Part shown: positions 1-64,000 of the stretch, in pieces
How positions within the stretch are numbered: position 1 is the first letter of the stretch
Layout: every line of letters starts with the position of its first letter
DNA from: Thiorhodovibrio winogradskyi
GTDB lineage: Bacteria; Pseudomonadota; Gammaproteobacteria; Chromatiales; Chromatiaceae
Reading direction: 5' to 3'
Length of the DNA: 64,000 bases
Assembly (NCBI RefSeq): GCF_036208045.1
Contig: NZ_CP121472.1
Span: 4,785,531-4,849,530, forward strand
Program-made: the position numbers and the translations under genes
The notes under the pieces: model-generated
What the model was told of the DNA's origin: nothing
The model's database searches: none
Seen by the model: the letters and a program-made list of their open reading frames with translations, nothing else

Positions 1-107
1 GGTTTTCGGGGGCACCGGAATGACCGGAACCATGAGCCTTCGCGCGAGCCGCGTGCGGAAAGATGGATCTCAGTGCGCCGGACCAGGATACTGAACGGAG
101 ATTTTGC

Positions 108-1172
108 ATGACAGCGACTCAAACACCAAGGGCCAGCGCTCCGGCATCCCAAGCCGCCGCTGTGGCTGCAACGGCGCCAGCAGCAGCACCGGCGGCGGCC
201 GTGGCCAAGACCGCCGCCGCCTTCGCCGAACTGCGCACCCAACTCTCCGCGCGCATCGTCGGACAAGAGGCGCTGATCGAGCGACTGCTAATCGCCTTGC
301 TCGCCTCCGGGCATCTACTGGTGGAGGGCGCGCCTGGTCTGGCCAAGACATCGGCCATTCAGGCGCTGGCCGCGCGCATTGAGGGCAATTTTCAACGCGT
401 GCAGTTCACCCCCGATCTGCTCCCGGGCGATCTCACCGGCACTGACATCTACCGTCCGGAAACCGGCGAGTTTCAGTTCCAGCCCGGGCCGCTGTTTCAC
501 AACCTGGTGCTGGCCGATGAAGTCAACCGCGCACCGGCCAAGGTGCAGTCGGCCCTGCTTGAGGCCATGGGCGAGCGCCAGATCACCGTCGGCGGGCGCA
601 CCTATCGCCTGGCCGAACCTTTTCTGGTCATGGCGACCCAAAACCCCATCGAGCAGGAAGGCACCTATCCGCTGCCCGAGGCGCAGCTGGATCGCTTTCT
701 GATGCATGTGCGGGTGGATTACCCGGACCCGCGTGCCGAGCGCCAGATTCTAGCCATCGCCCGCGCCGAAATGCGCGGGCGCGCCCATGGCGAACCGCCA
801 CCGGCGACCCTGGTCAGCCAGGCGCAGGTGTTGGCCGCGCGCGATCAGGCCATGGATCTGCACATGGCTGAGAACCTGGAAGAGTATCTGGTGCAACTGG
901 TGCTGGCCACCCGCGACCCCGCCCCCTACGACAGCGACCTGGCGCGCCTGGTGGACTATGGTGCCAGCCCGCGCGCCACCATCGCGCTGGATCGCTGCGC
1001 CCGCGCCCGCGCCTGGCTGCGCGGGGCCGATTTTGTCACGCCCGAGGACATACACGCCGTGGTCTTCGATGTGATGCGCCACCGGGTGCTGATGAGCTAC
1101 GCCGCCGAAGCCGAGGGCATGACCGTGGATCGCTTCGTGGCGGAACTGATCAAGCGTGTGCCTTTGATTTGA
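108..1172 (+). CDS. MoxR-family AAA+ ATPase
   Basis: MoxR proteins are cytoplasmic AAA+ ATPases thought to act as chaperones for VWA-domain proteins encoded next to them. The 354-residue product has a Walker A motif GAPGLAKT (about residues 74-81), a Walker B-like LVLADE (about 133-138) and the family signature ATQNPIEQEGTYPLPEAQLDRF region. The N-terminal 40 residues are Ala/Pro rich and of low complexity. The ATG at 108 is preferred over an in-frame start at 63 because GGAG lies 8 bases upstream. It heads an operon with DUF58, DUF4381 and VWA genes, the standard MoxR/Bat order. Family assignment is secure; the specific client is not known. Confidence 0.95.
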   Translation: MTATQTPRASAPASQAAAVAATAPAAAPAAAVAKTAAAFAELRTQLSARIVGQEALIERLLIALLASGHLLVEGAPGLAKTSAIQALAARIEGNFQRVQFTPDLLPGDLTGTDIYRPETGEFQFQPGPLFHNLVLADEVNRAPAKVQSALLEAMGERQITVGGRTYRLAEPFLVMATQNPIEQEGTYPLPEAQLDRFLMHVRVDYPDPRAERQILAIARAEMRGRAHGEPPPATLVSQAQVLAARDQAMDLHMAENLEEYLVQLVLATRDPAPYDSDLARLVDYGASPRATIALDRCARARAWLRGADFVTPEDIHAVVFDVMRHRVLMSYAAEAEGMTVDRFVAELIKRVPLI

Positions 1173-1180
1173 GCGGCTCC

Positions 1181-2191
1181 ATGACAACAATCGCCCCCGA
1201 TGCCGACTGGCGTGTCGATGCCGGCGATCTGATCGCCCAGCGCGCACTGGCGAGCCGCCTGAGCCAGCAGCCCCGGCATCGCACCCGCTCCGTTCTTACC
1301 GGCCAGCATCGCTCGCGCCTGCGCGGACGTGGCATGGACTATCGCGAATCGCGTCATTATCAGGCTGGCGATGACATTCGCAACATGGACTGGCGCATCA
1401 CCGCCCGCGCTGGCCATGCTCATGTCAAGGTGTTTGACGAGGAGCGCGAGCGCCCGGTCATGGTGGTCGCCGACTTCGGCCCCAGCATGTTCTTCGCCAG
1501 TCGCGGCGCTTTCAAGTCGGTCATGGCCGCGCGCCTGGCGGCCCTCATCGGCTGGGCAGCGGTGCAGCACGGAGATCGCATCGGCGCTTTCCTGGTTCCC
1601 ACGCTCCAGCGTGGGAACCCGCCTCAGCACGGCGGCCCGATCGAACTGCAACCCAGCGGTGGTCGGCGCGGTCAGATGCGACTGATTCGCGCCCTGGTCG
1701 CCACCGGCGATCCGGAGCCGGGACTGGCCGCCAGTGCCGATGCTGGCAACCTCAACCTGGCACTGGCACGCCTGCGCCAGGTGATACGCCCCGGCACCCT
1801 GGTCTGGCTGTTGTCGGACTTCGCCGGCGCCGATGACGAGACCGAACGTCATCTCAGCCAACTGGCCAGGCACAACAGCCTGCTGGCCATCGAGATTCTC
1901 GACGCCCTCGAACTGGCGCCTCCACCGCCAGGGCGTTACCGCATTAGCGACGGCCGGCGCGGCGGCTTGCTCGATACGCTAAGCGGGCGTCGGCGCGCGG
2001 ATTATCAGCAAGCCTTGGAGGCCCATCGTGCCCAGGCGCGCGCCCACATCGAGCGCCGTGGCATCCCCTGTGAGCGCTGCCTGACCCAGGATGATCCGGC
2101 GCTCGTGCTCGGGCGCGCCCTATCCCTGGCGGCGCGACGCCCGCCAGTGCGCCAGCCGCGGGGCCTGACCCAAAGCGGGGCAATGCCATGA
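1181..2191 (+). CDS. DUF58 domain-containing protein
   Basis: DUF58 proteins accompany MoxR ATPases and carry a VWA-like fold; their biochemical role is unsettled. The 336-residue product contains the family hallmark RESRHYQAGDDIRNMDWR (about residues 55-72), followed by a VWA-like core. It starts 8 bases after the moxR stop; a TTG at 1169 overlapping that stop is an alternative. Its stop overlaps the next start (ATGA at 2188). A perfect palindrome at 1594-1619 sits in frame and adds about ten residues, VPTLQRGNPP, between two core strands. This looks like a REP-type insertion tolerated by the protein. Family certain, effect of the insertion unknown. Confidence 0.92.
   Translation: MTTIAPDADWRVDAGDLIAQRALASRLSQQPRHRTRSVLTGQHRSRLRGRGMDYRESRHYQAGDDIRNMDWRITARAGHAHVKVFDEERERPVMVVADFGPSMFFASRGAFKSVMAARLAALIGWAAVQHGDRIGAFLVPTLQRGNPPQHGGPIELQPSGGRRGQMRLIRALVATGDPEPGLAASADAGNLNLALARLRQVIRPGTLVWLLSDFAGADDETERHLSQLARHNSLLAIEILDALELAPPPPGRYRISDGRRGGLLDTLSGRRRADYQQALEAHRAQARAHIERRGIPCERCLTQDDPALVLGRALSLAARRPPVRQPRGLTQSGAMP
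1594..1619. repeat. REP-like palindrome inside the DUF58 gene
   Basis: Two perfect 12-base arms (GGTTCCCACGCT and its complement) separated by CC. The length keeps the host gene in frame and the hairpin encodes VPTLQRGN. Palindromes of this kind are normally intergenic, so an in-gene copy is unusual. Confidence 0.8.
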
Positions 2192-2658
2192 AGGCCAATC
2201 CCGCCCAGGTCGCCACGCTTGATCTGCGCGACATCCACGAACCCGCGCCGCCATCCCCATGGCCGCCGGCACCGGGCTGGTGGCTGCTCGCGGCCTTGGT
2301 GCTGGCGCTGCTCATTTGGCTCGGCCTTTTGGGCTGGCGCGCCTGGCGACGCCAGCGCCTGCGCCAGCGGGTGCTGCGCGAACTGGCCGCGCTGCCAGCC
2401 ACCGATGACTGCGCGGCACTGATCGCCGGCGTCTCGGCGCTGCTCAAGCGTGTCGCCCTGCGCCAGTTTGCCCGCGACCAGGTGGCTGAACTGACCGGCA
2501 CGGCCTGGCTGGAGTTTCTCGATCAAACCGGTGGCAAGGGGCAATTCACCCAAGGTCCAGGACAGGCGCTGAAACAGGGCCCCTACGCCCCGGACCCCGA
2601 CTGCGACGCCCCGGCACTGCGCGCCCTCGCCCGCACCTGGCTGACAAAAAACCTCTAA
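2188..2658 (+). CDS. DUF4381 domain-containing membrane protein
   Basis: A 156-residue protein with one strong transmembrane segment (about residues 30-51, WWLLAALVLALLIWLGLL) after a short Pro-rich N-terminus, then a basic cytoplasmic stretch (WRRQRLRQRVLREL) and a helical C-terminal domain. This architecture and its place between DUF58 and VWA genes match DUF4381, a small anchor subunit of MoxR/Bat operons. The start overlaps the upstream stop by four bases, so translation is probably coupled. Function beyond membership of the MoxR system is not established. Confidence 0.85.
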   Translation: MKANPAQVATLDLRDIHEPAPPSPWPPAPGWWLLAALVLALLIWLGLLGWRAWRRQRLRQRVLRELAALPATDDCAALIAGVSALLKRVALRQFARDQVAELTGTAWLEFLDQTGGKGQFTQGPGQALKQGPYAPDPDCDAPALRALARTWLTKNL

Positions 2659-2659
2659 C

Positions 2660-2693
<34 letters not shown>

Positions 2694-2698
2694 AAACA

Positions 2699-3688
2699 AT
2701 GACCTTCAGCTTCGCCCACTGGTGGGCCTTTCTCGCCCTGCCGCTGCCCCTGCTGGCCTATCTGGCGCTGCCGCGCGCGCCAGCGCTGGAAGGCGCGGCG
2801 CTGCGCGTGCCCTTCTACGCACTGGCCATGCGCGGCGCCGCGACCCAGGGCGGTCGACCAGCCGGGCTGATGCTGTTAGTGGCGCTGCTGGTCTGGCTAC
2901 TCTTGGTCACCGCCGCCGCGCGCCCGCAATGGATCGGCGAGCCCCTGCCGCTGCCGGTCGCCGGGCGCGACCTGATGCTCGCGGTGGACATCTCCGGCTC
3001 CATGGTGGAAGAGGACATGGTGATAGGCGCGCGGGTGACGGATCGCCTCACCGCGGTCAAGGCCGTGGCCGGGGACTTTATCGAACGTCGCGTGGGAGAT
3101 CGCATCGGGCTGATTTTGTTCGGCCAGCAGGCTTATCCGCAGGCACCGCTCACTTTCGACCGCGAAACCGTGCGCACCCTGCTGTTTGAGTCCGCCATCG
3201 GCCTGGCTGGCCGCGAGACCGCCATGGGCGATGCCATCGGCCTCGCGGTCAAGCGACTGCGCGACCAGTCCGTCGACGAGCGAGTGCTGATCCTGCTCAC
3301 CGATGGTGCCAACACCGCCGGTGCCATCGCGCCAGACAAAGCCGCCGAGCTGGCCGCCGATGCGGGCGTGCGCATCCATACCATCGGCATCGGCGCCGAT
3401 CCGCGCGGTCCCTTTGGCATGTCGCTCGGGCGCAACCCGCTTGATGAGCGCACCCTCAAGGTCATTGCCAAGCAAACCGGCGGGCGCTATTTTCGCGCCC
3501 GCGACCTGCGCGAGTTGCAATCCATCTACGCCCTGCTCGATGAACTCGAGCCAGTGGAAACCGAGGAGGAAGGCTTTCGCCCGGTCAGGGAACTCTTCGC
3601 CTGGCCGCTCGGCCTGGCGCTGGTATTGAGCGCACTCGCCGCTACCGCGAGGCTTGTGGGGGCGAATGTATTCCCCCATGCCAGTTGA
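2699..3688 (+). CDS. VWA domain-containing protein (BatA-like)
   Basis: A 329-residue inner-membrane protein: N-terminal helices (about residues 8-25 and 55-72), a periplasmic VWA domain with MIDAS motif DISGS (residues 97-101) and LLTDGANTAG, and a C-terminal membrane helix (LFAWPLGLALVLSALAATARL). This is the BatA type found after MoxR/DUF58/DUF4381. The extreme C-terminus (VGANVFPHAS) is encoded by a short inverted-repeat-like stretch, suggesting that a repeat replaced the native end. The usual second VWA, TPR and BatD genes are absent downstream, so the operon appears truncated. Confidence 0.9.
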   Translation: MTFSFAHWWAFLALPLPLLAYLALPRAPALEGAALRVPFYALAMRGAATQGGRPAGLMLLVALLVWLLLVTAAARPQWIGEPLPLPVAGRDLMLAVDISGSMVEEDMVIGARVTDRLTAVKAVAGDFIERRVGDRIGLILFGQQAYPQAPLTFDRETVRTLLFESAIGLAGRETAMGDAIGLAVKRLRDQSVDERVLILLTDGANTAGAIAPDKAAELAADAGVRIHTIGIGADPRGPFGMSLGRNPLDERTLKVIAKQTGGRYFRARDLRELQSIYALLDELEPVETEEEGFRPVRELFAWPLGLALVLSALAATARLVGANVFPHAS

Positions 3689-3848
3689 CGGCCTTGATCA
3701 TAACCCGGGCCAGTCGCCTCGCTGAGATTTGTGGGAGTTGATCGCCTCAATCGCTTCGCGTCCGCGTTTGGGCCAGCGTTTTGGAACGGAGGAACTTTAG
3801 CGTGATCTACCCGCCGGCGCAGACATGGATCCAATACGTGGATTTCTG

Positions 3849-3950
3849 ATGTATCTGTTAGACACGCATGTGCTTTCTGAGCTTCGTAACTTATCTATGA
3901 AGCCTAGGCCAACGAGCGCCGCCTTGCCAACTCGGTCACGCCATCTCAGC
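3849..3950 (+). pseudogene. VapC-type PIN toxin, N-terminal fragment
   Basis: The frame opens MYLLDTHVLSELRN, the first strand and first acidic residue of a VapC PIN RNase. PIN similarity then stops and the frame runs into unrelated residues; no second acidic motif or domain end follows. Probably a remnant left by deletion. No partner antitoxin is visible upstream. Confidence 0.5.
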
Positions 3951-4009
3951 CCTTGCGGCCTTCTGGAGCGTGCTCGGCAGGTTGCACCCACCCCGACGAG
4001 CTACAGCTT

Positions 4010-4573
4010 ATGGAAGCAAAACGCTTTCACACTATCGACGACCTAATGGCCTGGCCCAGCGACGAGCGCGTGGAGCTGATTGACGGCGAGATTATTCAGC
4101 GCGCGATGAGTCGTTTTGAGCATGGGCTGGCGCAGTCGGGATTGGTGGAAGAGACAATCCCCTTAAAGCGGCTCGGCGGCCCGGGCGGTTGGTGGATCGT
4201 CCCCGAGATCAGCGTGCGTTACACCGAACACCATTGCCCGAGCCACGACCTCGCTGGGTGGCGCAAAGAGCGGCTGCCGCAGCGCCCGTCTGGCGTCATG
4301 ACCCTTGCGCCGGACTGGGTAGGCGAAATTCTCTCGCCGGGCCATGAGCGCAAGGACACCGTCACGCATTTCCTGCGCTTGCAGCGCGCTGGTGTGCCTT
4401 TCTATTGGATTGTGTCACCCGAAGATCGGGTACTGATCGCCTACGCTTTGGATGCGGGATGCTACCGTGCCATCTTCACCGCCGAAGGCCCGGACGAAAC
4501 GGCGGCCAAGGTGCGCATCCCGCCGTTTGAGACGATTGAGATCGACTTGGGGCTGGTGTTCGGCCGCCTGTAA
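4010..4573 (+). CDS. Uma2 family (DUF820) PD-(D/E)XK endonuclease-like protein
   Basis: A 187-residue protein beginning MEAKRFHTIDDLMAWPSDER, with VELIDGEI near the N-terminus and the core PDWVGEILSP at about residues 101-110, matching the Uma2 pattern PDxxxEILSP of restriction-endonuclease-fold proteins. A start at 3953 would add 19 unrelated residues, so the ATG at 4010 is chosen. Uma2 proteins are common in multi-copy families in phototrophs and their physiological role is unknown. The gene stands alone and looks intact. Confidence 0.85.
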   Translation: MEAKRFHTIDDLMAWPSDERVELIDGEIIQRAMSRFEHGLAQSGLVEETIPLKRLGGPGGWWIVPEISVRYTEHHCPSHDLAGWRKERLPQRPSGVMTLAPDWVGEILSPGHERKDTVTHFLRLQRAGVPFYWIVSPEDRVLIAYALDAGCYRAIFTAEGPDETAAKVRIPPFETIEIDLGLVFGRL

Positions 4574-4922
4574 AAACACAACCGCCATCAGGCTGCCAGC
4601 AAATCCTAGGTTGTGGCACTCCTCAATTGAAGCTCAACGCCCACCCTCCCAATTCAATCCACGAAACACACGAATCGCATTGCCCCGCTCAAGCCGCGTA
4701 TGCTGCCGCCAGCGTCGATCCTCAGCCGCGCGGATCTGATCTTGCGCTGGTGATGCGGGCGGTAAGGGCTGGCGCCGATCCATTGAATGGTGCCAAGCCA
4801 ATCAGCCACGCGCGCCTGGGCCCTCCGGCTATTCAGTATGTCCCCGGCATTCCCTTGGTACTTGCCGCGTGTTGACCGTCAATCTAGACTACGAAAGTAG
4901 TAAAATTTTGAGAGTGAGAGAC
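4574..4922. other. Intergenic stretch without a recognisable gene
   Basis: Short open frames occur here but none has domain similarity or a convincing ribosome-binding site. No clear promoter, terminator or repeat was identified. Confidence 0.5.
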
Positions 4923-5084
4923 ATGGGCATGCCAGTACGTATTGACGAATTCCTCTACGAGGACGCCAGTGAGGACGCGGAAGGCTTCGGGGCCGCTGCG
5001 CAGAAACAGATAGATCGGGTGATCGGTCTTCATGGGCAGCCGAGGTTGGGCGTTTGGGTGTCAGCGATCATGCGGCCAGTGTAG
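4923..5084 (+). pseudogene. Small ORF, possible ParD-like antitoxin remnant
   Basis: The 53-residue frame begins MGMPVRIDEFLYEDASEDAEGF. Its first dozen residues resemble the strand and helix of ParD-like antitoxins (MPVRIDE-LYE-A), but the rest diverges and no toxin gene follows. GAGAGA lies just upstream of the ATG. It may be a real small gene or a decayed antitoxin; evidence is thin. Confidence 0.25.
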
Positions 5085-5285
5085 CCGATACGCCGACGGG
5101 GAGGGAGTGGTTCCAGGCGCGAGCCGCCGGCCATTGCGTAAACGTTCCTCGGAATTGCCCGGCCGTATGGGCGACCTTTCGCATCGTTAAGTCACAATAC
5201 GTACATGGACAATCATTAACGGTGCAGGGTAAGTTCGGTTACGATTCGTCCTACAACAACGCGCTCACCACAACGAACCTCCCGT

Positions 5286-5768
5286 ATGGCTCCAAGACTG
5301 CGCAAATACCTCAAGCTCCTGCAGTGCCCCGCCTGCTGGCCGGCCTTGCTGCAGGGCGTCGCCGCCACCCTGGAGCACGATAGCGCCCTTGGGCGCGAAC
5401 GCTTCGCCGCCGTCATCGACGTCGGCGCCAACAAGGGCCAGTTCGCCACTTATGCCCACCTGCGCTGGCCGCGGGCGCGGCTGATCTGCTTCGAGCCGCT
5501 GCCAGAGCCGCGCGCCACGCTCGCCCGTGTCACTCGTGGTCAGGCCGAGATCCAGGCCTGCGCCCTCGGCGCCGCGCCCGGCGAGGGCGAACTGCACCTC
5601 GCCACCCGCGCCGACTCCTCCTCGCTGCTCGCCTTGGGTGAGCGCCAAAAGACCCTCTTCGGCATGGACGAGGCCGGGGTGTTGCGGGTACCCATTCAGC
5701 GCCTGGACGCCTGCATCAGCGCGCCGCTGGCGCGGGGTCGGCTCCCGCGCGCCGGGAGCCGGTGCTGA
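5286..5768 (+). pseudogene. FkbM-family methyltransferase, N-terminal half (copy 1)
   Basis: The 160-residue frame carries the N-terminal half of an FkbM SAM-dependent methyltransferase: VIDVGANKGQFATYA (SAM-binding motif I, about residues 44-58), ICFEPLPEP and a stretch ending QRLDACI. The catalytic second half (LKxDVEGxExEVLxG) is missing. The frame instead runs through a GC-rich palindromic stretch to a stop that overlaps the start of the DUF2887 gene (TGATG). The same truncated module occurs at 12662 and, inverted, at 34648. A matching C-terminal half lies at 58953-59294. Whether the fragment is expressed is unknown. Confidence 0.8.
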
Positions 5769-6637
5769 TGAAAACCGACCACCCCATCTATCTCTTTCTG
5801 TCCGCCGGTGCCGAGGCGTTTCGGGTGTTGACCGGCGGGATGCGGCTGGAAGGTGCCTATCGTTTCAGCTCCACCACGCTCAAGACGGTGGAACGGCGCA
5901 TCGACGGACTGCTGGAACCCGAGGGGCACGCCGGGCCGGTCTATGTGGTCGAATTCCAGGGGCAAGGCTCGGAGCGGGCCGGTTACAATCTGCTGGCTAA
6001 GATCGGACTCTACGGCGAACAGTGTCCGACGCGGGATGTCATCGGCATCGGCGTGTTTCTTCGCGAGGGCGATGTCCCGGGTTATCCCGGCGGGCTATGC
6101 ACCTCGCCCAACTTGGTACGCATCGTCATCCTGGAGCAGATCCTGCCGGACTGGCTGGCGCGCGAGCCGGAGAATCCCTATCTGGCGGTGTTCGCGCCGC
6201 TGCTGATCGAGGACGAAGCGGAATTGCGCGCCCGCGCCCCGGAGCTTTGGCAAGGGATCCAGACGGCGCCGCTCCCGGCTGATGCGCGCGAGCTGTTATC
6301 GCAAGTCATGGAATTTTGGTTTTTCGAACGCTTTCGCGGCCTGACCGCACAGGAGATCTGGGCTATGTTGAATCTGGTGACCCCCATCCAAGAGACCCGC
6401 GCCTATCAATCCATCTTTGCCGAGGGCAAGGTCGAGGGCGAGGCCAAGGGCGAGGCCAAGGGCGAGACCAAGGGTAAGGCGAACACCCTCAAGCGGCAGA
6501 TCAAACGCCGTTTCGGTCGTCTGTCCACCGCGGCCGAGCAGCGCATCGACGCGGCGGCGGTCACGCAGCTCGATGTCTGGCTCGATGACATCCTCGACAC
6601 CGACAGCGTGGACAGCCTGCTCGGGAAGGAGCTCTAG
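5768..6637 (+). CDS. DUF2887 / Rpn-type PD-(D/E)XK nuclease family protein
   Basis: A 289-residue protein starting MKTDHPIYLFLS, with nuclease-core residues D46 (RIDGLLEP) and E62-x-Q64 (VEFQGQ) typical of DUF2887, a relative of the Rpn recombination-promoting nucleases. The C-terminus has a Lys/Glu/Gly repeat (EGEAKGEAKGETKGKA) and a DUF4351-like tail with FGRLS. Its ATG overlaps the stop of the FkbM fragment, suggesting coupled translation. This is the complete copy in array A; 13144 is truncated by an IS66-like element and 33791 is an inverted complete copy. A DNA-cleaving role is inferred from family work on Rpn proteins. Confidence 0.85.
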   Translation: MKTDHPIYLFLSAGAEAFRVLTGGMRLEGAYRFSSTTLKTVERRIDGLLEPEGHAGPVYVVEFQGQGSERAGYNLLAKIGLYGEQCPTRDVIGIGVFLREGDVPGYPGGLCTSPNLVRIVILEQILPDWLAREPENPYLAVFAPLLIEDEAELRARAPELWQGIQTAPLPADARELLSQVMEFWFFERFRGLTAQEIWAMLNLVTPIQETRAYQSIFAEGKVEGEAKGEAKGETKGKANTLKRQIKRRFGRLSTAAEQRIDAAAVTQLDVWLDDILDTDSVDSLLGKEL

Positions 6638-6915
6638 GTGCCAGCACAGCCACTGACCATTGTTGTTGAGTCCGGCACCCATGTCGGATGGGTAGAGCGC
6701 CGTGAAACCCGCCAAACCCAGGTGCCAAGTCATCAGGAATCGCCCCCGCCGCGACGCCAGCGCCTGCGCTGATCGGTTGAGCCTGTTCAGCAACGCGAGA
6801 AACAGGTGAATTGTGAACAGTCCCTGCTCTCCTAAGCCAAGCCTGTCCAAGCGAGTCCGCTCGCGCAACGCCTAATGACTACCGAAAATTAATTCCACCC
6901 TGGCCCCTATTGATG
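6638..6915. other. Repeat-associated remnant between DUF2887 and the intron piece
   Basis: No intact gene. On the minus strand a frame reads LFTIHLFLALLNRLNRS and MTWHLGLAGFTALYPSD, which looks like a protein remnant, possibly of a transposase, but I do not recognise the family. A closely similar stretch lies at 33600-33790 in inverted orientation. A motif around AATAGGGGCCAGGGTGG (complement near 6895-6912) recurs near 31483. Confidence 0.4.
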
Positions 6916-7187
6916 CCCCGGGGAGTCTCCATGCCACTGACCATGACGCGACATCCGTGTTGCCTGCCGGGGGGCCAAACCCGTCGGCACTCTCCAACGT
7001 AATTTTCGGGGCTCTACACCTTCAGGGGCGGCTTCACCCGCTACTTTTGCACCTCGCCTGTTTTCATGCCTACGCATCGTCGCGTCAGTTACCCTTCGCG
7101 CCGCAAGGCTTGATACCGGGCTCGCAGCTCACGATGACCCAGGCGGGACTCTCACCCGCTAGAACACGCGTCCTTGCCAGGCCGCAC
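6916..7187 (-). mobile_element. Group II intron-like 5' fragment
   Basis: Read on the minus strand from 7187 this begins GTGCG, the conserved group II intron 5' end, followed by a stem-rich domain-I-like sequence nearly identical to 32736 onward. Similarity ends at CCCCGGGG near 6916, so only about 270 bases remain. No reverse transcriptase is encoded. The intron identity is inferred from the 5' end and general pattern. Confidence 0.5.
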
Positions 7188-8165
7188 TGGCCCCTATTAC
7201 CTCTGAGTCGATGGTGATGCGCGGCCGGAGCCCCGGTGCGGGCGCTGGGCGGGCGTGATGCAGCGGATTGATGAAGAAACTTCCCGTTATTCAGTATATG
7301 TACCCGGAATTTCGTTATGTGTCCCGTCCGTCCGGTCGTTTCTAATCCGCCTGATCGCGCAGTTGTGCCTTGAGGCGCTCGATTTCGGCCAGGGCCGATT
7401 CTTTCGCGATCCGCTCCTGCTCGGCGAACCGCTGCGCTTGCTCTTTGGCCGCCCGCTCCTGCTCTTTTGCCGCCCGCTCCTGCTCTTTTGCCGCTCGCTC
7501 CTGCTCTTTTGCCGCTCGCTCCTGCCGCGCCTCGACCTGCAAGGCGTCGAGATGGCGCTGGATACTGATCTGCTGACGCAGGTAATTCTGCCGCGCCTGA
7601 TAAGCGTGGTAGGCGCGTTCTTTCTCGGAGAAGGCTTTTAGGGTGCTCATGGCTTGGTGCATCTCTTGGGTATGCATCCACTCGGGCAGATGCGATTCGT
7701 CGAGGCGGGGCGCTTCGATGAAGAACTTCAGCCAGCGCTCCAGTTCGGTGACCACGGTCTCGGCGGCGAATTTGCTCAGTTCCAACAGGTAGAGACCGCC
7801 GTGGTCGAGCAGTTCCCGGCCCTGGTCATCGCGCAGCCGAAAGCGGTGAAACCATTCGCACAGGCCGGAACGCAGGGTCTGTCCCAGCAGCCAGATGGCG
7901 TAAGTCGGGCGGAGATGCTCATAGGGTTCGCCGTCCTGTAACTGGGCGCTGTAGAGATCGGCCCAGCCATAGAGCATGCGCGCGGGCAGTTCGGGGAGAT
8001 TGAGCAGTTGCAGTTCGATCTGATAGAGCCGCCCGGCCTGGCAGGGCGAAACCGTGCTAGCCCTAATTGACAAGCCGTAGAAGTATTTACCCTCGATTCT
8101 GGACATTTCCGTCCGACTCGTTCAAACTGCCTGCCTATGTTGATTGACGAGGCAGCCCCCTGAAC

Positions 8166-9245
8166 TTGCACGACATCACCCTGCGTGCGGTCGCCCCAGA
8201 TGAAGAGGCGCGCTTCAAAGCATTGCTCGAGGCGTATCACTACCTGGGCGCGGCGGCAAAAATCGGTCACACCCTCTGGTATGTCGCCATCTGGCGGGAT
8301 CAGTGGTTGGCGTTGCTGGTGCTGAGCGCCGCGGCCTGGAAGTGCGCGGCGCGCGATCAGTGGATCGGCTGGGATCGCCGCTACCAGTTCGACCGCCTGC
8401 ATCTGATCGCCAACAACGCCCGCTTTCTCATTCTGCCCCAGTGGCATGTGCCCAATCTCGCCTCCAAGGTGCTGTCGCTGTGCGAGCGCCAGGTCAGCAC
8501 TGATTGGCAGACCCGCTTCGGTTATCCGCTGTGGTTGCTGGAGACCTTCGTCGATCCGCGCCGCTTTACCGGCACCTGCTATCGCGCGGCCAACTGGCTG
8601 GAGGTCGGGCAGACGCGCGGGTACCGCCGCACGCGCGCCGGCTACAGCCAGCAGCCCGATGGCGCCAAGCGGGTGTTTGTCCGCCCCTTGATCGGGCAGG
8701 TCCAAGCACGCTTGTCCGACCCAAGACTCGATTCCCAGTATCGCTATGGAGCCCCAAAACTCATGATCTCCGCACAACAGATGCGTTCGCTTCCTGCGTT
8801 CTTTGTCGATGTCCCTGATCCGCGTCGCGGCCAAGGCCGGCGTCATCCCTTGCCGGTGGTTCTTGCGATCTCCGCCGCAGCGGTGCTGTGCGGGGCGCGT
8901 GGTTATAAGGCCATCGCCGCTTGGGCGAAGGATCTCAGCCAGGCGGCCCGGGCGCGCTTTGGTTGCCGTTATCGCAACGGTCGCTATGAGGTGCCCAGCC
9001 GCACGCGCATCCGCGATGTCCTCACCCGGGTCGATCCCGACGCCCTTGATGGGGCGCTGCAGGGCTGGAATGCGCAGATGGGCGCCGAGGACGAGGGCCT
9101 GGCCATTGATGGCAAGACGATGTGCAATGCCATCGACGCCGAGGGACGCCAGACCCACATCCTCGGTGTCGTTGGACATGACTCCAAGGTCTGTCACACC
9201 CAAAAAAAGTCGGTGCTTTGCCTGTCAATGGCAGTGATGAACTGA
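8166..9245 (+). CDS. DUF4338 (DruA-like) plus N-terminal ISAs1 transposase, ORF1
   Basis: Residues 1 to about 180 form a DUF4338 domain (HYLGAAAKIGHTLWYVA, WKCAARDQWIGWD, FVDPRRFTGTCYRAANW), the domain of DruA in Druantia defence systems and of some transposases. Residues about 195-345 are the N-terminal part of an ISAs1 transposase (MRSLPAFFVDVPDPRRGQGRRHPL, then first catalytic Asp in LAIDGKTMCNAI). The frame ends shortly after a slippery A-rich heptamer at 9203-9209. ORF1 alone lacks the rest of the DDE triad and is inactive as a transposase unless frameshifting joins it to ORF2. Confidence 0.8.
   Translation: MHDITLRAVAPDEEARFKALLEAYHYLGAAAKIGHTLWYVAIWRDQWLALLVLSAAAWKCAARDQWIGWDRRYQFDRLHLIANNARFLILPQWHVPNLASKVLSLCERQVSTDWQTRFGYPLWLLETFVDPRRFTGTCYRAANWLEVGQTRGYRRTRAGYSQQPDGAKRVFVRPLIGQVQARLSDPRLDSQYRYGAPKLMISAQQMRSLPAFFVDVPDPRRGQGRRHPLPVVLAISAAAVLCGARGYKAIAAWAKDLSQAARARFGCRYRNGRYEVPSRTRIRDVLTRVDPDALDGALQGWNAQMGAEDEGLAIDGKTMCNAIDAEGRQTHILGVVGHDSKVCHTQKKSVLCLSMAVMN
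9203..9209 (+). promoter_or_regulatory. Candidate -1 ribosomal frameshift site (A AAA AAG)
   Basis: In the ORF1 frame the codons read CAA AAA AAG, giving the canonical -1 slippery heptamer A AAA AAG known from dnaX and IS3-family elements. A -1 slip continues as QKKVGALPVNGSDELK, exactly the ORF2 frame. The alternative is a simple one-base mutation in a homopolymer. Confidence 0.6.
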
Positions 9246-9946
9246 AGCAAACCAACGAGATCGGGATGGCCATCCCGGTGCTCGACTCCCTCGACCTCAC
9301 TGACAAGACCCTCACCACCGACGCCCTGCTCACCCAGCGCACGCTCGCTGAGTATCTCATCGAACGGGGCGCGCATTACGTCTTTATCGCCAAAGAGAAT
9401 CAGCCCACGCTGGTTGCCGACATCCGCCTGCTTTTCCAGGCGCGGGGCGAGCCGGATTTTCGCGAGTCATCGGACCTTGCGCATGGGCGTATCGAAAGCC
9501 GCGCGATTTGGACCTCCACGGCGCTGAACAACTATCTCGATTTCCCCCATGTCGGGCAGGTCTTCGCCATTGAGCGCACCACCACTGAGAAAAAAACCGA
9601 CAAGACCTCCGTCGAGACAGTCTTCGGCGTCACGGATCATACCCCTGAGAGTGCAAGCCCTAAGCGCCTGCTCGCCTTCAACCGTGGGCACTGGGGCGTT
9701 GAAGCCCATCACTGGATCCTCGACTGGAACTGGGATGAGGATCGCTGCACCATCCGCACCGGCCATGGACCAGAAAACATCACCCGACTGCGCCGGTTTG
9801 CCGCCGGTCTGATCAAAACGAAATCCAAGGATTCCGTGGCAGCCACCATCGAGAAGCTCGCGCGCAAGGTCCGCCGTGTCTTCGATTATCTGGGCATGAC
9901 GGCAAACTCAATGCCCCGCGCTGCCCGTGTCGCGCCTGTTGGTTAG
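9218..9946 (+). CDS. ISAs1-family transposase C-terminal part, ORF2
   Basis: This frame continues the DDE transposase of ORF1: NEIGMAIPVLDSLDLTDKTLTTDALLTQR (second catalytic Asp), HYVFIAKENQPTL, and HWGVEAHHWILDWNWDEDRC (catalytic Glu region), ending MTANSMPRAARVAPVG near the element's right end. It lies in the -1 frame relative to ORF1, so full-length transposase requires a slip at 9203-9209. The first ATG here has no convincing ribosome-binding site, which favours production as a fusion. Confidence 0.8.
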   Translation: MPVNGSDELKQTNEIGMAIPVLDSLDLTDKTLTTDALLTQRTLAEYLIERGAHYVFIAKENQPTLVADIRLLFQARGEPDFRESSDLAHGRIESRAIWTSTALNNYLDFPHVGQVFAIERTTTEKKTDKTSVETVFGVTDHTPESASPKRLLAFNRGHWGVEAHHWILDWNWDEDRCTIRTGHGPENITRLRRFAAGLIKTKSKDSVAATIEKLARKVRRVFDYLGMTANSMPRAARVAPVG

Positions 9947-10435
9947 AACGGATTTGCCGTGGCCGGCCTGGTCGCGGGCCTTGACGTCGACGATGCTGAG
10001 TTTGTCGGCGAGAAACTCGCGCTCGTTGTAGGGGTTGAGGATCTCAACCTCCGTCAGGGGGCCGGCAAGATCCTGACCCAGCGTGGCATTGAGAAAATGG
10101 ATCAGCAGCGCCCGGTTCGCTTGCGAGCCGAGCAAGGCCTTGAAGACACAATCAATCTTGGGGTCGATGGGATGGCGCATGCGGCCAGTCTAACCAGATG
10201 CAACAGCGCGGACAATCGCGCGGCGTATCGACCGTGCTCGGCCTCCGAGCCGATGGCGATGCGTGGTGGGAGCGCGGTGCGGGCGCTGGGGGCGTCCTGG
10301 AATGAACCTGGTCCGTGCCGGTTTCTCCGTTGCCTCGGGTGGGGCTTCGCGAGGCGGTGGGCGGGTATGATGCAGCGGATCAATGAAGAAACCTCCGGCT
10401 ATTCAGTATATGTCCCCGGAATTGCCCGGTCGTTT

Positions 10436-11302
10436 CTAATCCGCCTGATCGCGCAGTTGTGCCTTGAGGCGCTCGATTTCGGCCAGGGCCGATTCTTTCG
10501 CGATCCGCTCCTGCTCGGCGAACCGCTGCGCTTGCTCTTTTGCCGCTCGCTCCTGCTCTTTTGCCGCCCGCTCCTGCCGCGCCTCGACCTGCAAGGCGTC
10601 GAGATGGTGCTGGATACTGATCTGCTGACGCAGGTAATTCTGCCGCGACTGATAAGCGTGGTAGGCGCGTTCTTTCTCGGAGAAGGCTTTTAGGGTGCTC
10701 ATGGCTTGGTGCATCTCTTGGGTGTGCATCCACTCGGGCAGATGCGATTCGTCGAGGCGGGGCGCTTCGATGAAGAACTTCAGCCAGCGCTCCAGTTCGG
10801 TGACCACGGTCTCGGCGGCGAATTTGCTCAGTTCCAACAGGTAGAGACCGCCGTGGTCGAGCAGTTCCCGGCCCTGGTCATCGCGCAGCCGAAAGCGGTG
10901 AAACCATTCGCACAGGCCGGGACGCAGAGTCTGTCCCAGCAGCCAGATGGCGTAAGTCGGGCGGAGATGCTCATAGGGTTCGCCGTCCTGTAACTGGGCG
11001 CTGTAGAGATCGGCCCAGCCATAGAGCATGCGCGCGGGCAGTTCGGGGAGATTGAGCAGTTGCAGTTCGATCTGATAGAGCCGCCCGGCCTGGTCGCGGG
11101 CCTTGACGTCGACGATGCTGAGTTTGTCGGCGAGAAACTCGCGCTCGTTGTAGGGGTTGAGGATCTCAACCTCCGTCAGGGGGCCGGCAAGATCCTGACC
11201 CAGCGTGGCATTGAGAAAATGGATCAGCAGCGCCCGGTTCGCTTGCGAGCCGAGCAAGGCCTTGAAGACACAATCAATCTTGGGGTCGATGGGATGGCGC
11301 AT
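10436..11302 (-). CDS. Rpn-family recombination-promoting nuclease/putative transposase
   Basis: A 288-residue intact copy. The PD-(D/E)XK core has Asp65 (SIVDVKARD) and Glu79-x-Gln81 (YQIELQ), followed by a conserved helical region (PTYAIWLLGQTLRPGLCEWFHRF). The C-terminus is a charged coiled coil with only two ERAAKEQ heptads, the fewest in the window, ending ALAEIERLKAQLRDQAD. Rpn proteins studied in E. coli cleave DNA and promote RecA-independent recombination; activity here is inferred. The upstream leader (GTCTGGTTAGACTGGCCGC) is conserved before each Rpn copy and has no strong ribosome-binding site. Confidence 0.88.
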   Translation of the reverse strand: MRHPIDPKIDCVFKALLGSQANRALLIHFLNATLGQDLAGPLTEVEILNPYNEREFLADKLSIVDVKARDQAGRLYQIELQLLNLPELPARMLYGWADLYSAQLQDGEPYEHLRPTYAIWLLGQTLRPGLCEWFHRFRLRDDQGRELLDHGGLYLLELSKFAAETVVTELERWLKFFIEAPRLDESHLPEWMHTQEMHQAMSTLKAFSEKERAYHAYQSRQNYLRQQISIQHHLDALQVEARQERAAKEQERAAKEQAQRFAEQERIAKESALAEIERLKAQLRDQAD

Positions 11303-11441
11303 GTGGCCAGTCTAACCAGATGCAACAGCGCGGACAATCGCGCGGCGTATGGACCTTGCTTGGCCTCTGAACCGATGGCGATGCGTGGCGGGAGCCGGGG
11401 TGCGGGCGTCCTGTCATGGACCTGGTCCGTGCCGGTTTTTT

Positions 11442-12392
11442 CTAACCCCCCTGATCGCGCAGCTGTGCCTTGAGGCGCTCGATTTCGGCCAGGGCCGATT
11501 CTTTCGCGAGCCGCTCCTGTTCTTTCGCCGTCCGCTCCTGCTCGGCGAGCTGCTGCGCTTGCTCTTTTGCCGCCCGCTCCTGCTCTTTTGCCGCCCGCTC
11601 CTGCTCTTTTGCCGCCCGCTCCTGCTCTTTTGCCGCTCGCTCCTGCTCTTTTGCCGCTCGCTCCTGCCGCGCCTCGACCTGCAAGGCGTCGAGATGGCGC
11701 TGGATACTGATCTGCTGACGCAGGTAATTCTGCCGCGACTGATAAGCGTGGTAGGCGCGTTCTTTCTCGGAGAAGGCTTTTAGGGTGCTCATGGCTTGGT
11801 GCATCTCTTGGGTGTGCATCCACTCGGGCAGATGCGTTTCGTCGAGGCGGGGCGCTTCGATGAAGAACTTCAGCCAGCGCTCCAGTTCGGTGACCACGGT
11901 CTCGGCGGCGAATTTGCTCAGTTCCAACAGGTAGAGACCGCCGTGGTCGAGCAGTTCCCGGCCCTGGTCATCGCGCAGCCGAAAGCGGTGAAACCATTCG
12001 CACAGGCCGGAACGCAGGGTCTGTCCCAGCAGCCAGATGGCGTAAGTCGGGCGGAGATGCTCATAGGGTTCGCCGTCCTGTAACTGGGCGCTGTAGAGAT
12101 CGGCCCAGCCATAGAGCATGCGCGCGGGCAGTTCGGGGAGATTGAGCAGTTGCAGTTCGATCTGATAGAGCCGCCCGGCCTGGTCGCGGGCCTTGACGTC
12201 GACGATGCTGAGTTTGTCGTCGAGAAACTCGCGCTCGTTGTAGGGGTTGAGGATCTCAACCTCCGTCAGGGGGCCGGCAAGATCCTGACCCAGCGTGGCA
12301 TTGAGGAAATGGATCAGCAGCGCCCGGTTCGCTTGCGAGCCGAGCAAGGCCTTGAAGACACAATCGATCTTGGGGTCGATGGGATGGCGCAT
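11442..12392 (-). CDS. Rpn-family recombination-promoting nuclease/putative transposase
   Basis: A 316-residue intact copy, the longest in the window, nearly identical to its neighbours through the nuclease core (Asp65, Glu79-x-Gln81). It differs mainly in the C-terminal coiled coil: five ERAAKEQ heptads followed by AQQLAEQERTAKEQERLAKES. The change in 21-bp unit number between copies keeps the frame. It is the first of three minus-strand Rpn genes reading leftward and starts about 270 bases from the divergent FkbM/DUF2887 module at 12662. Confidence 0.88.
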   Translation of the reverse strand: MRHPIDPKIDCVFKALLGSQANRALLIHFLNATLGQDLAGPLTEVEILNPYNEREFLDDKLSIVDVKARDQAGRLYQIELQLLNLPELPARMLYGWADLYSAQLQDGEPYEHLRPTYAIWLLGQTLRSGLCEWFHRFRLRDDQGRELLDHGGLYLLELSKFAAETVVTELERWLKFFIEAPRLDETHLPEWMHTQEMHQAMSTLKAFSEKERAYHAYQSRQNYLRQQISIQRHLDALQVEARQERAAKEQERAAKEQERAAKEQERAAKEQERAAKEQAQQLAEQERTAKEQERLAKESALAEIERLKAQLRDQGG

Positions 12393-12661
12393 GCGGCCAG
12401 TCTAACCAGACGCAACAGCGCGGACAATCGCGCGGCGTATCGAGATAGAGACGGACATAACCCATAGTCAACCACAGCGCTTGGTCTTGGTCTTGGTCTT
12501 GGTCTTCTGGCTAGTCTATACAGATCGAAGTCACGCAGATGAATGAATGCCAATGCCCAGCTGGGCATGGTGATAAGTAAAGGGACAATCATTAACGGTG
12601 CAGGGTAAGTTCGGTTACGATTCGTCCTACAACAACGCGCTCACCACAACGAACCTCCCGT
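12393..12661. other. Divergent spacer between Rpn and FkbM/DUF2887 modules
   Basis: No gene. It contains the conserved Rpn leader, a short TGGTCT-type hexamer run near 12481-12508, and an inverted pair around CCCAGCTGGGC near 12558. The same spacer occurs inverted at 35197-35395, so it is an integral part of the repeated module and probably holds its divergent promoters. Confidence 0.5.
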
Positions 12662-13144
12662 ATGGCTCCAAGACTGCGCAAATACCTCAAGCTCCTGCAG
12701 TGCCCCGCCTGCTGGCCGGCCTTGCTGCAGGGCGTCGCCGCCACCCTGGAGCACGACAGCGCCCTTGGGCGCGAACGCTTCGCCGCCGTCATCGACGTCG
12801 GCGCCAACAAGGGCCAGTTCGCCACTTATGCCCGCCTGCGCTGGCCGCGGGCGCGGCTGATCTGCTTCGAGCCGCTGCCAGAGCCGCGCGCCACGCTCGC
12901 CCGTGTCACTCGTGGTCGGGCCGAGATCCAGGCCTGCGCCCTCGGCGCCGCGCCCGGCGAGGGCGAACTGCACCTCGCCACCCGCGCCGACTACTCCTCG
13001 CTGCTCGCCTTGGGTGAGCGTCAAAAGACCCTCTTCGGCATGGACGAGGCCGGGGTGTTGCGGGTGCCCATTCAGCGCCTGGACGCCTGCATCAGCGCGC
13101 CGCTGGCGCGGGGTCGGCTCCCGCGCGCCGGGAGCCGGTGCTGA
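12662..13144 (+). pseudogene. FkbM-family methyltransferase, N-terminal half (copy 2)
   Basis: Nearly identical to the 5286 copy: 160 residues with motif I VIDVGANKGQFATYA and CFEPLPEP, cut at the same position after QRLDACI and ending in the same palindrome-derived tail. The stop overlaps the DUF2887 ATG (TGATG). The shared junction shows that truncation came before duplication of the module. Confidence 0.8.
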
Positions 13145-13668
13145 TGAAAACCGACCACCCCATCTATCTCTTTCTGTCCGCCGGTGCCGAGGCGTTTCGG
13201 GTGTTGACCGGCGGGATGCGGCTGGAAGGTGCCTATCGTTTCAGCTCCACCACGCTCAAGACGGTGGAACGGCGCATCGACGGCCTGCTGGAACCCGAGG
13301 GGCACGCCGGGCCGGTCTATGTGGTCGAATTCCAGGGGCAAGGTTCGGAGCGGGCCGGTTACAATCTGCTGGCTAAGATCGGACTCTACGGCGAACAGTG
13401 TCCGACGCGGGATGTCATCGGCATCGGCGTGTTTCTTCGCGAGGGCGATGTCCCGGGTTATCCCGGCGGGCTATGCACCTCGCCCAACTTGGTACGCATC
13501 GTCATCCTGGAGCAGATCCTGCCGGACTGGCTGGCGCGCGAGCCGGAGAATCCCTATCTGGCGGTGTTCGCACCGCTGCTGATCGAGGACGAGGCGGAAT
13601 TGCGCACCCGCGCCCCGGGTAACTTCTCAAAAAGCAATGGCAAAGATAACAGATGGCTAGCAAGATAA
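13144..13668 (+). pseudogene. DUF2887 nuclease-family gene truncated by an IS66-like element
   Basis: Identical in character to 5768-6637 through the catalytic region (RIDGLLEP, VEFQGQ), but similarity ends at about 13617 within ELRTRAP. The frame then reads into GNFSKSNGKDNRWLAR from the left end of the IS66-like remnant. The Lys/Glu/Gly repeat and DUF4351-like tail are missing. Confidence 0.8.
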
Positions 13669-13718
13669 GGTAGAATCCTTGACAAGAAACCGCCACAACG
13701 AGCCATTCATTCCGTCCC

Positions 13719-14445
13719 ATGCCTGGTAACGATCCACTTCCGAGGGTTGCTGCATCCGAGTGCACGCCGCTGGTGGAACAGTTGCTGGCACAGATCGAAC
13801 GACTGCTTGAGCAGACGCATCGACAAGCTGAGAAAATTCTGCAATTGCGCGATGAAATCGCGGTGCTGAAAGGACAAAAGACCAAGCCCAAGTTCAAGCC
13901 CAGCGGAATGGAACAAGGGACCAAGACCGGCGATGATACCGATACTGACGCTGAAGACGGAGACCGAGACGGTGGAGCGAACAGCGATGGTCAAGCCAGC
14001 GGCGATACGCAAGCAAGCGGCGATGGTGAAGAAGGCAGCGATGAGCGCCCACCGCCCAAGCGTCCCGGCTCCTCCAAGCGCAACAAAACCGAGCAACTGC
14101 CGATTCACGAGACACTCGCCGTCGCGCCATCGGTTGCGGTTCCCGAAGGCTCACGCTTCAAGGGCTATCGCGACTTCGTCGTCCAAGACCTGCGCATCCA
14201 AGCGCACAACACCTGCTATCGCTTGGAAGTGTGGCAGACCCCTGAGGGTGAATATCTGCTTGGGGAATTGCCCGCCAGTCTCAACGGCAAGCACTTCGGC
14301 GCCGAGCTGCGTCGCTACATGCTCTATCAATATCACCACTGCCATGTCACCCAGCCCCTGCTGCACGAGCAGCTGCGGGAATGGGGCATCGACATCTCCG
14401 TGGGCCAGGTCGACGCCCTGCTCAGCGGCGGTAATGAGGACTTCT
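13719..14445 (+). pseudogene. IS66-family-like transposase, truncated by ISL3
   Basis: The frame starts MPGNDPLPRVAASECTPLVEQ, with a Leu-rich coiled coil (residues about 15-60), an acidic low-complexity linker rich in Asp/Gly/Ser, then SKRNKTEQLPIHETL and LPASLNGKHFGAELRRYMLYQYHHCHVTQPLL, a pattern of IS66-type transposases. It breaks at GGNEDF where the ISL3 element begins. The catalytic DDE part is gone. IS66 assignment rests on general pattern. Confidence 0.65.
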
Positions 14446-14535
14446 GCCTCTCTTACGTCTGGTATGGGTTTCTGCTTGAAAGCCGGGCCGCGAAGCGGCA
14501 TCTTTCCGGGAAAATTAATGTTCAACCAGTTGTAG

Positions 14536-14706
14536 GGCCTGTGGCTATGTGGGCGCGAGGCCCGAGAGTGTGGGCAACCCCGGGAGCGCGCCGCCCCCCG
14601 ATCTTGCAGGCTTCCCGCGATGCTTGCTCGGCGCGATACCGGGGTTGTCCACACGTCCCGTAGGGCTCGGGCCGGTCCGCAGGACGCGTCCACATATCCA
14701 CAGGCC
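14536..14706. repeat. Long imperfect inverted repeat upstream of the ISL3 transposase
   Basis: The outer arms (14536-14557 and 14685-14706) pair over 22 bases with two mismatches, and an inner pair (GTGTGGGCAACCCCGG against CCGGGGTTGTCCACAC) continues the structure. The hairpin ends 14 bases before the transposase ATG. It may block read-through translation from outside promoters or act in transposition. The arms contain several TGTGGAnAnnTGTGG-like motifs. Confidence 0.8.
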
Positions 14707-14720
14707 TCGGAGGCCTGATC

Positions 14721-15977
14721 ATGGAAACCACGTCGCTGTTCTCTGTTGCCCTGGGCTTGTCTGCTCCCTGGTTTGTCGATGATGTGCGCTTCGATCCAGT
14801 GGCTGGACGCATCGACTTCGCGCTCGGCTATCAACGTGGGGCGCACTTTCCCTGCCCGCATTGCGGCACCGAGCATCAGCCGGTTCATGACACCCAAGCG
14901 CGCGAATGGCGGCATCTGAACTTCTTCCAATACGAGGCGTATCTGCAGGCGAAGGTGCCGCGGGTGCGTTGCGCGCAGTGCGGCAAGACAACGCAAATTC
15001 CCGTGCCCTGGGCGCGGCCCAACACCAGCTTCACCCAACTGATGGAAGCCTTGATTGTGACCTTGTGCCGGGCCATGCCGGTGGCTGGGGTCGCGCGCTT
15101 GCTGCGCGTGAGCGACATGCGTGTGTGGCGCGTGCTGGAGTCCTATGTCGATGCCGCCCGTGCGCAGGAGGATTTCTCCAGCGTCAAGGACATCGGCCTC
15201 GATGAGACCGCCGCGCGGCGCGGACATCACTACATTAGCTTGTTCCATGATATGGAGGCTGAGCGACTGGTGTTCGCCACCGAGGGGCGCAAGGCGGAGG
15301 TGGTCGATCAATTCGCCGAGGATCTTGAGGCCCATGGCGGCTGCGCCGAGAACATCCGCTCGGTCTGCATCGATATGTCGACAGCTTATCAGGCCGGCGT
15401 CGCGGAACACTTGCCCTGGGCCGACATCACCTTCGATGAGTTCCATGTCATTCAAATGGTCAACAAAGCCGTTGATGAGGTGCGTCGCGCGGAGGTGAAA
15501 ACCGAACCCGGTCTGAAGCGTTCGCGCTACCTATGGCTGAAGGACAAAAGCGACTGGACGCGCCGCCAGATCGGACAGTTTGCCGACCTGCGTCGGCTCA
15601 ATCTCAAAACCCACCGTGCCTGGCGAATCAAGGAGGCGCTGCGCGAGATTTTCCGCACCGCGACCTCCCGTGAAGAAGCCGAACCCTTACTAAAAGCCTG
15701 GGTCAGTTGGGCGCGTCGCTGCCGCCTTGAGCCGATGAAGAAGGTCGCTCAGACGATCAAGGACCATTGGGAAGGCGTGCTTAACGCGTTCGATTCGCGC
15801 CTGACCAACGGTCGTGTTGAAGCCATCAATGGCCAGATCCAGGCCGCCAAAGCCAAAGCCCGTGGCTACGGCACGGTGAAGCATTTGATCACCATCGCCT
15901 ACCTGATCGCCGGCAAGCTCACCCGCCTGCCCGCTTGTCCCTTTGATGCAGCAGCGTGTGCCACCCTTTCGGCTTAA
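14721..15977 (+). CDS. ISL3 family transposase
   Basis: A 418-residue protein with an N-terminal zinc-binding region (CPHCG at about 38-42, CAQCG at about 77-81), a helix-turn-helix-like segment (MPVAGVARLLRVSDMRVWRVL) and a DDE core: Asp in IGLDETAARRG, Asp in CIDMSTAYQ and Glu in TNGRVEAINGQIQ. All key residues are present, so it is probably functional. It differs from copy B by at least one residue (CIDMST versus CIDMSS). Confidence 0.93.
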   Translation: METTSLFSVALGLSAPWFVDDVRFDPVAGRIDFALGYQRGAHFPCPHCGTEHQPVHDTQAREWRHLNFFQYEAYLQAKVPRVRCAQCGKTTQIPVPWARPNTSFTQLMEALIVTLCRAMPVAGVARLLRVSDMRVWRVLESYVDAARAQEDFSSVKDIGLDETAARRGHHYISLFHDMEAERLVFATEGRKAEVVDQFAEDLEAHGGCAENIRSVCIDMSTAYQAGVAEHLPWADITFDEFHVIQMVNKAVDEVRRAEVKTEPGLKRSRYLWLKDKSDWTRRQIGQFADLRRLNLKTHRAWRIKEALREIFRTATSREEAEPLLKAWVSWARRCRLEPMKKVAQTIKDHWEGVLNAFDSRLTNGRVEAINGQIQAAKAKARGYGTVKHLITIAYLIAGKLTRLPACPFDAAACATLSA

Positions 15978-16023
15978 CCTGCTGTGTAAAAAATCGGTTA
16001 CCCATACCAAACGTAAGAGAGCC

Positions 16024-16031
16024 AACTTTCT
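16024..16031. other. Orphan 8-bp target-site copy beside ISL3 copy A
   Basis: AACTTTCT is the reverse complement of AGAAAGTT at 39725-39732. With the adjoining TCAT it reads, on the minus strand, ATGAAGAAAGTT: a start codon overlapping the stop of the GT gene at 16032. It marks one breakpoint of the inferred inversion. Confidence 0.8.
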
Positions 16032-17237
16032 TCATGCGAGGCGCTCTCTCAAAAGACGTAACCAATTCTTGAGGTCAGTCGGCAGATAGGTTCGGAAGCC
16101 AGGCTTCAGACCACGCGGATAACGCCAATGCTCGATGGGATAAGGCGCCGCGATCCGCGTAGGTTTTGAAACGAGAGTCTCTAAGATCGAAAAATACGCT
16201 TGCGCCATCGTTGAAAGGTCAAACCGACCGATGACGCTTTCCCGCGCGGCAGTCGACATCCGACTGAGTCCGTCAGGGTCTCTATGCAATTGTTCAATCG
16301 CCTGCGCCGCCGCCTGGACATCGCCGATCGGAAACAGCAGGCCATTCTCCCCAGACCGCACCACGGTCTCGGTGACGCCCTTGATCCGCGAGGCGACTGG
16401 AACGCAACCGGCCGCCATGGCTTCGACGAGAGACAATGGAAGCCCTTCGAAACGGGAGGGAAACAGAAAGACGTCATGGCTGGCCAAGACCTTGGGCACC
16501 TGCTCGGCGTCGACGCGACCGATGAAACGGACACGCTCGCCAAATCTGGCGCAGCGTCGCTTGAGTTCCGCGAGGTCGGGACCATCGCCCGCGATCGTCA
16601 ACTGACCCACGTCGGCAGGCAGACGCTCCAGGATCTCGGGTAGCCAGAAAATGCCTTTGTCCGAGTTGATGATTCGCCCCAGGGATAACAGGCGCAAGGG
16701 TCCATCCTGGCGGGGAAGGCGTGTCGCGGCTTGAAAGCGAGCCAGATCCACGGCGTTGGCAATGGCCTGCGTGCGATCGGCGGAAAAGCCGTATTGGTGG
16801 ATCAAGTCATCTCTGATCCGGGGCGAGACCCCAACGGTGGCATGCACATGGTCGCGGATGGCCCGCGCCGCCGCGTAGGTGGCCAGGGTGATGGTATGGA
16901 CGATCATCACCCGCTTGACGGCGGGATCCAGAAACCGAATCGCATTGGTGGCCACGCGGCCCGAGAGGACATTGACGAAGACGCCATCAAAACCGGCTTC
17001 CACCAGATGGCGGTTCAACCGCCGCGCCTGTTCCCGCTCATTTTCCTCGTCTCCCGCGATCACCGCTCCGTGAGACAGGTCGGATTGCCAACGCGGGTCC
17101 AGCATCGCGGCCTGCGCCTTCGGACCGACGCCAAGCCAGGACACGTCGACGCCATGCTCAGCCAGGCCCTTGCGCAGCGAGCGATAGACGCTGTAGGTGC
17201 CGCCGGTATGCGGGATGCCGAAATAGGCGAATTTCAT
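16032..17237 (-). CDS. Glycosyltransferase family 4 protein
   Basis: A 401-residue GT-B transferase, presumably adding one sugar to the lipid-linked EPS repeat unit at the cytoplasmic membrane. The N-terminal domain starts MKFAYFGIPHTGGTYSVYR. The C-terminal nucleotide-sugar domain shows LLSLGRIINSDKGI, FIGRVDAEQVPKVLASHDVFLFPSRFEGLPLSLVEAMAAGCVPV and NGLLFPIGD, the E-x7-E region of GT4. Start at 17237 follows a strong GGAGGG site and overlaps the upstream stop (ATGA). Its own stop overlaps a truncated ATG that belonged to the gene now at 39742, so it was once followed directly by another GT. Sugar specificity unknown. Confidence 0.9.
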   Translation of the reverse strand: MKFAYFGIPHTGGTYSVYRSLRKGLAEHGVDVSWLGVGPKAQAAMLDPRWQSDLSHGAVIAGDEENEREQARRLNRHLVEAGFDGVFVNVLSGRVATNAIRFLDPAVKRVMIVHTITLATYAAARAIRDHVHATVGVSPRIRDDLIHQYGFSADRTQAIANAVDLARFQAATRLPRQDGPLRLLSLGRIINSDKGIFWLPEILERLPADVGQLTIAGDGPDLAELKRRCARFGERVRFIGRVDAEQVPKVLASHDVFLFPSRFEGLPLSLVEAMAAGCVPVASRIKGVTETVVRSGENGLLFPIGDVQAAAQAIEQLHRDPDGLSRMSTAARESVIGRFDLSTMAQAYFSILETLVSKPTRIAAPYPIEHWRYPRGLKPGFRTYLPTDLKNWLRLLRERLA

Positions 17238-18253
17238 GCGCCTACCCTCCCGCGCGACCAGGCGCCGATGGTCAGTCGTTTGATGTTCCGTGCGGACCGC
17301 CCCAAAGACGACGGGAGCATCGACAACAGGAACCATTTGGCGTACAGCATGGGGGGCAAGAGCGGACGCAGTCTGGACATTTCCGCGACCACTGCCGTGT
17401 GACCTGATTCGGCCCACACCCACCGCAGCAGCATGTTGGTAATCTGGCGCCAGCGTTTGAAGGCTTGTCGATATTCCGATGGTGTCAAACATTGCCCGTG
17501 GGTCAGCAATTCATCGCGCAGCACGGCGACCGGACCGCGATAGGTATGTTGCGATTTCATCAGATTGCCGCCATGGCCTTCGCGATACCAAGTGAGATAA
17601 CGGCGGGATGCGGCGATGGGCCATTGGCGCGCAATGGCACAGTTCATCGCATAATCCTCACCGACAAAAATATCCTCGGGTTGACCGCCGATCGACCGAT
17701 AGGCTTCCCATCGAACGGCGCACGCCGTATTTGCCACGAAATTTCCATTCATCAGCAGGCGAGCGTAGCCATTTGTCAGCTCGGAGAAATCGAGTGACTC
17801 GCAAATCCCACGATGATGATTCGCATCGTAATCGGGTTTGCGCTGATAGTGCTGATTACCGAAAGTCAACCCAAAGCGCGGATTATCCAACATAAAACGC
17901 CCCTGAAACGCAAGGCGTTCTGGGAGCATCCTGTCGTCTGCATCAATAAAAACAATGATGTCTGCCTCGGCATGTTCTACTCCCATATTTCTCGCCGATC
18001 CTGGACCGCCATTCGGTTTGCGAATCAGCCGCACTGTCGAAAAGTCACGTTCCACCAATTCAGCCGTGCCATCTTTTGACCCATCATCGACGACAATGAC
18101 CTCAAACGGCGGACAGTCTTGCTGCGATAGCACGCTCTGCAGACATTCGGCAATATATGCCGCCGCGTTATAGGCAGGGATGACGACCGAGAGTTGGATT
18201 GGAATGCTTGTCGCTGTCACGGACAATCCCTCGACGACAGATGCGATGGACAA
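17234..18253 (-). CDS. Glycosyltransferase family 2 protein
   Basis: A 339-residue GT-A enzyme: LSVVIPAYNAAAYIAECLQSVLSQQ at the N-terminus, VVDDGSKDGT, the metal-binding region IVFIDADDRM, and FVGEDYAMNCAIA carrying the likely catalytic ED. The C-terminal hydrophobic stretch (MLYAKWFLLSMLPSSLG) may attach to the membrane. It overlaps the next gene by four bases and begins one base after the pyruvyl transferase gene ends, a tight operon. An internal start at residue 13 or so is possible; donor and acceptor sugars are unknown. Confidence 0.9.
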   Translation of the reverse strand: MSIASVVEGLSVTATSIPIQLSVVIPAYNAAAYIAECLQSVLSQQDCPPFEVIVVDDGSKDGTAELVERDFSTVRLIRKPNGGPGSARNMGVEHAEADIIVFIDADDRMLPERLAFQGRFMLDNPRFGLTFGNQHYQRKPDYDANHHRGICESLDFSELTNGYARLLMNGNFVANTACAVRWEAYRSIGGQPEDIFVGEDYAMNCAIARQWPIAASRRYLTWYREGHGGNLMKSQHTYRGPVAVLRDELLTHGQCLTPSEYRQAFKRWRQITNMLLRWVWAESGHTAVVAEMSRLRPLLPPMLYAKWFLLSMLPSSLGRSARNIKRLTIGAWSRGRVGA

Positions 18254-18254
18254 T

Positions 18255-19421
18255 TCATGCGAACAGGGCGCGAACAGTCGTCGGATTTATGCGGTGACTT
18301 TGGTTATGCCGCGCGAGAAAGGCGCGGATCTCGGTTTCCGCCGCCAACAGTTCATCGATTTTCTCGACGAAACGCTCAGGTTCGAGCGTCAGGTGATCAA
18401 TCACCCAATGATCGTGGCCGAAGATGTCCTCGTTGATCCCCCGTGCCTTGACGCTGTAGCCAATCGAGAGGGTCGGCACATTTTTCGACAGCGCCGCGAT
18501 GGTCGCATGGGTCCGCGCGCCAGCGAAGCAGCGCAGCCGGGCAATCACGTCTTTGAGTTGGCGCGACGACAGATCGTATCCAGGCAGCAGTTGCAACCGC
18601 TCGGATGAATGCTGAATTTTGGATTTGACCTCGGCAAGAAAGGCCGCATCGTCATTACCAGGTTGCATGACATGTGGGATCAATAGGAACGAGCTTTTCG
18701 TGTTGGCGAGGAGGGTGTCAAGCCAGCTTGCCGCCTCATTGACCCAACGATCCGGTGATGGGCGATAGCGCGCGAGCAGCGGCGAGAGATTGACGCCAAT
18801 GGCACCTTCGGCAAGCAACCGCTCGATCTCTGGCGACAGTTCCGCTGGCGAGGATTCCAGCGAAAAAGCCGGGTCTGGCATCAGCACGACGTTATCCCTA
18901 ACGCCCAGCCCGTCCAGGTAGCGCTGGGTGCGCGTCTCACGGACGACGATCCGATGAACGCGTTTCAGATTGTCGGCGGCATCGCGTTCGAATGTTGGAT
19001 CCTTGTCGAAAGGGCCGACCGATGCACCCCAGATCACCAGCTTTTTACCCGCCGCCAGGATGCGTTCATTGGCCTCGAAATAAGTTCGCGCACTCCCATA
19101 ATCCATCGAATAGTTGTCACCACCGAGCGAGAGAACCACATCGGCCCAGGGCAAAAACCGCTCGAAGTTGAATCGATGGCCCTGAATCCGCTTGGCAATC
19201 TGCCAGCGGAGACCCGGCAGCGAACGTATCTCCGGATGACAGGCATGTTTGAGTTCAGGAAGATTCAGATATGGCGTCTTCAAAACGCGATCATCCTTGA
19301 ATGAGCTATTGATAAATCTCGAATCCGGAAATGCGGATTTCAGCAGATCGTAAGTCGATAACAGGATCGCCTCGCAGCCGCGGTTTCCGGTTGATCCGTT
19401 TAATACAAATAAATGATTCAT
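18255..19421 (-). CDS. Polysaccharide pyruvyl transferase family protein
   Basis: A 388-residue protein of the WcaK/CsaB fold: MNHLFVLNGSTGNRGCEAILLS at the N-terminus, ADVVLSLGGDNYSMDYG, VIWGASVGPFDKD and a C-terminal GARTHATIAALSKNVPTLSIGYSVKARGI. Family members transfer pyruvate ketals from PEP to sugars, giving acidic polysaccharide. ATG at 19421 is preferred over a TTG at 19448 because similarity begins at MNHLF, though neither has a good ribosome-binding site. It lies between the FrhB-like and GT2 genes. Confidence 0.88.
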   Translation of the reverse strand: MNHLFVLNGSTGNRGCEAILLSTYDLLKSAFPDSRFINSSFKDDRVLKTPYLNLPELKHACHPEIRSLPGLRWQIAKRIQGHRFNFERFLPWADVVLSLGGDNYSMDYGSARTYFEANERILAAGKKLVIWGASVGPFDKDPTFERDAADNLKRVHRIVVRETRTQRYLDGLGVRDNVVLMPDPAFSLESSPAELSPEIERLLAEGAIGVNLSPLLARYRPSPDRWVNEAASWLDTLLANTKSSFLLIPHVMQPGNDDAAFLAEVKSKIQHSSERLQLLPGYDLSSRQLKDVIARLRCFAGARTHATIAALSKNVPTLSIGYSVKARGINEDIFGHDHWVIDHLTLEPERFVEKIDELLAAETEIRAFLARHNQSHRINPTTVRALFA

Positions 19422-19455
19422 CTGTTTAGCTTTAATTGGCGATAGCAACTGTTTA

Positions 19456-20874
19456 TCAAGGAATCTGCCGTAGTTTCCTGCGCGCCAAACTGATTATTCT
19501 GCCAAGGATATCGCCGTTGATTGCGCGATATTCTCGATATAAAGGCTTCATTTGGTCAAGGAAAAAAGCGATGTCATTTTTATTCCGCGCCACATCGAAC
19601 GCATCATGGCTCAGCTTTCTTAATTGCGCGCGCAAATCTTGGCGTTTTCGCTCGAATCGCGGAAAGAGAAAGATCAATGGTGCTGGTCGCTTGCGCGGGG
19701 TCCAGCAATTGTCTTTTTTCTCCGAATAAAGACGATAGGCAATGGCATCTTTTCGATGTCGCAGGCCGCCAGCTTGTGATGCGACCGCAAGCGCGATCGG
19801 TAACTCCTGAACGTCAATTCTTCCGCATTTGCTGGCCGTATCTAATAGTTTGTGAATGTCAGGATTGCGAATAATCAGAATATTCGTACCCTTGCTGTCA
19901 TTGACGAACTGCGGGAGCCAGGCATCGCCGAGAACAACGTCCGCCGTTTCTGAAAAGACATCGTCGCAGAAATCGCAAGATTTGTATTTGAATGCGCCAG
20001 CCCCCCAATCCGTGCCGAAAAGATCGCTCGCCGTGCTGATCATCTCTTGCTCACCATCGCTCGCACTGACGCAATAACGATCGGCTGGAGCGTGATCGTC
20101 CTTGACACGAAAGTCAAATGATTTCAATGCTAACGGGTCAATCCCAATTTGCCATGCCAGGCTCTCCGCATAGCGCGTACTTTTCAGATGACCACAAACG
20201 AGGCCAACGCAATATTTGATGCGTTCTTTGAATACGGGATCTTGCCGCTGAAGCAGCCGCACACTTTTGATAAAGCATGGAAGACCGACGAAGGCATAAC
20301 GACCCGGCCGATCTCGTACCGAGTGAAGAACCGAAGATAATTCGATCGGATAATAACGTGACTTGGCGCCGTCTCGAATGCTATCGGAACTATCGGATAT
20401 TGTGTAGACAAACAACGGTCCGTTGTCATCGCTGGGCGGAAGGGGTTGAACGTGAATGACGTAATCGATCAAATCTAACTTAAAAAGCTCATGGACAATC
20501 CAGGTGCCGAAACCACCCGAACTTCCCCTCGCGCGAAAATCGCCTTCGGCTACGTAGCCTGAGTAGACCGAGAAAAAATAACCGGCATTTGAATCGCGAT
20601 CACAGACGTCACCGTAAAGAGGCTGCGCGAGTTGATCTTCCGTCAGGGCCTCGTCGGAAAATGGGCACACTGTTTGAACGTCAATCGTGGCATGCGCGGA
20701 TTGCAATATTGGAATCCGTTGTGCCTCATATTGTCCATGATGATTCATCTTCATCTGGAATGGTGCGGCCATGATAGACGCGCATGCACCGCAACCCACG
20801 CAATAGCCATTCCGGATGACTGTTGCCTCAAGTCGTCCAGCGGCAGTCGCGTCATGGTGAAAGCTGTTTGTCAT
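19456..20874 (-). CDS. Coenzyme F420 hydrogenase/dehydrogenase beta subunit-like protein (EPS type)
   Basis: A 472-residue FrhB-like protein. An N-terminal CVGCGAC cluster motif (about residues 25-31) is a ferredoxin-like iron-sulfur site; RGSSGGFGTWIVHEL and FVGLPCFIKSVR, then CVGLVCGH and CDFCDDVFSETADVVLGDAW, are the usual catalytic-domain signatures. FrhB-like proteins occur in many polysaccharide clusters next to pyruvyl transferases, where their reaction is not defined and F420 use is not assured. It starts within two bases of the flippase stop. Confidence 0.85.
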   Translation of the reverse strand: MTNSFHHDATAAGRLEATVIRNGYCVGCGACASIMAAPFQMKMNHHGQYEAQRIPILQSAHATIDVQTVCPFSDEALTEDQLAQPLYGDVCDRDSNAGYFFSVYSGYVAEGDFRARGSSGGFGTWIVHELFKLDLIDYVIHVQPLPPSDDNGPLFVYTISDSSDSIRDGAKSRYYPIELSSVLHSVRDRPGRYAFVGLPCFIKSVRLLQRQDPVFKERIKYCVGLVCGHLKSTRYAESLAWQIGIDPLALKSFDFRVKDDHAPADRYCVSASDGEQEMISTASDLFGTDWGAGAFKYKSCDFCDDVFSETADVVLGDAWLPQFVNDSKGTNILIIRNPDIHKLLDTASKCGRIDVQELPIALAVASQAGGLRHRKDAIAYRLYSEKKDNCWTPRKRPAPLIFLFPRFERKRQDLRAQLRKLSHDAFDVARNKNDIAFFLDQMKPLYREYRAINGDILGRIISLARRKLRQIP

Positions 20875-20875
20875 T

Positions 20876-22387
20876 TCAGCCCTTTCTCCCTTTGATTGTC
20901 ACCAATGTAGTTTGGTATATATCCATTATTTCGATGCGCACGTCCTTGATCGTCAGGCCCGCCAGTAAATAAAAAACCAATGCGACTGGAAGAAAAATGA
21001 CAATCCCTGTTGTTGCATTTACGATCTCCAAGGACGACCTTAAGCCGATTAAGGCCAGTAACAGGAAAAGCGCCAATGCCAGAAAAGGCAAGAAAACGTT
21101 AAGGAAATCAGTTCTTGAAACAGGAATATGTCGGCTCGCGTAAACAAGAAAGAAGGGGAGCCGAATCAATAATCCGGATAGTGAGTATGCGGCGATAATA
21201 CCCATGCTGCCCCATATGGAACCTATAGCCACCGAGACGGCTATAATGCCGAGCGTCATCAGTTTCCATTTGAGCAGAGCATTAGCCTTGCCGGCCGCGA
21301 TCAACAGGATACTCGTTATGGTTGCCACCGGTTCCACTAAGGAAAAGACGGCGAGTAGACGAAACATCGGGACAGCGGCGTCCCAACCGGGACCAAGGAA
21401 GATGTCCACAATCCAATCAGCCAGCACGACCATGGAGACGGTGATGAACATCGTCAACAATGACACCTTGCGAATCAACGACAGCGCGGCCCGCCTGAAT
21501 CGCTCTGGATCACCAGCAACCCGGCAAAGCGCGGGTTGCGCCACGTTCATCACCGGCGGGAGGATCTGAGTCGAAGGGATCGCCGTCAGGGTGTTGGCGC
21601 GGTTATACAAACCGAGTTGTTGCGCGCCTCCCACCAGGCCGACAACAAAGGGCGTGAGGTTCGAGGCGAGATAACCGACGAAGTTTGCACCAGTCAGACT
21701 GATGCCAAATCTCAACATCGGCCGGACGCCGGTGCCGCGCAACGGCGCGCCAGGGCACCAGTCGCTTGCCAGCCAGACCAGTATGACTTGGGATGCCGTG
21801 GTGCTCAGCGTCAAGATGACCAGTGACCAGTACCCCAGCCCGCCCCAAGCGGAAACGATTCCGGCCAAGACGCCGCATGTCATGGAGATCACATCAATGC
21901 GCGCGAGCACCTTGAATTGCATCTGGCGTTTGAGTAAAGCCGTGTGCTGAACGGCCAAACCGCCGATCAAGAAGGACATCGAAAGGACAACACCGATCCA
22001 GGTCAGACGTGGTTCGTCATAGACCAGGGCGAGCGCCGGTGCGCAAGCGATCGTCAGGATGGTCAACAGGAGGCCAAGGGCGACATTGATCCAGAAGAGA
22101 TTGGAGATTTGCCCTTGAGTGACATCCGGACGCTGGATCGTCGCCATGGATAAGCCGCCATCCATGAATTTACTCAATAAGCCGGTCAGAATCGTGACCA
22201 TCGCGACGAGGCCAAAATCCGAGGGGCTGAGCAAACGGGCTAGCACCGCGATGGAGGTCAACTGGATGACGAACTTGAAGCCCTGAGCAACGAAAGTCAC
22301 GCCCGTGCTGCGTATCGTGTGTACTTTGAGGTCACCCAGTAGGTGATCCGTCGAGAGATGGTCCGTTTTTTTTATGGAGGAGTTCAA
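20876..22387 (-). CDS. Lipopolysaccharide/EPS flippase (Wzx-like, MOP superfamily)
   Basis: A 503-residue integral membrane protein with about 12-14 hydrophobic segments, e.g. FVIQLTSIAVLARLLSPSDFG, LFWINVALGLLLTILTIACAPALAL and FLALALFLLLALIGL. The N-terminal ARLLSPSDFGLVAMV is the signature of the polysaccharide transporter branch, which moves lipid-linked repeat units across the inner membrane. It is the first gene of the minus-strand EPS operon. Substrate unknown. Confidence 0.9.
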   Translation of the reverse strand: MNSSIKKTDHLSTDHLLGDLKVHTIRSTGVTFVAQGFKFVIQLTSIAVLARLLSPSDFGLVAMVTILTGLLSKFMDGGLSMATIQRPDVTQGQISNLFWINVALGLLLTILTIACAPALALVYDEPRLTWIGVVLSMSFLIGGLAVQHTALLKRQMQFKVLARIDVISMTCGVLAGIVSAWGGLGYWSLVILTLSTTASQVILVWLASDWCPGAPLRGTGVRPMLRFGISLTGANFVGYLASNLTPFVVGLVGGAQQLGLYNRANTLTAIPSTQILPPVMNVAQPALCRVAGDPERFRRAALSLIRKVSLLTMFITVSMVVLADWIVDIFLGPGWDAAVPMFRLLAVFSLVEPVATITSILLIAAGKANALLKWKLMTLGIIAVSVAIGSIWGSMGIIAAYSLSGLLIRLPFFLVYASRHIPVSRTDFLNVFLPFLALALFLLLALIGLRSSLEIVNATTGIVIFLPVALVFYLLAGLTIKDVRIEIMDIYQTTLVTIKGRKG

Positions 22388-22714
22388 TGGGGCTTGGTCG
22401 ACTTCAGGGTCACGACTTCGGGGGTCACAGACGCAAACGGCAGAGAGATTCGGAGTCTCCTATTACACGCTTTCCCGAACACCAAGGTCAGCTTCCGAAA
22501 GATGCGACCCGCTGAAGGCGGGATATCTTCCGCTTTGTTCCTGCAAGGGTCGGGGCTGGTCTTGCAAGACGACCGTTTTTCGAGAGGGCCTTCGTCATCG
22601 CGCGAGTTCCGGGGACAGTTTACTGAATTCGAGGAAGGGGTTTTGGAGTAGAAAAACCGGGACAGAAAAACCGGGACAGACTATGGTTTCAGATTGGAGT
22701 GGTTGCTGATCCGG
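22388..22714. other. Upstream region of the EPS operon with repeated motifs
   Basis: No gene seen. It should hold the EPS operon promoter but no clear -35/-10 pair could be assigned. It carries a GTTCCGGGGACAGTTTACTG motif near 22608 (a variant recurs near 22795) and two tandem GAAAAACCGGGACAG motifs near 22652-22680 that recur near 24940 and 25781. Confidence 0.5.
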
Positions 22715-22791
22715 TCATTCATTGGACTGTGATCCCAAATAACGGTCGATTGCTTCAAGAATGCGCCTGGCATCGCCTACATCTCGCTTTG
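22715..22791 (-). pseudogene. HEPN-domain gene, duplicated 3' end
   Basis: The frame reads KRDVGDARRILEAIDRYLG to a stop, the last 25 or so residues of the HEPN protein at 25830-26219. About 110 bases (22682-22791 versus 25796-25905) are nearly identical. Only this tail is present. Confidence 0.8.
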
Positions 22792-23013
22792 AGTTCCAGG
22801 GACAGTTTACTGAATCCGAGAAAGGGGTTGTGAGCCGACCGGGCGCTCCCCAGAGGGTCGGGCGAAGTCTGTGTTCGCTTTTGACCGCCGCGTTTCCCGG
22901 CGCTGCCGCAAGCCTGTTAGAGTACGCACCGCGTACCGTTCCTGGCTTAAAATACACCCCCGCTGTCTGCGCCATGGCCCGGTGTCGATTCCCGCTATCC
23001 CTCAACGATCCGC

Positions 23014-23580
23014 TCATCCCTCGAACTCCGTGTAGACGGCATCCAGGCCGTCGCCTGTCAACACCCGCGCCGACCAGCGGAGCAGGGTCTCGGCATTCGC
23101 CGCTTGCACACGCTGTCGGATCGCGTCGCTCTGTTGACCAAATTTGGTGAGCATGTGGAGCAGGATGGTGGCCTCGCCTTCCTTGCGTCCTTCCTGGCGC
23201 CCTTCCTCAAGAACCTGCGCTAAACCTTGCTGAATGAACCGTTCGGCGAATCCGCTCATGGTGAGAGCCTCCCATGTATAGCGTTGTTGGTAGATGACCC
23301 GTTCATTGTCGTCGACATGCGCTTAGACCTTGATGCGGTCTTCGGGCGCATAGGCCATGTTGGGCAGGTTCAGTCGGGCAACGAGGTTGGGGCTGTCGAA
23401 GTGATCGCGCGCGGGGGTCTCGAAGAGCGGGCAGGCGAGATAGCGAAACTCCAGATACCGCTGATGATCGCCGCCCAGGTTGAGCTGGGTCGTATAGGTT
23501 CCGGCATGCAGAAAGATGATGATCGGGACGACGCGCTAGGTGTCGAACAGGAGATTCTTGAAATTCTGGTCGTGGCTCAT
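23014..23580 (-). pseudogene. Rpn-family nuclease gene with deletion and stops
   Basis: From 23580 the minus strand reads MSHDQNFKNLLFDT then a stop. It resumes as VVPIIIFLHAGTYTTQLNLGGDH, FRYLACPLFE, NLVARLNLPNMAYAPEDRIKV, another stop, and ends with an intact tail (MSGFAERFIQQGLAQVLEEG...FTEFEG type, 81 residues). This matches a family of Rpn-like proteins that begin MSHDQNFKN. The nuclease core is deleted and at least two stops are present. The 81-residue tail at 23014-23259 could still be translated alone. Confidence 0.65.
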
Positions 23581-23618
23581 CGGCGGGTCGTGGTACTCGG
23601 GTTCATCGAGGACGCGTT

Positions 23619-24022
23619 TCAGAATCCCTGGCGTTGCTGACGACGTAACAGATCGTCGAAGTAGGCAATGGTCGGTTTGAGCCCCTCGCGCAAGGCGATC
23701 GTCGGCGCCCATCCAAGCTGTTCCCGCGCGAGGGTAATGTTGGGCTGGCGCTGCTTGGGGTCGTCCCGCGGCATTGGTTCATGCACCAGGGGTGAGCTGG
23801 AGCCGGTGAGTTCCTTGATGGTCTCGGCCAGTTCGATCATGGTGAATTCGCCGGGGTTGCCGAGATTGATCGGTCCGGTGACGTCATCCGGGCTGTCCAT
23901 CAGGCGGACGAAGCCTTCGATGAGGTTGTCGACATAGCAGAAGGAGCGGGTCTGGGTGCCCTCGCCGTAGAGGGTGATGGGCTGATTCCGCGGGGCCTGG
24001 ACGATGAAGTTGCTGACCGATC
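23619..24022 (-). pseudogene. UDP-glucuronate decarboxylase-like epimerase, C-terminal fragment
   Basis: The open frame contains [63 protein letters not shown] and [24 protein letters not shown], the C-terminal third of a UDP-xylose synthase-type SDR. The NAD-binding N-terminus and YxxxK motif are absent. It is paralogous to the copy at 60048-61034. It lies 53 bases from the EPS MarR regulator. Confidence 0.8.
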
Positions 24023-24074
24023 TGCTTAGGGACTGGATGGTGCCGATATCGCGCGAAAGGTCTCAGTGGGGTTC

Positions 24075-24692
24075 TCATTGGGCTCGGGTTGTTGCTGCCT
24101 CGTCGGCGGTTTCAAGGTCGACGTCGACGTCGGCTTCGGTTTTGGCTTCAGCCCGCAGTTGTTCGATCTCGGCCTGCAAAGCTTGGTATTCGGCCTCTTT
24201 GCGTTTGAGGAAGCGCGCGAGGATGCGCGTTTTCTGTTCGATGCCCTCGGGCGTGAGCAGGTAGGCGTAGGCGAGCTTGTTGTTGCTGCGGCGGAAGTTC
24301 CGCGCCTTGACCCAGCCGCGCTCGATGACGGCGCGCACGCAGTAGTTGGTGCGCCCAAGGCTGATGCCGAGTGCGCGGGCAAGGTCGCGCTGGCTGGCCT
24401 GGGGATTGGCTTGCAGGTGTTTGAGGACGTGGTATTGGAGCTCGTCGTTCAAATTCGCGCGGTCTTGGTTAGGGTGCTTGCTGCGGCTGATCCCCGCACG
24501 ACCCAAGCGCTGGCGCGCACTGGCCCAGGAGTCCAGATCCCAAGGGTTATTCGGCTCCGCGAATCGGGGCGAATGGCTGTAGGCCCTTGCAGGGGCTTCG
24601 GCTTCGGGCACGCTACCGCCATACCCTGTCAGTCGAGGGTATGGGAGGGGGCGCTGCTTGGCTGTTGTTGTTGTCGTGCGGCGGGCGTTCAT
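24075..24692 (-). CDS. MarR family EPS-associated transcriptional regulator
   Basis: The C-terminal 120 residues match the EPS-associated MarR subfamily: LQYHVLKHLQANPQASQRDLARALGISLGRTNYCVRAVIERGWVKARNFRRSNNKLAYAYLLTPEGIEQK, then a coiled-coil tail. The winged helix should bind DNA and control polysaccharide genes. The ATG at 24692 gives 205 residues with an unusual 75-residue N-terminal extension. A TTG at 24452 would give the usual family length and is a serious alternative start. In the inferred pre-inversion arrangement it lies upstream of and codirectional with the whole EPS operon. Confidence 0.85.
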   Translation of the reverse strand: MNARRTTTTTAKQRPLPYPRLTGYGGSVPEAEAPARAYSHSPRFAEPNNPWDLDSWASARQRLGRAGISRSKHPNQDRANLNDELQYHVLKHLQANPQASQRDLARALGISLGRTNYCVRAVIERGWVKARNFRRSNNKLAYAYLLTPEGIEQKTRILARFLKRKEAEYQALQAEIEQLRAEAKTEADVDVDLETADEAATTRAQ

Positions 24693-24990
24693 GAGTTGAA
24701 CGTGCAGCGGTGGGATTGAAACTCGGTTCAGCCCCTTATGTCAAGGGGAATTTATCTACACGCTGTCGCCGCGTGCGAAGGCGTTCTTGGGCAATAGGTA
24801 CATCAATCAAGTCTTAATGCAGCGTGCGAGCCGAGACGAACCAATTGCAACCTCTCTGCATCCGGCTTGCGATCAATCAGAACCAAGTTCGGCCGCTGTG
24901 CGATGCGACGGCGGATAAAGGCTGGATTGAGGTTCAAAGGGGAAAAACCGGGACGGGTCTGGTTTTTTGGACACCGGGTTATCGATCAGG
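24693..24990. other. Intergenic stretch without a recognisable gene
   Basis: Only short frames without similarity. One GAAAAACCGGGACGGG motif lies near 24940. No terminator or promoter could be assigned. Confidence 0.45.
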
Positions 24991-25304
24991 TCAGGCGCCT
25001 GCGCGAAACTTCGGCCCGAACCACTTGACGGTCCAGACCATGATGGCGCGGCTCCAAGCGGGCTCGCCGAGCACAGCCATGGCTTCGTTGAAGATGTCTG
25101 CGGCCATCCGGTGGTCGACGCTGTGCGGCTGCTCGTCGCAGAGCCAGTCGTGGATGACGGCGGCTTTGCCGCTGCGCCCGACCGGTGGCAGCAGGGGCCA
25201 GACTCGGCGGGTCATGGGGCGCGGGATGGAGGCGAAGTCGGTGCGGTCGCCGGCGGGCAGGGTGATCCAGCGCGGCTCGGCTTCGCTGGCGCCGATGATG
25301 CTCT
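24991..25304 (-). pseudogene. DUF1353 protein, 5'-truncated
   Basis: The frame reads EAEPRWITLPAGDRTDFASIPRPM, RRVWPLLPPVGRSGKAAVIHDWLC, DHRMAADIFNEAMAVLGEP and AIMVWTVKWFGPKF, the DUF1353 pattern seen in phage and conjugative-element proteins. A TAG precedes IIGASEAEPR in frame and no start codon lies before 25215, so the N-terminus is lost. Confidence 0.7.
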
Positions 25305-25364
25305 ACAGCGAAATTCCTCCAGCAGTTCGTTCGGCCGTTCGGCGCGTGGTGCCTTGCGCTGGAG

Positions 25365-25667
25365 CTACAGCGAAAAACCAAAATGTGACCCGTCGGAGAG
25401 CTCAACATCGATCCGCAATTTGCCACCGGTCGCTTCGACATAGCGCTTGAGCGAAGACAGCTTGAGGTCATGTCCGGGCCTCTCCATGCCGGCAATGGTC
25501 GGTTGTTTCACGCCGAGCGCGTCAGCCAACTCGCCCTGGGTCTTGCTAGCGCGCTCGCGCAGTTCCGCTAGGTGAATGCCCAGCAGAATCTCTGTGGCCT
25601 TTTGTTGAGCGCGCGCTACAACGTCGGGCTTCTCGTCGGCGAGCAACTGTTCAAGAGTCCTGCTCAT
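25365..25667 (-). CDS. XRE-family HTH antitoxin (HigA-like)
   Basis: A 100-residue protein: a variable N-terminus (MSRTLEQLLADEKPDVVARA), a helix-turn-helix (LRERASKTQGELADALGVKQPTIAGMER) and a C-terminal strand region (GGKLRIDVELSDGSHFGFSL). This is the antitoxin of HigB/RelE-type modules with toxin-first order. The upstream toxin is only a fragment (25651-25777), so this is an orphan antitoxin. It likely binds its own promoter region. Confidence 0.85.
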   Translation of the reverse strand: MSRTLEQLLADEKPDVVARAQQKATEILLGIHLAELRERASKTQGELADALGVKQPTIAGMERPGHDLKLSSLKRYVEATGGKLRIDVELSDGSHFGFSL

Positions 25668-25777
25668 TGCCTTTGCTCTGTGTCAGTCGCCGTAAATGCG
25701 CCGTGAATTCACGGTCCGCAAGCGGAATCATCTCGTCGTAAAAGCGTTTGTCGTTTCCTGCTTTGTTACCGGCACAG
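25651..25777 (-). pseudogene. RelE/HigB-type (Gp49-like) toxin, C-terminal fragment
   Basis: The frame AGNKAGNDKRFYDEMIPLADREF, AHLRRLTQSKGNEQDS ends within the start of the XRE gene. CAGNKAG..KRFY..MIPLAD is the conserved end of phage-derived Gp49-like toxins. The rest has been replaced by a repeat with GAAAAACCGGGACAG. Confidence 0.7.
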
Positions 25778-25829
25778 TAGAAAAACCGGGACAGACCATG
25801 GTTTCAGATTGGAGTGGTTGCTGATCCGG

Positions 25830-26219
25830 TCATTCATTGGACTGTGATCCCAAATAACGGTCGATTGCTTCAAGAATGCGCCTGGCATCGCCTACATCTC
25901 GCTTTGCTTCTTCTTCGGTAATCACTCCAGCCAAGTCGTAATCGCCACTTTGACGATCCTCGAACAGGCGCGTCAGCGTCGCCGTAAACTCACTGGGAAA
26001 AACACCGGTACGCACGAAATCCTTATTGAATTGCCCGATCGACTGAGCATGAGAGGAAAAAGAATTCCCTCGGGAAAGATGTAAGGCGCTGATGGCATGA
26101 AAAGCCGCGTAGTAGGCTCGTGATGCCGCATCGCCCCAAGCGCTGGCAGCGACGAGTATGTCGGCGACGCGCATTTTCTCAGCCGCTTTCTGAAGCACCG
26201 CGTCGATTTGGGGTGTCAT
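25830..26219 (-). CDS. HEPN domain-containing protein (HepT-like toxin)
   Basis: A 129-residue HEPN protein: MTPQIDAVLQKAAEKMRVAD, WGDAASRAYYAAFHAISALHLSRG, FVRTGVFPSEFTATLTRLFEDRQSGDYDLA. The AxxAYYAAFHA helix is typical of the stand-alone HEPN branch that pairs with MNT nucleotidyltransferases. The start overlaps the MNT stop by four bases. It is either an RNase toxin or a partner whose activity is controlled by AMPylation in homologous HEPN/MNT modules. Its last 25 codons are duplicated at 22715. Confidence 0.85.
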   Translation of the reverse strand: MTPQIDAVLQKAAEKMRVADILVAASAWGDAASRAYYAAFHAISALHLSRGNSFSSHAQSIGQFNKDFVRTGVFPSEFTATLTRLFEDRQSGDYDLAGVITEEEAKRDVGDARRILEAIDRYLGSQSNE

Positions 26220-26536
26220 AACAACCGTCCCTCACGCTCGATATTGAGGGCTAAAGGGCTTCCTTGCCGCAGCTTCCATTCTTCTTCGGTTCTGACAATG
26301 GATGTCACCAACGCCTCATAGCGGTCGATCAACCCTACTTCGACATCGAGAATCATGGCATGGATTTCGGGCGATCGACTGTCGACGATCACCAACATGT
26401 CATAGTCGGAATGGTCTCGAGCGTCACCTCGGGCGCGGGAACCGAATAGGCGCAGTTCCTTCAGGTGAGTACCTAGTCTCTTTCGCACTTCATGCGCGAA
26501 AGCGGTTGGTACTGGGTCGGAGGATGTCAACGTCAT
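26216..26536 (-). CDS. MNT-type nucleotidyltransferase (MntA-like antitoxin)
   Basis: A 106-residue minimal nucleotidyltransferase with ELRLFGSRARGDARDHSDYDMLVIVD, i.e. GS-x-x-RG then DxD, the metal-binding catalytic motif. It forms an operon with the HEPN gene (ATGA overlap). MntA homologues antagonise HepT toxins by AMPylation; that role is inferred here. Complete and likely active. Confidence 0.85.
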   Translation of the reverse strand: MTLTSSDPVPTAFAHEVRKRLGTHLKELRLFGSRARGDARDHSDYDMLVIVDSRSPEIHAMILDVEVGLIDRYEALVTSIVRTEEEWKLRQGSPLALNIEREGRLL

Positions 26537-26599
26537 AAATATCCGCTGTTCCTAAACCGCGTCCCGAGTTCCGGCGAGTTCCCGGAGTTCCGGGGACAG

Positions 26600-27325
26600 G
26601 ACTGGATCAAGGGTGGGAGTTCCGGGGAATGTCGGGGTCGGCTCGCTCGACCTTGGTGCGGATTGGCGCACTCGGCGGGCCGAATTTGCGCTCGATCAGA
26701 CGCAGAAGCACGGTAGCGCGGCCATGCTGCTCGCCGCGCTGCTCGCCTTGTTCAATATATCTTTCCCTTGTTCAATATATCTTTCGATGAATGTCTGCAT
26801 CACGGACTCTCCACTCGGACGTTCTTGGAGCAGGATACGCACGTCTTCTTCCTCGACCCGGCGCGTGCCTTGGACATAATAGCGCAGCAGGGATTCCAGG
26901 ATCTCGAGTGCACTGGGTTGGTCGATGACCTGTTCGATGAGATCAAGCAGCTCACGCAGACGCTTGAGGGGTTGGTCGTCGTGGATATGCCTGAGGGCGA
27001 GCTGAGCCAGCCGGGTAAGCACGGCGCCCTTGATCTCGGCGCTGGTGCGCTCGGAGATGTCGTGCAGGGCGTAGCGAAACTGGGGCACATAGGCTGCGCA
27101 AGGGCGTCGGGAAGTGGGTGGACCAGATCGTGGAAGCACGCCGGAACACGCCAGGCGCCTTGGCCATGGTAGAGCACCAGTGGATAGACCGGCGGCAATT
27201 GAGGCGCCTCGGGGTGCTGTTTGCGGTGCTCATCGCCGCTAGCGACCACGTAGCGGAGGAGTTGCTGCATGATCCAGTGGTCGGACTGGCTCTTGTGCTC
27301 GAAGAGCAGATAGAGTTCGCGTCAC
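26600..27325 (-). pseudogene. Rpn-family nuclease gene with frameshifts
   Basis: Pieces in different frames read [52 protein letters not shown], then after a frameshift near 27095 [62 protein letters not shown] and MQTFIERYIEQG. A perfect 20-bp tandem duplication (26746-26785) shifts the frame again before the tail ATVLLRLIERKFGPPSAPIR. The N-terminus is missing. It is a paralogue of the pseudogene at 53622. Confidence 0.7.
26746..26785. repeat. Perfect 20-bp tandem duplication inside an Rpn pseudogene
   Basis: Two adjacent identical 20-mers (CCTTGTTCAATATATCTTTC). A 20-bp gain is not a multiple of three and changes the downstream frame from a GEQRGEQHG coiled-coil repeat to unrelated residues. 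Confidence 0.9.
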
Positions 27326-27341
27326 CCCACATCCCCTCCAG

Positions 27342-27962
27342 TCAATTCCTCCACGCTCGCGGCATCGAAGATCCCGTCGAGCCCCATGCATCCAGTTGCG
27401 CGACCGGTGCTGCCTCGATCCGCTGCATGGCCCAGACGGGTAATGGACCGAAGCGGCGAACGAGCAGTCGCTTGAGGCTTTCGGCCTTGCCTTCGGTCTT
27501 GCCCTTGACCTCGCCCTCGGCAAAGATCGATTGATAGGCCTTCGTCTTCTGAATCGGCGTCACCAGGTTCAACATCGCCCGGATCTCCTTCGCGGTCAGG
27601 CCGCGAAATCGCTCGAAAAACCAGAACTCCAGCACCTGCGACAAGATGTCTCGGACCTCATTGGGATCCTGACGCGGACCGAAGAGATTGAAATCACGCA
27701 GACCGATGCTTTCCAAGCCATACGCCCGCGCAAAGTCCTCGGCATCGTGCTCGTTGACGAGTTTGGTCACGGCATAGGGCGAGAGCGGCCGACCGATCAC
27801 CTCCTCGACCTTGGGCAAACCGGGATGATCGCCATGGGTGGAACTGGAGGCCGCATAGACGAACCGCCCGACCCCGGCATCGCGCGCCGCGACCAGCATA
27901 TTGAGAAAACCCGCGACATTGACGGCATTGGTCGTGATGGGATCTTCGGGCGAACGCGGCAC
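27342..27962 (-). pseudogene. Chimera: sugar epimerase middle fused to DUF2887 C-terminus
   Basis: A 206-residue open frame. Residues about 1-101 are the central part of a UDP-GlcNAc 4-epimerase-like SDR ([18 protein letters not shown], then [24 protein letters not shown] with the YAVTK catalytic motif, [14 protein letters not shown]). From residue about 102 it continues as [23 protein letters not shown], the C-terminal half of DUF2887 with the [16 protein letters not shown] tail. The junction is in frame. The epimerase N-terminus lies upstream (27963-28246) behind a stop codon. Probably a recombination by-product. Confidence 0.75.
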
Positions 27963-28246
27963 CTAACCGAGCGCCGCCTGATGCAGTACCACGTCGACCC
28001 CGGCACAGGCGTCGCGGCAGTCGTCCAGACAACGGATGTCACCCTCGATGAAGCGGAAACGCGCCCATTGCTCGGCGCTGACGGCCGCCCGGATCTGATC
28101 GAGATGGTGACGATGGCCGGTGGCGAAGTTGTCCAGACCGACGACGGTTTGATCCAGCTTCAGCAAGGCTTCCAGCCGATTGCCGCCGATGAAGCCCGCC
28201 ACCCCGGTGATGAGCCAGGTCTTGGGGGCAGCGGGGAGATGGGCGA
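27963..28246 (-). pseudogene. Sugar-nucleotide 4-epimerase, N-terminal fragment
   Basis: The frame [22 protein letters not shown] carries the NAD-binding GxxGFIG motif, then [20 protein letters not shown] and [11 protein letters not shown], ending at TAG. After the stop the sequence continues in frame as the chimera at 27342-27962. The native start is missing; upstream is a TTTTAAG-rich repeat. It resembles WbpP/Gne-type epimerases acting on UDP-GlcNAc(A). Confidence 0.75.
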
Positions 28247-28268
28247 GGCGTTGGGGGCATTTGTAAGA

Positions 28269-28300
28269 GTTTTAAGTTTTAAGGGTTAAGTTTTAAGGGG
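28269..28300. repeat. TTTTAAG-rich repeat, left side of the YhgA-like gene
   Basis: GTTTTAAGTTTTAAGGG followed by another TTAAGTTTTAAGGGG. A related copy (AAGTTTTAAGTTTTAAGG, 28920-28942) lies on the other side of the gene at 28313-28921. Strongly AT-rich against a GC-rich background. Confidence 0.7.
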
Positions 28301-28312
28301 GGCTGAGGGGGC

Positions 28313-28921
28313 TTATCGCTTGGATTGGATGGCGTTGAGCCATTCCTCTCCGTCGGCGCAGGTGAGCAGTTGCTCAGCGAGTTCTTCGAGTGGCTGGGGG
28401 GCGTGGATCGCGGCTAGGAGCGGCTCGGCTTGGCCGGCGATTGTCGGCCCGAAGCGGCGACGGGCGAGACGGCTGAGCAGATGGCGGGTTTCGGCGCGGC
28501 CTTGTTCCAGACCTTGCTCCAGACCTTGCTCCAGACCTTGCTCCAGACCTTGTTCCAAGCCTTGCTCCAAGCCTTGCTCCAAGCCTTGTTCCAGACCTTG
28601 CTGTAATCCCTCGCGCTTCCATTGGTCGGTCCAGCTTTCGACGTTCTCGGCGAGCATGTGGTGTACCTCGAATAGATCCAGTTCCCCGACCCAGGCGCCG
28701 GGCACGAATCCTTGCAGCAGATCGCGGACCATCGGGAAGTGCGAATACAGCAGCTTGTAGCCGCTGTCATGCGTGGGTCCACGAGACGCTGTCGAGTGGG
28801 GCGCTGTGGGCGCCTGATCAGGGGTGTTGCCGAATCGCATCCGGGATTCTGGTCCGTGGCAAACGTGGATGGCGTGGGATTCTAGCAGGGGACGGAAGAT
28901 GTTTGAAAGGGGTAGGGTCAA
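28313..28921 (-). CDS. YhgA/Rpn-like protein lacking its nuclease core
   Basis: A 202-residue frame. HDSGYKLLYSHFPMVRDLLQGFVPGAWVGELD is the usual N-terminus of a Rpn/YhgA-like 'transposase'. It is followed at once by LFEVHHMLAENVESWTDQWK, normally about 150 residues further on, so the PD-(D/E)XK core with its catalytic residues is deleted in frame. The tail holds eight GLEQ repeats (a 12-bp tandem array, 28501-28600) and a helical end. The first 45 residues are unrelated to the family. It cannot be a nuclease and may be a pseudogene or an interaction module. Confidence 0.65.
   Translation of the reverse strand: MTLPLSNIFRPLLESHAIHVCHGPESRMRFGNTPDQAPTAPHSTASRGPTHDSGYKLLYSHFPMVRDLLQGFVPGAWVGELDLFEVHHMLAENVESWTDQWKREGLQQGLEQGLEQGLEQGLEQGLEQGLEQGLEQGLEQGRAETRHLLSRLARRRFGPTIAGQAEPLLAAIHAPQPLEELAEQLLTCADGEEWLNAIQSKR
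28501..28600. repeat. 12-bp tandem array encoding GLEQ repeats
   Basis: About eight copies of a CTTGCTCCAGAC-type unit on the plus strand, encoding GLEQ on the minus strand. Units differ by single substitutions. Copy number can change without shifting the frame. Confidence 0.85.
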
Positions 28922-28958
28922 GTTTTAAGTTTTAAGGAGGGGCTTTCTCGGGAATCGC

Positions 28959-29255
28959 CTAAAACACCTCACCAGCCTGCTGTAAGGCCGCCTGCACGAT
29001 ATCTTCGTGAATGCGGTAGCCGTGTTCTCGCATCGATTGCAACGGTTGACAGATCGCGTCGATCAGGCCGCTCTGTTTGGCCTCCAGCAAGACCCTCACC
29101 GTCCCCAATGTGCGCAGTCCGTAAATATCTCGCGCAATCTTCCGTCCCTTGCGTTCGTCGATCAAGACTTGATCGATGCGCAAAGCTTGAGCCAACTGGA
29201 TAACAGCCGCCTCCCTCTCATCCAACAAACTTTTCAGCAACGGATCCAGCGGAAC
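28959..29255 (-). pseudogene. DUF3368 (PIN-like) protein cut by an IS3 element
   Basis: The frame reads LLDEREAAVIQLAQALRIDQVLIDERKGRKIARDIYG, TLGTVRVLLEAKQSGLI and LQSMREHGYRIHEDIVQAALQQAGEVF, the C-terminal two-thirds of DUF3368, a PIN-like toxin family. The N-terminus with the first acidic residue is missing and the IS3 end lies just before VPLDPLLKS. No partner antitoxin is seen. Confidence 0.7.
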
Positions 29256-29338
29256 TATAGTGGACCCCAATTTTAGGACACTAAATTAAGTTAGTTTTGC
29301 CTCATCTGAAGAGACTTGTAAAGACTTGGAGAGAGCAG

Positions 29339-29632
29339 ATGAGTGAGAGACAACGCAAGACCTTCAGTGCCGCTTTCAAGGCCAAAGTAGGCTTGGAAGC
29401 GGTACGCGGAGTGAAGACGACTAACGAGATTGCGCAGGATCACGGGGTTCATCCGGTCCAAGTAGGCCAGTGGAAGAAAGCCATCGTGGCGGACGCCGGC
29501 AAGCTGTTCGAAGGCCGGCGCGGGCGCAAGAAAGTGGACGACAGTGGCGACGAAGAGCGACTCTACAGCGAGATCGGGCGGTTGAAAATGGAGCTGGACT
29601 GGCTGAAAAAAAAGTCCGGGGTGAGCCTGTGA
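29339..29632 (+). CDS. IS3-family transposase OrfA
   Basis: A 97-residue HTH protein starting MSERQRKTFSAAFKAKVGLEAVRG, with TTNEIAQDHGVHPVQVGQWKKAI as the DNA-binding helix-turn-helix and a leucine-zipper-like end (YSEIGRLKMELDWLKKK). ATG 29339 is preferred to 29297 because family similarity begins at MSERQRK. The stop overlaps the OrfB GTG (GTGA). Confidence 0.88.
   Translation: MSERQRKTFSAAFKAKVGLEAVRGVKTTNEIAQDHGVHPVQVGQWKKAIVADAGKLFEGRRGRKKVDDSGDEERLYSEIGRLKMELDWLKKKSGVSL
29608..29614 (+). promoter_or_regulatory. -1 frameshift site A AAA AAG in IS3 copy 1
   Basis: OrfA codons read AAA AAA AAG; slipping -1 leads into KKVRGEPVSVRRGWIDM, the OrfB frame. A AAA AAG is the established signal in the IS150/IS3 group and gives the OrfAB transposase. 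Confidence 0.85.
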
Positions 29633-30621
29633 GCGTGCGTCGCGGGTGGATCGACATGGGCGGCCTTGATGATGGCGGGTTAGCGGTCAGTCGCCAATGT
29701 GCGCTGCTTGGCGTACATCGCTCTGGAGTGTATGCACACCGCCATGATCGTATTGCCGAGCCGAGCGAACTGGATCAAAAGTTGTTGCGGCTGATTGATG
29801 CGGAATACACCAAGAGACCATTTTATGGGAGTCGACGCATGGTTGTGATGCTGCGCGCACAAGGCTATGCGGTCAGTCGCAAACGCGTTCAGCGTCTCAT
29901 GGGCGTTTTAGGTTTAGCCGGCATGTTGCCTGGGCCTCATACAAGCAAGCCGCATCCTGAGCACAAAATCTACCCCTACTTGTTGCGTGGGCTGGCCATT
30001 GTACGGCCCAACCACGTCTGGAGCAGTGACATCACCTATGTGCGACTCGCGCATGGATTTGCCTACCTGGTGGCCATCATCGACTGGTACTCACGACGAG
30101 TCCTTTCTTGGAGATTGTCGAACACAATGGACACGGGCTTTTGCATCGATTGCTTGGAGGATGCGCTGCGCCACCATGGCCGCCCGGAGATCTTCAACAC
30201 CGACCAGGGCGCGCAGTTTACCAGCCTCGCCTTCACCCAGGTGTTGCGTGACGCCGAGGTGGCCATCAGCATGGATGGGCGCGGCAGAGCCCTGGACAAC
30301 GTCTTCGTCGAGCGTCTGTGGCGCAGCGTCAAATGGGAGGACATTTACCCCAAGGGCTATGAGACGCTCTCAGAGCTGTTCATGGGCCTCTCGGCGTATT
30401 TCCCCTTCTACAACGGTGAACGCCCTCACCAGGGGCTTGGCTACCGAACGCCGGACGATGTGCATGTGAGCGGCAAAGGAGGTGGTGTCGTGGTTGCTGA
30501 TCACTTTGGCGATCACCCGCCAGCGGAGTCGTCGGCTCCGCTACGCTCCGCCGACGACTCCGCTGGCGAAGAACTGGGGCAGCGCCAATCCGCTGCGACT
30601 GAACTGGGCGCGCTAACTTAA
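29629..30621 (+). CDS. IS3-family transposase OrfB (rve integrase domain)
   Basis: A 330-residue DDE integrase-type protein: HTH_21 region PFYGSRRMVVMLRAQGYAVSRKRVQRLM, then VWSSDITYVRL (first Asp), IFNTDQGAQFTS (second Asp) and LDNVFVERLWRSVKWEDIY (Glu), followed by YNGERPHQGLGYRTPDDV. All catalytic residues are present. The C-terminal extension (SSAPLRSADDSAGEE) is encoded by a strong palindrome near 30523-30567. Active transposase is expected as the OrfAB fusion. Confidence 0.92.
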   Translation: MSVRRGWIDMGGLDDGGLAVSRQCALLGVHRSGVYAHRHDRIAEPSELDQKLLRLIDAEYTKRPFYGSRRMVVMLRAQGYAVSRKRVQRLMGVLGLAGMLPGPHTSKPHPEHKIYPYLLRGLAIVRPNHVWSSDITYVRLAHGFAYLVAIIDWYSRRVLSWRLSNTMDTGFCIDCLEDALRHHGRPEIFNTDQGAQFTSLAFTQVLRDAEVAISMDGRGRALDNVFVERLWRSVKWEDIYPKGYETLSELFMGLSAYFPFYNGERPHQGLGYRTPDDVHVSGKGGGVVVADHFGDHPPAESSAPLRSADDSAGEELGQRQSAATELGALT

Positions 30622-30662
30622 ATTCGGGGGAAACTGTCCTTGACATGGGGTCCACCTCAAAC

Positions 30663-30893
30663 GTCGGACCCGACAGCGGATGGGCGACTGATTATTACAG
30701 GATCTCACTTAACTTCGACATGGAAAACTGGGCATTCAGTCAGAATGGGAGCCTCCAGGGTCTCTACCACGAAAACAACAATATCTATTCCAGCTACTTC
30801 GAGTCTGCAAGCGTTCCGGAGCCGTCAACGCTCGCGTTATTGGGCCTAGGTCTCGCTGGTATCGGTTTCCGCAGGCACATGAAAGGAATGTGA
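30663..30893 (+). pseudogene. PEP-CTERM sorting-domain protein, C-terminal fragment
   Basis: The frame GWATDYYRISLNFDMENWAFSQ, IYSSYFESAS ends with the PEP-CTERM signal: VPEPSTLALLGLGLAGIGF, a hydrophobic helix, then RRHMKGM. Such proteins are exported and processed by an EpsH-type exosortase and usually go with EPS production. The 5' part including the signal peptide is cut off by the IS3 element. Two terminator copies follow. Confidence 0.8.
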
Positions 30894-30992
30894 AAAAAAT
30901 TAAAGGTGCCTGGCTCGAATTATTTTCGAGCCACCAGTGCAAGATTTCCGATAACCTAGCTCGTTTCACTTGGTTTCAGGCCTTCAATATCC

Positions 30993-31024
30993 AGCCCCCG
31001 GGCTTCGTTCCTCGGGGGCTTTTT
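30993..31024 (+). terminator. Rho-independent terminator, unit 1
   Basis: Stem AGCCCCCG / CGGGGGCT with a 12-base loop, followed by TTTT. It would end transcription of the PEP-CTERM gene. Confidence 0.85.
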
Positions 31025-31122
31025 GGAAATTAAAGGTGCCTGGCTCGAATTGTTTTCGAGCCACCAGTGCAAGACTTCCGATAACCTAGCTCGTTTCGCT
31101 TGGTTGCAGGCTTTCAATATCC

Positions 31123-31155
31123 AGCCCCCGGGCTTCGTTCCTCGGGGGCTTTTTT
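31123..31155 (+). terminator. Rho-independent terminator, unit 2
   Basis: Same stem as unit 1 (AGCCCCCG / CGGGGGCT) and a longer T run (TTTTTT). Confidence 0.85.
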
Positions 31156-31156
31156 G

Positions 31157-31671
31157 TGCGGCACCGAAGTCCATGCGCGTAATCAAGCCGCTGGTGCCCC
31201 ATGGGCCAGACTCACCGCCGTGCCATCCGCTACCCAGCGGAGACCAACACCAGCCACCCTATGACTTGCCGAAACAACTGAACTCTCGGTTTTGAGCCGG
31301 GTGACGGGCGCGGGGGTCTTGGCGGCATGGATGCCGCCATGAAGCCTACAGGGATGTATCCACGGCGTCCCCCGCGGCCGTTACCCGGCCCAAAACTACC
31401 CCAAGAGTAGATCATCCTGACATTGAATCTATGGCGCTAGCTAGTCGGTTCAGCGATACAAACAGGGGAATAGGGGCCAGGGTGGAATTATTGTTGAGTT
31501 CTCCTGAGACGCGGCGCAAAGCACTGCGCATTCCACAGCATCCGGCCACCCATTTTACCGTCATCCGGCCGCACCGCGGCTCCCACCACGCATCACCATC
31601 GGCTCAGAGTCCGAGCAAGGTCGATACGCCGCGCGATTGTCCGCGCTGTTGCGTCTGGTTAGACTGGCCGC
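31157..31671. other. Intergenic region before the Rpn array
   Basis: No gene seen. It contains a palindrome GGCGGCAT-GG-ATGCCGCC (31321-31338), the motif AATAGGGGCCAGGGTGG near 31483 shared with 6895-6912, and just before 31672 the conserved Rpn leader GTCTGGTTAGACTGGCCGC. Confidence 0.55.
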
Positions 31672-32580
31672 ATGCGCCATCCCATCGACCCCAAGATCGA
31701 TTGTGTCTTCAAGGCCTTGCTCGGCTCGCAAGCGAACCGGGCGCTGCTGATCCATTTCCTCAATGCCACGCTGGGTCAGGATCTTGCCGGCCCCCTGACG
31801 GAGGTTGAGATCCTCAACCCCTACAACGAGCGCAAGTTTCTCGACGACAAACTCAGCATCGTCGACGTCAAGGCTCGCGACCAGGCCGGGCGGCTCTATC
31901 AGATCGAACTGCAACTGCTCAATCTCCCCGAACTGCCCGCGCGCATGCTCTATGGCTGGGCCGATCTCTACAGCGCCCAGTTACAGGACGGCGAACCCTA
32001 TGAGCATCTCCGCCCGACTTACGCCATCTGGCTGCTGGGACAGACCCTGCGTCCCGGCCTGTGCGAATGGTTTCACCGCTTTCGGCTGCGCGATGACCAG
32101 GGCCGGGAACTGCTCGACCACGGTGGTCTCTACCTGTTGGAACTGAGCAAATTCGCCGCCGAGACCGTGGTCACCGAACTGGAGCGCTGGCTGAAGTTCT
32201 TCATCGAAGCGCCCCGCCTCGACGAATCGCATCTGCCCGAGTGGATGCACACCCAAGAGATGCACCAAGCCATGAGCACCCTAAAAGCCTTCTCCGAGAA
32301 AGAACGCGCCTACCACGCCTACCAGGCGCGGCAGAACTACCTGCGTCAGCAGATCAGTATCCAGCACCATCTCGACGCCTTGCAGGTCGAGGCGCGGCAG
32401 GAGCGGGCGGCAAAAGAGCAGGAGCGAGCGGCAAAAGAGCAGGAGCGGGCGGCAAAAGAGCAGGAGCGGGCGGCAAAAGAGCAAGCGCAGCGGTTCGCCG
32501 AGCAGGAGCGGATCGCGAAAGAATCGGCCCTGGCTGAAATCGAGCGCCTCAAGGCACAACTGCGCGATCAGGCGGATTAG
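31672..32580 (+). CDS. Rpn-family recombination-promoting nuclease/putative transposase
   Basis: A 302-residue intact member of the Rpn set. Catalytic Asp65 and Glu79-x-Gln81 are conserved; it has NERKFL where the others have NEREFL. The coiled-coil tail has four ERAAKEQ heptads then AQRFAEQERIAKES, the same tail type as the copies at 7342 and 10436. It sits 155 bases before the group II intron-like segment, mirroring the order in array A. Confidence 0.88.
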   Translation: MRHPIDPKIDCVFKALLGSQANRALLIHFLNATLGQDLAGPLTEVEILNPYNERKFLDDKLSIVDVKARDQAGRLYQIELQLLNLPELPARMLYGWADLYSAQLQDGEPYEHLRPTYAIWLLGQTLRPGLCEWFHRFRLRDDQGRELLDHGGLYLLELSKFAAETVVTELERWLKFFIEAPRLDESHLPEWMHTQEMHQAMSTLKAFSEKERAYHAYQARQNYLRQQISIQHHLDALQVEARQERAAKEQERAAKEQERAAKEQERAAKEQAQRFAEQERIAKESALAEIERLKAQLRDQAD

Positions 32581-32735
32581 AAACGACCGGGGCAGACGGG
32601 ACACATAACGAAATTCCGGGTACATATACTGAATAACGGGAAGTTTCTTCATCAATCCGCTGCATCACGCCCGCCCAGCGCCCGCACCGGGGCTCCGGCC
32701 GCGCATCAACATCGACTCAGAGGTAATAGGGGCCA

Positions 32736-33535
32736 GTGCGGCCTGGCAAGGACGCGTGTTCTAGCGGGTGAGAGTCCCGCCTGGGTCATCGTGAGCCGCG
32801 AGCCCGGTATCAAGCCTTGCGGCGCGAAGGGTAACTGACGCGACGATGCGTAGGCATGAAAACAGGCGAGGTGCAAAGGTAGCGGGTGAAGCCGCCCCTG
32901 AAGGTGTAGAGCCCCGAAAATTACGCTGGAGAGTGCCGACGGGTTTGGCCCCCCGGCAGGCAACACGGATGTCGCGTCATGGTCAGTGGCATGGAGACTC
33001 CCCGGGGTCCCAGGCCGTATCGAGCCTTACATTGAGAACACGTGGTAACCAGGGAGATCCAACATTCGGTCTGCGGGAAGGGCACCGATGAACAAGTCTG
33101 ATAAACGAGGACATCGGCGGTGTTTGTTGGAAGTCGGAGCCACTCGTGAGAGCGTTGACGCCTGGTAATGCGGATCGAGCAACGGAGTGGCAGTTTGGGA
33201 TATTGTTTCGGTATAACACGATCATACACCGAGAGGACTTAAGTGCGTGACAACGAGAGCCGAAGCGATTCACACCAATGGAGCGAAGAGCGAGAAGCAT
33301 GGGTGGTCTGATGGAAGGAGGGCCTTCTGTGTTGATGGGCGAGAGTCTATCCCTTGGTGAATGCCCCGAACTAGGAGCCGGATGGTGTAACACTCCAAGT
33401 CCTACTGCTCCGAGCCGAGTAACGAAGCTGTGCATGGTCAAAATAGTGTGGCACCGCCGGGAAACCAGGCGGAAACAGAGAAAACAAACCTTGACCTAAA
33501 CGCGGACAAGTTCCCGGCTTACTCTCCGGCTTGAA
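32736..33535 (+). mobile_element. Group II intron-like ribozyme segment without reverse transcriptase
   Basis: It starts GTGCGGCCTGGCAAGG and shows a long run of stem-loops and GNRA-like loops typical of domains I-III. Near 33370-33410 GGAGCCGGATGGTGTAACAC resembles a degenerate domain V. No reverse transcriptase/maturase frame is present, so it would depend on a protein in trans or be dead. The 3' boundary is approximate. A 270-base 5' piece lies inverted at 6916-7187 with the same flank (AGGTAATAGGGGCCA). Confidence 0.5.
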
Positions 33536-33540
33536 TTATC

Positions 33541-33790
33541 TTTCGAAGTCAAGACCTGATCGACCCGCTGCTCGAAACGATGATGCGATGAATAAGGAGA
33601 GCAGGGACTGTTCACAATTCACCTGTTTCTCGCGTTGCTGAACAGGCTCAACCGATCAGCGCAGGCGCTGGCGTCGCGGCGGGGGCGATTCCTGATGACT
33701 TGGCACCTGGGTTTGACGGGTTTCACGGCGCTCTACCCATCCGACATGGATGCCGGATTCAACAATAATGGTCAGTGGCCGTGCTGGCAC
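33541..33790. other. Remnant between intron segment and DUF2887
   Basis: No intact gene. It matches 6638-6850 in inverted orientation, including a frame reading MTWHLGLTGFTALYPSDMD. Unrecognised protein remnant. Confidence 0.4.
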
Positions 33791-34648
33791 CTATAGCTCC
33801 TTCCCGAGCAGGCTGTCCACGCTGTCGGTGTCGAGGATGTCATCGAGCCAGACATCGAGCTGCGCGACCGCCGCCGCGTCGATGCGCTGCTCGGCCGCGG
33901 TGGACAGACGACCGAAACGGCGTTTGATCTGCCGCTTGAGGGTGTTCGCCTTGCCCTTGGCCTCGCCCTTGGCCTCGCCCTCGACCTTGCCCTCGGCAAA
34001 GATGGATTGATAGGCGCGGGTCTCTTGGATGGGGGTCACCAGATTCAACATAGCCCAGATCTCCTGTGCGGTCAGACCGCAAAAGCGTTCGAAAAACCAA
34101 AATTCCATGACTTGCGATAACAGCTCGCGCGCATCAGGCGGGAGCGGCGCCGTCTGGATCCCTTGCCAAAGCTCCGGGGCGCGGGCGCGCAATTCCGCCT
34201 CGTCCTCGATCAGCAGCGGCGCGAACACCGCCAGATAGGGATTCTCCGGCTCGCGCGCCAGCCAGTCCGGCAGGATCTGCTCCAGGATGACGATGCGCAC
34301 CATGTCGGGCGAGGTGCATAGCCCGCCGGGATAACCCGGGACATCGCCTTCGCGAAGAAACACGCCGATGCCGATGACATCCCGCGTCGGACACTGTTCG
34401 CCGTAGAGTCCGATCTTAGCCAGCAGATTGTAACCGGCCCGCTCCGAACCTTGCCCCTGGAATTCGACCACATAGACCGGCCCGGCGTGCCCCTCGGGTT
34501 CCAGCAGTCCGTCTAGCCGCCGTTCCACCGTCCTGAGCGTGGTGGAGCTGAAACGATAGGCACCTTCCAGCCGCATCCCGCCGGTCAACACCCGAAACGC
34601 CTCGGCACCGGCGGATAGAAAGAGATAGATGGGGTGGTCGGTTTTCAT
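33791..34648 (-). CDS. DUF2887 / Rpn-type PD-(D/E)XK nuclease family protein
   Basis: A 285-residue intact copy, the inverted counterpart of 5768-6637. It has D46 in RLDGLLEP and E62-x-Q64 in VEFQGQ; the C-terminal EGEAKGEAKGKA repeat is four residues shorter than in array A. The start overlaps the stop of the FkbM fragment (TGATG). Nuclease activity is inferred from the family. Confidence 0.85.
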   Translation of the reverse strand: MKTDHPIYLFLSAGAEAFRVLTGGMRLEGAYRFSSTTLRTVERRLDGLLEPEGHAGPVYVVEFQGQGSERAGYNLLAKIGLYGEQCPTRDVIGIGVFLREGDVPGYPGGLCTSPDMVRIVILEQILPDWLAREPENPYLAVFAPLLIEDEAELRARAPELWQGIQTAPLPPDARELLSQVMEFWFFERFCGLTAQEIWAMLNLVTPIQETRAYQSIFAEGKVEGEAKGEAKGKANTLKRQIKRRFGRLSTAAEQRIDAAAVAQLDVWLDDILDTDSVDSLLGKEL

Positions 34649-35196
34649 CAGCACCGGCTCCCGGCGCGCGGAAGCCGACCCCGCGCCAGCGGCGCGCTGA
34701 TGCAGGCGTCCAGGCGCTGAATGGGTACCCGCAACACCCCGGCCTCGTCCATGCCGAAGAGGGTCTTTTGACGCTCACCCAAGGCGAGCAGCGAGGAGTA
34801 GTCGGCGCGGGTGGCGAGGTGCAGTTCGCCCTCGCCGGGCGCGGCGCCGAGGGCGCAGGCCTGGATCTCGGCCCGACCACGAGTGACACGGGCGAGCTTG
34901 GCGCGCGGCTCTGGCAGCGGCTCGAAGCAGATCAGCCGCGCCCGCGGCCAGCGCAGGCGGGCATAAGTGGCGAACTGGCCCTTGTTGGCGCCGACGTCGA
35001 TGACGGCGGCGAAGCGTTCGCGCCCAAGGGCGCTGTCGTGCTCCAGGGTGGCGGCGACGCCCTGCAGCAAGGCCGGCCAGCAGGCGGGGCACTGTGCAGG
35101 AGCTTGAGGTATTTGCGCAGTCTTGGAGCCATACGGGAGGTTCGTTGTGGTGAGCGCGTTGTTGTAGGACGAATCGTAACCGAACTTACCCTGCAC
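34648..35196 (-). pseudogene. FkbM-family methyltransferase, N-terminal half (copy 3, frameshifted)
   Basis: Same truncated FkbM module as at 5286 and 12662 (VIDVGANKGQFATYA, CFEPLPEP, QRLDACI). Two extra bases near 35095 shift the frame before CPACWPALLQG. The open frame therefore starts further upstream (MQGKFGYDSSYNNALTTT) instead of at MAPRLRKYL. The second half is missing as in the other copies. Confidence 0.75.
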
Positions 35197-35395
35197 CGTT
35201 AATGATTGTCCCTTTACTTATCACCATGCCCAGCTGGGCATTGGCATTCATTCATCTGCGTGACTTCGATCTGTATAGACTAGCCAGAAGACCAAGACCA
35301 AGACCAAGCGCTGTGGTTGACTATGGGTTATGTCCGTCTCTATCTCGATACGCCGCGCGATTGTCCGGCCTGTTGAGTCTGGTTAGACTGGCCGC
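35197..35395. other. Divergent spacer, inverted copy of 12393-12661
   Basis: No gene. It repeats the CCCAGCTGGGC motif, the TGGTCT-type run (here AAGACC) and the Rpn leader. The leader carries a few substitutions (GTTGAGTCTGGTTAGACTGG). Confidence 0.5.
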
Positions 35396-36325
35396 ATGCG
35401 CCATCCCATCGACCCCAAGATCGATTGTGTCTTCAAGGCCTTGCTCGGCTCGCAAGCGAACCGGGCGCTGCTGATCCATTTCCTCAATGCCACGCTGGGT
35501 CAGGATCTTGCCGGCCCCCTGACGGAGGTTGAGATCCTCAACCCCTACAACGAGCGCGAGTTTCTCGACGACAAACTCAGCATCGTCGACGTCAAGGCCC
35601 GCGACCAGGCTGGGCGGCTCTATCAGATCGAACTGCAACTGCTCAATCTCCCCGAACTGCCCGCGCGCATGCTCTATGGCTGGGCCGATCTCTACAGCGC
35701 CCAGTTACAGGACGGCGAACCCTATGAGCATCTCCGCCCGACTTACGCCATCTGGCTGCTGGGACAGACCCTGCGTTCCGGCCTGTGCGAATGGTTTCAC
35801 CGCTTTCGGCTGCGCGATGACCAGGGCCGGGAACTGCTCGACCACGGCGGTCTCTACCTGTTGGAACTGAGCAAATTCGCCGCCGAGACCGTGGTCACCG
35901 AACTGGAGCGCTGGCTGAAGTTCTTCATCGAAGCGCCCCGCCTCGACGAAACGCATCTGCCCGAGTGGATGCACACCCAAGAGATGCACCAAGCCATGAG
36001 CACCCTAAAAGCCTTCTCCGAGAAAGAACGCGCCTACCACGCTTATCAGTCGCGGCAGAATTACCTGCGTCAGCAGATCAGTATCCAGCGCCATCTCGAC
36101 GCCTTGCAGGTCGAGGCGCGGCAGGAGCGAGCGGCAAAAGAGCAGGAGCGAGCGGCAAAAGAGCAGGAGCGGGCGGCAAAAGAGCAAGCGCAGCAGCTCG
36201 CCGAGCAGGAGCGGACGGCGAAAGAACAGGAGCGGACGGCGAAAGAACAGGAGCGGCTCGCGAAAGAAGCGGCCCTGGCCGAACTCGAGCGCCTCAAGGC
36301 ACAACTGCGCGATCAGGGGGATTAG
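35396..36325 (+). CDS. Rpn-family recombination-promoting nuclease/putative transposase
   Basis: A 309-residue intact copy with Asp65 and Glu79-x-Gln81. The coiled coil has three ERAAKEQ heptads then AQQLAEQ, two ERTAKEQ and ERLAKEA, so the ERTAKEQ unit is also duplicated relative to siblings. It ends ALAELERLKAQLRDQGD. Spacing to the next Rpn gene is about 140 bases, each with its own leader. Confidence 0.88.
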   Translation: MRHPIDPKIDCVFKALLGSQANRALLIHFLNATLGQDLAGPLTEVEILNPYNEREFLDDKLSIVDVKARDQAGRLYQIELQLLNLPELPARMLYGWADLYSAQLQDGEPYEHLRPTYAIWLLGQTLRSGLCEWFHRFRLRDDQGRELLDHGGLYLLELSKFAAETVVTELERWLKFFIEAPRLDETHLPEWMHTQEMHQAMSTLKAFSEKERAYHAYQSRQNYLRQQISIQRHLDALQVEARQERAAKEQERAAKEQERAAKEQAQQLAEQERTAKEQERTAKEQERLAKEAALAELERLKAQLRDQGD

Positions 36326-36464
36326 AAAAGACCGGCACGGACCAGGTCCATGACAGGACGCCCGCACCCCGGCTCCCGCCACGCATCGCCATCGGTTCAG
36401 AGGCCAAGCAAGGTCCATACGCCGCGCGATTGTCCGCGCTGTTGCATCTGGTTAGACTGGCCGC

Positions 36465-37373
36465 ATGCGCCATCCCATCGACCCCAAGATCGATTGTGTC
36501 TTCAAGGCCTTGCTCGGCTCGCAAGCGAACCGGGCGCTGCTGATCCATTTCCTCAATGCCACGCTGGGTCAGGATCTTGCCGGCCCCCTGACGGAGGTTG
36601 AGATCCTCAACCCCTACAACGAGCGCGAGTTTCTCGCCGACAAACTCAGCATCGTCGACGTCAAGTCCCGCGACCAGGCCGGGCGGCTCTATCAGATCGA
36701 ACTGCAACTGCTCAATCTCCCCGAACTGCCCGCGCGCATGCTCTATGGCTGGGCCGATCTCTACAGCGCCCAGTTACAGGACGGCGAACCCTATGAGCGT
36801 CTCCGCCCGACTTACGCCATCTGGCTGCTGGGACAGACCCTGCGTCCCGGCCTGTGCGAATGGTTTCACCGCTTTCGGCTGCGCGATGACCAGGGCCGGG
36901 AACTGCTCGACCACGGCGGTCTCTACCTGTTGGAACTGAGCAAATTCGCCGCCGAGACCGTGGTCACCGAACTGGAGCGCTGGCTGAAGTTCTTCATCGA
37001 AGCGCCCCGCCTCGACGAATCGCATCTGCCCGAGTGGATGCACACCCAAGAGATGCACCAAGCCATGAGCACCCTAAAAGCCTTCTCCGAGAAAGAACGC
37101 GCCTACCACGCTTATCAGTCGCGGCAGAATTACCTGCGTCAGCAGATCAGTATCCAGCGCCATCTCGACGCCTTGCAGGTCGAGGCGCGGCAGGAGCGAG
37201 CGGCAAAAGAGCAGGAGCGAGCGGCAAAAGAGCAGGAGCGAGCGGCAAAAGAGCAAGCGCAGCAGCTCGCCGAGCAGGAGCGGACGGCGAAAGAACAGGA
37301 GCGGCTCGCGAAAGAATCGGCCCTGGCCGAAATCGAGCGCCTCAAGGCACAACTGCGCGATCAGGGGTATTAG
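36465..37373 (+). CDS. Rpn-family recombination-promoting nuclease/putative transposase
   Basis: A 302-residue intact copy. Conserved core (IVDVKSRD, YQIELQ); substitutions K-S at 68 and YERL for YEHL distinguish it. Three ERAAKEQ heptads, then AQQLAEQERTAKEQERLAKES, ending LRDQGY. In tandem with the neighbours at 35396 and 37513. Confidence 0.88.
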   Translation: MRHPIDPKIDCVFKALLGSQANRALLIHFLNATLGQDLAGPLTEVEILNPYNEREFLADKLSIVDVKSRDQAGRLYQIELQLLNLPELPARMLYGWADLYSAQLQDGEPYERLRPTYAIWLLGQTLRPGLCEWFHRFRLRDDQGRELLDHGGLYLLELSKFAAETVVTELERWLKFFIEAPRLDESHLPEWMHTQEMHQAMSTLKAFSEKERAYHAYQSRQNYLRQQISIQRHLDALQVEARQERAAKEQERAAKEQERAAKEQAQQLAEQERTAKEQERLAKESALAEIERLKAQLRDQGY

Positions 37374-37512
37374 AAAAGACCGGCACTGACCAGGTCCATG
37401 ACATGACGCCCGCACTGCGGCTCCCACCACGCATCCCCATCGGCTCGGAGGCCAAGCAAGGTCGATACGCCGCGCGATTGTCCGCGCTGTTGCGTCTGGT
37501 TAGACTGGCCGC

Positions 37513-38146
37513 ATGCGCCATCCCATCGACCCCAAGATCGATTGTGTCTTCAAGGCCTTGCTCGGCTCGCAAGCGAACCGGGCGCTGCTGATCCATTTCC
37601 TCAATGCCACGCTGGGTCAGGATCTTGCCGGCCCCCTGACGGAGGTTGAGATCCTCAACCCCTACAACGAGCGCGAGTTTCTCGACGACAAACTCAGCAT
37701 CGTCGACGTCAAGGCCCGCGACCAGGCCGGGCGGCTCTATCAGATCGAACTGCAACTGCTCAATCTCCCCGAACTGCCCGCGCGCATGCTCTATGGCTGG
37801 GCCGATCTCTACAGCGCCCAGTTACAGGACGGCGAACCCTATGAGCATCTCCGCCCGACTTACGCCATCTGGCTGCTGGGACAGACCCTGCGTTCCGGCC
37901 TGTGCGAATGGTTTCACCGCTTTCGGCTGCGCGATGACCAGGGCCGGGAACTGCTCGACCACGGCGGTCTCTACCTGTTGGAACTGAGCAAATTCGCCGC
38001 CGAGACCGTGGTCACCGAACTGGAGCGCTGGCTGAAGTTCTTCATCGAAGCGCCCCGCCTCGACGAATCGCATCTGCCCGAGTGGATGCACACCCAAGAG
38101 ATGCACCAAGCCATGAGCACCCTAAAAGCCTTCTCCGAGAAAGAAC
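37513..38146 (+). pseudogene. Rpn-family gene truncated by ISL3 copy B
   Basis: Identical in type to its siblings through KAFSEKER (residue about 211), where the ISL3 end begins. The frame then runs a few codons into the IS (LSYVWYG) and stops. The entire nuclease core is present and only the coiled-coil tail is lost, so a shortened nuclease could still be made. Confidence 0.85.
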
Positions 38147-38192
38147 GGCTCTCTTACGTTTGGTATGGGTAACCGATTTTTTACACAGCAGG

Positions 38193-39449
38193 TTAAGCCG
38201 AAAGGGTGGCACACGCTGCTGCATCAAAGGGACAAGCGGGCAGGCGGGTGAGCTTGCCGGCGATCAGGTAGGCGATGGTGATCAAATGCTTCACCGTGCC
38301 GTAGCCACGGGCTTTGGCTTTGGCGGCCTGGATCTGGCCATTGATGGCTTCAACACGACCGTTGGTCAGGCGCGAATCGAACGCGTTAAGCACGCCTTCC
38401 CAATGGTCCTTGATCGTCTGAGCGACCTTCTTCATCGGCTCAAGGCGGCAGCGACGCGCCCAACTGACCCAGGCTTTTAGTAAGGGTTCGGCTTCTTCAC
38501 GGGAGGTCGCGGTGCGGAAAATCTCGCGCAGCGCCTCCTTGATTCGCCAGGCACGGTGGGTTTTGAGATTGAGCCGACGCAGGTCGGCGAACTGTCCGAT
38601 CTGGCGGCGCGTCCAGTCGCTTTTGTCCTTCAGCCATAGGTAGCGCGAACGCTTCAGACCGGGTTCGGTTTTCACCTCCGCGCGACGCACCTCATCAACG
38701 GCTTTGTTGACCATTTGAATGACATGGAACTCATCGAAGGTGATGTCGGCCCAGGGCAAGTGTTCCGCGACGCCGGCCTGATAAGCGCTCGACATATCGA
38801 TGCAGACCGAGCGGATGTTCTCGGCGCAGCCGCCATGGGCCTCAAGATCCTCGGCGAATTGATCGACCACCTCCGCCTTGCGCCCCTCGGTGGCGAACAC
38901 CAGTCGCTCAGCCTCCATATCATGGAACAAGCTAATGTAGTGATGTCCGCGCCGCGCGGCGGTCTCATCGAGGCCGATGTCCTTGACGCTGGAGAAATCC
39001 TCCTGCGCACGGGCGGCATCGACATAGGACTCCAGCACGCGCCACACACGCATGTCGCTCACGCGCAGCAAGCGCGCGACCCCAGCCACCGGCATGGCCC
39101 GGCACAAGGTCACAATCAAGGCTTCCATCAGTTGGGTGAAGCTGGTGTTGGGCCGCGCCCAGGGCACGGGAATTTGCGTTGTCTTGCCGCACTGCGCGCA
39201 ACGCACCCGCGGCACCTTCGCCTGCAGATACGCCTCGTATTGGAAGAAGTTCAGATGCCGCCATTCGCGCGCTTGGGTGTCATGAACCGGCTGATGCTCG
39301 GTGCCGCAATGCGGGCAGGGAAAGTGCGCCCCACGTTGATAGCCGAGCGCGAAGTCGATGCGTCCAGCCACTGGATCGAAGCGCACATCATCAACAAACC
39401 AGGGAGCAGACAAGCCCAGGGCAACAGAGAACAGCGACGTGGTTTCCAT
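38193..39449 (-). CDS. ISL3 family transposase
   Basis: A 418-residue transposase with the zinc-binding cysteines CPHCG and CAQCG and the complete DDE triad (GLDETA, CIDMSS, GRVEAING). It differs from copy A at CIDMSS. It is preceded by the same long inverted repeat. Probably active. Confidence 0.93.
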   Translation of the reverse strand: METTSLFSVALGLSAPWFVDDVRFDPVAGRIDFALGYQRGAHFPCPHCGTEHQPVHDTQAREWRHLNFFQYEAYLQAKVPRVRCAQCGKTTQIPVPWARPNTSFTQLMEALIVTLCRAMPVAGVARLLRVSDMRVWRVLESYVDAARAQEDFSSVKDIGLDETAARRGHHYISLFHDMEAERLVFATEGRKAEVVDQFAEDLEAHGGCAENIRSVCIDMSSAYQAGVAEHLPWADITFDEFHVIQMVNKAVDEVRRAEVKTEPGLKRSRYLWLKDKSDWTRRQIGQFADLRRLNLKTHRAWRIKEALREIFRTATSREEAEPLLKAWVSWARRCRLEPMKKVAQTIKDHWEGVLNAFDSRLTNGRVEAINGQIQAAKAKARGYGTVKHLITIAYLIAGKLTRLPACPFDAAACATLSA

Positions 39450-39463
39450 GATCAGGCCTCCGA

Positions 39464-39634
39464 GGCCTGTGGATATGTGGACGCGTCCTGCGGACCGGCC
39501 CGAGCCCTACGGGACGTGTGGACAACCCCGGTATCGCGCCGAGCAAGCATCGCGGGAAGCCTGCAAGATCGGGGGGCGGCGCGCTCCCGGGGTTGCCCAC
39601 ACTCTCGGGCCTCGCGCCCACATACCCACAGGCC
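39464..39634. repeat. Long imperfect inverted repeat in ISL3 copy B
   Basis: Same structure as 14536-14706: outer arms GGCCTGTGGATATGTGG and CCACATACCCACAGGCC, inner arms around CAACCCCGG. Its conservation in both copies argues for a function in the element. Confidence 0.8.
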
Positions 39635-39724
39635 CTACAACTGGTTGAACATTAATTTTCTCGGAAAGATGCCGCTTCGCGGCCCTGCTTTCAAGCCAAA
39701 ACCCATACCAAACGTAAGAGAGGC

Positions 39725-39732
39725 AGAAAGTT
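39725..39732. other. Orphan 8-bp target-site copy beside ISL3 copy B
   Basis: AGAAAGTT, directly followed by ACTGTCGCC and the ATG at 39742, all in one frame. It is the partner of 16024-16031 and marks the second inversion breakpoint. Confidence 0.8.
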
Positions 39733-39741
39733 ACTGTCGCC

Positions 39742-40956
39742 ATGCTCGGTGCCCGCATGCACTACGCCGTGCCGCGTCTCTTGCACGAGGCCGGCCTGCT
39801 GGAGCGTTTTTATACCGATAGCTATATTGGTAATAAGCCTTGGTTGGAGTGGCTAATCAAGTCCATTCCCCGCCCAATACGTCCCAGAGGCTTGCAACGC
39901 TGGTTGGGGCGTAAGGATCCAGCGCTTCCACCCGACAAGGTCACCAGTTTCGAGGTCTTCGGGTGGCACTATGCCTGGCAACGTAACCGAGCCAAGACGG
40001 TTTCTCAACGGACGGTGGTATTCGCCGACTTCGCTGTTCGCTTCAATCGTCATATCATCTCCTCGCCTCCACCAGCGGCGGATGCCGTCTGGGGATTCAA
40101 CGGGGCTTGCCTGGACCTCCTGCAATGGGCTAAGCCACGCGGCATGCGTTGTATCGTGGAGCAAACCATCGCGCCAACACGGATTCAGCATCAACTGCTG
40201 AGCGAGGAACTGGCGCGCTGGCCAGACTGGCAACCGGGGCTGGAATCCATGGTTTATCCCAATCCGCTTTCAGCGCGCGAGGAAGCGGAATGGGCATTGG
40301 CCGACGTGATCGTCGCCGGTTCGGAGTTCGTGGCGGATGGACTGCGCAATTGTGGCGTGCCAGTCGATCGCATTTGGGTGGTGCCCTATGGTGTGGATAG
40401 CCGTCGTTTCGAGCCGATCGACCGTTCACAACGCACTGGACCTTTGCGCCTCTTGTTCGCTGGCGAGATTGGATTGCGCAAGGGTGTGCCCGATCTGCTC
40501 GAAGCTCTGAGACGACTCGGACTCGAAACCGTCGAAACAAAACTAGCCGGACAGATCGCCCTAGCCGAGGACAAAATTCTACCCTATCGCACGGTTGCGA
40601 ATTTTCTCGGGGCCGTGCCCCGTGCCAAGATGAGCGACCTCTTTCAGTGGGCCGATGTCTTTGTTCTGCCCTCACTGGTCGAAGGCTCCGCGACGGTAAT
40701 TTATGAAGCACTGATGTCGGGTCTACCGGTGATTGCGACTCCCAATGCTGGTTCGATCGTCCGCGATGGCGTCGATGGCTTTATCGTGCCGATCCGCGAT
40801 CCAGATGCCTTGGCGCAGGCGATCATGCGCTATCGGGATGATCGCGATTTGGTTGTGGACCATCAAGCTGCGACGGCGGAAAGTCGCGAGCGAGCAGGTT
40901 TATCCCGATATCGCAACGATCTCCGCCAATTGGTCAATGGCCTCGTGTCAGTCTGA
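39742..40956 (+). CDS. Glycosyltransferase (GT4-like), 5' end displaced by ISL3
   Basis: A 404-residue GT-B protein: LGARMHYAVPRLLHEAGLLERFYTD at the N-terminus, ADVIVAGSEFVADGLRNCG, VVPYGVDSRRF, LLFAGEIGLRKGVPDLLEAL and WADVFVLPSLVEGSATVIYEALMSGLPVIATPNAG. The open frame continues upstream through ACTGTCGCC and AGAAAGTT to the IS edge. The original start, MKKVTVAMLG, is split: its first four bases lie at 16032-16035. The ATG at 39742 loses only six residues, so a near-complete enzyme may still be made, but without its native ribosome-binding site. Specificity unknown. Confidence 0.88.
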   Translation: MLGARMHYAVPRLLHEAGLLERFYTDSYIGNKPWLEWLIKSIPRPIRPRGLQRWLGRKDPALPPDKVTSFEVFGWHYAWQRNRAKTVSQRTVVFADFAVRFNRHIISSPPPAADAVWGFNGACLDLLQWAKPRGMRCIVEQTIAPTRIQHQLLSEELARWPDWQPGLESMVYPNPLSAREEAEWALADVIVAGSEFVADGLRNCGVPVDRIWVVPYGVDSRRFEPIDRSQRTGPLRLLFAGEIGLRKGVPDLLEALRRLGLETVETKLAGQIALAEDKILPYRTVANFLGAVPRAKMSDLFQWADVFVLPSLVEGSATVIYEALMSGLPVIATPNAGSIVRDGVDGFIVPIRDPDALAQAIMRYRDDRDLVVDHQAATAESRERAGLSRYRNDLRQLVNGLVSV

Positions 40957-40975
40957 TCCCGATCAAAGTCTATAG

Positions 40976-42274
40976 ATGGGGAGTGCTGCTATCGCGACTT
41001 TACTGCTCTGGATGCTCGCCTTGACGGGCTTAGCGATCCTTGTTTGGGGTTTAATGAAACGGGATCGGATGATTCAGTTTCCATTTCTGGCTGCCGTGGT
41101 CTTTCTTGGATGGGTAATGCCGCAACTTGTCGGTTTAACGAACCGTTCAGATTTGCCAGCGGGTGCTCTTGAAAAGACCATTTTCATGGCCTTTCTATGC
41201 CTTATTGCCGCTTGGCTTGGCTATGTTCACAATCGGCGGCCTGCTCGCCTTTTCTGGTGGATTCTGGATCGCAAACGCTTACTGATAGGAAGCGCGGTTT
41301 TATCATTACTCGGGGCATTTTTTTTCTTTAAGGTGAGCCAGCTCGCGCCCGAAGTCACAGCAGCGACGGGTAATCAATGGACTGGTATTATAACGATTTA
41401 TGTGTTTTTTGCTAAATTGCTATCTATTGGAATGGTAATAGCGCTCCTGCTGTATCTCATTAAACCAAGCTGGGCGCCGCTTTGTGTTTTTTTATTCGAT
41501 CTGGCGTTCTATTTGGATCGTATAATCGTCAAGGGACGCCGTGCAACGATGATCGAGTTAGCGATGCTATTGTTGATGGCTTTATGGTTTCAGCGCAGAT
41601 GGTTGCCGCCGCGTTGGGCAATGATCAGCGGACTGCTGCTTGGCGCACTGGTGGTCAACAGTATCGGTGATTATCGTAACACGATGATGGGTGATGATCG
41701 TGCAACTTGGAGTGGCGCCGGTGTGAATGAAGTTCTGGAGATCGACTTTGTTGGTAATTTTATGGAGCGTGCGAGTGGTGACGCTAATAATTTCGAACTC
41801 ACAAACGCCGTAATGAATATCGAAGCGGCAGATCGTCGATTACGCTTCGATTTTGGGCTCTCGCTCTGGAATGACTTGGTCCACTCTTATGTGCCTGGTC
41901 AATGGGTCGGTTACGGGCTGAAAAAGGGATTGATGCTAGATTTCGGTAATGCGGCTTACGCCGAATTTCGCCATGTGCCACATACCGGAAGCACATTGAC
42001 GGGCCTTTCTGACTCTTTTCTATCGTTTTGGTATTTCGGAGCCATCAAATTTTTTCTGATTGGTTTTATTATGAGCCTTTGGTATAAGGCAGCGATGCAA
42101 GGAAATTACGTGGCGCAAATCATTGTGATACTGCTAACAACGCAAGCATTGCAAGCAATTACTCACTCAACACATGAGTTTTTCTCGGTATTCTTTCAGT
42201 TTGCGGTATTCCTGTTGCCGACAATTTATTTGGCGCGCAGAAATTTAAGCACAAAACCAATGTCGATTTTTTGA
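40976..42274 (+). CDS. Wzy-like polysaccharide polymerase (multi-spanning membrane protein)
   Basis: A 432-residue protein with about 10-11 predicted membrane segments (e.g. IATLLLWMLALTGLAILVWG, FPFLAAVVFLGWVMPQLVG, VFFAKLLSIGMVIALLLYLI, FFSVFFQFAVFLLPTIYLA) and a large loop (about residues 235-330) before the last segments, the architecture of O-antigen/EPS polymerases. It lies among GT genes, and the operon otherwise lacks a polymerase. The base composition is markedly more AT-rich than its neighbours, common for wzy. Primary-sequence similarity is too weak to be certain. Confidence 0.7.
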   Translation: MGSAAIATLLLWMLALTGLAILVWGLMKRDRMIQFPFLAAVVFLGWVMPQLVGLTNRSDLPAGALEKTIFMAFLCLIAAWLGYVHNRRPARLFWWILDRKRLLIGSAVLSLLGAFFFFKVSQLAPEVTAATGNQWTGIITIYVFFAKLLSIGMVIALLLYLIKPSWAPLCVFLFDLAFYLDRIIVKGRRATMIELAMLLLMALWFQRRWLPPRWAMISGLLLGALVVNSIGDYRNTMMGDDRATWSGAGVNEVLEIDFVGNFMERASGDANNFELTNAVMNIEAADRRLRFDFGLSLWNDLVHSYVPGQWVGYGLKKGLMLDFGNAAYAEFRHVPHTGSTLTGLSDSFLSFWYFGAIKFFLIGFIMSLWYKAAMQGNYVAQIIVILLTTQALQAITHSTHEFFSVFFQFAVFLLPTIYLARRNLSTKPMSIF

Positions 42275-42289
42275 TCTGATATTTTTGCT

Positions 42290-43396
42290 ATGCGTATTTT
42301 AAATATTATCCAGTGCACGAATCTCGGCGGGATGGAGAAATCTAACCTCCTTCGCCTCATCGGGCTCAAAGCTCGTGGTCATTCGGTGCAATTAATTTCG
42401 CTCAATCCACTTGGGCAACTTGCGCCGCTGGTCAAGGAGGCGGATATCCCTGCCATTGGACTGGAGTATCGTGGTCGCTTCGGTTGGCGTTCCTGGCTGG
42501 CGATGCGGCGCGTTTTTCGCGATTACGAAGCCGATGTCATCCTCATGACTGGTCATAATCTGGTTGCAGCACTTGCATTATTAGGACATCCTGCAAAAAA
42601 AAGAGTCTTGGCAATTCATTTTCATCATTTTGAAATTGGTAAGCGTGCTTGGCACTGGCCCTTAATTTATGCTGTATCTGGCAGAGTATTTAATTATTTC
42701 TCGTTTGCTTCTGATTATATACGTCAAGAAGCGATTCTAATTAAACCGTCGCTTGCGTGCAAATCATTTACCCTTCCGAACCCATTTATTATACCCCCTT
42801 ATCCGACACATGACGAGAGACGATTGGCTAGAAGGGATATTGATGTTGATGACGAAGCTATCGTGATTGGAAATGCCGGTTGGCTGATCGCTAGAAAGCG
42901 GTTTGATATCTTTCTACAGGTCGCTAGCGCTATAGCGACAACTAATCAAAATGCGATTTTTTTGATTGCCGGAGACGGTCCTGAACGTGATCGTCTTATC
43001 CAGCAGGCAGATCAACTAGGAATCAAAAATAAAGTACGATTTCTTGGCTGGCAGCGCGATTTGGCTGTTTTTTACAAATCACTCGATTTGCTTTTATTCA
43101 ATACGGATTTTGATGCATTGGGGCGCACGCCGGTGGAAGCGGCGGCTTATGGCGTGCCGGTGGTTGCCTCTGTGATCAAGGGAGGGTTAAAGGAAGTCTT
43201 CAACTCGGAGGAGATGGCGGTTGTGCTCGATAGACACGATATCGACCGACTGGCCGCCGTCATTCTTGATCTCATCACGCATCCTGAGCAACGCGAACTC
43301 AAGGGACGTGCGTTATACCAGAGGGTGCGCGAATATGGCGATGTGGAAGCGCACGCGCATGCCATGGAGCGTTTACTGACTGGTCAGCCCTTATGA
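42290..43396 (+). CDS. Glycosyltransferase family 4 protein
   Basis: A 368-residue GT-B transferase: MRILNIIQCTNLGGMEKSNLLRL, with NAGWLIARKRFDIFLQVASAI, LIAGDGPERDRLIQQADQLG, VRFLGWQRDLAVFYKSLDLLLFNTDFDALGRTPVEAAAYGVPVVAS. The E-x7-like donor-binding region is modified to DALGRTPVEAAA. AT-rich like the preceding gene. The stop overlaps the next start by four bases. Role: adds a sugar to the EPS unit; identity unknown. Confidence 0.9.
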   Translation: MRILNIIQCTNLGGMEKSNLLRLIGLKARGHSVQLISLNPLGQLAPLVKEADIPAIGLEYRGRFGWRSWLAMRRVFRDYEADVILMTGHNLVAALALLGHPAKKRVLAIHFHHFEIGKRAWHWPLIYAVSGRVFNYFSFASDYIRQEAILIKPSLACKSFTLPNPFIIPPYPTHDERRLARRDIDVDDEAIVIGNAGWLIARKRFDIFLQVASAIATTNQNAIFLIAGDGPERDRLIQQADQLGIKNKVRFLGWQRDLAVFYKSLDLLLFNTDFDALGRTPVEAAAYGVPVVASVIKGGLKEVFNSEEMAVVLDRHDIDRLAAVILDLITHPEQRELKGRALYQRVREYGDVEAHAHAMERLLTGQPL

Positions 43397-44586
43397 AATT
43401 AAAGATCGCCTGGGTTTTAATCAATGTTTCCCATTATCACGCGGCGCGCTGGAAAGCTGTTTTCCATGTCCCCGACTATGACGCTTCAATCATTGAAATT
43501 GCTAATCGCGACGCGAGTTTCGCACAATTAGAGAACAAGGATAAAACTTCACTTCAGCGATTGACGCTTTTCCCACAACAGAATTGGCGTGAGATTCCTG
43601 GGTGGAAACGTCAACGCGCCATTTGCAAGGCGCTCGAAGCGATTGGTCCTGATGTTGTCTGTCTCAATGGTTGGTCTGTTGGCGGCGGATTAGCTGCATT
43701 GCACTGGTGCTTGCTGAATCAGCGGCGATCAGTGATTTTTTCAGATAGTAATGCTTTTGACAAGAGCCGTTATCGGCTGCTGGAGCACATAAAAAATCGA
43801 CTGGTCGCATTGACCGATTCCGCGTTGGTTGCAGGGTCGGCGAGCCGTGACTACTTGCTCTCCATGGGTTTTCCGCCTAGCAGAATCTTTACTGGCTATG
43901 ATGCGGTTGATAACGATCATTTCTCGCGGGATTGTGAGGATCATCCGATTTCTGTCTACCCAGGCATTTTTTCAAATGGTGATTTCTTTCTAGCAGCTGC
44001 TCGATTCGAAGACAAGAAAAATCATCTCCGTTTGATTGATGCTTATGACCTCTATCGTCGCAAGGCGGCACCCAATGCTTGGCCGTTAGTCATTCTCGGA
44101 GATGGCTATTTGCGATCAGAGATCGAGGCAAAGCGTGAGACTTTAGCTCTCGAAGACTCCATCGTTCTACCGGGTTTTGTTGGCTATGATGAGTTGCCCG
44201 TTTGGTATCAGGGTGCGACCTGTTTCATTCACCCGAGCACGACGGAACAATGGGGCTTGGTCATCAACGAAGCCATGGCGTCTGGCTTGCCCGTGCTGGT
44301 CTCGAACCGCTGCGGCTGCGCGCCGGATCTGGTTGAGGAAGGCCGCAACGGTTACACCTTCGATCCCTATGATGTCGATGCCCTCGCGGGCTTGATGCTC
44401 AAAATCTCTTCGGATGATTGTGACCGCGCCGCCATGGGTCAGGCCAGCCGCGAGATCATCGCCCGCTGGACGCCGCAAACCTTCGCGGAGAATTTAGCCA
44501 GGGCGGTCGAAGCAGCTTCACAGGCGCCGCGCTCGAAGGCCAGTCTGTTCGATAAGGCCCTGCTTTGGGCGTTGATGCGGCGATGA
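43393..44586 (+). CDS. Glycosyltransferase family 4 protein
   Basis: A 397-residue GT-B enzyme. N-terminal domain MKLKIAWVLINVSHYHAARWKAVF; C-terminal domain FFLAAARFEDKKNHLRLIDAY, LVILGDGYLRSEIE, LPGFVGYDELPVWYQGATCFIHPSTTEQWGLVINEAMASGLPVLVSNRCG with both donor-site Glu residues. Start overlaps the upstream stop (ATGA) and its stop overlaps the next start, so the three GTs are translationally coupled. Confidence 0.9.
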   Translation: MKLKIAWVLINVSHYHAARWKAVFHVPDYDASIIEIANRDASFAQLENKDKTSLQRLTLFPQQNWREIPGWKRQRAICKALEAIGPDVVCLNGWSVGGGLAALHWCLLNQRRSVIFSDSNAFDKSRYRLLEHIKNRLVALTDSALVAGSASRDYLLSMGFPPSRIFTGYDAVDNDHFSRDCEDHPISVYPGIFSNGDFFLAAARFEDKKNHLRLIDAYDLYRRKAAPNAWPLVILGDGYLRSEIEAKRETLALEDSIVLPGFVGYDELPVWYQGATCFIHPSTTEQWGLVINEAMASGLPVLVSNRCGCAPDLVEEGRNGYTFDPYDVDALAGLMLKISSDDCDRAAMGQASREIIARWTPQTFAENLARAVEAASQAPRSKASLFDKALLWALMRR

Positions 44587-45755
44587 AAATCGGCCTGCTC
44601 ACCGCCTCGGTGTCACGACGTGCTGGCGGGCTGTATGACGCCACCCGACACCTCGCGCAATCGCTCCAGCAGACCCCGATGGAGATCCAGATCCTGGGAC
44701 TCAAAGACCGCGAAACCGCGCGCGATCTGGCGGGTTGGGGCGGGCTTCCGGTGCAAGTGTTCGGCGTGCGCGGCCCTGGATTTTTCGGGTATGCCCCGAT
44801 GCTTGCTTCGGCGTTGGCGGCGGCTCAGTTGGATCTGCTGCATGTCCATGGCCTTTGGATGTATCCCTCGGTCGCTGGCTTGCGCTGGGCGAGACAACAG
44901 AAACGGCCGTATCTGATCACGCCGCATGGCATGCTCGATCCCTGGGCCGTCCGTAACGCCCACTGGAAAAAGCGTCTCGCCGGCTGGCTCTACGAAGACG
45001 CCCATCTGCGCGGCGCGGCCTGTCTGCATGCACTGTGCGAATCCGAGGCCGAAGCCATCCGCGTCTATGGCCTGCGCAACCCCATTTGCATCATCCCCAA
45101 CGGCATCGACCGACCGGCTGACGCGCCCGCCGATTCGCCGAACTGGCAAACGGACCTACCCGACGGCGCCAGGGTGCTGTTGTACCTCGGGCGGCTGCAT
45201 CCGAAAAAAGGCTTGCCCAACCTGTTACTCGCCTGGTCGATGGCTCGCCAGGCACGGCATTCAGGCGACGAATGGCGACTCGTCATCGCCGGCTGGGATC
45301 AGGCGGGGCATGAAGACGATCTCAAGTCACTGGCCCGGCAGCAGGGCATTGAAGACTCCGTGCATTTTGTCGGACCACAATTTGAGACCGCGAAGCACGC
45401 CAGCTATCGCCGCGCCGATGCCTTCATCCAACCGTCTTTCAGCGAAGGTTTGCCCATGGTGGTGCTGGAAGCCTGGGCCTATGGCTTGCCGGTCTTGATG
45501 ACCCCCCAATGCAATCTGCCCGAAGGATTTCAGGCGCAAGCCGCGCTGCGGATCGCGCCCGAGCCAGAGGGCATTTCACAGGGGCTCGCAACGCTGTTTG
45601 CCATGGCGGACGCTGAGCGGGTTGCCATGGGCGAGCGTGGACGGGTGCTGGTCGAGCAGCGTTTTAGCTGGGTGAGGATTGCTGAACAAATGCTGGCGGT
45701 TTACCAGTGGGTGCTGGGGCAAGGCTCCAAACCTGATTGTGTGCGCATGGATTGA
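44583..45755 (+). CDS. Glycosyltransferase family 4 protein
   Basis: A 390-residue GT-B transferase: MKIGLLTASVSRRAGGLYDATRHLAQSL, ADLIHVHGLW-type motif (LDLLHVHGLWMYPSVAG), YLITPHGMLDPWAVRNAHWKK, LLYLGRLHPKKGLPNLLLAW and RADAFIQPSFSEGLPMVVLEAWAYGLPVLMT. The PHGMLDPWA motif is typical of transferases in colanic-acid-like clusters. ATG 44583 overlaps the previous stop (ATGA) and is chosen over 44565. It is the last intact gene of the EPS operon. Confidence 0.9.
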   Translation: MKIGLLTASVSRRAGGLYDATRHLAQSLQQTPMEIQILGLKDRETARDLAGWGGLPVQVFGVRGPGFFGYAPMLASALAAAQLDLLHVHGLWMYPSVAGLRWARQQKRPYLITPHGMLDPWAVRNAHWKKRLAGWLYEDAHLRGAACLHALCESEAEAIRVYGLRNPICIIPNGIDRPADAPADSPNWQTDLPDGARVLLYLGRLHPKKGLPNLLLAWSMARQARHSGDEWRLVIAGWDQAGHEDDLKSLARQQGIEDSVHFVGPQFETAKHASYRRADAFIQPSFSEGLPMVVLEAWAYGLPVLMTPQCNLPEGFQAQAALRIAPEPEGISQGLATLFAMADAERVAMGERGRVLVEQRFSWVRIAEQMLAVYQWVLGQGSKPDCVRMD

Positions 45756-45772
45756 TTGGTGGAGATGACTCA

Positions 45773-45897
45773 GTGGGTAGGGTGGATCAGGCGCGTGGTT
45801 GTTGACTTCAGGCCCCGGATTACGCCCGCGCCGCATCCACCAGGAACCGTTCCGTTGTCTGGGGGCGTTGGTGGATGCGCTGCGCTTATCCACTTTA
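45773..45897. repeat. Intergenic repeat (GGTGGAT...CGCCGCATCCACC type), copy 1
   Basis: Reads GTAGGGTGGATCAGGCGCG, then CGCCCGCGCCGCATCCACC, then GTTGGTGGATGCGCTGCGCT. Similar elements lie at 46615-46738 and 57200-57275. They separate genes in the degraded part of the window. Confidence 0.75.
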
Positions 45898-45954
45898 CAA
45901 ACTTTGCTATAGCTGAGGCTGTCGCCTCACATCGATTGTTAATAGGAATACGCG

Positions 45955-46580
45955 ATGCAAATGATTAATTTTGGCTGTGGTTTGAGCGTGGCTCCTGGGT
46001 GGAAAAATTATGATGCATCGCCAACTCTGCGGCTACAGCGCATTCCCTTGCTCGGCCGAGTTGCCCAATCTCTGATTAAACCGCGATTTCCAACAGACGC
46101 AATCTATGGCGATGTCGTGCATGGCTTGCAGTCGATAGCGAATCGGTTGATCGCGTGTATTGTTCGCATGTACTTGAACATCTGGCTTTGGATGACATGC
46201 GTCGATCCCTATCCGAAATACTCCGAATCTTGAAGCCAGGCGGTATCTATCGCGGGGTGTTGCCCGACCTGGAAGGCGAGATTAGAGTTTATTTGGCCAA
46301 TCCAGCAGATGATGCTTGTTCATGCTTGATGAAGAACACGTCATTAGGTATTTCATCACGCCCACGCGGGATGATTGGACTGGCACGATCATTCTTAGGT
46401 AATAGCAATCATTTGTGGATGTGGGACTACAAAGGACTGAGCGCGGAATTGAGTCAAGCAGGATATGTGAATATTCGTCGGGCGATGTTTGGTGACAGTC
46501 GTTACGAAGAATTCAAGGCGGTAGAGGAACCGGGGCGCTGGGAGGGATGCTTAGGGTTTGAGTGCGAAAAGCCGGTGTAA
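45955..46580 (+). pseudogene. SAM-dependent methyltransferase (frameshifted)
   Basis: The first frame reads MQMINFGCGLSVAPGWKNYDASP, FPTDAIYGDVVHGL. A frameshift near 46135 moves the rest to another frame: VDRVYCSHVLEHLALDDMRRSLSEILRILKPGGIYRGVLPD, then a long tail ending GRWEGCLGFECEKPV. VLEHL and LKPGG are methyltransferase motifs II-III. Repairing one base gives a normal 208-residue enzyme. It follows the EPS GT genes and could once have methylated a sugar. Confidence 0.8.
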
Positions 46581-46614
46581 CGGCTAAATCATATCTTTCT
46601 AACCAGTGTGTAGA

Positions 46615-46738
46615 GTGAATAAGGCACGTGGTTGGTGGCTTCAGGTGACTCCGGATGTCGCCCGCGCCGCATCTACCAGGAGCCGTGCCCTTGTTTGCTG
46701 GTGTTGGTGGATGCGCTGCGCTGATCCACCCGACATTT
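46615..46738. repeat. Intergenic repeat (GGTGGAT...CGCCGCATCTACC type), copy 2
   Basis: Reads AAGGCACGTGGTTGGTGGCTTCAG type sequence, CGCCCGCGCCGCATCTACC and GTTGGTGGATGCGCTGCGCTG. It parallels copy 1 at 45773, ending six bases before the WcaF-like gene. Confidence 0.75.
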
Positions 46739-46744
46739 TGAGGG

Positions 46745-47311
46745 ATGGCGTCAATGACTGAAGCCTTACGTCGGCATCAATTATCCGTGGGCAATCAACT
46801 CGCGCGTGCGCTCTGGCAACTGGTCTGGCTGCTGCTGTGCCGCCCGACTCCAAGACCCCTGCACGCTTGGCGTTGCCTGATCGCGCGTTTGTTTGGCGCG
46901 AAACTCGGCAAGGGCATCCGGCTCTATCCCACGGCAAGAATCTGGGCGCCCTGGAATCTCATCATGGGCGATGATAGCTGTCTGGGGCCTGATGTGGATT
47001 GCTATAGCGTAGACACGATTACGCTGGGCGCGCATAGCACCGTCAGTCAATACAGCTATCTTTGCACCGCGAGCCATGATTACTCCCTGGCATCGATGCC
47101 GCTGATGACGGCGCCGATCACCCTCGGCGAGCGGGTGTGGATCACGGCGGATGTCTTCGTGGGGCCGGGGGTGACGATCGGCGATGGCGCGGTGGTGACG
47201 GCGCGCTCCAGTGTCTTTCATGATCTCCCGCCTTGGATGGTTGCGCGGGGCAATCCCGCCGTACCGGTCAAGGTGCGGCCATTCGATGAATCGATTGATG
47301 AAACGAGCTAA
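46745..47311 (+). CDS. wcaF: Putative colanic-acid-type acetyltransferase (WcaF-like)
   Basis: A 188-residue left-handed beta-helix acetyltransferase. After a membrane-associating N-terminus (LARALWQLVWLLLC), the hexapeptide repeats run through ARIWAPWNLIMGDDSCLGPDVDCYSVDTITLGAHSTVSQYSYLCTASHDY (His likely catalytic), VWITADVFVGPGVTIGDGAVVTARSSVFHDLPPWMVARGNPA. WcaF homologues O-acetylate EPS sugars using acetyl-CoA. The 3' end is found as two extra, decayed copies at 48896 and 49645. It overlaps the start of the PIN pseudogene. Confidence 0.88.
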   Translation: MASMTEALRRHQLSVGNQLARALWQLVWLLLCRPTPRPLHAWRCLIARLFGAKLGKGIRLYPTARIWAPWNLIMGDDSCLGPDVDCYSVDTITLGAHSTVSQYSYLCTASHDYSLASMPLMTAPITLGERVWITADVFVGPGVTIGDGAVVTARSSVFHDLPPWMVARGNPAVPVKVRPFDESIDETS

Positions 47312-47744
47312 CATCTCGGGTTCAGAAAAACCGCCGCGCATTGTCCTCGATACCAATGTGCTCTACGCTGGTTTGTATTCCGCCAACGGAAAGTCGCATC
47401 AGTTACAGAGGACGCTTCTGGATAGGCGTATTCGCCTTGCGTTATCGACACCCTTGCTTTTTTGAATATGAAGTTGTCTCAAGCGCAATCAGTCCGTGCT
47501 GAACCTGCTGGAGGCGGAGATCGACATTATGCTGGACCAACTCTGTGCGCTGGCTGATCTGCACAGGATCTATTTTCTGTGGCGCCCCTGTCTGCCGGAT
47601 GCCAAGGACGATCTGGTTCTGGAACTCGCCGTCGCCGCACAGGTGCCGCGAATCGTGACGTTTAACGCGAAGGATTTTGGTCCAGCGTCCCAATTTGATA
47701 TTGATGTGGTGACCCCGAAACTCCTGTTAGAGAACCTGTCATGA
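47298..47744 (+). pseudogene. PIN-family toxin (TIGR00305 type), frameshifted
   Basis: First frame: MKRANISGSEKPPRIVLDTNVLYAGLYSANGKSHQL, LLDRRIRLALSTPLLF and stop near 47465. The next frame continues with EYEVV, SVLNLLEAEIDIMLDQLC, WRPCLPDAKDDLVLELAVAA (Asp pair of the PIN site) and VPRIVTFNAKDF. One indel around 47460 inactivates it. It belongs to the 'putative toxin, PIN family' paired with a CopG-type antitoxin, here the pseudogene at 47741. Confidence 0.8.
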
Positions 47745-47940
47745 CAAACTTCAATTTGAATCTTCCCAACTCGATTCAACGCCACCTCCAGGAGATGGCC
47801 GATTTGGACGGTGTCTCCATCGATTAATTCATTGCCAGCGCGGTGGCGGAAAAATTGTCCGCGCTCACTGCCGCAAGCGATCTCCGTGCCCGTGCGAGTC
47901 GCAGCGATTCGGCTGCTTTTCGGGCTCGCGGAGGTCAAGC
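47741..47940 (+). pseudogene. CopG/RHH-type antitoxin with premature stop, fused to a GT2 tail
   Basis: MTNFNLNLPNSIQRHLQEMADLDGVSID is followed by TAA, then FIASAVAEKLSALTAASD in the same frame, so a CAA-to-TAA change probably broke the gene. After about 47930 antitoxin similarity ends and, in a shifted frame, the sequence becomes AEVKRAMRENGWEVRTAIERVLGI, the C-terminus of a glycosyltransferase like 50957-51835. The identical defect occurs at 61153. Confidence 0.75.
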
Positions 47941-48006
47941 GGGCGATGCGCGAGAACGGCTGGGAGGTGCGCACGGCCATCGAACGGGTGCTGGGGATTC
48001 GGGTAT

Positions 48007-48477
48007 GAAGTCGATTGCGGCTCGATCGCCCACGCCTTCGCCGACCCCCGGATCGACGGCGTCTATGGCGACCTGGACTACGTCTCCAGCACCGACCCCA
48101 CGCGGCTCGTGCGCCGCTGGCGTGCCGGCGACTACCACCCCAAACGACTCGCGCGCGGCTGGATGCCACCCCACCCGACACTCTACCTGCGCCGCTCCGT
48201 CATCGAACATTGGGGCGGCTTCGACACTGACTTTCGCATCGCCGCCGACTACGACGCCATGCTGCGCTACCTGGCGCGCGGACGCCTCCGCCTGGCCTAT
48301 ATCCCCGCAGTCCTGGTCAGAATGCGCCTCGGCGGTGCCAGCAACCGCTCCCTGTCGCACATCCTGCGCAAAAGCCGCGAAGATTATCGCGCCCTGCGCC
48401 GCCACGACGTGGGCGGACTCGGCACCCTGGCCTGGAAGAACCTGAGCAAACTCTCGCAATTCTGGCGCCATGAGTGA
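48007..48477 (+). pseudogene. Glycosyltransferase family 2, C-terminal fragment
   Basis: The open frame DCGSIAHAFADPRIDGVYGDLDYV, PKRLARGWMPPHPTLYLRRSVIEHWGGFDTDFRIAADYDAMLRYLARG, GGASNRSLSHILRKSREDYRALRRH, LGTLAWKNLSKLSQF is the second half of a WcaE-like GT2. The N-terminal nucleotide-binding half is missing and the 5' side abuts the tail of a different GT2. ATG at 48109 could start a 122-residue remnant. Siblings lie at 52706, 56440 and 61419. Confidence 0.8.
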
Positions 48478-48548
48478 ACACTTCGCATTCCCGAACCGGC
48501 CGCCATCCCCACCATGACCGCCCGAAGCCTCACGCCCCGCGTGATCCG

Positions 48549-48730
48549 ACATCGTCGGCTTCCAGGGCCAACTCGTCTTCGACCCCAGCCACCCCGACGG
48601 CCCACCACAAAAATTGCTCGACGTCACCCGCCTGAACGCCCTCGGCTGGAGCGCCCGAATCGACCTAGCCGAAGGCGTGCGCCAGACCTACCGCTGGTTC
48701 CTGCAACATCAGGATCAGGCACGCCTGTGA
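48549..48730 (+). pseudogene. GDP-L-fucose synthase, C-terminal fragment
   Basis: DIVGFQGQLVFDPSHPDGPPQKLLDVTRLNALGWSARIDLAEG, VRQTYRWFLQHQDQARL is the last 60 residues of a GDP-L-fucose synthase, almost the same as 63764-63973. Everything before it is deleted. Confidence 0.8.
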
Positions 48731-49077
48731 AACCCGATGCCTTTCGATCCATGAGGCTCCAAACGAAGGTAGCCGGCGACAAAACCAAGTGCGGAAGCTC
48801 CGCTTCTAGCGTAGCATCTAATGTAATGTCGCGGCAGACCTGACCAAAGACCAGCTACGGCGTTTGGCGGATGTGATTATGATCTTCCGCCCTGACTGGT
48901 AGCGCGGGCAACCCCGCCGCGCCGGTCAAAGCGCGGCCCTTCGAGGAAGCGACTGATGGAACGCACTGAACTCATGGGTTAGCCTGAGAAGGTGCGCTGC
49001 CACCGGCGTTGGCGGATGCGTTACGTTGATGCAAGCGACGAAAAAATGAAAATCGATACTTATCGAGGCCAATCACG
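48731..49077. other. Mixed remnants before the YefM/YoeB module
   Basis: No intact gene. It includes the shared sequence AACCCGATGCCTTTCGATCC (also at the window end), a stretch reading TKDQLRRLADVIMIFRPDW, and a decayed wcaF 3' end (48896-48973). Confidence 0.5.
48896..48973 (+). pseudogene. wcaF 3'-end remnant 1
   Basis: ARGNPAAPVKARPFEEATDGTH parallels the WcaF C-terminus ARGNPAVPVKVRPFDESIDETS. Only this tail is present. It is followed by a sequence that resembles the start of the methyltransferase at 49714. Confidence 0.7.
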
Positions 49078-49359
49078 ATGCAATTTTATACCTTGCAGCA
49101 GGCATCGGCGGATTTAAGCAATCTGATTGCCAGTGCCGTGCGCGACCATGAAGAAGCCGCCATCGTTTCGGATTATGGGTCAGTGATTCTGATTTCGCAG
49201 GAAGAATTTAATGCCATGAGGGAGACGCTTCGTTTGCTAGCAGATCAGCGTTCGTTGCGTGCGTTGCTTATGGGACAGGCCCAACGCGAGGCTGGACGCC
49301 AACCTAATGTTCCTGCTGCTGAACAGGTGTTCAATGACCTATCGGATTTTCATTCTTGA
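49078..49359 (+). CDS. Phd/YefM family antitoxin
   Basis: A 93-residue antitoxin: MQFYTLQQASADLSNLIASAVRDHEEAAIVSDYGSVILISQEEFNAMRETLRLL, the Phd/YefM DNA-binding fold with a C-terminal toxin-binding helix. It overlaps the downstream YoeB-like toxin by 26 bases. It likely represses its own promoter and neutralises the toxin. Intact. Confidence 0.9.
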   Translation: MQFYTLQQASADLSNLIASAVRDHEEAAIVSDYGSVILISQEEFNAMRETLRLLADQRSLRALLMGQAQREAGRQPNVPAAEQVFNDLSDFHS

Positions 49360-49603
49360 CAATGCCCAAGAAGACTTGGACTGGCTGCGCAGAAATGATC
49401 GAGCCAGCTATCTCAAATGCTTCGATCTTGTCCGTGAATTGATGAAAGACCCACGAAGTGGTGCAGGTAAACCAGAGCGCTTACGTTACTTTGAAAAAGA
49501 GGTGTATTCGAGAAGGGTGAATCAGAAAGATCGCATGGTGTATACAATTTACGAATCGTTGCGCGAAGTGGATATCTCCTCGTTCCGAGGACATTACAAT
49601 TAA
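49334..49603 (+). CDS. Txe/YoeB family toxin
   Basis: An 89-residue RelE-superfamily mRNA interferase: MTYRIFILDNAQEDLDWLRRNDRASYLKCFDLVRELMKDP, GAGKPERLRYFEKEVYSRRVNQKDRMVYTIYESLREVDISSFRGHY. The GKPE-L, YSRRVNxKDRMVY and SFRGHY motifs define YoeB. ATG at 49334 lies inside the antitoxin gene, giving the normal overlap. Complete and probably functional. Confidence 0.92.
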   Translation: MTYRIFILDNAQEDLDWLRRNDRASYLKCFDLVRELMKDPRSGAGKPERLRYFEKEVYSRRVNQKDRMVYTIYESLREVDISSFRGHYN

Positions 49604-49644
49604 GCTGGGTCGGTGAAGTATGTGCAGCCTCCATCCGCGTCCGG

Positions 49645-49714
49645 GCGCCCTGGATGGTGGCGCGGAGTAACCTCACGTACCGGTCAAGGCGCGGCCATTC
49701 GAGTAATCGACTGA
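49645..49714 (+). pseudogene. wcaF 3'-end remnant 2
   Basis: TGGATGGTGGCGCGG followed by a mutated copy of the WcaF C-terminal codons (CCGGTCAAGGCGCGGCCATT). The tail ends in TGATG, overlapping the start of the methyltransferase pseudogene. This suggests the ancestral order wcaF then methyltransferase. Confidence 0.7.
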
Positions 49715-50360
49715 TGGAACGCGCTGAAATTTTCCGGTTATCGCTGGAACAACGCCGAGTTGAACACCAGTCATGACTACCTGCTCCCCGCCGTGCTGCG
49801 CGAACTCCAGGGCCTGAAAACGGCGACCGGAATGGCCGGGGGGACTCTTCGAGCTCGGCTGCGGCAACGGCAGCGTGGCGAACGCGCTCGCTCAAGAGGG
49901 CTGGGAGGTGATCGGCATCGATCCCTCCACCGAGGGCATCGCCCAAGCCCAGGCCCGATATCCGCACCTGGCGTTGTACGAAGGTTCGGCCTACGAAGAT
50001 CTGGCCGAGCACTATGGGCGCTTTCCGGTGGTGACGAGTCTGGAAGTGGTGGAGCATCTCTATGCCCCGCGCCGCTATGCCGCCACCCTGTTCGATCTGC
50101 TCGAACCGAGCGGCACGGCGATCGTCTCCACGCCCTATCACGGCTACTGGAAGAATCTGGCCATGGCCCTAATCGGCAAGCTGGACGCGCATTTCACCGC
50201 GCTCTGGGATCACGGACACATCAAGTTCTGGCCGATCCGCACCCTGAGCGCACTCTTGCGCGAGGCCGGGTTCGTCGACATCCGCTTCGAGCGGGTCGGG
50301 CGGATTCCCGCCTTGGCCAAGTCGATGATCGCCATCGCCCGACGCCCAGGATACGCTTGA
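49714..50360 (+). pseudogene. Class I SAM methyltransferase with two frameshifts
   Basis: Frame 1 gives MERAEIFR; after a shift near 49738 YRWNNAELNTSHDYLLPAVLRELQGLKTATGMAGG; after a second shift at a G6 run near 49840 LFELGCGNGSVANALAQEGWEVIGIDPSTEGI. ELGCGNGSVA is SAM motif I. The last frame (49875-50360) is long and reads to the natural end (KSMIAIARRPGYA). Repair of two single-base errors would restore about 215 residues. Confidence 0.8.
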
Positions 50361-50393
50361 ATCCCTTTATCGCGGCTCCTTGAGGAGGTTGAT

Positions 50394-50642
50394 ATGCCGC
50401 CATTGACTGTTCGTTTGACGCCTGCGGAAGAATCCTTACTCGACGCCGTCAGCCGTCGATCTGCGCGCAGCCAGGACGATTTGATCCGTCAGGGCATCCG
50501 GGAACTCTGTCTCCCGAGCCGGACGGGGCATGTGCCCCATCCGGACGTTGACGACGTTGATGAGTGGCTGAAACGCGCGGGACGGGGTGAATACCCCGTC
50601 CCGCCAAGGCGGATATGTACAAGAATGTTCTGCCGTCGATGA
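50394..50642 (+). CDS. Ribbon-helix-helix antitoxin-like protein
   Basis: An 82-residue protein beginning MPPLTVRLTPAEESLLDAVSRRSARSQDDLIRQGIREL, a CopG-like ribbon-helix-helix, after a strong GAGGAGG site. A palindrome of the GGACGGGGCATG family lies inside the gene (50519-50544) and encodes SRTGHVPHPD between the DNA-binding part and the DVDEWLKRAGRGEYP helix. The last residues overlap the next gene and may not be native. No cognate toxin follows directly. Confidence 0.6.
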   Translation: MPPLTVRLTPAEESLLDAVSRRSARSQDDLIRQGIRELCLPSRTGHVPHPDVDDVDEWLKRAGRGEYPVPPRRICTRMFCRR

Positions 50643-50839
50643 TTGAAATCCCTGAGGATTTGTGCCGTCGTCATGTCGAGGTCGTGTTTCTGGAACTCGA
50701 TGAACGCGAGACCCCGGAAGTCGCCTCGGGCACGGATTGGCCAGAGGGACTCTTTGAGCGAACGGCTGGTGCCTGGCAAGGGGAGCCATTGAAGCGCGGC
50801 GAGCAAGGCCAGTACGAGCAACGCCTGGAGTTGGACTGA
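50615..50839 (+). CDS. VapB-type antitoxin (putative)
   Basis: A 74-residue protein: MYKNVLPSMIEIPEDLCRRHVEVVFLELDE, GTDWPEGLFERTAGAWQGEPLKRGEQGQYEQRLEL. The WPEGLFERTAGAWQGEPL end is typical of antitoxins preceding PIN toxins. AAGGCGG lies before the ATG. Its stop overlaps the ATG of the VapC fragment (TGATG), so they were a coupled pair; the toxin is now broken. Confidence 0.65.
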   Translation: MYKNVLPSMIEIPEDLCRRHVEVVFLELDERETPEVASGTDWPEGLFERTAGAWQGEPLKRGEQGQYEQRLELD

Positions 50840-50950
50840 TGTGGCTCCCGGACACCACTGTCTGGATTGCCTATCTGAATGCGAGACCCTCAGCGGTCAA
50901 GCCGGCGATGCGGAGCCGCCCAGCTTCCAGGATCTATCTCTGTGACCTGG
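50839..50950 (+). pseudogene. VapC-type PIN toxin, N-terminal fragment fused to GT2
   Basis: MWLPDTTVWIAYLNARPSAVKPAMRSRPASRIYLCDLVKG is the first 40 residues of a VapC with the first acidic residue (LPDTT). PIN similarity ends at CDLVK, and within the next few bases the sequence becomes the glycosyltransferase at 50957 in a shifted frame. Confidence 0.75.
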
Positions 50951-50956
50951 TCAAAG

Positions 50957-51835
50957 GTCCTGACCTACAACGAATCCCTGCACCTGGCGCGCTGTCTGGC
51001 GAGTCTGCGGGAGGTCGCCACCGGGATTCTGGTGGTGGATTCCTTCTCGACCGATGACACGATGGAGATCGCCGGCGCCCATGACGCGCGGGTGGTGCAG
51101 CGTGCCTGGGTGAACTACGCGACCCAGTTCAACTGGGCACTGACCCAAGTCGACGCGGAGACCGACTGGGTGCTGCGCCTGGATGCGGATGATTATCTGA
51201 CGCCCGACCTGATCGCCGAGATCCGCGCCCGCCTGCCAACGCTCGGCCCCGAGGTCGACGGCGTCCATTGTGGCCGGCGCATGACCTTCCTGCGCCAGCC
51301 GATCCGCCACGGCGGTCTCTTCCCGGTGCGGGTGCTGCGCCTGTTTCGGTATGGGCGCGGTGAGTGCGAGCACCGCTGGATGGATGAGCACATCAAGGTC
51401 GCCGGGTCGACGGTCGAGTTCGCCGGGGAGTTGATCGACGACAACCTCCAATCGCTGACCTGGTGGACCGAGAAGCACAACCGCTACGCCAGCCGCGAGG
51501 CGGTCGACCTGCTCAATCTGGAATACGGCTTCATGCCGCATGACACGGTCGCCAGCCTGCGCGGCGGCCAGCAGGCGGGGGTGAAGCGCTGGCTGAAAGA
51601 GCGGGTCTATACGCGGCTGCCGGGCGGGTTGCGGGCCTTCGCCTATTTCTTCTACCGCTATGTGATCCGACTGGGGTTCCTCGACGGACAGGCCGGGGCG
51701 GCGTTTCACGTCCTGCAGGGCTTCTGGTATCGCTATCTGGTGGATGCCAAGGTGGCGGAGGTCAAGCGGGCGATGCGCGAGCGGGGGTGGGATGTGCGCA
51801 CGGCGATCGGGGAGGTGTTAGGGATTCGGCTGTGA
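50957..51835 (+). CDS. Glycosyltransferase family 2 protein (5' end replaced by VapC sequence)
   Basis: A GT-A transferase: LTYNESLHLARCLASLREVATGILVVDSFSTDDTMEIA, TDWVLRLDADDYLTPDLIAEI (DAD metal site), GVHCGRRMTFLRQPIRHGG, HRWMDEHIKV (likely catalytic DE) and a membrane-associating C-terminus (FAYFFYRYVIRLGFLDG). The open frame begins at 50879 but everything before VLTYNE is out-of-frame VapC sequence. The native start (usually MxxVTVAILTYNE) is missing. It could be expressed only from a fortuitous start. Its C-terminal 30 residues recur in the 47.9 and 61.3 kb chimeras. Confidence 0.75.
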   Translation, partial: VLTYNESLHLARCLASLREVATGILVVDSFSTDDTMEIAGAHDARVVQRAWVNYATQFNWALTQVDAETDWVLRLDADDYLTPDLIAEIRARLPTLGPEVDGVHCGRRMTFLRQPIRHGGLFPVRVLRLFRYGRGECEHRWMDEHIKVAGSTVEFAGELIDDNLQSLTWWTEKHNRYASREAVDLLNLEYGFMPHDTVASLRGGQQAGVKRWLKERVYTRLPGGLRAFAYFFYRYVIRLGFLDGQAGAAFHVLQGFWYRYLVDAKVAEVKRAMRERGWDVRTAIGEVLGIRL

Positions 51836-51928
51836 GTGGCGCCCGCGCAACCATCCAGCCATGAACGACCAGCGAAAGTGAGTGGTCCAAGCCAAGGTGA
51901 AGTGTTCAACAATTGAGGAGGCCAATCC

Positions 51929-52171
51929 GTGACGAATTGGAATGACTGGATCGCCATCCATCCTGATATTCGCGGTGGCAAACCCTGCATCACGGGAACC
52001 CGTATCACCGTTTACGACATCCTCGAGTATCTGGCCGGTGGCATGAGCGAAGCGGAGATTCTGGCCGACTTCCCAAGTCTTAAAGCAGAGCATGTGCGTG
52101 CGGTCCTGATGTTCGCCGCCCAACGCGAGCGACGCCTGTCAATGGGCCATCCGCATGAAATTGCTGCTTGA
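51929..52171 (+). CDS. DUF433 domain antitoxin
   Basis: An 80-residue DUF433 protein: WNDWIAIHPDIRGGKPCITGTRITVYDILEYLAGGMSEAEILADFPSLKAEHVRAVLMFAAQRE. DUF433 antitoxins pair with DUF5615 PIN-like toxins; the next gene is one and overlaps by 17 bases. A start codon with TTGAGGAGG upstream at 51929 supports this start. Intact. Confidence 0.9.
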   Translation: MTNWNDWIAIHPDIRGGKPCITGTRITVYDILEYLAGGMSEAEILADFPSLKAEHVRAVLMFAAQRERRLSMGHPHEIAA

Positions 52172-52502
52172 CGAGAACCTGAGTCCAAAGCTGCCCGCCA
52201 TGCTGGCGGATCTATACCCTGGTACCAGCCAGATTGAATTGATCGGTTTGCGCGGGGCAACGGATACCGTCGTCTGGGAGTATGCCAAGGCAGAGGACTA
52301 TGTGCTGGTCTCCAAGGACAACGATTTTCGCCAACGCAGCTTTCAGTACGGTGCTCCACCCAAAGTGGTCTGGCTGAGCGTCGGGAATGCTGGCACGGCG
52401 GTCATTTTGCGCCTGGTACGGGAATCAAGAGAGCAGATCGAGGATTTCGCGGCCGCGCCTGAGGCCGCACTCCTCATCCTGGCTATCGGAGGCATGTGGT
52501 GA
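52155..52502 (+). CDS. DUF5615 family PIN-like toxin
   Basis: A 115-residue protein: MKLLLDENLSPKLPAMLADLYPGTSQIELIGLRGATDTVVWEYAKAEDYVLVSKDNDFRQRSF, LRESREQIEDF-type tail. LLDEN and SKDNDF carry the acidic residues of this Mut7-C/PIN-like family. It forms an intact toxin-antitoxin pair with the DUF433 gene. RNase activity is inferred from the fold. Confidence 0.9.
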   Translation: MKLLLDENLSPKLPAMLADLYPGTSQIELIGLRGATDTVVWEYAKAEDYVLVSKDNDFRQRSFQYGAPPKVVWLSVGNAGTAVILRLVRESREQIEDFAAAPEAALLILAIGGMW

Positions 52503-52513
52503 ACACCTCGGGC

Positions 52514-52537
52514 CGGACGGGGCATGCGCCCCGTCCG
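52514..52537. repeat. Palindrome of the GGACGGGGCATGC family
   Basis: Ten-base arms (CGGACGGGGC and complement) around ATGC. Related palindromes lie at 50519-50544 (inside a gene) and 54513-54537. REP-like. Confidence 0.8.
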
Positions 52538-52573
52538 AAACCTTTTCCGACGACGAACAGGGGTGTTGGCTGA

Positions 52574-52705
52574 TGCTTGAATTGGAGACCCTGAGCGACC
52601 TGCAAGCCGTCGGCGCGCTGAGTCAGCGGACCTTAGGCGACTTTGAATTGCAGCACCTGTCGCCGTCGGGCTAGAGCCCGGAAGATATCAAGAAGCTATG
52701 GGCCA
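52574..52705 (+). pseudogene. XRE/HigA-type antitoxin, N-terminal fragment
   Basis: MLELETLSDLQAVGALSQRTLGDFELQHLSPSG, stop, then in a shifted frame SPEDIKKLWANDE. This resembles the leader of HigA-like antitoxins (…YSPEDIKRLR) before their helix-turn-helix. The HTH itself is missing; the GT2 pseudogene begins immediately. Confidence 0.5.
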
Positions 52706-53469
52706 ATGATGAAACTCTCCCTTGTCACCGCTTGTTTCAATAGCGCCGCGACCCTGTCGGATACCCTGTCCTCGGTGCGGGCGCAGCAGGGCATCGCCTT
52801 GGAGTACCTCCTGATCGACGGCGGTTCTCAGGATGGGACGGTCGCCTTGATCGAGGCTGAACAGGGCCGGCCGGATACCCATCTATCGAAGTGGATCAGC
52901 GAGCCGGATCACGGCATCTATGATGCGCTGAACAAAGGGATCGCCCTGGCCACTGGCGACATCCTCGGGTTTCTGGATGCCGATGACGTCCTGGCGCACC
53001 CGCTGGTCCTCCATCGGGTGGCCGCGTGCTTCGACGATCCAGCGGTGATGGCCTGCTATGGCGATCTGGACTATGTGTGGCGCGATGATCCGGCGCGGGT
53101 GGTGCGTCACTGGCGCGCGGGCCCATTCGAGCCCAGGCGTCTGCGTTGGGGGTGGATGCCGCCGCACCCCACGCTCTACGTGCGCCGGTCCTGGATGACG
53201 CGCAGGGCGGTTTCGCGACGCGCTACCGGATCGCGGCGGATTATGACCTGATGTTGCGTCTGTTGTCTGGGCTGACCGCGCGCGAGGTGGTTTATCTGCC
53301 AGAGGTGCTGGTGCGGATGCGCACGGGCGGCGCCAGCAACCGTTCGCTGGCGAACATCCTGCGCAAATCCGCCGAGGATTATCGGGCGTTGCGCTCGAAC
53401 CGTGTGGGCGGCGTGGGGGCCTTGGCCTGGAAGAATCTGTCGAAACTGGGTCAGTTCATGGTGCGTTAG
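52706..53469 (+). pseudogene. Glycosyltransferase family 2 (WcaE-like), frameshifted
   Basis: Frame 1 (from 52706): MMKLSLVTACFNSAATLSDTLSSVRAQQGIALEYLLIDGGSQDGT, SEPDHGIYDALNKGIALATGDILGFLDADDV and WMPPHPTLYVRRS. Near 53190 the frame shifts and continues as VLDDAQGGFATRYRIAADYDLMLRLLSG, GGASNRSLANILRKSAEDYRALRSN, LAWKNLSKLGQF. One indel inactivates an otherwise complete 250-residue GT2. It is the only copy of this GT2 with its N-terminal half in the window. Confidence 0.85.
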
Positions 53470-53621
53470 CGAGTAGGATGGGTAGAGTGACCACGGAATG
53501 ACGCCGATCGTTGGCACGAATGCTGGCTGGTCACGAAACCCATCAATCAACTGACCGACGTGCCGGGGTGAGTGTTGGCGAAGCAGCGCTTCGTCACCAG
53601 CTCTGGAACGGGGAGTCGAAA

Positions 53622-54492
53622 ATGGACAAGCAGCCCATGGAACCCAACCCAACGCCGCATGACGGCTTTTTTCGCGAGAACTTCGGGCGGCCGGCGATTG
53701 CCCAGGATTTTCTGCGCTACGCCTTGCACCGCGCTTTTGGCTGGAATCGACTTGACCACGTTCACCATCGCCAAGGACATCAACGTCTCCCAGGAACTGC
53801 GGCAGGTCTATTCCGATCTGATTGATACCGCTCGCTATCGCGGGGAGGCGCGCGAACCGGCGCTGTCGATCTATCCGCTGGTGCTCTATCAGGGTCAGCA
53901 GATCTGGCGGGTGCCGAAATGTTTTCATGATCTGGTTTCCCCGCTGCCGGCCGCGCTGACGCCCTTCGTCCCGCAGTTTCGCTAGGCGTTGTACGACATC
54001 TCATCCCGCACCAATGTCGAGATCAAGGGCGACGTCCTCACCCGCCTGGTGCAGTTGGCGTTGCGTCATATCGACAGCAACCAGCCACGGGAGCGCCTGC
54101 GTGAGTTGCTGATGCTGATTGAACAGGTCATCAATCAGCCCACGGCCCTCGACATTCTGGAATCCCTCCTACGTTATTATGTTCAAGGCACCCGGCGTCT
54201 GGACGAGCAGGACGTGCGGGCGTTATTGCAAGAAAGCCGTCAGGGAGAACCCCTCATGCAAACCTTCATCGAGAAATACATTGAGCAGGGGATCCAACAG
54301 GGCATCCAGCAGGGCATCCAGCAGGGCGAACAGCGAGGCGAGGCGACGCTGCTGCTCCGATTGATCGAACGCAAATTCGGTCCGCCGTGCGAACCGACGC
54401 GCGCCCGCATCACGCAAGCCGATGCCGAGACCCTGCTCCGCTGGTTCGATCTGGGACTCGTCGCGCAGAGTCTGGACGAGGTGCTGCATTGA
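53622..54492 (+). pseudogene. Rpn-family nuclease gene with deletion, frameshift and stop
   Basis: The start ([35 protein letters not shown], after GGGGAG) is normal. The nuclease core is then mostly deleted and the frame shifts to [52 protein letters not shown], a TAG at about 53983, and ALYDISSRTNVEIKGDVLTRLVQLALRHI. The tail (54000-54492) is open and has GIQQ repeats and an ERKFGPP end. A paralogue of 26600-27325, broken independently. Confidence 0.75.
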
Positions 54493-54512
54493 GTCGTTTG
54501 ACAACGACCAAG

Positions 54513-54537
54513 CCGGACGGGGCATGCGCCCGTCCGG
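54513..54537. repeat. Palindrome of the GGACGGGGCATGC family
   Basis: CCGGACGGG arms around GCATGCG, directly after the Rpn pseudogene. Same family as 52514-52537. Confidence 0.75.
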
Positions 54538-54573
54538 AATCGGGTCCGCCAGCGGACCTGAAGATAGGCTGAT

Positions 54574-54836
54574 GCGCGATCTGCTCGACCATCGGCCCGC
54601 TGCCCTCGATCGTCCACGCGGGCGCGAATGGGCTGCTCTTTACGCCGGCCGATCCGGCCTCGCTGCTGGAGTCGGTGCGCGGGGCCTGGGCGTCGCCGGG
54701 GGGGCTGGAACGTCTGGCACAGGGCGCGCGGCAATCGTTCGAGGCGCTTTATACCGAGGAGGCCAATCTTGAAAGGCTGATGGGGATTTATCGGCAGCCG
54801 CTGGCGGTGAGCCAGGCGCGGCGAGGGGTGCGATGA
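54574..54836 (+). pseudogene. Glycosyltransferase family 4, C-terminal fragment
   Basis: LPSIVHAGANGLLFTPADPASLLESVRGAWASPGGLERLAQGARQSFEALYTEEANLERLMGIYRQPL is the end of a GT4 enzyme (NGLLFTPAD is the conserved donor-site strand). The rest of the gene is absent from this position. Confidence 0.75.
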
Positions 54837-54978
54837 GTCGGCAGGATGACAATCTGGTCGGACGATCTGGCAGATGGCTTTTGGTGGGTCATACGCTGCA
54901 CCGACTGAACGCTGAAAACAGGAGAGGGTCAGAGATTTGAATTCTTTCGTCGACGCGGCATTGATCAGGAGCAAGCAG

Positions 54979-55203
54979 ATGCAAGCCATAAAACAATACA
55001 CCGACGTGATTAACGGTCATGTCACCGTCGATCTACCGAATGATTTCACCGCTCAACGGGTCGAGTTGATTATCTTGTCCGCCGATGATCGCGACGCGGA
55101 TTCAGGCAATTTTCAGCGGTTTCTGCTCGACAGCCCTGAAATGACGGATGAGGAATTCCAGGCGATTGATGAAAAAAGACGGCATCTGAATCGATGGACA
55201 TGA
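54979..55203 (+). CDS. Antitoxin of a VapBC-type module
   Basis: A 74-residue protein MQAIKQYTDVINGHVTVDLPNDFTAQRVELIILSADD, LLDSPEMTDEEFQAIDEKRRHLNRW. Start at 54979 follows AGGAGC and is preferred to 54937. The N-terminal half resembles a small beta-rich DNA-binding domain and the C-terminal half a toxin-binding helix. It overlaps the PIN toxin by 4 to 10 bases. Confidence 0.75.
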   Translation: MQAIKQYTDVINGHVTVDLPNDFTAQRVELIILSADDRDADSGNFQRFLLDSPEMTDEEFQAIDEKRRHLNRWT

Positions 55204-55580
55204 TCTGTCTGGATACCAATGTACTGATTGCCCATAAACGTGCGAAGCGCGAGGATAAGGACAAAACCGTACTTTACCAACTCGCGACGCAAGGCTATCG
55301 CTTTGCGGTTTCGAGCATCACGGTTTATGAACTATTGCGGGGCGACAATCAAGATGAAGATCGCTATTGGAAAACGATGTTCGCAAACATGGAAGTCTTG
55401 CCTTTTGATTACGCTTGCGCGAAACATGCCGCAAGCATTTACCAAGATTTAAAACAAAAAGGATTGTTGATCGAGGCGGAAGATTTGTTTATCGGGGCAA
55501 CCGCGCTGCGACATCGGTTGAAACTAGCAACGAGCAATGTACGGCATTTTGAGCGGATCCTGAGTTTGACTCTGGTGTAA
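55194..55580 (+). CDS. vapC: VapC-type PIN domain ribonuclease toxin
   Basis: A 128-residue intact PIN protein: MICLDTNVLIAHKRAKRE (first Asp), SSITVYELLRGDNQDED (Glu), LIEAEDLFIGATALRHRLKLATSNVRHFERI (Asp pair). All four acidic positions are present. ATG at 55200 (MICLDTN) is an equally good start. It forms an intact module with the antitoxin at 54979. Confidence 0.9.
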   Translation: MDMICLDTNVLIAHKRAKREDKDKTVLYQLATQGYRFAVSSITVYELLRGDNQDEDRYWKTMFANMEVLPFDYACAKHAASIYQDLKQKGLLIEAEDLFIGATALRHRLKLATSNVRHFERILSLTLV

Positions 55581-55584
55581 CCAG

Positions 55585-56357
55585 ATGAATCAATTCGTGG
55601 AAAATGTGGTTGGTTATGCCGTGGGCACGCAAGGCCGGTCGGCCTGCGTCGCTGACCTGGTGGCGTGGATCGAACAGCCCAAGACGCACGAGCCCTGTCG
55701 CTGGCTGGCCTGTCTCAATCCGCATTCCTATGTGCAGGCGCTGGACGATCCCGCCTTCGCACAGGCGCTGCACGCGGCAGACTGGCTGATTCCCGATGGG
55801 ACCGGGATCGTCCTGGCCTTGAAGGTGCTGGGCGGGCGGATTCGGGAGCGGGTGACAGGGAGCGACATCTTTCTGGGGGTGCAGGCCGCCTTGACGGTGC
55901 CGGTGGCGGTCGGGTGTTTTTTCTGGGCTCGACCGAGGAGACGCTGGCGCTGATCCGTGAGCGCATGACGCGAGAATATCCGCGTCTCGATGTCGTCGGT
56001 ACCTATTCGCCGCCGTTCAAGGCGGAGTTCACCGCTGCGGACAACCAGGCCTTGCTCGCCGCGATCCATGCCGCCGCGCCGGATGTGCTCTGGGTCGGGA
56101 TGACCGCGCTGAAACAGGAGAAGTGGCTGCACTCGCACCGGGCGGAGTTGAACGTCAGGTTTGCGGCAGCGGTCGGGGCGGTGTTCGATTTCTACAGCAG
56201 ACGGGTGAAGCGCTCGCCTCCGCTGTTTCAGCGTCTGGGGCTGGAGTGGCTGCCGCGCTTGATCCCGCAACCCCGGCGGTTGTGGCGACGGCCGGATGAG
56301 CCGAGCAAACCTCCTTCGTCATTCCGGCAGGGAAGCCGGAATCGAGTGCAGGGATAG
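55585..56357 (+). pseudogene. WecG/TagA/CpsF family glycosyltransferase, frameshifted
   Basis: Frame 1: WLACLNPHSYVQALDDPAFAQALHAADWLIPDGTGIVLALKVLGGRIRERVTGSDIF. At a T6 run (55916-55921) the frame shifts and continues VFFLGSTEETLALIRERMTREYPRL, VVGTYSPPF, LWVGMTALKQEKWLHSHRAELNV, AVGAVFDFYSRRVKRSPPLFQRLGLEWLPRLIPQPRRLWRR. NPHS, DG-GI and the WVGM..PKQE-type segment are family motifs. The C-terminus runs into a REP element at 56318. The enzyme would transfer an aminosugar such as ManNAc(A). Confidence 0.85.
56318..56343. repeat. REP-like palindrome (GTCATTCCGGC family)
   Basis: Imperfect inverted repeat with arms ATTCCGGC and GCCGGAAT. Others of the same family lie near 56886-56910, 59336-59360 and 61054-61079. 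Confidence 0.8.
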
Positions 56358-56439
56358 CAACCTCACAGCAGACATTGAGCCTCGGCAGTCAACCGCCCGC
56401 TCACCCTCCCTGGCCTGGGTCCCGGCTTCCCGGTCGGGA

Positions 56440-56821
56440 CGACGGGTGATTGGGTGCCGCGACGGCTGAGCTGGGGCTGGTGCCTCCGCATCCGACGCTG
56501 TTTCTGCGCCGCTCGCTGTATGCGCGCTTCGGGGTGTTCGATACCGGCTATCGCATCGCCGCGGACTATGATCTGATGCTGAGCATGCTGACTCAGCTGG
56601 ATGTTCAGGGGAATAGGCCGAGGGTTCGGCCAGGGGATGGCGCGGTGCGCTATCTGCAGCGGGTGCTGGTGCGGCTGGGCGGGTTGAGCAAGCGTTCGCT
56701 GCGCACGGTGGCGAGCAAGTCCTGGGAGGATTACCGTGCCTTGCGGGCGAATGGCGTGGGCGGGCTCGGCGCCTTGGCGTGGAAGAATCTCACCAAGCTG
56801 CCGCAGTTTGTGACACGCTGA
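56440..56821 (+). pseudogene. Glycosyltransferase family 2, C-terminal fragment
   Basis: VPRRLSWGW then, after a frameshift near 56478, VPPHPTLFLRRSLYARFGVFDTGYRIAADYDLMLSMLTQLDV, a short insert, RYLQRVLVRLGGLSKRSLRTVASKSWEDYRALRANGVGGLGALAWKNLTKLPQF. It is the same GT2 family as 48007 and 52706 but more diverged. The N-terminal half is missing. Confidence 0.75.
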
Positions 56822-56885
56822 GGAGCCGGAGCTACGTCATTCCGGCCTGCGCGCCGCCTCCCTCATTCCGGCTCCTTTCTGGTTT

Positions 56886-56910
56886 GTCATTCCGGTCGGA
56901 AAGCCGGAGT
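56886..56910. repeat. REP-like palindrome (GTCATTCCGG family)
   Basis: GTCATTCCGGTCGGAAAGCC followed by GGAGTC. It is part of a cluster of ATTCCGG motifs at 56836-56912. Confidence 0.75.
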
Positions 56911-56947
56911 CCCGCGCAAGGAAAGTATCGTCGCAGTAGTGGTACAT

Positions 56948-57145
56948 GCCATGCTGCAACAACGGGTCGAGCAGTGGAACCAAGAGCTTCGAGAGCGCGG
57001 GCGTCAGGAAGGACGCGACGAAACCCGCTGTCAGGTGGCCATGGCGTTGATCCAGCGGACCGGTCTGGATGACACCACGGTGGCCGAAAGCACCGGCCTC
57101 TCGGTGGCCGAGGTCGAAGTCCTGAGGGACCGGCTGCGCCATTGA
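56948..57145 (+). pseudogene. Rpn/YhgA-like C-terminal fragment
   Basis: MLQQRVEQWNQELRERGRQEGRDETRCQVAMALIQRTGLDDTTVAESTGLSVAEVEVLRDRLRH resembles the tail of Rpn-type proteins (MLAQRV..WN, ERGRQEGR coiled coil, then an HTH-like end GLSVAEVEVLR). No nuclease core precedes it; upstream are REP motifs. Confidence 0.6.
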
Positions 57146-57199
57146 CGTGCAGAAATTCTGCCGCTGCCGCTGTCGTTGGCGACGGCAGGTTACAAGTTG

Positions 57200-57275
57200 C
57201 GTAGGGTGGATAAGGCGCGTGCTTGAAGGCTTCAGAAATACCGGTTCCGGCTTGCGCCGCATCCACCAGGAGCCA
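57200..57275. repeat. Intergenic repeat (GGTGGAT...CGCCGCATCCACC type), copy 3
   Basis: Reads GTAGGGTGGATAAGGCGCGT and ends CTTGCGCCGCATCCACCAGG. Shorter than copies 1 and 2 because the third arm is missing. Confidence 0.75.
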
Positions 57276-57289
57276 CTAAAATTGGTGAC

Positions 57290-57766
57290 ATGAACACGGT
57301 TTACGTTGAAGCATCCATCGTCAGCTACTTGCGGCAGAGGCCGAGTAGCCAAATCGTAACAGCGGCACGGCAACTGCTGACACATCGCTGATGGCATGAA
57401 GAGCGAAGTCAGTATGAGCTTGTGATTTCTCAATACGTGGTTGATGAAGCTTCGGCCGGCGATCCTGCGCTTGCGGCAGAACGTATGCAGTTACTTGATG
57501 GTATTGCGCTATTGCCACATGCACCTGAAATTGTGACGCTTGCTGATGAGATCATGTCGCTTGGAGTCCTACCTGAAAAAGCACAGGTTGATGCTCTGCA
57601 TATCGCGGCTGTTTCACATCACGAGATACAGTATCTGCTAACGTGGAATTGCAAGCACATCGCGAATGCCAAGATACTTCCGCGGATTCACGATCTGCTT
57701 GCAAGGCAAGGAATTCTCATCCCGGTCATATGCACACCAGAGGAGTTATTGAGCGATGACACATAG
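57290..57766 (+). pseudogene. PIN-domain toxin with in-frame TGA
   Basis: MNTVYVEASIVSYLRQRPSSQIVTAARQLLTHR, TGA at about 57389, then WHEERSQYELVISQYVVDEASAGDPALAAERMQLLDGIALLPH, LPEKAQVDALHIAAVSHHEIQYLLTWNCKHIANAKILPRIHDL. The frame is otherwise unbroken. It resembles PIN toxins with YVETSIVSYL; here the first acidic position is Glu. The next frame at 57752 starts with the beginning of its usual partner (MTHRGPDLVIEEIHRTRE). Confidence 0.75.
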
Positions 57767-58535
57767 AGGGCCTGATTTAGTCATCGAAGAAATCCATCGA
57801 ACACGAGAAAGCATCTCTGAGCGCTTTGGCGGCAGTATCCCAAAGAAACGGCAATGGGCGCTGGAGACGCTTGCCATCGACACGCCCTGGGTGTTTTTTC
57901 TTGACGCCGATGAAGTGGTGCCCGAGGCGCTCTGGGAGGAGATGGCGGCGGTGGTTCATCGCCCGGATGCCTGCGAGGCGTATCTGATCCGCAAAGGCTT
58001 CCACTTCATGGGGCGGCGGCTGCGCCACGGCGGCTTTTCGCATGCCGCGGTGCTGCTGTTGCGCATTGGGCGAGGACATTTTGAGCGCCTGTTCGACGAT
58101 GCAGCGGACAGCCTCGACATGGAGTTCCATGAGCGCGTGGTGGTGCAGGGGCGGATCGGGCGGCTCGAAACGCCGCTGATCCATGAGGACCTCAAGGGGC
58201 TGGAGGCCTACATTGCGCGCGACAACAAGTATTCGACCTGGGAGGCGCGGGTGCGCGATCAGTTCCTGACCCCGGGTCGCTATGGTGAAGACACCATCCA
58301 GCCGCGGCTATTGGGCAATTCGTAGGAACGTCGGCGTTGGATCAAAGCGCTGATCATTCGCCTGCCGTTCGAGCAGTGGCTGTGGTTTGGCTATCACTAT
58401 GTGCTGCGGCTGGGTTTTCTGGAAGGCCGGCCGGGGCTGATCGCCTGCCAGATTCGCGCGAGCCATATCGCTCAAGTGCGGGCAAAATGTTGTGAGCGGC
58501 GACTGCGGGCCGACTCGCGCGCGGTCTCTCCCTGA
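57756..58535 (+). pseudogene. Antitoxin N-terminus fused to glycosyltransferase family 2, with stop
   Basis: The first 22 or so residues (MTHRGPDLVIEEIHRTRESIS) are the start of the antitoxin-like partner of the PIN gene. From about residue 25 the frame is a GT2: SIPKKRQWALETLAIDTPWVFFLDADEVVPEALWEEM (DAD motif), AYLIRKGFHFMGRRLRHGG, LDMEFHERVVVQG, LIHEDLKGLEAYIARDNKYSTWEA. TAG at 58323 interrupts it before ERRRWIKALIIRLPFEQWLWFGYHYVLRLGF. The fusion is in frame, so a hybrid of about 189 residues is encoded. Confidence 0.75.
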
Positions 58536-58620
58536 ACCGGAAGCCAAGCTGATTGAGCTGCCTGCGCTGGCGAGGCAGCAGCGGCAAGATCCTCATCGGA
58601 AGCATCGGACGAAAACCCAT

Positions 58621-58956
58621 GAACTACGCCCTCAGAAATGCATCCTGGTCACCGGCGGCGCCGGCTTTCTCGGCTCGCATCTGTGCGAGCCTCTGCTTGC
58701 CGATGGCCACGATGTGCTCTGCCTGGGCAACTTCTTCACCGGCACCAAGGACAACATCGCCCATCTGCTGGATAACCCGTACTTCGAGCTGATGCGCCAC
58801 GATGTCACCTTCCCGCTCTATGTGGAGGTGGACGCGATCTACAACCTGGCCTGTCCAGCCTCGCCCATCCACTACCAGCGTGATCCGGTACAGTTGCGGC
58901 CGACGATTGCTTACTTCGACGCGTTGTTGCAGGGCGAATCGGCCATCGCATCATGA
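58621..58956 (+). pseudogene. UDP-glucuronate decarboxylase-like epimerase with large internal deletion
   Basis: [84 protein letters not shown] is a normal NAD-binding N-terminus. It is joined directly to [14 protein letters not shown], the last 15 residues, so about 200 residues with the YxxxK site are gone. An indel after ATGAACTACGCC also shifts the native start out of frame. Confidence 0.8.
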
Positions 58957-59294
58957 GTCTTTTGGCATCGCTCAAGAGCGATGTCGAGGGCTATGAGACC
59001 GAGGTCCTCGCCGGCGCCGAGCGCAGGCTCGCTGCGCCAGGGCTGCTGGCCGTGATCATGGAGCTGAACGGCAGCGGTGCCCGGTACGGGTTTGACGAGG
59101 ACGTGCTGCATCAGTCGCTCTTGCAGCGCGGCTTTCAGACCTGCCGCTATGAACCTGGCGAACGGCGCTTGCGCCCGTTGCATGGGCAGCGCTCGGGACA
59201 AGGGAATACGCTCTATGTGCGCGATCCGGAGCGGCTGGCGGAGCGGGTCAGCACAGCGCGCTCGTTTCAGCTGCGTACTGGGGTGGCGGTCTAG
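58953..59294 (+). pseudogene. FkbM-family methyltransferase, C-terminal half
   Basis: SLKSDVEGYETEVLAGAERRLAAPGLLAVIMELNGSGARYGFDEDVLHQSLLQRGFQTCRYEPGERRL, GNTLYVRDPERLAERV is the second half of an FkbM methyltransferase: the LKxDVEGxExEVLxG motif, then the family end. The first half is absent here but three copies of such a half lie in arrays A and B. It follows the deleted epimerase with a four-base overlap. Confidence 0.8.
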
Positions 59295-59335
59295 GCCTGG
59301 GTCACGGCTTTCCGGCCGGGGCGACGCAGGAGTTG

Positions 59336-59360
59336 GTCATTGCGGCCGGTAAGCCGGAAT
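59336..59360. repeat. REP-like palindrome (GTCATTCCGGC family)
   Basis: GTCATTGCGGCCGGTAAGCC then GGAAT; a diverged member, preceded by a related GCGACG stretch near 59300-59326. Confidence 0.7.
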
Positions 59361-59448
59361 TCTTCAACGGGTGAAGATTCATCGTCAATCGCATCGGACT
59401 CGGCGGTAGTGTAAGGTCATACCGCGTTTCGCTTTAGTGGAGGCTACC

Positions 59449-59739
59449 ATGACTGCTGCTGCCAGTCGTCCCGTTTCGATCAAGGTCGATGAAGAGATGA
59501 AAGCTCGTCTAAATCGCTTGGCCGAGGCACGTCAGCGTACACCGCATTGGATGATGCGCGAGGCGATCACTCAGTACGTGGAGCGTGAAGAGAAGCGGGA
59601 GGCGTTTCGTCAGGATGCGCTCAAGGCTTGGGAGGCCTATCGAGCGACTGGGTTGCACCTGAGCGCCGCAGAAGCGGATGCTTGGCTGGATCAGCTTCAA
59701 CAGGGTAACGACATTGATCCACCGCCATGCCGCGGTTGA
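59449..59739 (+). CDS. Ribbon-helix-helix antitoxin (RelB/ParD-like)
   Basis: A 96-residue antitoxin: RPVSIKVDEEMKARLNRLAEARQRTPHWMMREAITQYVEREEKREAFRQDALKAWEAYRATGLHLSAAEADAWLDQL. The first 50 residues form a ribbon-helix-helix; the rest binds the toxin. ATG 59449 has TGGAGG upstream. It overlaps the RelE-like toxin by 13 bases. Intact. Confidence 0.9.
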   Translation: MTAAASRPVSIKVDEEMKARLNRLAEARQRTPHWMMREAITQYVEREEKREAFRQDALKAWEAYRATGLHLSAAEADAWLDQLQQGNDIDPPPCRG

Positions 59740-60017
59740 TCTGGTCGCCTGAGGCGCTGCTCGATGTGCAGCGCCTCTATCGCTTTCTTGTCCCCAAGAG
59801 CCCGGACGCCGCCAAGAGGGCCGTGAAGACCATCCGCGAAGGCGTCAGGCTGCTGGCACAACAGCCAGGGGTGGGGCGACCTGTTGAGGACATGGACGAC
59901 GCATTCCGGGATTGGATCATCGATTTCGGGGATAGCGGCTATGTAGCCCGCTACCGTGCCGACCGGCAAGTCGTGACGATTCTGGCGGTACGCCACCAGA
60001 AAGAGGTGGGCTTTTGA
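59727..60017 (+). CDS. RelE/ParE family toxin
   Basis: A 96-residue protein: MPRLIWSPEALLDVQRLYRFLVPKSPDAAKRAVKTIREGVRLLAQQPGVGRPVEDMDDAFRDWIIDFGDSGYVARYRADRQVVTILAVRHQKEVGF. The pattern W-x-A-x2-D-x2-RLY, GVGRP, YVARYR and ILAVRHQKE is ParE/RelE. It forms an intact toxin-antitoxin operon with 59449-59739. Target (gyrase or ribosome) cannot be told from sequence. Confidence 0.9.
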   Translation: MPRLIWSPEALLDVQRLYRFLVPKSPDAAKRAVKTIREGVRLLAQQPGVGRPVEDMDDAFRDWIIDFGDSGYVARYRADRQVVTILAVRHQKEVGF

Positions 60018-60047
60018 TGGATGCGAGGATGGATGGACAGCAGCACA

Positions 60048-61034
60048 TGAATGTCGCTCGCAGAAAACGCATCCTGGTCACCGGCAGTGCCGGCTTTCTC
60101 GGCAGCCACCTCTGCTAGCGTCTGCTCGCCGACGGCCATGACGTGCTCTGCGTCGATAACTTCTTCACCGGCACCAAGGAGAACCCTGCTTGACGTCGGC
60201 GCCCACCTGCTCGACAACCCCTACTTCGAGCCGGTGCGCCACGATGTGACCTTTCGGCTGTACGTGGAGGTGGACGCGATCTACAACCTGGCCTGTCCGG
60301 CCTCGCCTATCCACTACCAGCGTGATCCGGTACAGACCACCAAGACCAGCGTGCATGGGGCGATTAACATGCTCGGGCCTTCTTGGGATCAGGCCAAGCG
60401 GGTGAAGGCGAAGCGCTTTCAGGCCTCGACCAGCGAGGTCTACGGCGACCCGAGCATCCATCCGCAGACCGAGGACTATTGGGGCAACGTCAACCCCATC
60501 GGCCCGCGCTCCTGCTATGACGAGGGTAAGCGCTGCGCCGAGACGCTCTGCTTTGATGACCGTCGCCAGCATGGGCTGCGCATCAAGGTGGCGCGCATCT
60601 TCAACATCGACGGCCCGCGCATGCATCCGAACGATGGGCGCGTGGTCTCCAACTTCATCGTCCAAGCCCTGCGCAATGAACCCATCACCCTCTACGGCGA
60701 TGGTGAGCAGACGCGCTCGTTCTGCTACGTCGACGACCTGATCGAAGGCTTCGTGCGGCTGATGGACAGCCCGGATGACCTAACCGGCCCGGTCAACCTC
60801 GGCAACCCCGGCGAGTTCACCATGATCGAGCTGGCTGAGGCGGTGAAGGAGCTGACCGGCTCGCGCTCGCCGCTGGTGTATGAGCCGCTGCCGCAGAATG
60901 ATCCCAAGCAGCGCCAGCCGGACATCGCCCTGGCGCGCAAGCAGTTGGGCTGGGCGCCCAAGGTGGCGCTGCGCGAGGGGTTGCGGCCGACGATTGCGTA
61001 TTTTGATGCGTTGCTGTCTTCTTCGGCCGGATAA
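60048..61034 (+). pseudogene. UDP-glucuronate decarboxylase-like epimerase, stop and frameshift
   Basis: [26 protein letters not shown] at about 60117, [22 protein letters not shown], then a frameshift near 60185 to [17 protein letters not shown]. The remaining frame is intact to the end: [67 protein letters not shown] (YxxxK site), [18 protein letters not shown] and [20 protein letters not shown]. Two point defects separate it from a functional UDP-xylose synthase-type enzyme. The open part starts at 60051 in another frame. Confidence 0.85.
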
Positions 61035-61053
61035 CCGGGCCAAGCTTGCCTCT

Positions 61054-61079
61054 GTCATTCCGGCCGGGAAGCCGGAATC
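61054..61079. repeat. REP-like palindrome (GTCATTCCGGC family)
   Basis: The best-preserved member: arms GATTCCGGC-type around CGGGAAG. It separates the epimerase pseudogene from the long direct repeat. Confidence 0.8.
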
Positions 61080-61152
61080 CAGCGCAGAGAGAGCAACCTC
61101 GCGGCAGGCACTGAGTTTCAGAATTGAAACGCTCGCTGTTAGAGAACCTGTC

Positions 61153-61350
61153 ATGACAAACTTCAATTTGAATCTTCCCAACTCGATTCAACGCCACCTC
61201 CAGGAGATGGCCGATTTGGACGGTGTCTCCATCGATTAATTCATTGCCAGCGCGGTGGCGGAAAAATTGTCCGCGCTCACTGCCGCAAGCGATCTCCGTG
61301 CCCGTGCGAGTCGCAGCGATTCTGCTGCTTTTCGGGCTCGCGGAGGTCAA
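61153..61350 (+). pseudogene. CopG/RHH-type antitoxin with premature stop (copy 2)
   Basis: Same as 47741: MTNFNLNLPNSIQRHLQEMA, DGVSID then TAA, FIASAVAEKLSALTAASD, followed in a shifted frame by AEVKRAMSENGWEVRTAIERVLGI from a GT2. Confidence 0.75.
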
Positions 61351-61418
61351 GCGGGCGATGAGCGAGAACGGCTGGGAGGTGCGCACGGCCATCGAACGGG
61401 TGCTGGGGATTCGGGTAT

Positions 61419-61888
61419 GAAGTCGATTGCGGCTCGATCGCCCACGCCTTCGCCGACCCCCGGATCGACGGCGTCTATGGCGACCTGGACTACGTCTCCA
61501 ACACCGACCCCACGCGGCTCGTGCGCCGCTGGCGTGCCGGCGACTACCACCCCAAACGACTCGCGCGCGGCTGGATGCCCCCCACCTGACACTCTACCTG
61601 CGCCGCTCCGTCATCGAACACTGGGGCGGCTTCGACACCGACTTTCGCATCGCCGCCGACTACGACGCCATGCTGCGCTACCTGGCGCGCGGACGCCTCC
61701 GCCTGGCCTATATCCCCGAAGTCCTGGTCAGAATGCGCCTCGGCGGTGCCAGCAACCGCTCCCTGTCGCACATCCTGCGCAAGAGCCGCGAAGATTATCG
61801 CGCCCTGCGCCGCCACGACGTGGGCGGACTCGGCACCCTGGCCTGGAAGAACCTGAGCAAACTCTCGCAATTCTGGCGCCATGAGTGA
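61419..61888 (+). pseudogene. Glycosyltransferase family 2, C-terminal fragment (copy 2)
   Basis: Counterpart of 48007-48477. A one-base deletion near 61580 (GCCCCCCACC for GCCACCCCACC) breaks the frame between LARGWM and TLYLRRSVIEHWGG, a defect absent from copy 1. The rest, to LSKLSQFWRHE, is intact. Confidence 0.8.
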
Positions 61889-61988
61889 ACACTTCGCACT
61901 CCCGAACCGGCCGCTATCCCCACCATGACCGCCCGAAGCCTCACGCCCCGCGTGATGACTCGGGTGTGAATACAAGGATCCTTGCGCA

Positions 61989-62313
61989 TGTCTAGCCAAC
62001 CGTCTTCCGCCTCGATCTACATCGCCGGCATCAAACTCTGCGAATCCTACAACCGCCAATACGGCACCGATTTTCGCTGCGTCATGCCGACCAACCTCTA
62101 CGGCCCCGGCGACACTTCGACCTGGCCAACAGCCACGTCCTGCCCGCCCTGATCCGCCGCTTCCACCAAGCCACACTCGACGCCGCCCCCACCGTCACCG
62201 TCTGGGGCAGCGGCGCTCCACGCCGCGAACTCCTGCACGTCGACGACATGGCCGCCGCCTGCCTGCATGTCATGAATCTTGACACCGACACCTGGCGCAC
62301 CCAGGTCGACCTG
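61989..62313 (+). pseudogene. fcl: GDP-L-fucose synthase, central part, interrupted by IS3
   Basis: [36 protein letters not shown], then after a frameshift near 62112 [60 protein letters not shown]. This is the middle of a GDP-L-fucose synthase (usually [21 protein letters not shown]). About 130 N-terminal residues are missing. The IS3 element follows VD, and the gene resumes at 63719. The enzyme would make GDP-fucose for EPS. Confidence 0.85.
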
Positions 62314-62352
62314 TGAGGTGGACCCCATGTCAAGGACAGTTTTCCCCCGAAT

Positions 62353-63345
62353 TTAAGTTAGCGCGCCCAGTTCAGTCGCAGCGGATTGGCGCTGCCCCAG
62401 TTCTTCGCCAGCGGAGTCGTCGGCGGAGCGTAGCGGAGCCGACGACTCCGCTGGCGGGTGATCGCCAAAGTGATCAGCAACCACGACACCACCTCCTTTG
62501 CCGCTCACATGCACATCGTCCGGCGTTCGGTAGCCAAGCCCCTGGTGAGGGCGTTCACCGTTGTAGAAGGGGAAATACGCCGAGAGGCCCATGAACAGCT
62601 CTGTGAGCGTCTCATAGCCCTTGGGGTAAATGTCCTCCCATTTGACGCTGCGCCACAGACGCTCGACGAAGACGTTGTCCAGGGCTCTGCCGCGCCCATC
62701 CATGCTGATGGCCACCTCGGCGTCACGCAACACCTGGGTGAAGGCGAGGCTGGTAAACTGCGCGCCCTGGTCGGTGTTGAAGATCTCCGGGCGGCCATGG
62801 TGGCGCAGCGCATCCTCCAAGCAATCGATGCAAAAGCCCGTGTCCATTGTGTTCGACAATCTCCAAGAAAGGACTCGTCGTGAGTACCAGTCGATGATGG
62901 CCACCAGGTAGGCAAATCCATGCGCGAGTCGCACATAGGTGATGTCACTGCTCCAGACGTGGTTGGGCCGTACAATGGCCAGCCCACGCAACAAGTAGGG
63001 GTAGATTTTGTGCTCAGGATGCGGCTTGCTTGTATGAGGCCCAGGCAACATGCCGGCTAAACCTAAAACGCCCATGAGACGCTGAACGCGTTTGCGACTG
63101 ACCGCATAGCCTTGTGCGCGCAGCATCACAACCATGCGTCGACTCCCATAAAATGGTCTCTTGGTGTATTCCGCATCAATCAGCCGCAACAACTTTTGAT
63201 CCAGTTCGCTCGGCTCGGCAATACGATCATGGCGGTGTGCATACACTCCAGAGCGATGTACGCCAAGCAGCGCACATTGGCGACTGACCGCTAACCCGCC
63301 ATCATCAAGGCCGCCCATGTCGATCCACCCGCGACGCACGCTCAC
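62353..63345 (-). CDS. IS3-family transposase OrfB (rve integrase domain)
   Basis: 330 residues, identical to the copy at 29629 except ETLTELF for ETLSELF. DDE residues in SSDITYV, NTDQGAQ and VERLWRS are intact. The GTG start overlaps the OrfA stop; production is expected by -1 frameshifting at 63360-63366. Confidence 0.92.
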   Translation of the reverse strand: MSVRRGWIDMGGLDDGGLAVSRQCALLGVHRSGVYAHRHDRIAEPSELDQKLLRLIDAEYTKRPFYGSRRMVVMLRAQGYAVSRKRVQRLMGVLGLAGMLPGPHTSKPHPEHKIYPYLLRGLAIVRPNHVWSSDITYVRLAHGFAYLVAIIDWYSRRVLSWRLSNTMDTGFCIDCLEDALRHHGRPEIFNTDQGAQFTSLAFTQVLRDAEVAISMDGRGRALDNVFVERLWRSVKWEDIYPKGYETLTELFMGLSAYFPFYNGERPHQGLGYRTPDDVHVSGKGGGVVVADHFGDHPPAESSAPLRSADDSAGEELGQRQSAATELGALT

Positions 63346-63635
63346 AGGCTCACCCCGGACTTTTTTTTCAGCCAGTCCAGCTCCATTTTCAACCGCCCGA
63401 TCTCGCTGTAGAGTCGCTCTTCGTCGCCACTGTCGTCCACTTTCTTGCGCCCGCGCCGGCCTTCGAACAGCTTGCCGGCGTCCGCCACGATGGCTTTCTT
63501 CCACTGGCCTACTTGGACCGGATGAACCCCGTGATCCTGCGCAATCTCGTTAGTCGTCTTCACTCCGCGTACCGCTTCCAAGCCTACTTTGGCCTTGAAA
63601 GCGGCACTGAAGGTCTTGCGTTGTCTCTCACTCAT
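63342..63635 (-). CDS. IS3-family transposase OrfA
   Basis: 97 residues, same as the copy at 29339: MSERQRKTFSAAFKAKVGLEAV, HTH EIAQDHGVHPVQVGQWK, leucine-rich end. Confidence 0.88.
   Translation of the reverse strand: MSERQRKTFSAAFKAKVGLEAVRGVKTTNEIAQDHGVHPVQVGQWKKAIVADAGKLFEGRRGRKKVDDSGDEERLYSEIGRLKMELDWLKKKSGVSL
63360..63366 (-). promoter_or_regulatory. -1 frameshift site A AAA AAG in IS3 copy 2
   Basis: Same heptamer and frame relation as at 29608-29614. Confidence 0.85.
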
Positions 63636-63718
63636 CTGCTCTCTCCAAGTCTTTACAAGTCTCTTCAGATGAGGCAAAACTAACTTAATTTAGTGTCCTA
63701 AAATTGGGGTCCACTATA

Positions 63719-63973
63719 CCGCGCTGCTCACACCTCAACGTCGGCACCGGCGTCGACCTCACCATCGCCGACCTCGCCCACCTGGTCGCCGACATCGTCG
63801 GCTTCCAGGGCCAACTCGTCTTCGACCCCAGCCACCCCGACGGCCCCCCACAAAAACGGCTCGACGTCACCCGCCTGAACGCCCTTGGCTGGCGCGCCCG
63901 CATCGACCTGGCCGAGGGCATACGCCAGACCTACCATTGGTTCCTGCACCATCAGGATCAGGCCCGCCTGTGA
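63719..63973 (+). pseudogene. fcl: GDP-L-fucose synthase, C-terminal part after IS3
   Basis: PRCSHLNVGTGVDLTIADLAHLVADIVGFQGQLVFDPSHPDGPPQKRLDVTRLNALGWRARIDLAEGIRQTYHWFLHHQDQARL completes the gene interrupted at 62313. NVGTGVDLTI and the LGWRARIDLAEGI end are characteristic. The last 180 bases match the fragment at 48549. Confidence 0.85.
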
Positions 63974-64000
63974 AACCCGATGCCTCTCGATCCATGAGGC

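What the first reader, a model, noticed from the sequence alone, without database searches (positions are those of the whole stretch)
16024..39732. IS-mediated inversion split one exopolysaccharide operon into two opposed halves
Seen: two near-identical 1578-bp ISL3 copies in inverted orientation, with outside 8-mers AACTTTCT (16024-16031) and AGAAAGTT (39725-39732) that are reverse complements. Joining the minus-strand sequence ending at 16032 to 39725 gives ATGAAGAAAGTT followed by ACTGTCGCC ATG in one frame. That restores the full start (MKKVTVAMLG) of the GT at 39742, with an ATGA overlap to the GT stop at 16032, exactly the overlap style used elsewhere in the operon. Inference: ISL3 inserted at the start of that GT gene, then recombined with the other copy and inverted about 22 kb. 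The ancestral ten-gene order is flippase, FrhB-like, pyruvyl transferase, GT2, GT4, GT, Wzy-like, GT4, GT4, GT4. If reversible, this could act as an on/off switch for polymerisation.
Basis: partly seen in the sequence, partly recalled or inferred. Interest (0 to 1): 0.92.

Follow-up and report, generated by a model that had tools for sequence, protein, structure and literature searches.

The report
Jumping-gene inversion split a sugar-coat operon
Two copies of a common jumping gene bracket a 22-kb stretch of what is very probably a purple sulfur bacterium's chromosome; that stretch was flipped in the past, cutting a ten-gene polysaccharide operon into two halves facing away from each other and clipping the start of one gene, a well-resolved case of a known kind of accident that does not look like a working on/off switch.

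Summary
Two 1578-bp ISL3 copies (14446-16023, 38147-39724; inverted, 10 differences) have flanking 8-mers AACTTTCT and AGAAAGTT that pair as one broken target duplication. One relative (G117) has GT4a (48% identical), the clipped GT (45%), a Wzy-like gene, a GT, GT4c and GT4d adjacent on one strand. All 26 strong repeat pairs lying left of copy 1 or inside the segment have the orientation an inversion predicts, so one flip restores both the operon and a direct-repeat array. Orthologous starts show that the ATG at 39742 is an internal residue; the gene has lost MKKVTVA.

Two corrections. The 8-mer alone is weak evidence: another copy of this IS has the same 8-mer as its duplication. The switch idea fails on anatomy: flipping back leaves the IS inside the GT start, so neither orientation has an intact gene. 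Variants shared with other IS copies, and reported circle-type ISL3 transposition, favour recombination between two resident copies over one-step replicative inversion, without settling it.

The parts
14446..16023 (+). ISL3-family insertion sequence, copy 1 (transposase 14721-15977)
   Evidence: inverted repeat I1; ends defined from 5 genomic copies; Pfam PF01610 and NCBIfam NF033550
38147..39724 (-). ISL3-family insertion sequence, copy 2 (transposase 38193-39449)
16024..16031 (.). one half of the broken 8-bp target duplication (AACTTTCT)
   Evidence: 8-bp length established on L002, L005 and L039
39725..39732 (.). other half of the broken target duplication (AGAAAGTT); also codons of the lost GT N-terminus
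14438..14445 (.). outer flank of copy 1 (GGACTTCT); no matching duplication
38139..38146 (.). inner (left) flank of copy 2 (GAAAGAAC), inside a truncated PD-(D/E)XK gene; no matching duplication
20876..22387 (-). Wzx-type flippase, first gene of the ancestral operon
   Evidence: Pfam PF13440/PF01943; NCBIfam MOP flippase model matched below its cut-off
19456..20874 (-). FrhB-like protein
   Evidence: Pfam PF04432/PF04422
18255..19448 (-). polysaccharide pyruvyl transferase
   Evidence: Pfam PF04230
17234..18253 (-). family 2 glycosyltransferase
   Evidence: Pfam PF00535
16032..17237 (-). GT4a glycosyltransferase (ORF opens at 17492; homology and an ATGA overlap put the start at 17237, 401 aa)
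   Evidence: 48% identical relative in L035
39742..40956 (+). GT4-type glycosyltransferase whose first 7 codons (MKKVTVA) were cut off by the IS
40976..42274 (+). Wzy-like membrane protein (8 hydrophobic segments; no Pfam or NCBIfam hit; 30% and 37% identical to the genes after the GT relatives in L035 and L036)
42290..43396 (+). GT4b glycosyltransferase
43393..44586 (+). GT4c glycosyltransferase
44565..45755 (+). GT4d glycosyltransferase, last gene of the ancestral operon
5197..13618 (.). left arm of the repeat array (PD-(D/E)XK transposase-family genes and others); direct to itself, inverted to the right arm
31566..38146 (.). right arm of the repeat array, inside the inverted segment

Best explanation
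A ten-gene Wzx/Wzy-type polysaccharide operon (flippase, FrhB-like, pyruvyl transferase, GT2, GT4a, GT, Wzy-like, GT4b, GT4c, GT4d) was broken by an inversion bounded by two ISL3 copies. Most likely route (inferred): one copy inserted at the first codons of the sixth gene, duplicating AGAAAGTT; homologous recombination with an older, oppositely oriented copy in the neighbouring repeat array then inverted the 22-kb segment between them. The result is two half-operons transcribed away from each other, a sixth gene without its first seven codons, and a split repeat array. The present state is most likely a loss or reduction of this polysaccharide pathway and not a switch position. Shown: IS identity and ends, one broken duplication, gene order in a relative, repeat orientations, clipped start. 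Inferred: the route and the effect on the pathway. The confidence given is for the inversion at the ISL3 copies having split one operon, by either route; within that, recombination between two resident copies is about 0.65 and one-step replicative inversion about 0.27.
For: Inverted IS pair and cross-matching 8-mers. Intact 8-bp duplications at L002 and L005 and in a family relative. G117 has GT4a-GT-Wzy-GT-GT4c-GT4d uninterrupted on one strand. Of 369 class genomes (own included) searched with the GT4a N-terminal domain, 3 match: own, G117 strongly, G383 weakly at E=4e-4. Relatives of the GT begin upstream of the residue aligned to M39742. Repeat orientations at >=90% identity and >=250 bp: 6 of 6 left-left direct, 5 of 5 right-right direct, 15 of 15 left-right inverted. 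For two resident copies: the GC end of copy 2 shares 27T, 28G, 64A and 100G with L005, while copy 1 agrees with L002 and L003 at all ten sites; transposition through a circle is reported for ISL3-like ISPst9 (PMC3812183, passages).
Against: Only one relative has GT4a next to the GT. Of the other three loci with a GT relative, G202 has a methyltransferase and then a flippase upstream of it, G259 has only distant GT4/GT2 matches, and G350 has the downstream block without GT4a and with GT4c before GT4b. In G117 GT4a and the GT are about 150 bp apart with no ATGA overlap, and the genes upstream of GT4a are not those of the window apart from a flippase. L005 carries the same 8-mer, so target preference weakens that match. 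The other two flanks (GGACTTCT, GAAAGAAC) do not pair, so the older copy must already have lost its duplication in a separate event. At IS position 14, L005 agrees with copy 1, against the two-lineage reading; copy 1 and L002 are identical over 1578 bp, so later copying or conversion has blurred IS history.
Confidence: 0.88

Rival explanations
1. One-step inversion (a rival on the route only): a single older IS in the repeat array attacked AGAAAGTT at the GT start by intramolecular replicative transposition, giving inversion, IS doubling and an inverted 8-bp duplication at once. The IS would never have sat inside an uninverted operon.
For: Gives exactly the observed flank pattern from one donor with unmatched flanks, and needs one event fewer (flanks).
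Against: The copies differ at 10 positions and their GC ends share variants with different genomic copies, so later gene conversion would be needed. Transposition of ISL3-like ISPst9 through a circular intermediate is reported (PMC3812183, passages), which does not directly give inversions.
Confidence: 0.27
2. Reversible switch: recombination between the IS copies flips the segment back and forth and turns polymerisation on and off.
For: Inverted arms of 1578 bp at 99.4% identity can recombine; the ten ORFs are open.
Against: A simulated flip leaves the whole IS directly upstream of the clipped GT in either orientation. The joined junction is not found elsewhere in the genome. No sigma-70-like site on the + strand was found in 39000-41000 (weak evidence).
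Confidence: 0.05
3. No inversion: two unrelated gene clusters that happen to be flanked by IS copies sharing a preferred target 8-mer.
For: The element favours such targets, and L005 has the same 8-mer. Three of the four loci with a GT relative lack GT4a beside it.
Against: Contiguous order in G117, in-frame continuity with homologous codons upstream of 39742, and repeat orientations.
Confidence: 0.04
4. Assembly artefact at the repeats.
For: Many long repeats lie nearby.
Against: The genome is one contig. The sizes of the three genus genomes match three circular PacBio chromosomes with >500x coverage in PMC10609205.
Confidence: 0.02

Closest known systems
Inversions by homologous recombination between inverted IS copies (e.g. 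IS481 in Bordetella pertussis; example recalled, PMC4888882 seen only as a listing and start of abstract)
   Same: Inverted IS copies bound the inverted segment, and one pair of flanking 8-mers is cross-paired
   Different: Here the breakpoint is inside an operon at a gene start, and the ancestral order can be read from a relative; the second flank pair does not match
ISL3 family insertion sequences (ISTfe1, ISAtc1 and ISAtc3 among the closest annotated plasmid hits)
   Same: Transposase domains and 8-bp duplications; 50-51% protein identity to these elements
   Different: Best plasmid match is a Marinobacter nauticus ISL3 transposase at 57.6%; the best place in each of the 3231 plasmid records with a match is below 60% identity
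IS-based polysaccharide phase variation such as IS492 in Pseudoalteromonas (recalled, no call)
   Same: An IS interrupts a polysaccharide gene
   Different: There precise excision restores the gene (recalled); here inversion cannot

Membership tests
ISL3 family insertion sequence | ISL3 DDE transposase | tested here: met
   copy 1: PF01610 E=1.7e-73; NF033550 346 bits against a cut-off of 180; copy 2 has the same 418-aa ORF length
ISL3 family insertion sequence | imperfect terminal inverted repeats and 8-bp target duplication | tested here: met
   ends compared over 5 full copies; intact 8-bp duplications at 2 of 5 own copies (L002, L005) and at L039; that these features define the family is recalled
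IS-bounded inversion | two IS copies in inverted orientation at both breakpoints | tested here: met
IS-bounded inversion | cross-paired target duplications | tested here: inconclusive
   one pair matches (AACTTTCT/AGAAAGTT), the other (GGACTTCT/GAAAGAAC) does not
IS-bounded inversion | collinear uninterrupted order in a relative | tested here: met
   G117 locus L035 for GT4a through GT4d; 1 of 4 loci with a GT relative
Invertible phase-variation switch | one orientation yields an intact functional gene or promoter | tested here: not met
   simulated flip keeps the IS at the GT start
Invertible phase-variation switch | both orientations present in a population | not testable with these tools
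   no reads held; only the present order in the one-contig assembly

The most novel reading that the evidence does not exclude
The IS pair keeps recombining, so the population is a mixture in which the GT-Wzy-GT block is sometimes downstream of the operon promoter (through the IS) and sometimes orphaned. Polymer length or amount would then be graded, even though the GT start is clipped in both states.
Probability: 0.06. Interest if true: 0.55.

Novelty: new member of a known kind. Interest (0 to 1): 0.32.

Why it matters
It is a cleanly readable case of operon break-up by an IS, with the ancestral gene order, the target site and the flipped segment all recoverable. It also warns that annotating these as two separate clusters would miss that they are one Wzx/Wzy pathway, probably not working as it stands. 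The test of residual switching is direct if the original long reads are available.

Tried and rejected
Composite-transposon reading: the outermost flanks (GGACTTCT and AGAAAGTT) do not match, so the 22-kb unit did not move as a composite transposon. Other inverted repeats as breakpoints: the array repeats could also invert, but their boundaries do not fall at the operon break. The second inverted IS pair (29256-30666 and 62307-63718) has a possible 3-bp duplication (AAC) at its first copy and none that I saw at the second, so I did not treat it as an inversion partner. Relatives: 51 of 55 genomes matched the whole GT at E<=0.001, but no listed match outside own began before query residue 103 (the list was cut), so they look like general GT4 matches; the best in the genus mates were 6.4e-9 and 2.4e-12. 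The same search with GT4a also gave general GT4 matches. The named-genome scan for the GT gave 3 distant loci only. The phylum search with A1 gave 11 of 398 genomes at E<=1e-40 (own included), and I did not examine the neighbourhoods of the other ten. Literature: no paper in the library held all of 'IS-mediated inversion', 'polysaccharide' and 'operon'; some searches gave only general context, seen as listings and starts of abstracts. Passages of PMC6350997 describe copy-out for IS2-like elements, not for ISL3. I make no claim that this locus is undescribed: only bear on it, and PMC10609205 was seen as found passages, with no hit for 'exopolysaccharide' or 'slime'.
Full report
Organism and assembly. 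The window is C1:4785531-4849530 of a single-contig 5,478,625-bp genome. The two genus mates have contigs of 5,417,120 and 5,466,623 bp. These three sizes match the 5.48, 5.42 and 5.47 Mbp circular PacBio chromosomes of Thiorhodovibrio winogradskyi, T. frisius and T. litoralis (PMC10609205, found passages). The genome encodes two proteins over the Photo_RC cut-off. I therefore take it to be T. winogradskyi DSM 6702 (inference from sizes). A repeat misassembly is unlikely.

Observation. The two ISL3 copies are 1578 bp each, inverted, with 10 differences. The true ends were set by comparing five full genomic copies: one end begins GGCTCTCTTACG ('GG end') and the other GCCTCTCTTACG ('GC end'). 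With these ends, L002 has an intact ACAAATTG duplication, L005 an intact AACTTTCT, and a 79%-identical element in G006 an intact CGCTTTGT. L003, copy 1 and copy 2 have none of their own. The GG flank of copy 1 and the GC flank of copy 2 pair as one duplication (AGAAAGTT), as an inversion predicts. The remaining two flanks, GGACTTCT and GAAAGAAC, do not pair. Because L005 has the same 8-mer, the match is less improbable than it looks.

Ancestral order. A search of 369 class genomes (own included) with the GT N-terminal half found 5: own, G202 (51%), G117 (41%), G350 (35%) and a weak G259. The GT4a N-terminal domain found 3 of 369: own, G117 (49%) and a weak G383. In G117 (L035) the genes run, on one strand: flippase, sulfotransferase, acyltransferase, GT4a (48%), GT (45%), Wzy-like (30%), a GT with no match to GT4b at 1e-6, GT4c (40%), GT4d (56%). 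GT4a and GT, now about 22 kb apart on opposite strands in the window, are neighbours there (about 150 bp apart, no overlap). FrhB-like, pyruvyl transferase and GT2 are not upstream in G117, so the order of the first four genes rests on the window alone. G350 (L036) has GT, Wzy-like, GT4c, GT4b and GT4d in that order, without GT4a. G202 (L034) shares the GT and one distant GT4 match, with a methyltransferase and then a flippase upstream; G259 (L037) has only distant matches.

Clipped gene. Codons upstream of 39742 read K-V-T-V-A and align with the starts of relatives (SVAMLGAR in G202, FLVAQLGAR in G117). Between the stop inside the IS end and 39742 there are eight in-frame codons, none of them ATG, GTG or TTG (sequence), so the first usable start is 39742. 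The protein has lost its first seven residues, presumably most of the first strand of the N-terminal domain (inference). The empty site reads MKKVTVAMLGAR with an ATGA overlap; 2 of the 8 other junctions have the same overlap.

Second, independent sign of inversion. At >=90% identity and >=250 bp, all 6 repeat pairs within 1-14445 are direct, all 5 within 16024-38150 are direct, and all 15 between the two are inverted. The pairs come from a few repeat units and are not independent of each other. Three further pairs of that strength were left out of the count: the ISL3 pair itself, the pair 29256-30666/62307-63718 (one member inside the segment, the other beyond 39.7 kb, inverted), and 47724-48545/61136-61956 (direct). 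Flipping the segment turns the array into one direct array running up to and past the IS, while also rejoining the operon.

Route. Recombination between two resident copies and a one-step replicative inversion predict the same flanks. Of the ten differences between copy 1 and copy 2, copy 2 agrees with L005 at four (27T, 28G, 64A, 100G), while L002 and L003 agree with copy 1 at all ten. The G006 element and the L006 fragment both carry C at 27 and G at 100, so 27T (copy 2, L005) and 100C (copy 1, L002, L003) look derived, on different lineages. Position 14 points the other way: copy 2 keeps the outgroup base while L005 shares that of copy 1. The evidence is moderate. A paper on an ISL3-like circle states that transposition through a circular intermediate was confirmed for ISPst9 (PMC3812183, passages). 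I give about 0.65 to recombination and 0.27 to one step.

Switching. In a simulated flip with the crossover placed at IS position 800, the 1578 bp upstream of the GT differ from the present state at only 3 bases, and the GT4a end and the GT start remain on opposite sides of the IS. Flipping can change only what lies beyond the IS. The joined junction, searched in the genome with up to 2 mismatches, gave one match, the present IS-GT junction. The promoter scan of 39000-41000 found no sigma-70-like site on the + strand, which is weak evidence. A phase switch of the kind proposed is therefore unlikely.

Verdict. Real, and correctly read as a past inversion; ordinary in kind; the switch claim should be dropped unless reads show otherwise.

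Noticed in passing
window 3681 to about 7.1 kb beyond the window end (C1:4789211-4856668): In both genus mates the two VWA (bat-like, name recalled) genes lie within about 160 bp of each other; here about 67.5 kb, including the whole polysaccharide locus and the repeat array, sits between them. No exact direct repeat of 10 bases or more was found between 400- and 500-bp stretches at the borders.
   Followed up: partly
window 5197-13618 and 31566-38146: Array of direct repeats with PD-(D/E)XK transposase-family genes (PF12784), a DUF2887 gene and a weak FkbM-like ORF, now split by the inversion.
   Followed up: partly
L003 (C1:2665839-2667420): ISL3 copy with copy-1-type variants in its first part, four variants shared with L005 in its last part, and no target duplication: looks like another recombination product, so this IS may have rearranged the chromosome elsewhere.
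   Followed up: no
L002 (C1:139361-140948): ISL3 copy identical to window copy 1 over 1578 of 1578 bases with an intact duplication, suggesting a recent transposition.
   Followed up: partly
window 29256-30666 and 62307-63718: Second inverted pair of nearly identical IS copies (rve integrase core); the first copy seems flanked by a 3-bp duplication AAC, none seen at the second.
   Followed up: partly
window 13719-14445 and 37513-38146: An unidentified ORF (no Pfam hit) and a PD-(D/E)XK gene are both cut off at the left ends of the IS copies; the unmatched flanks imply an earlier deletion or recombination at the older IS.
   Followed up: partly
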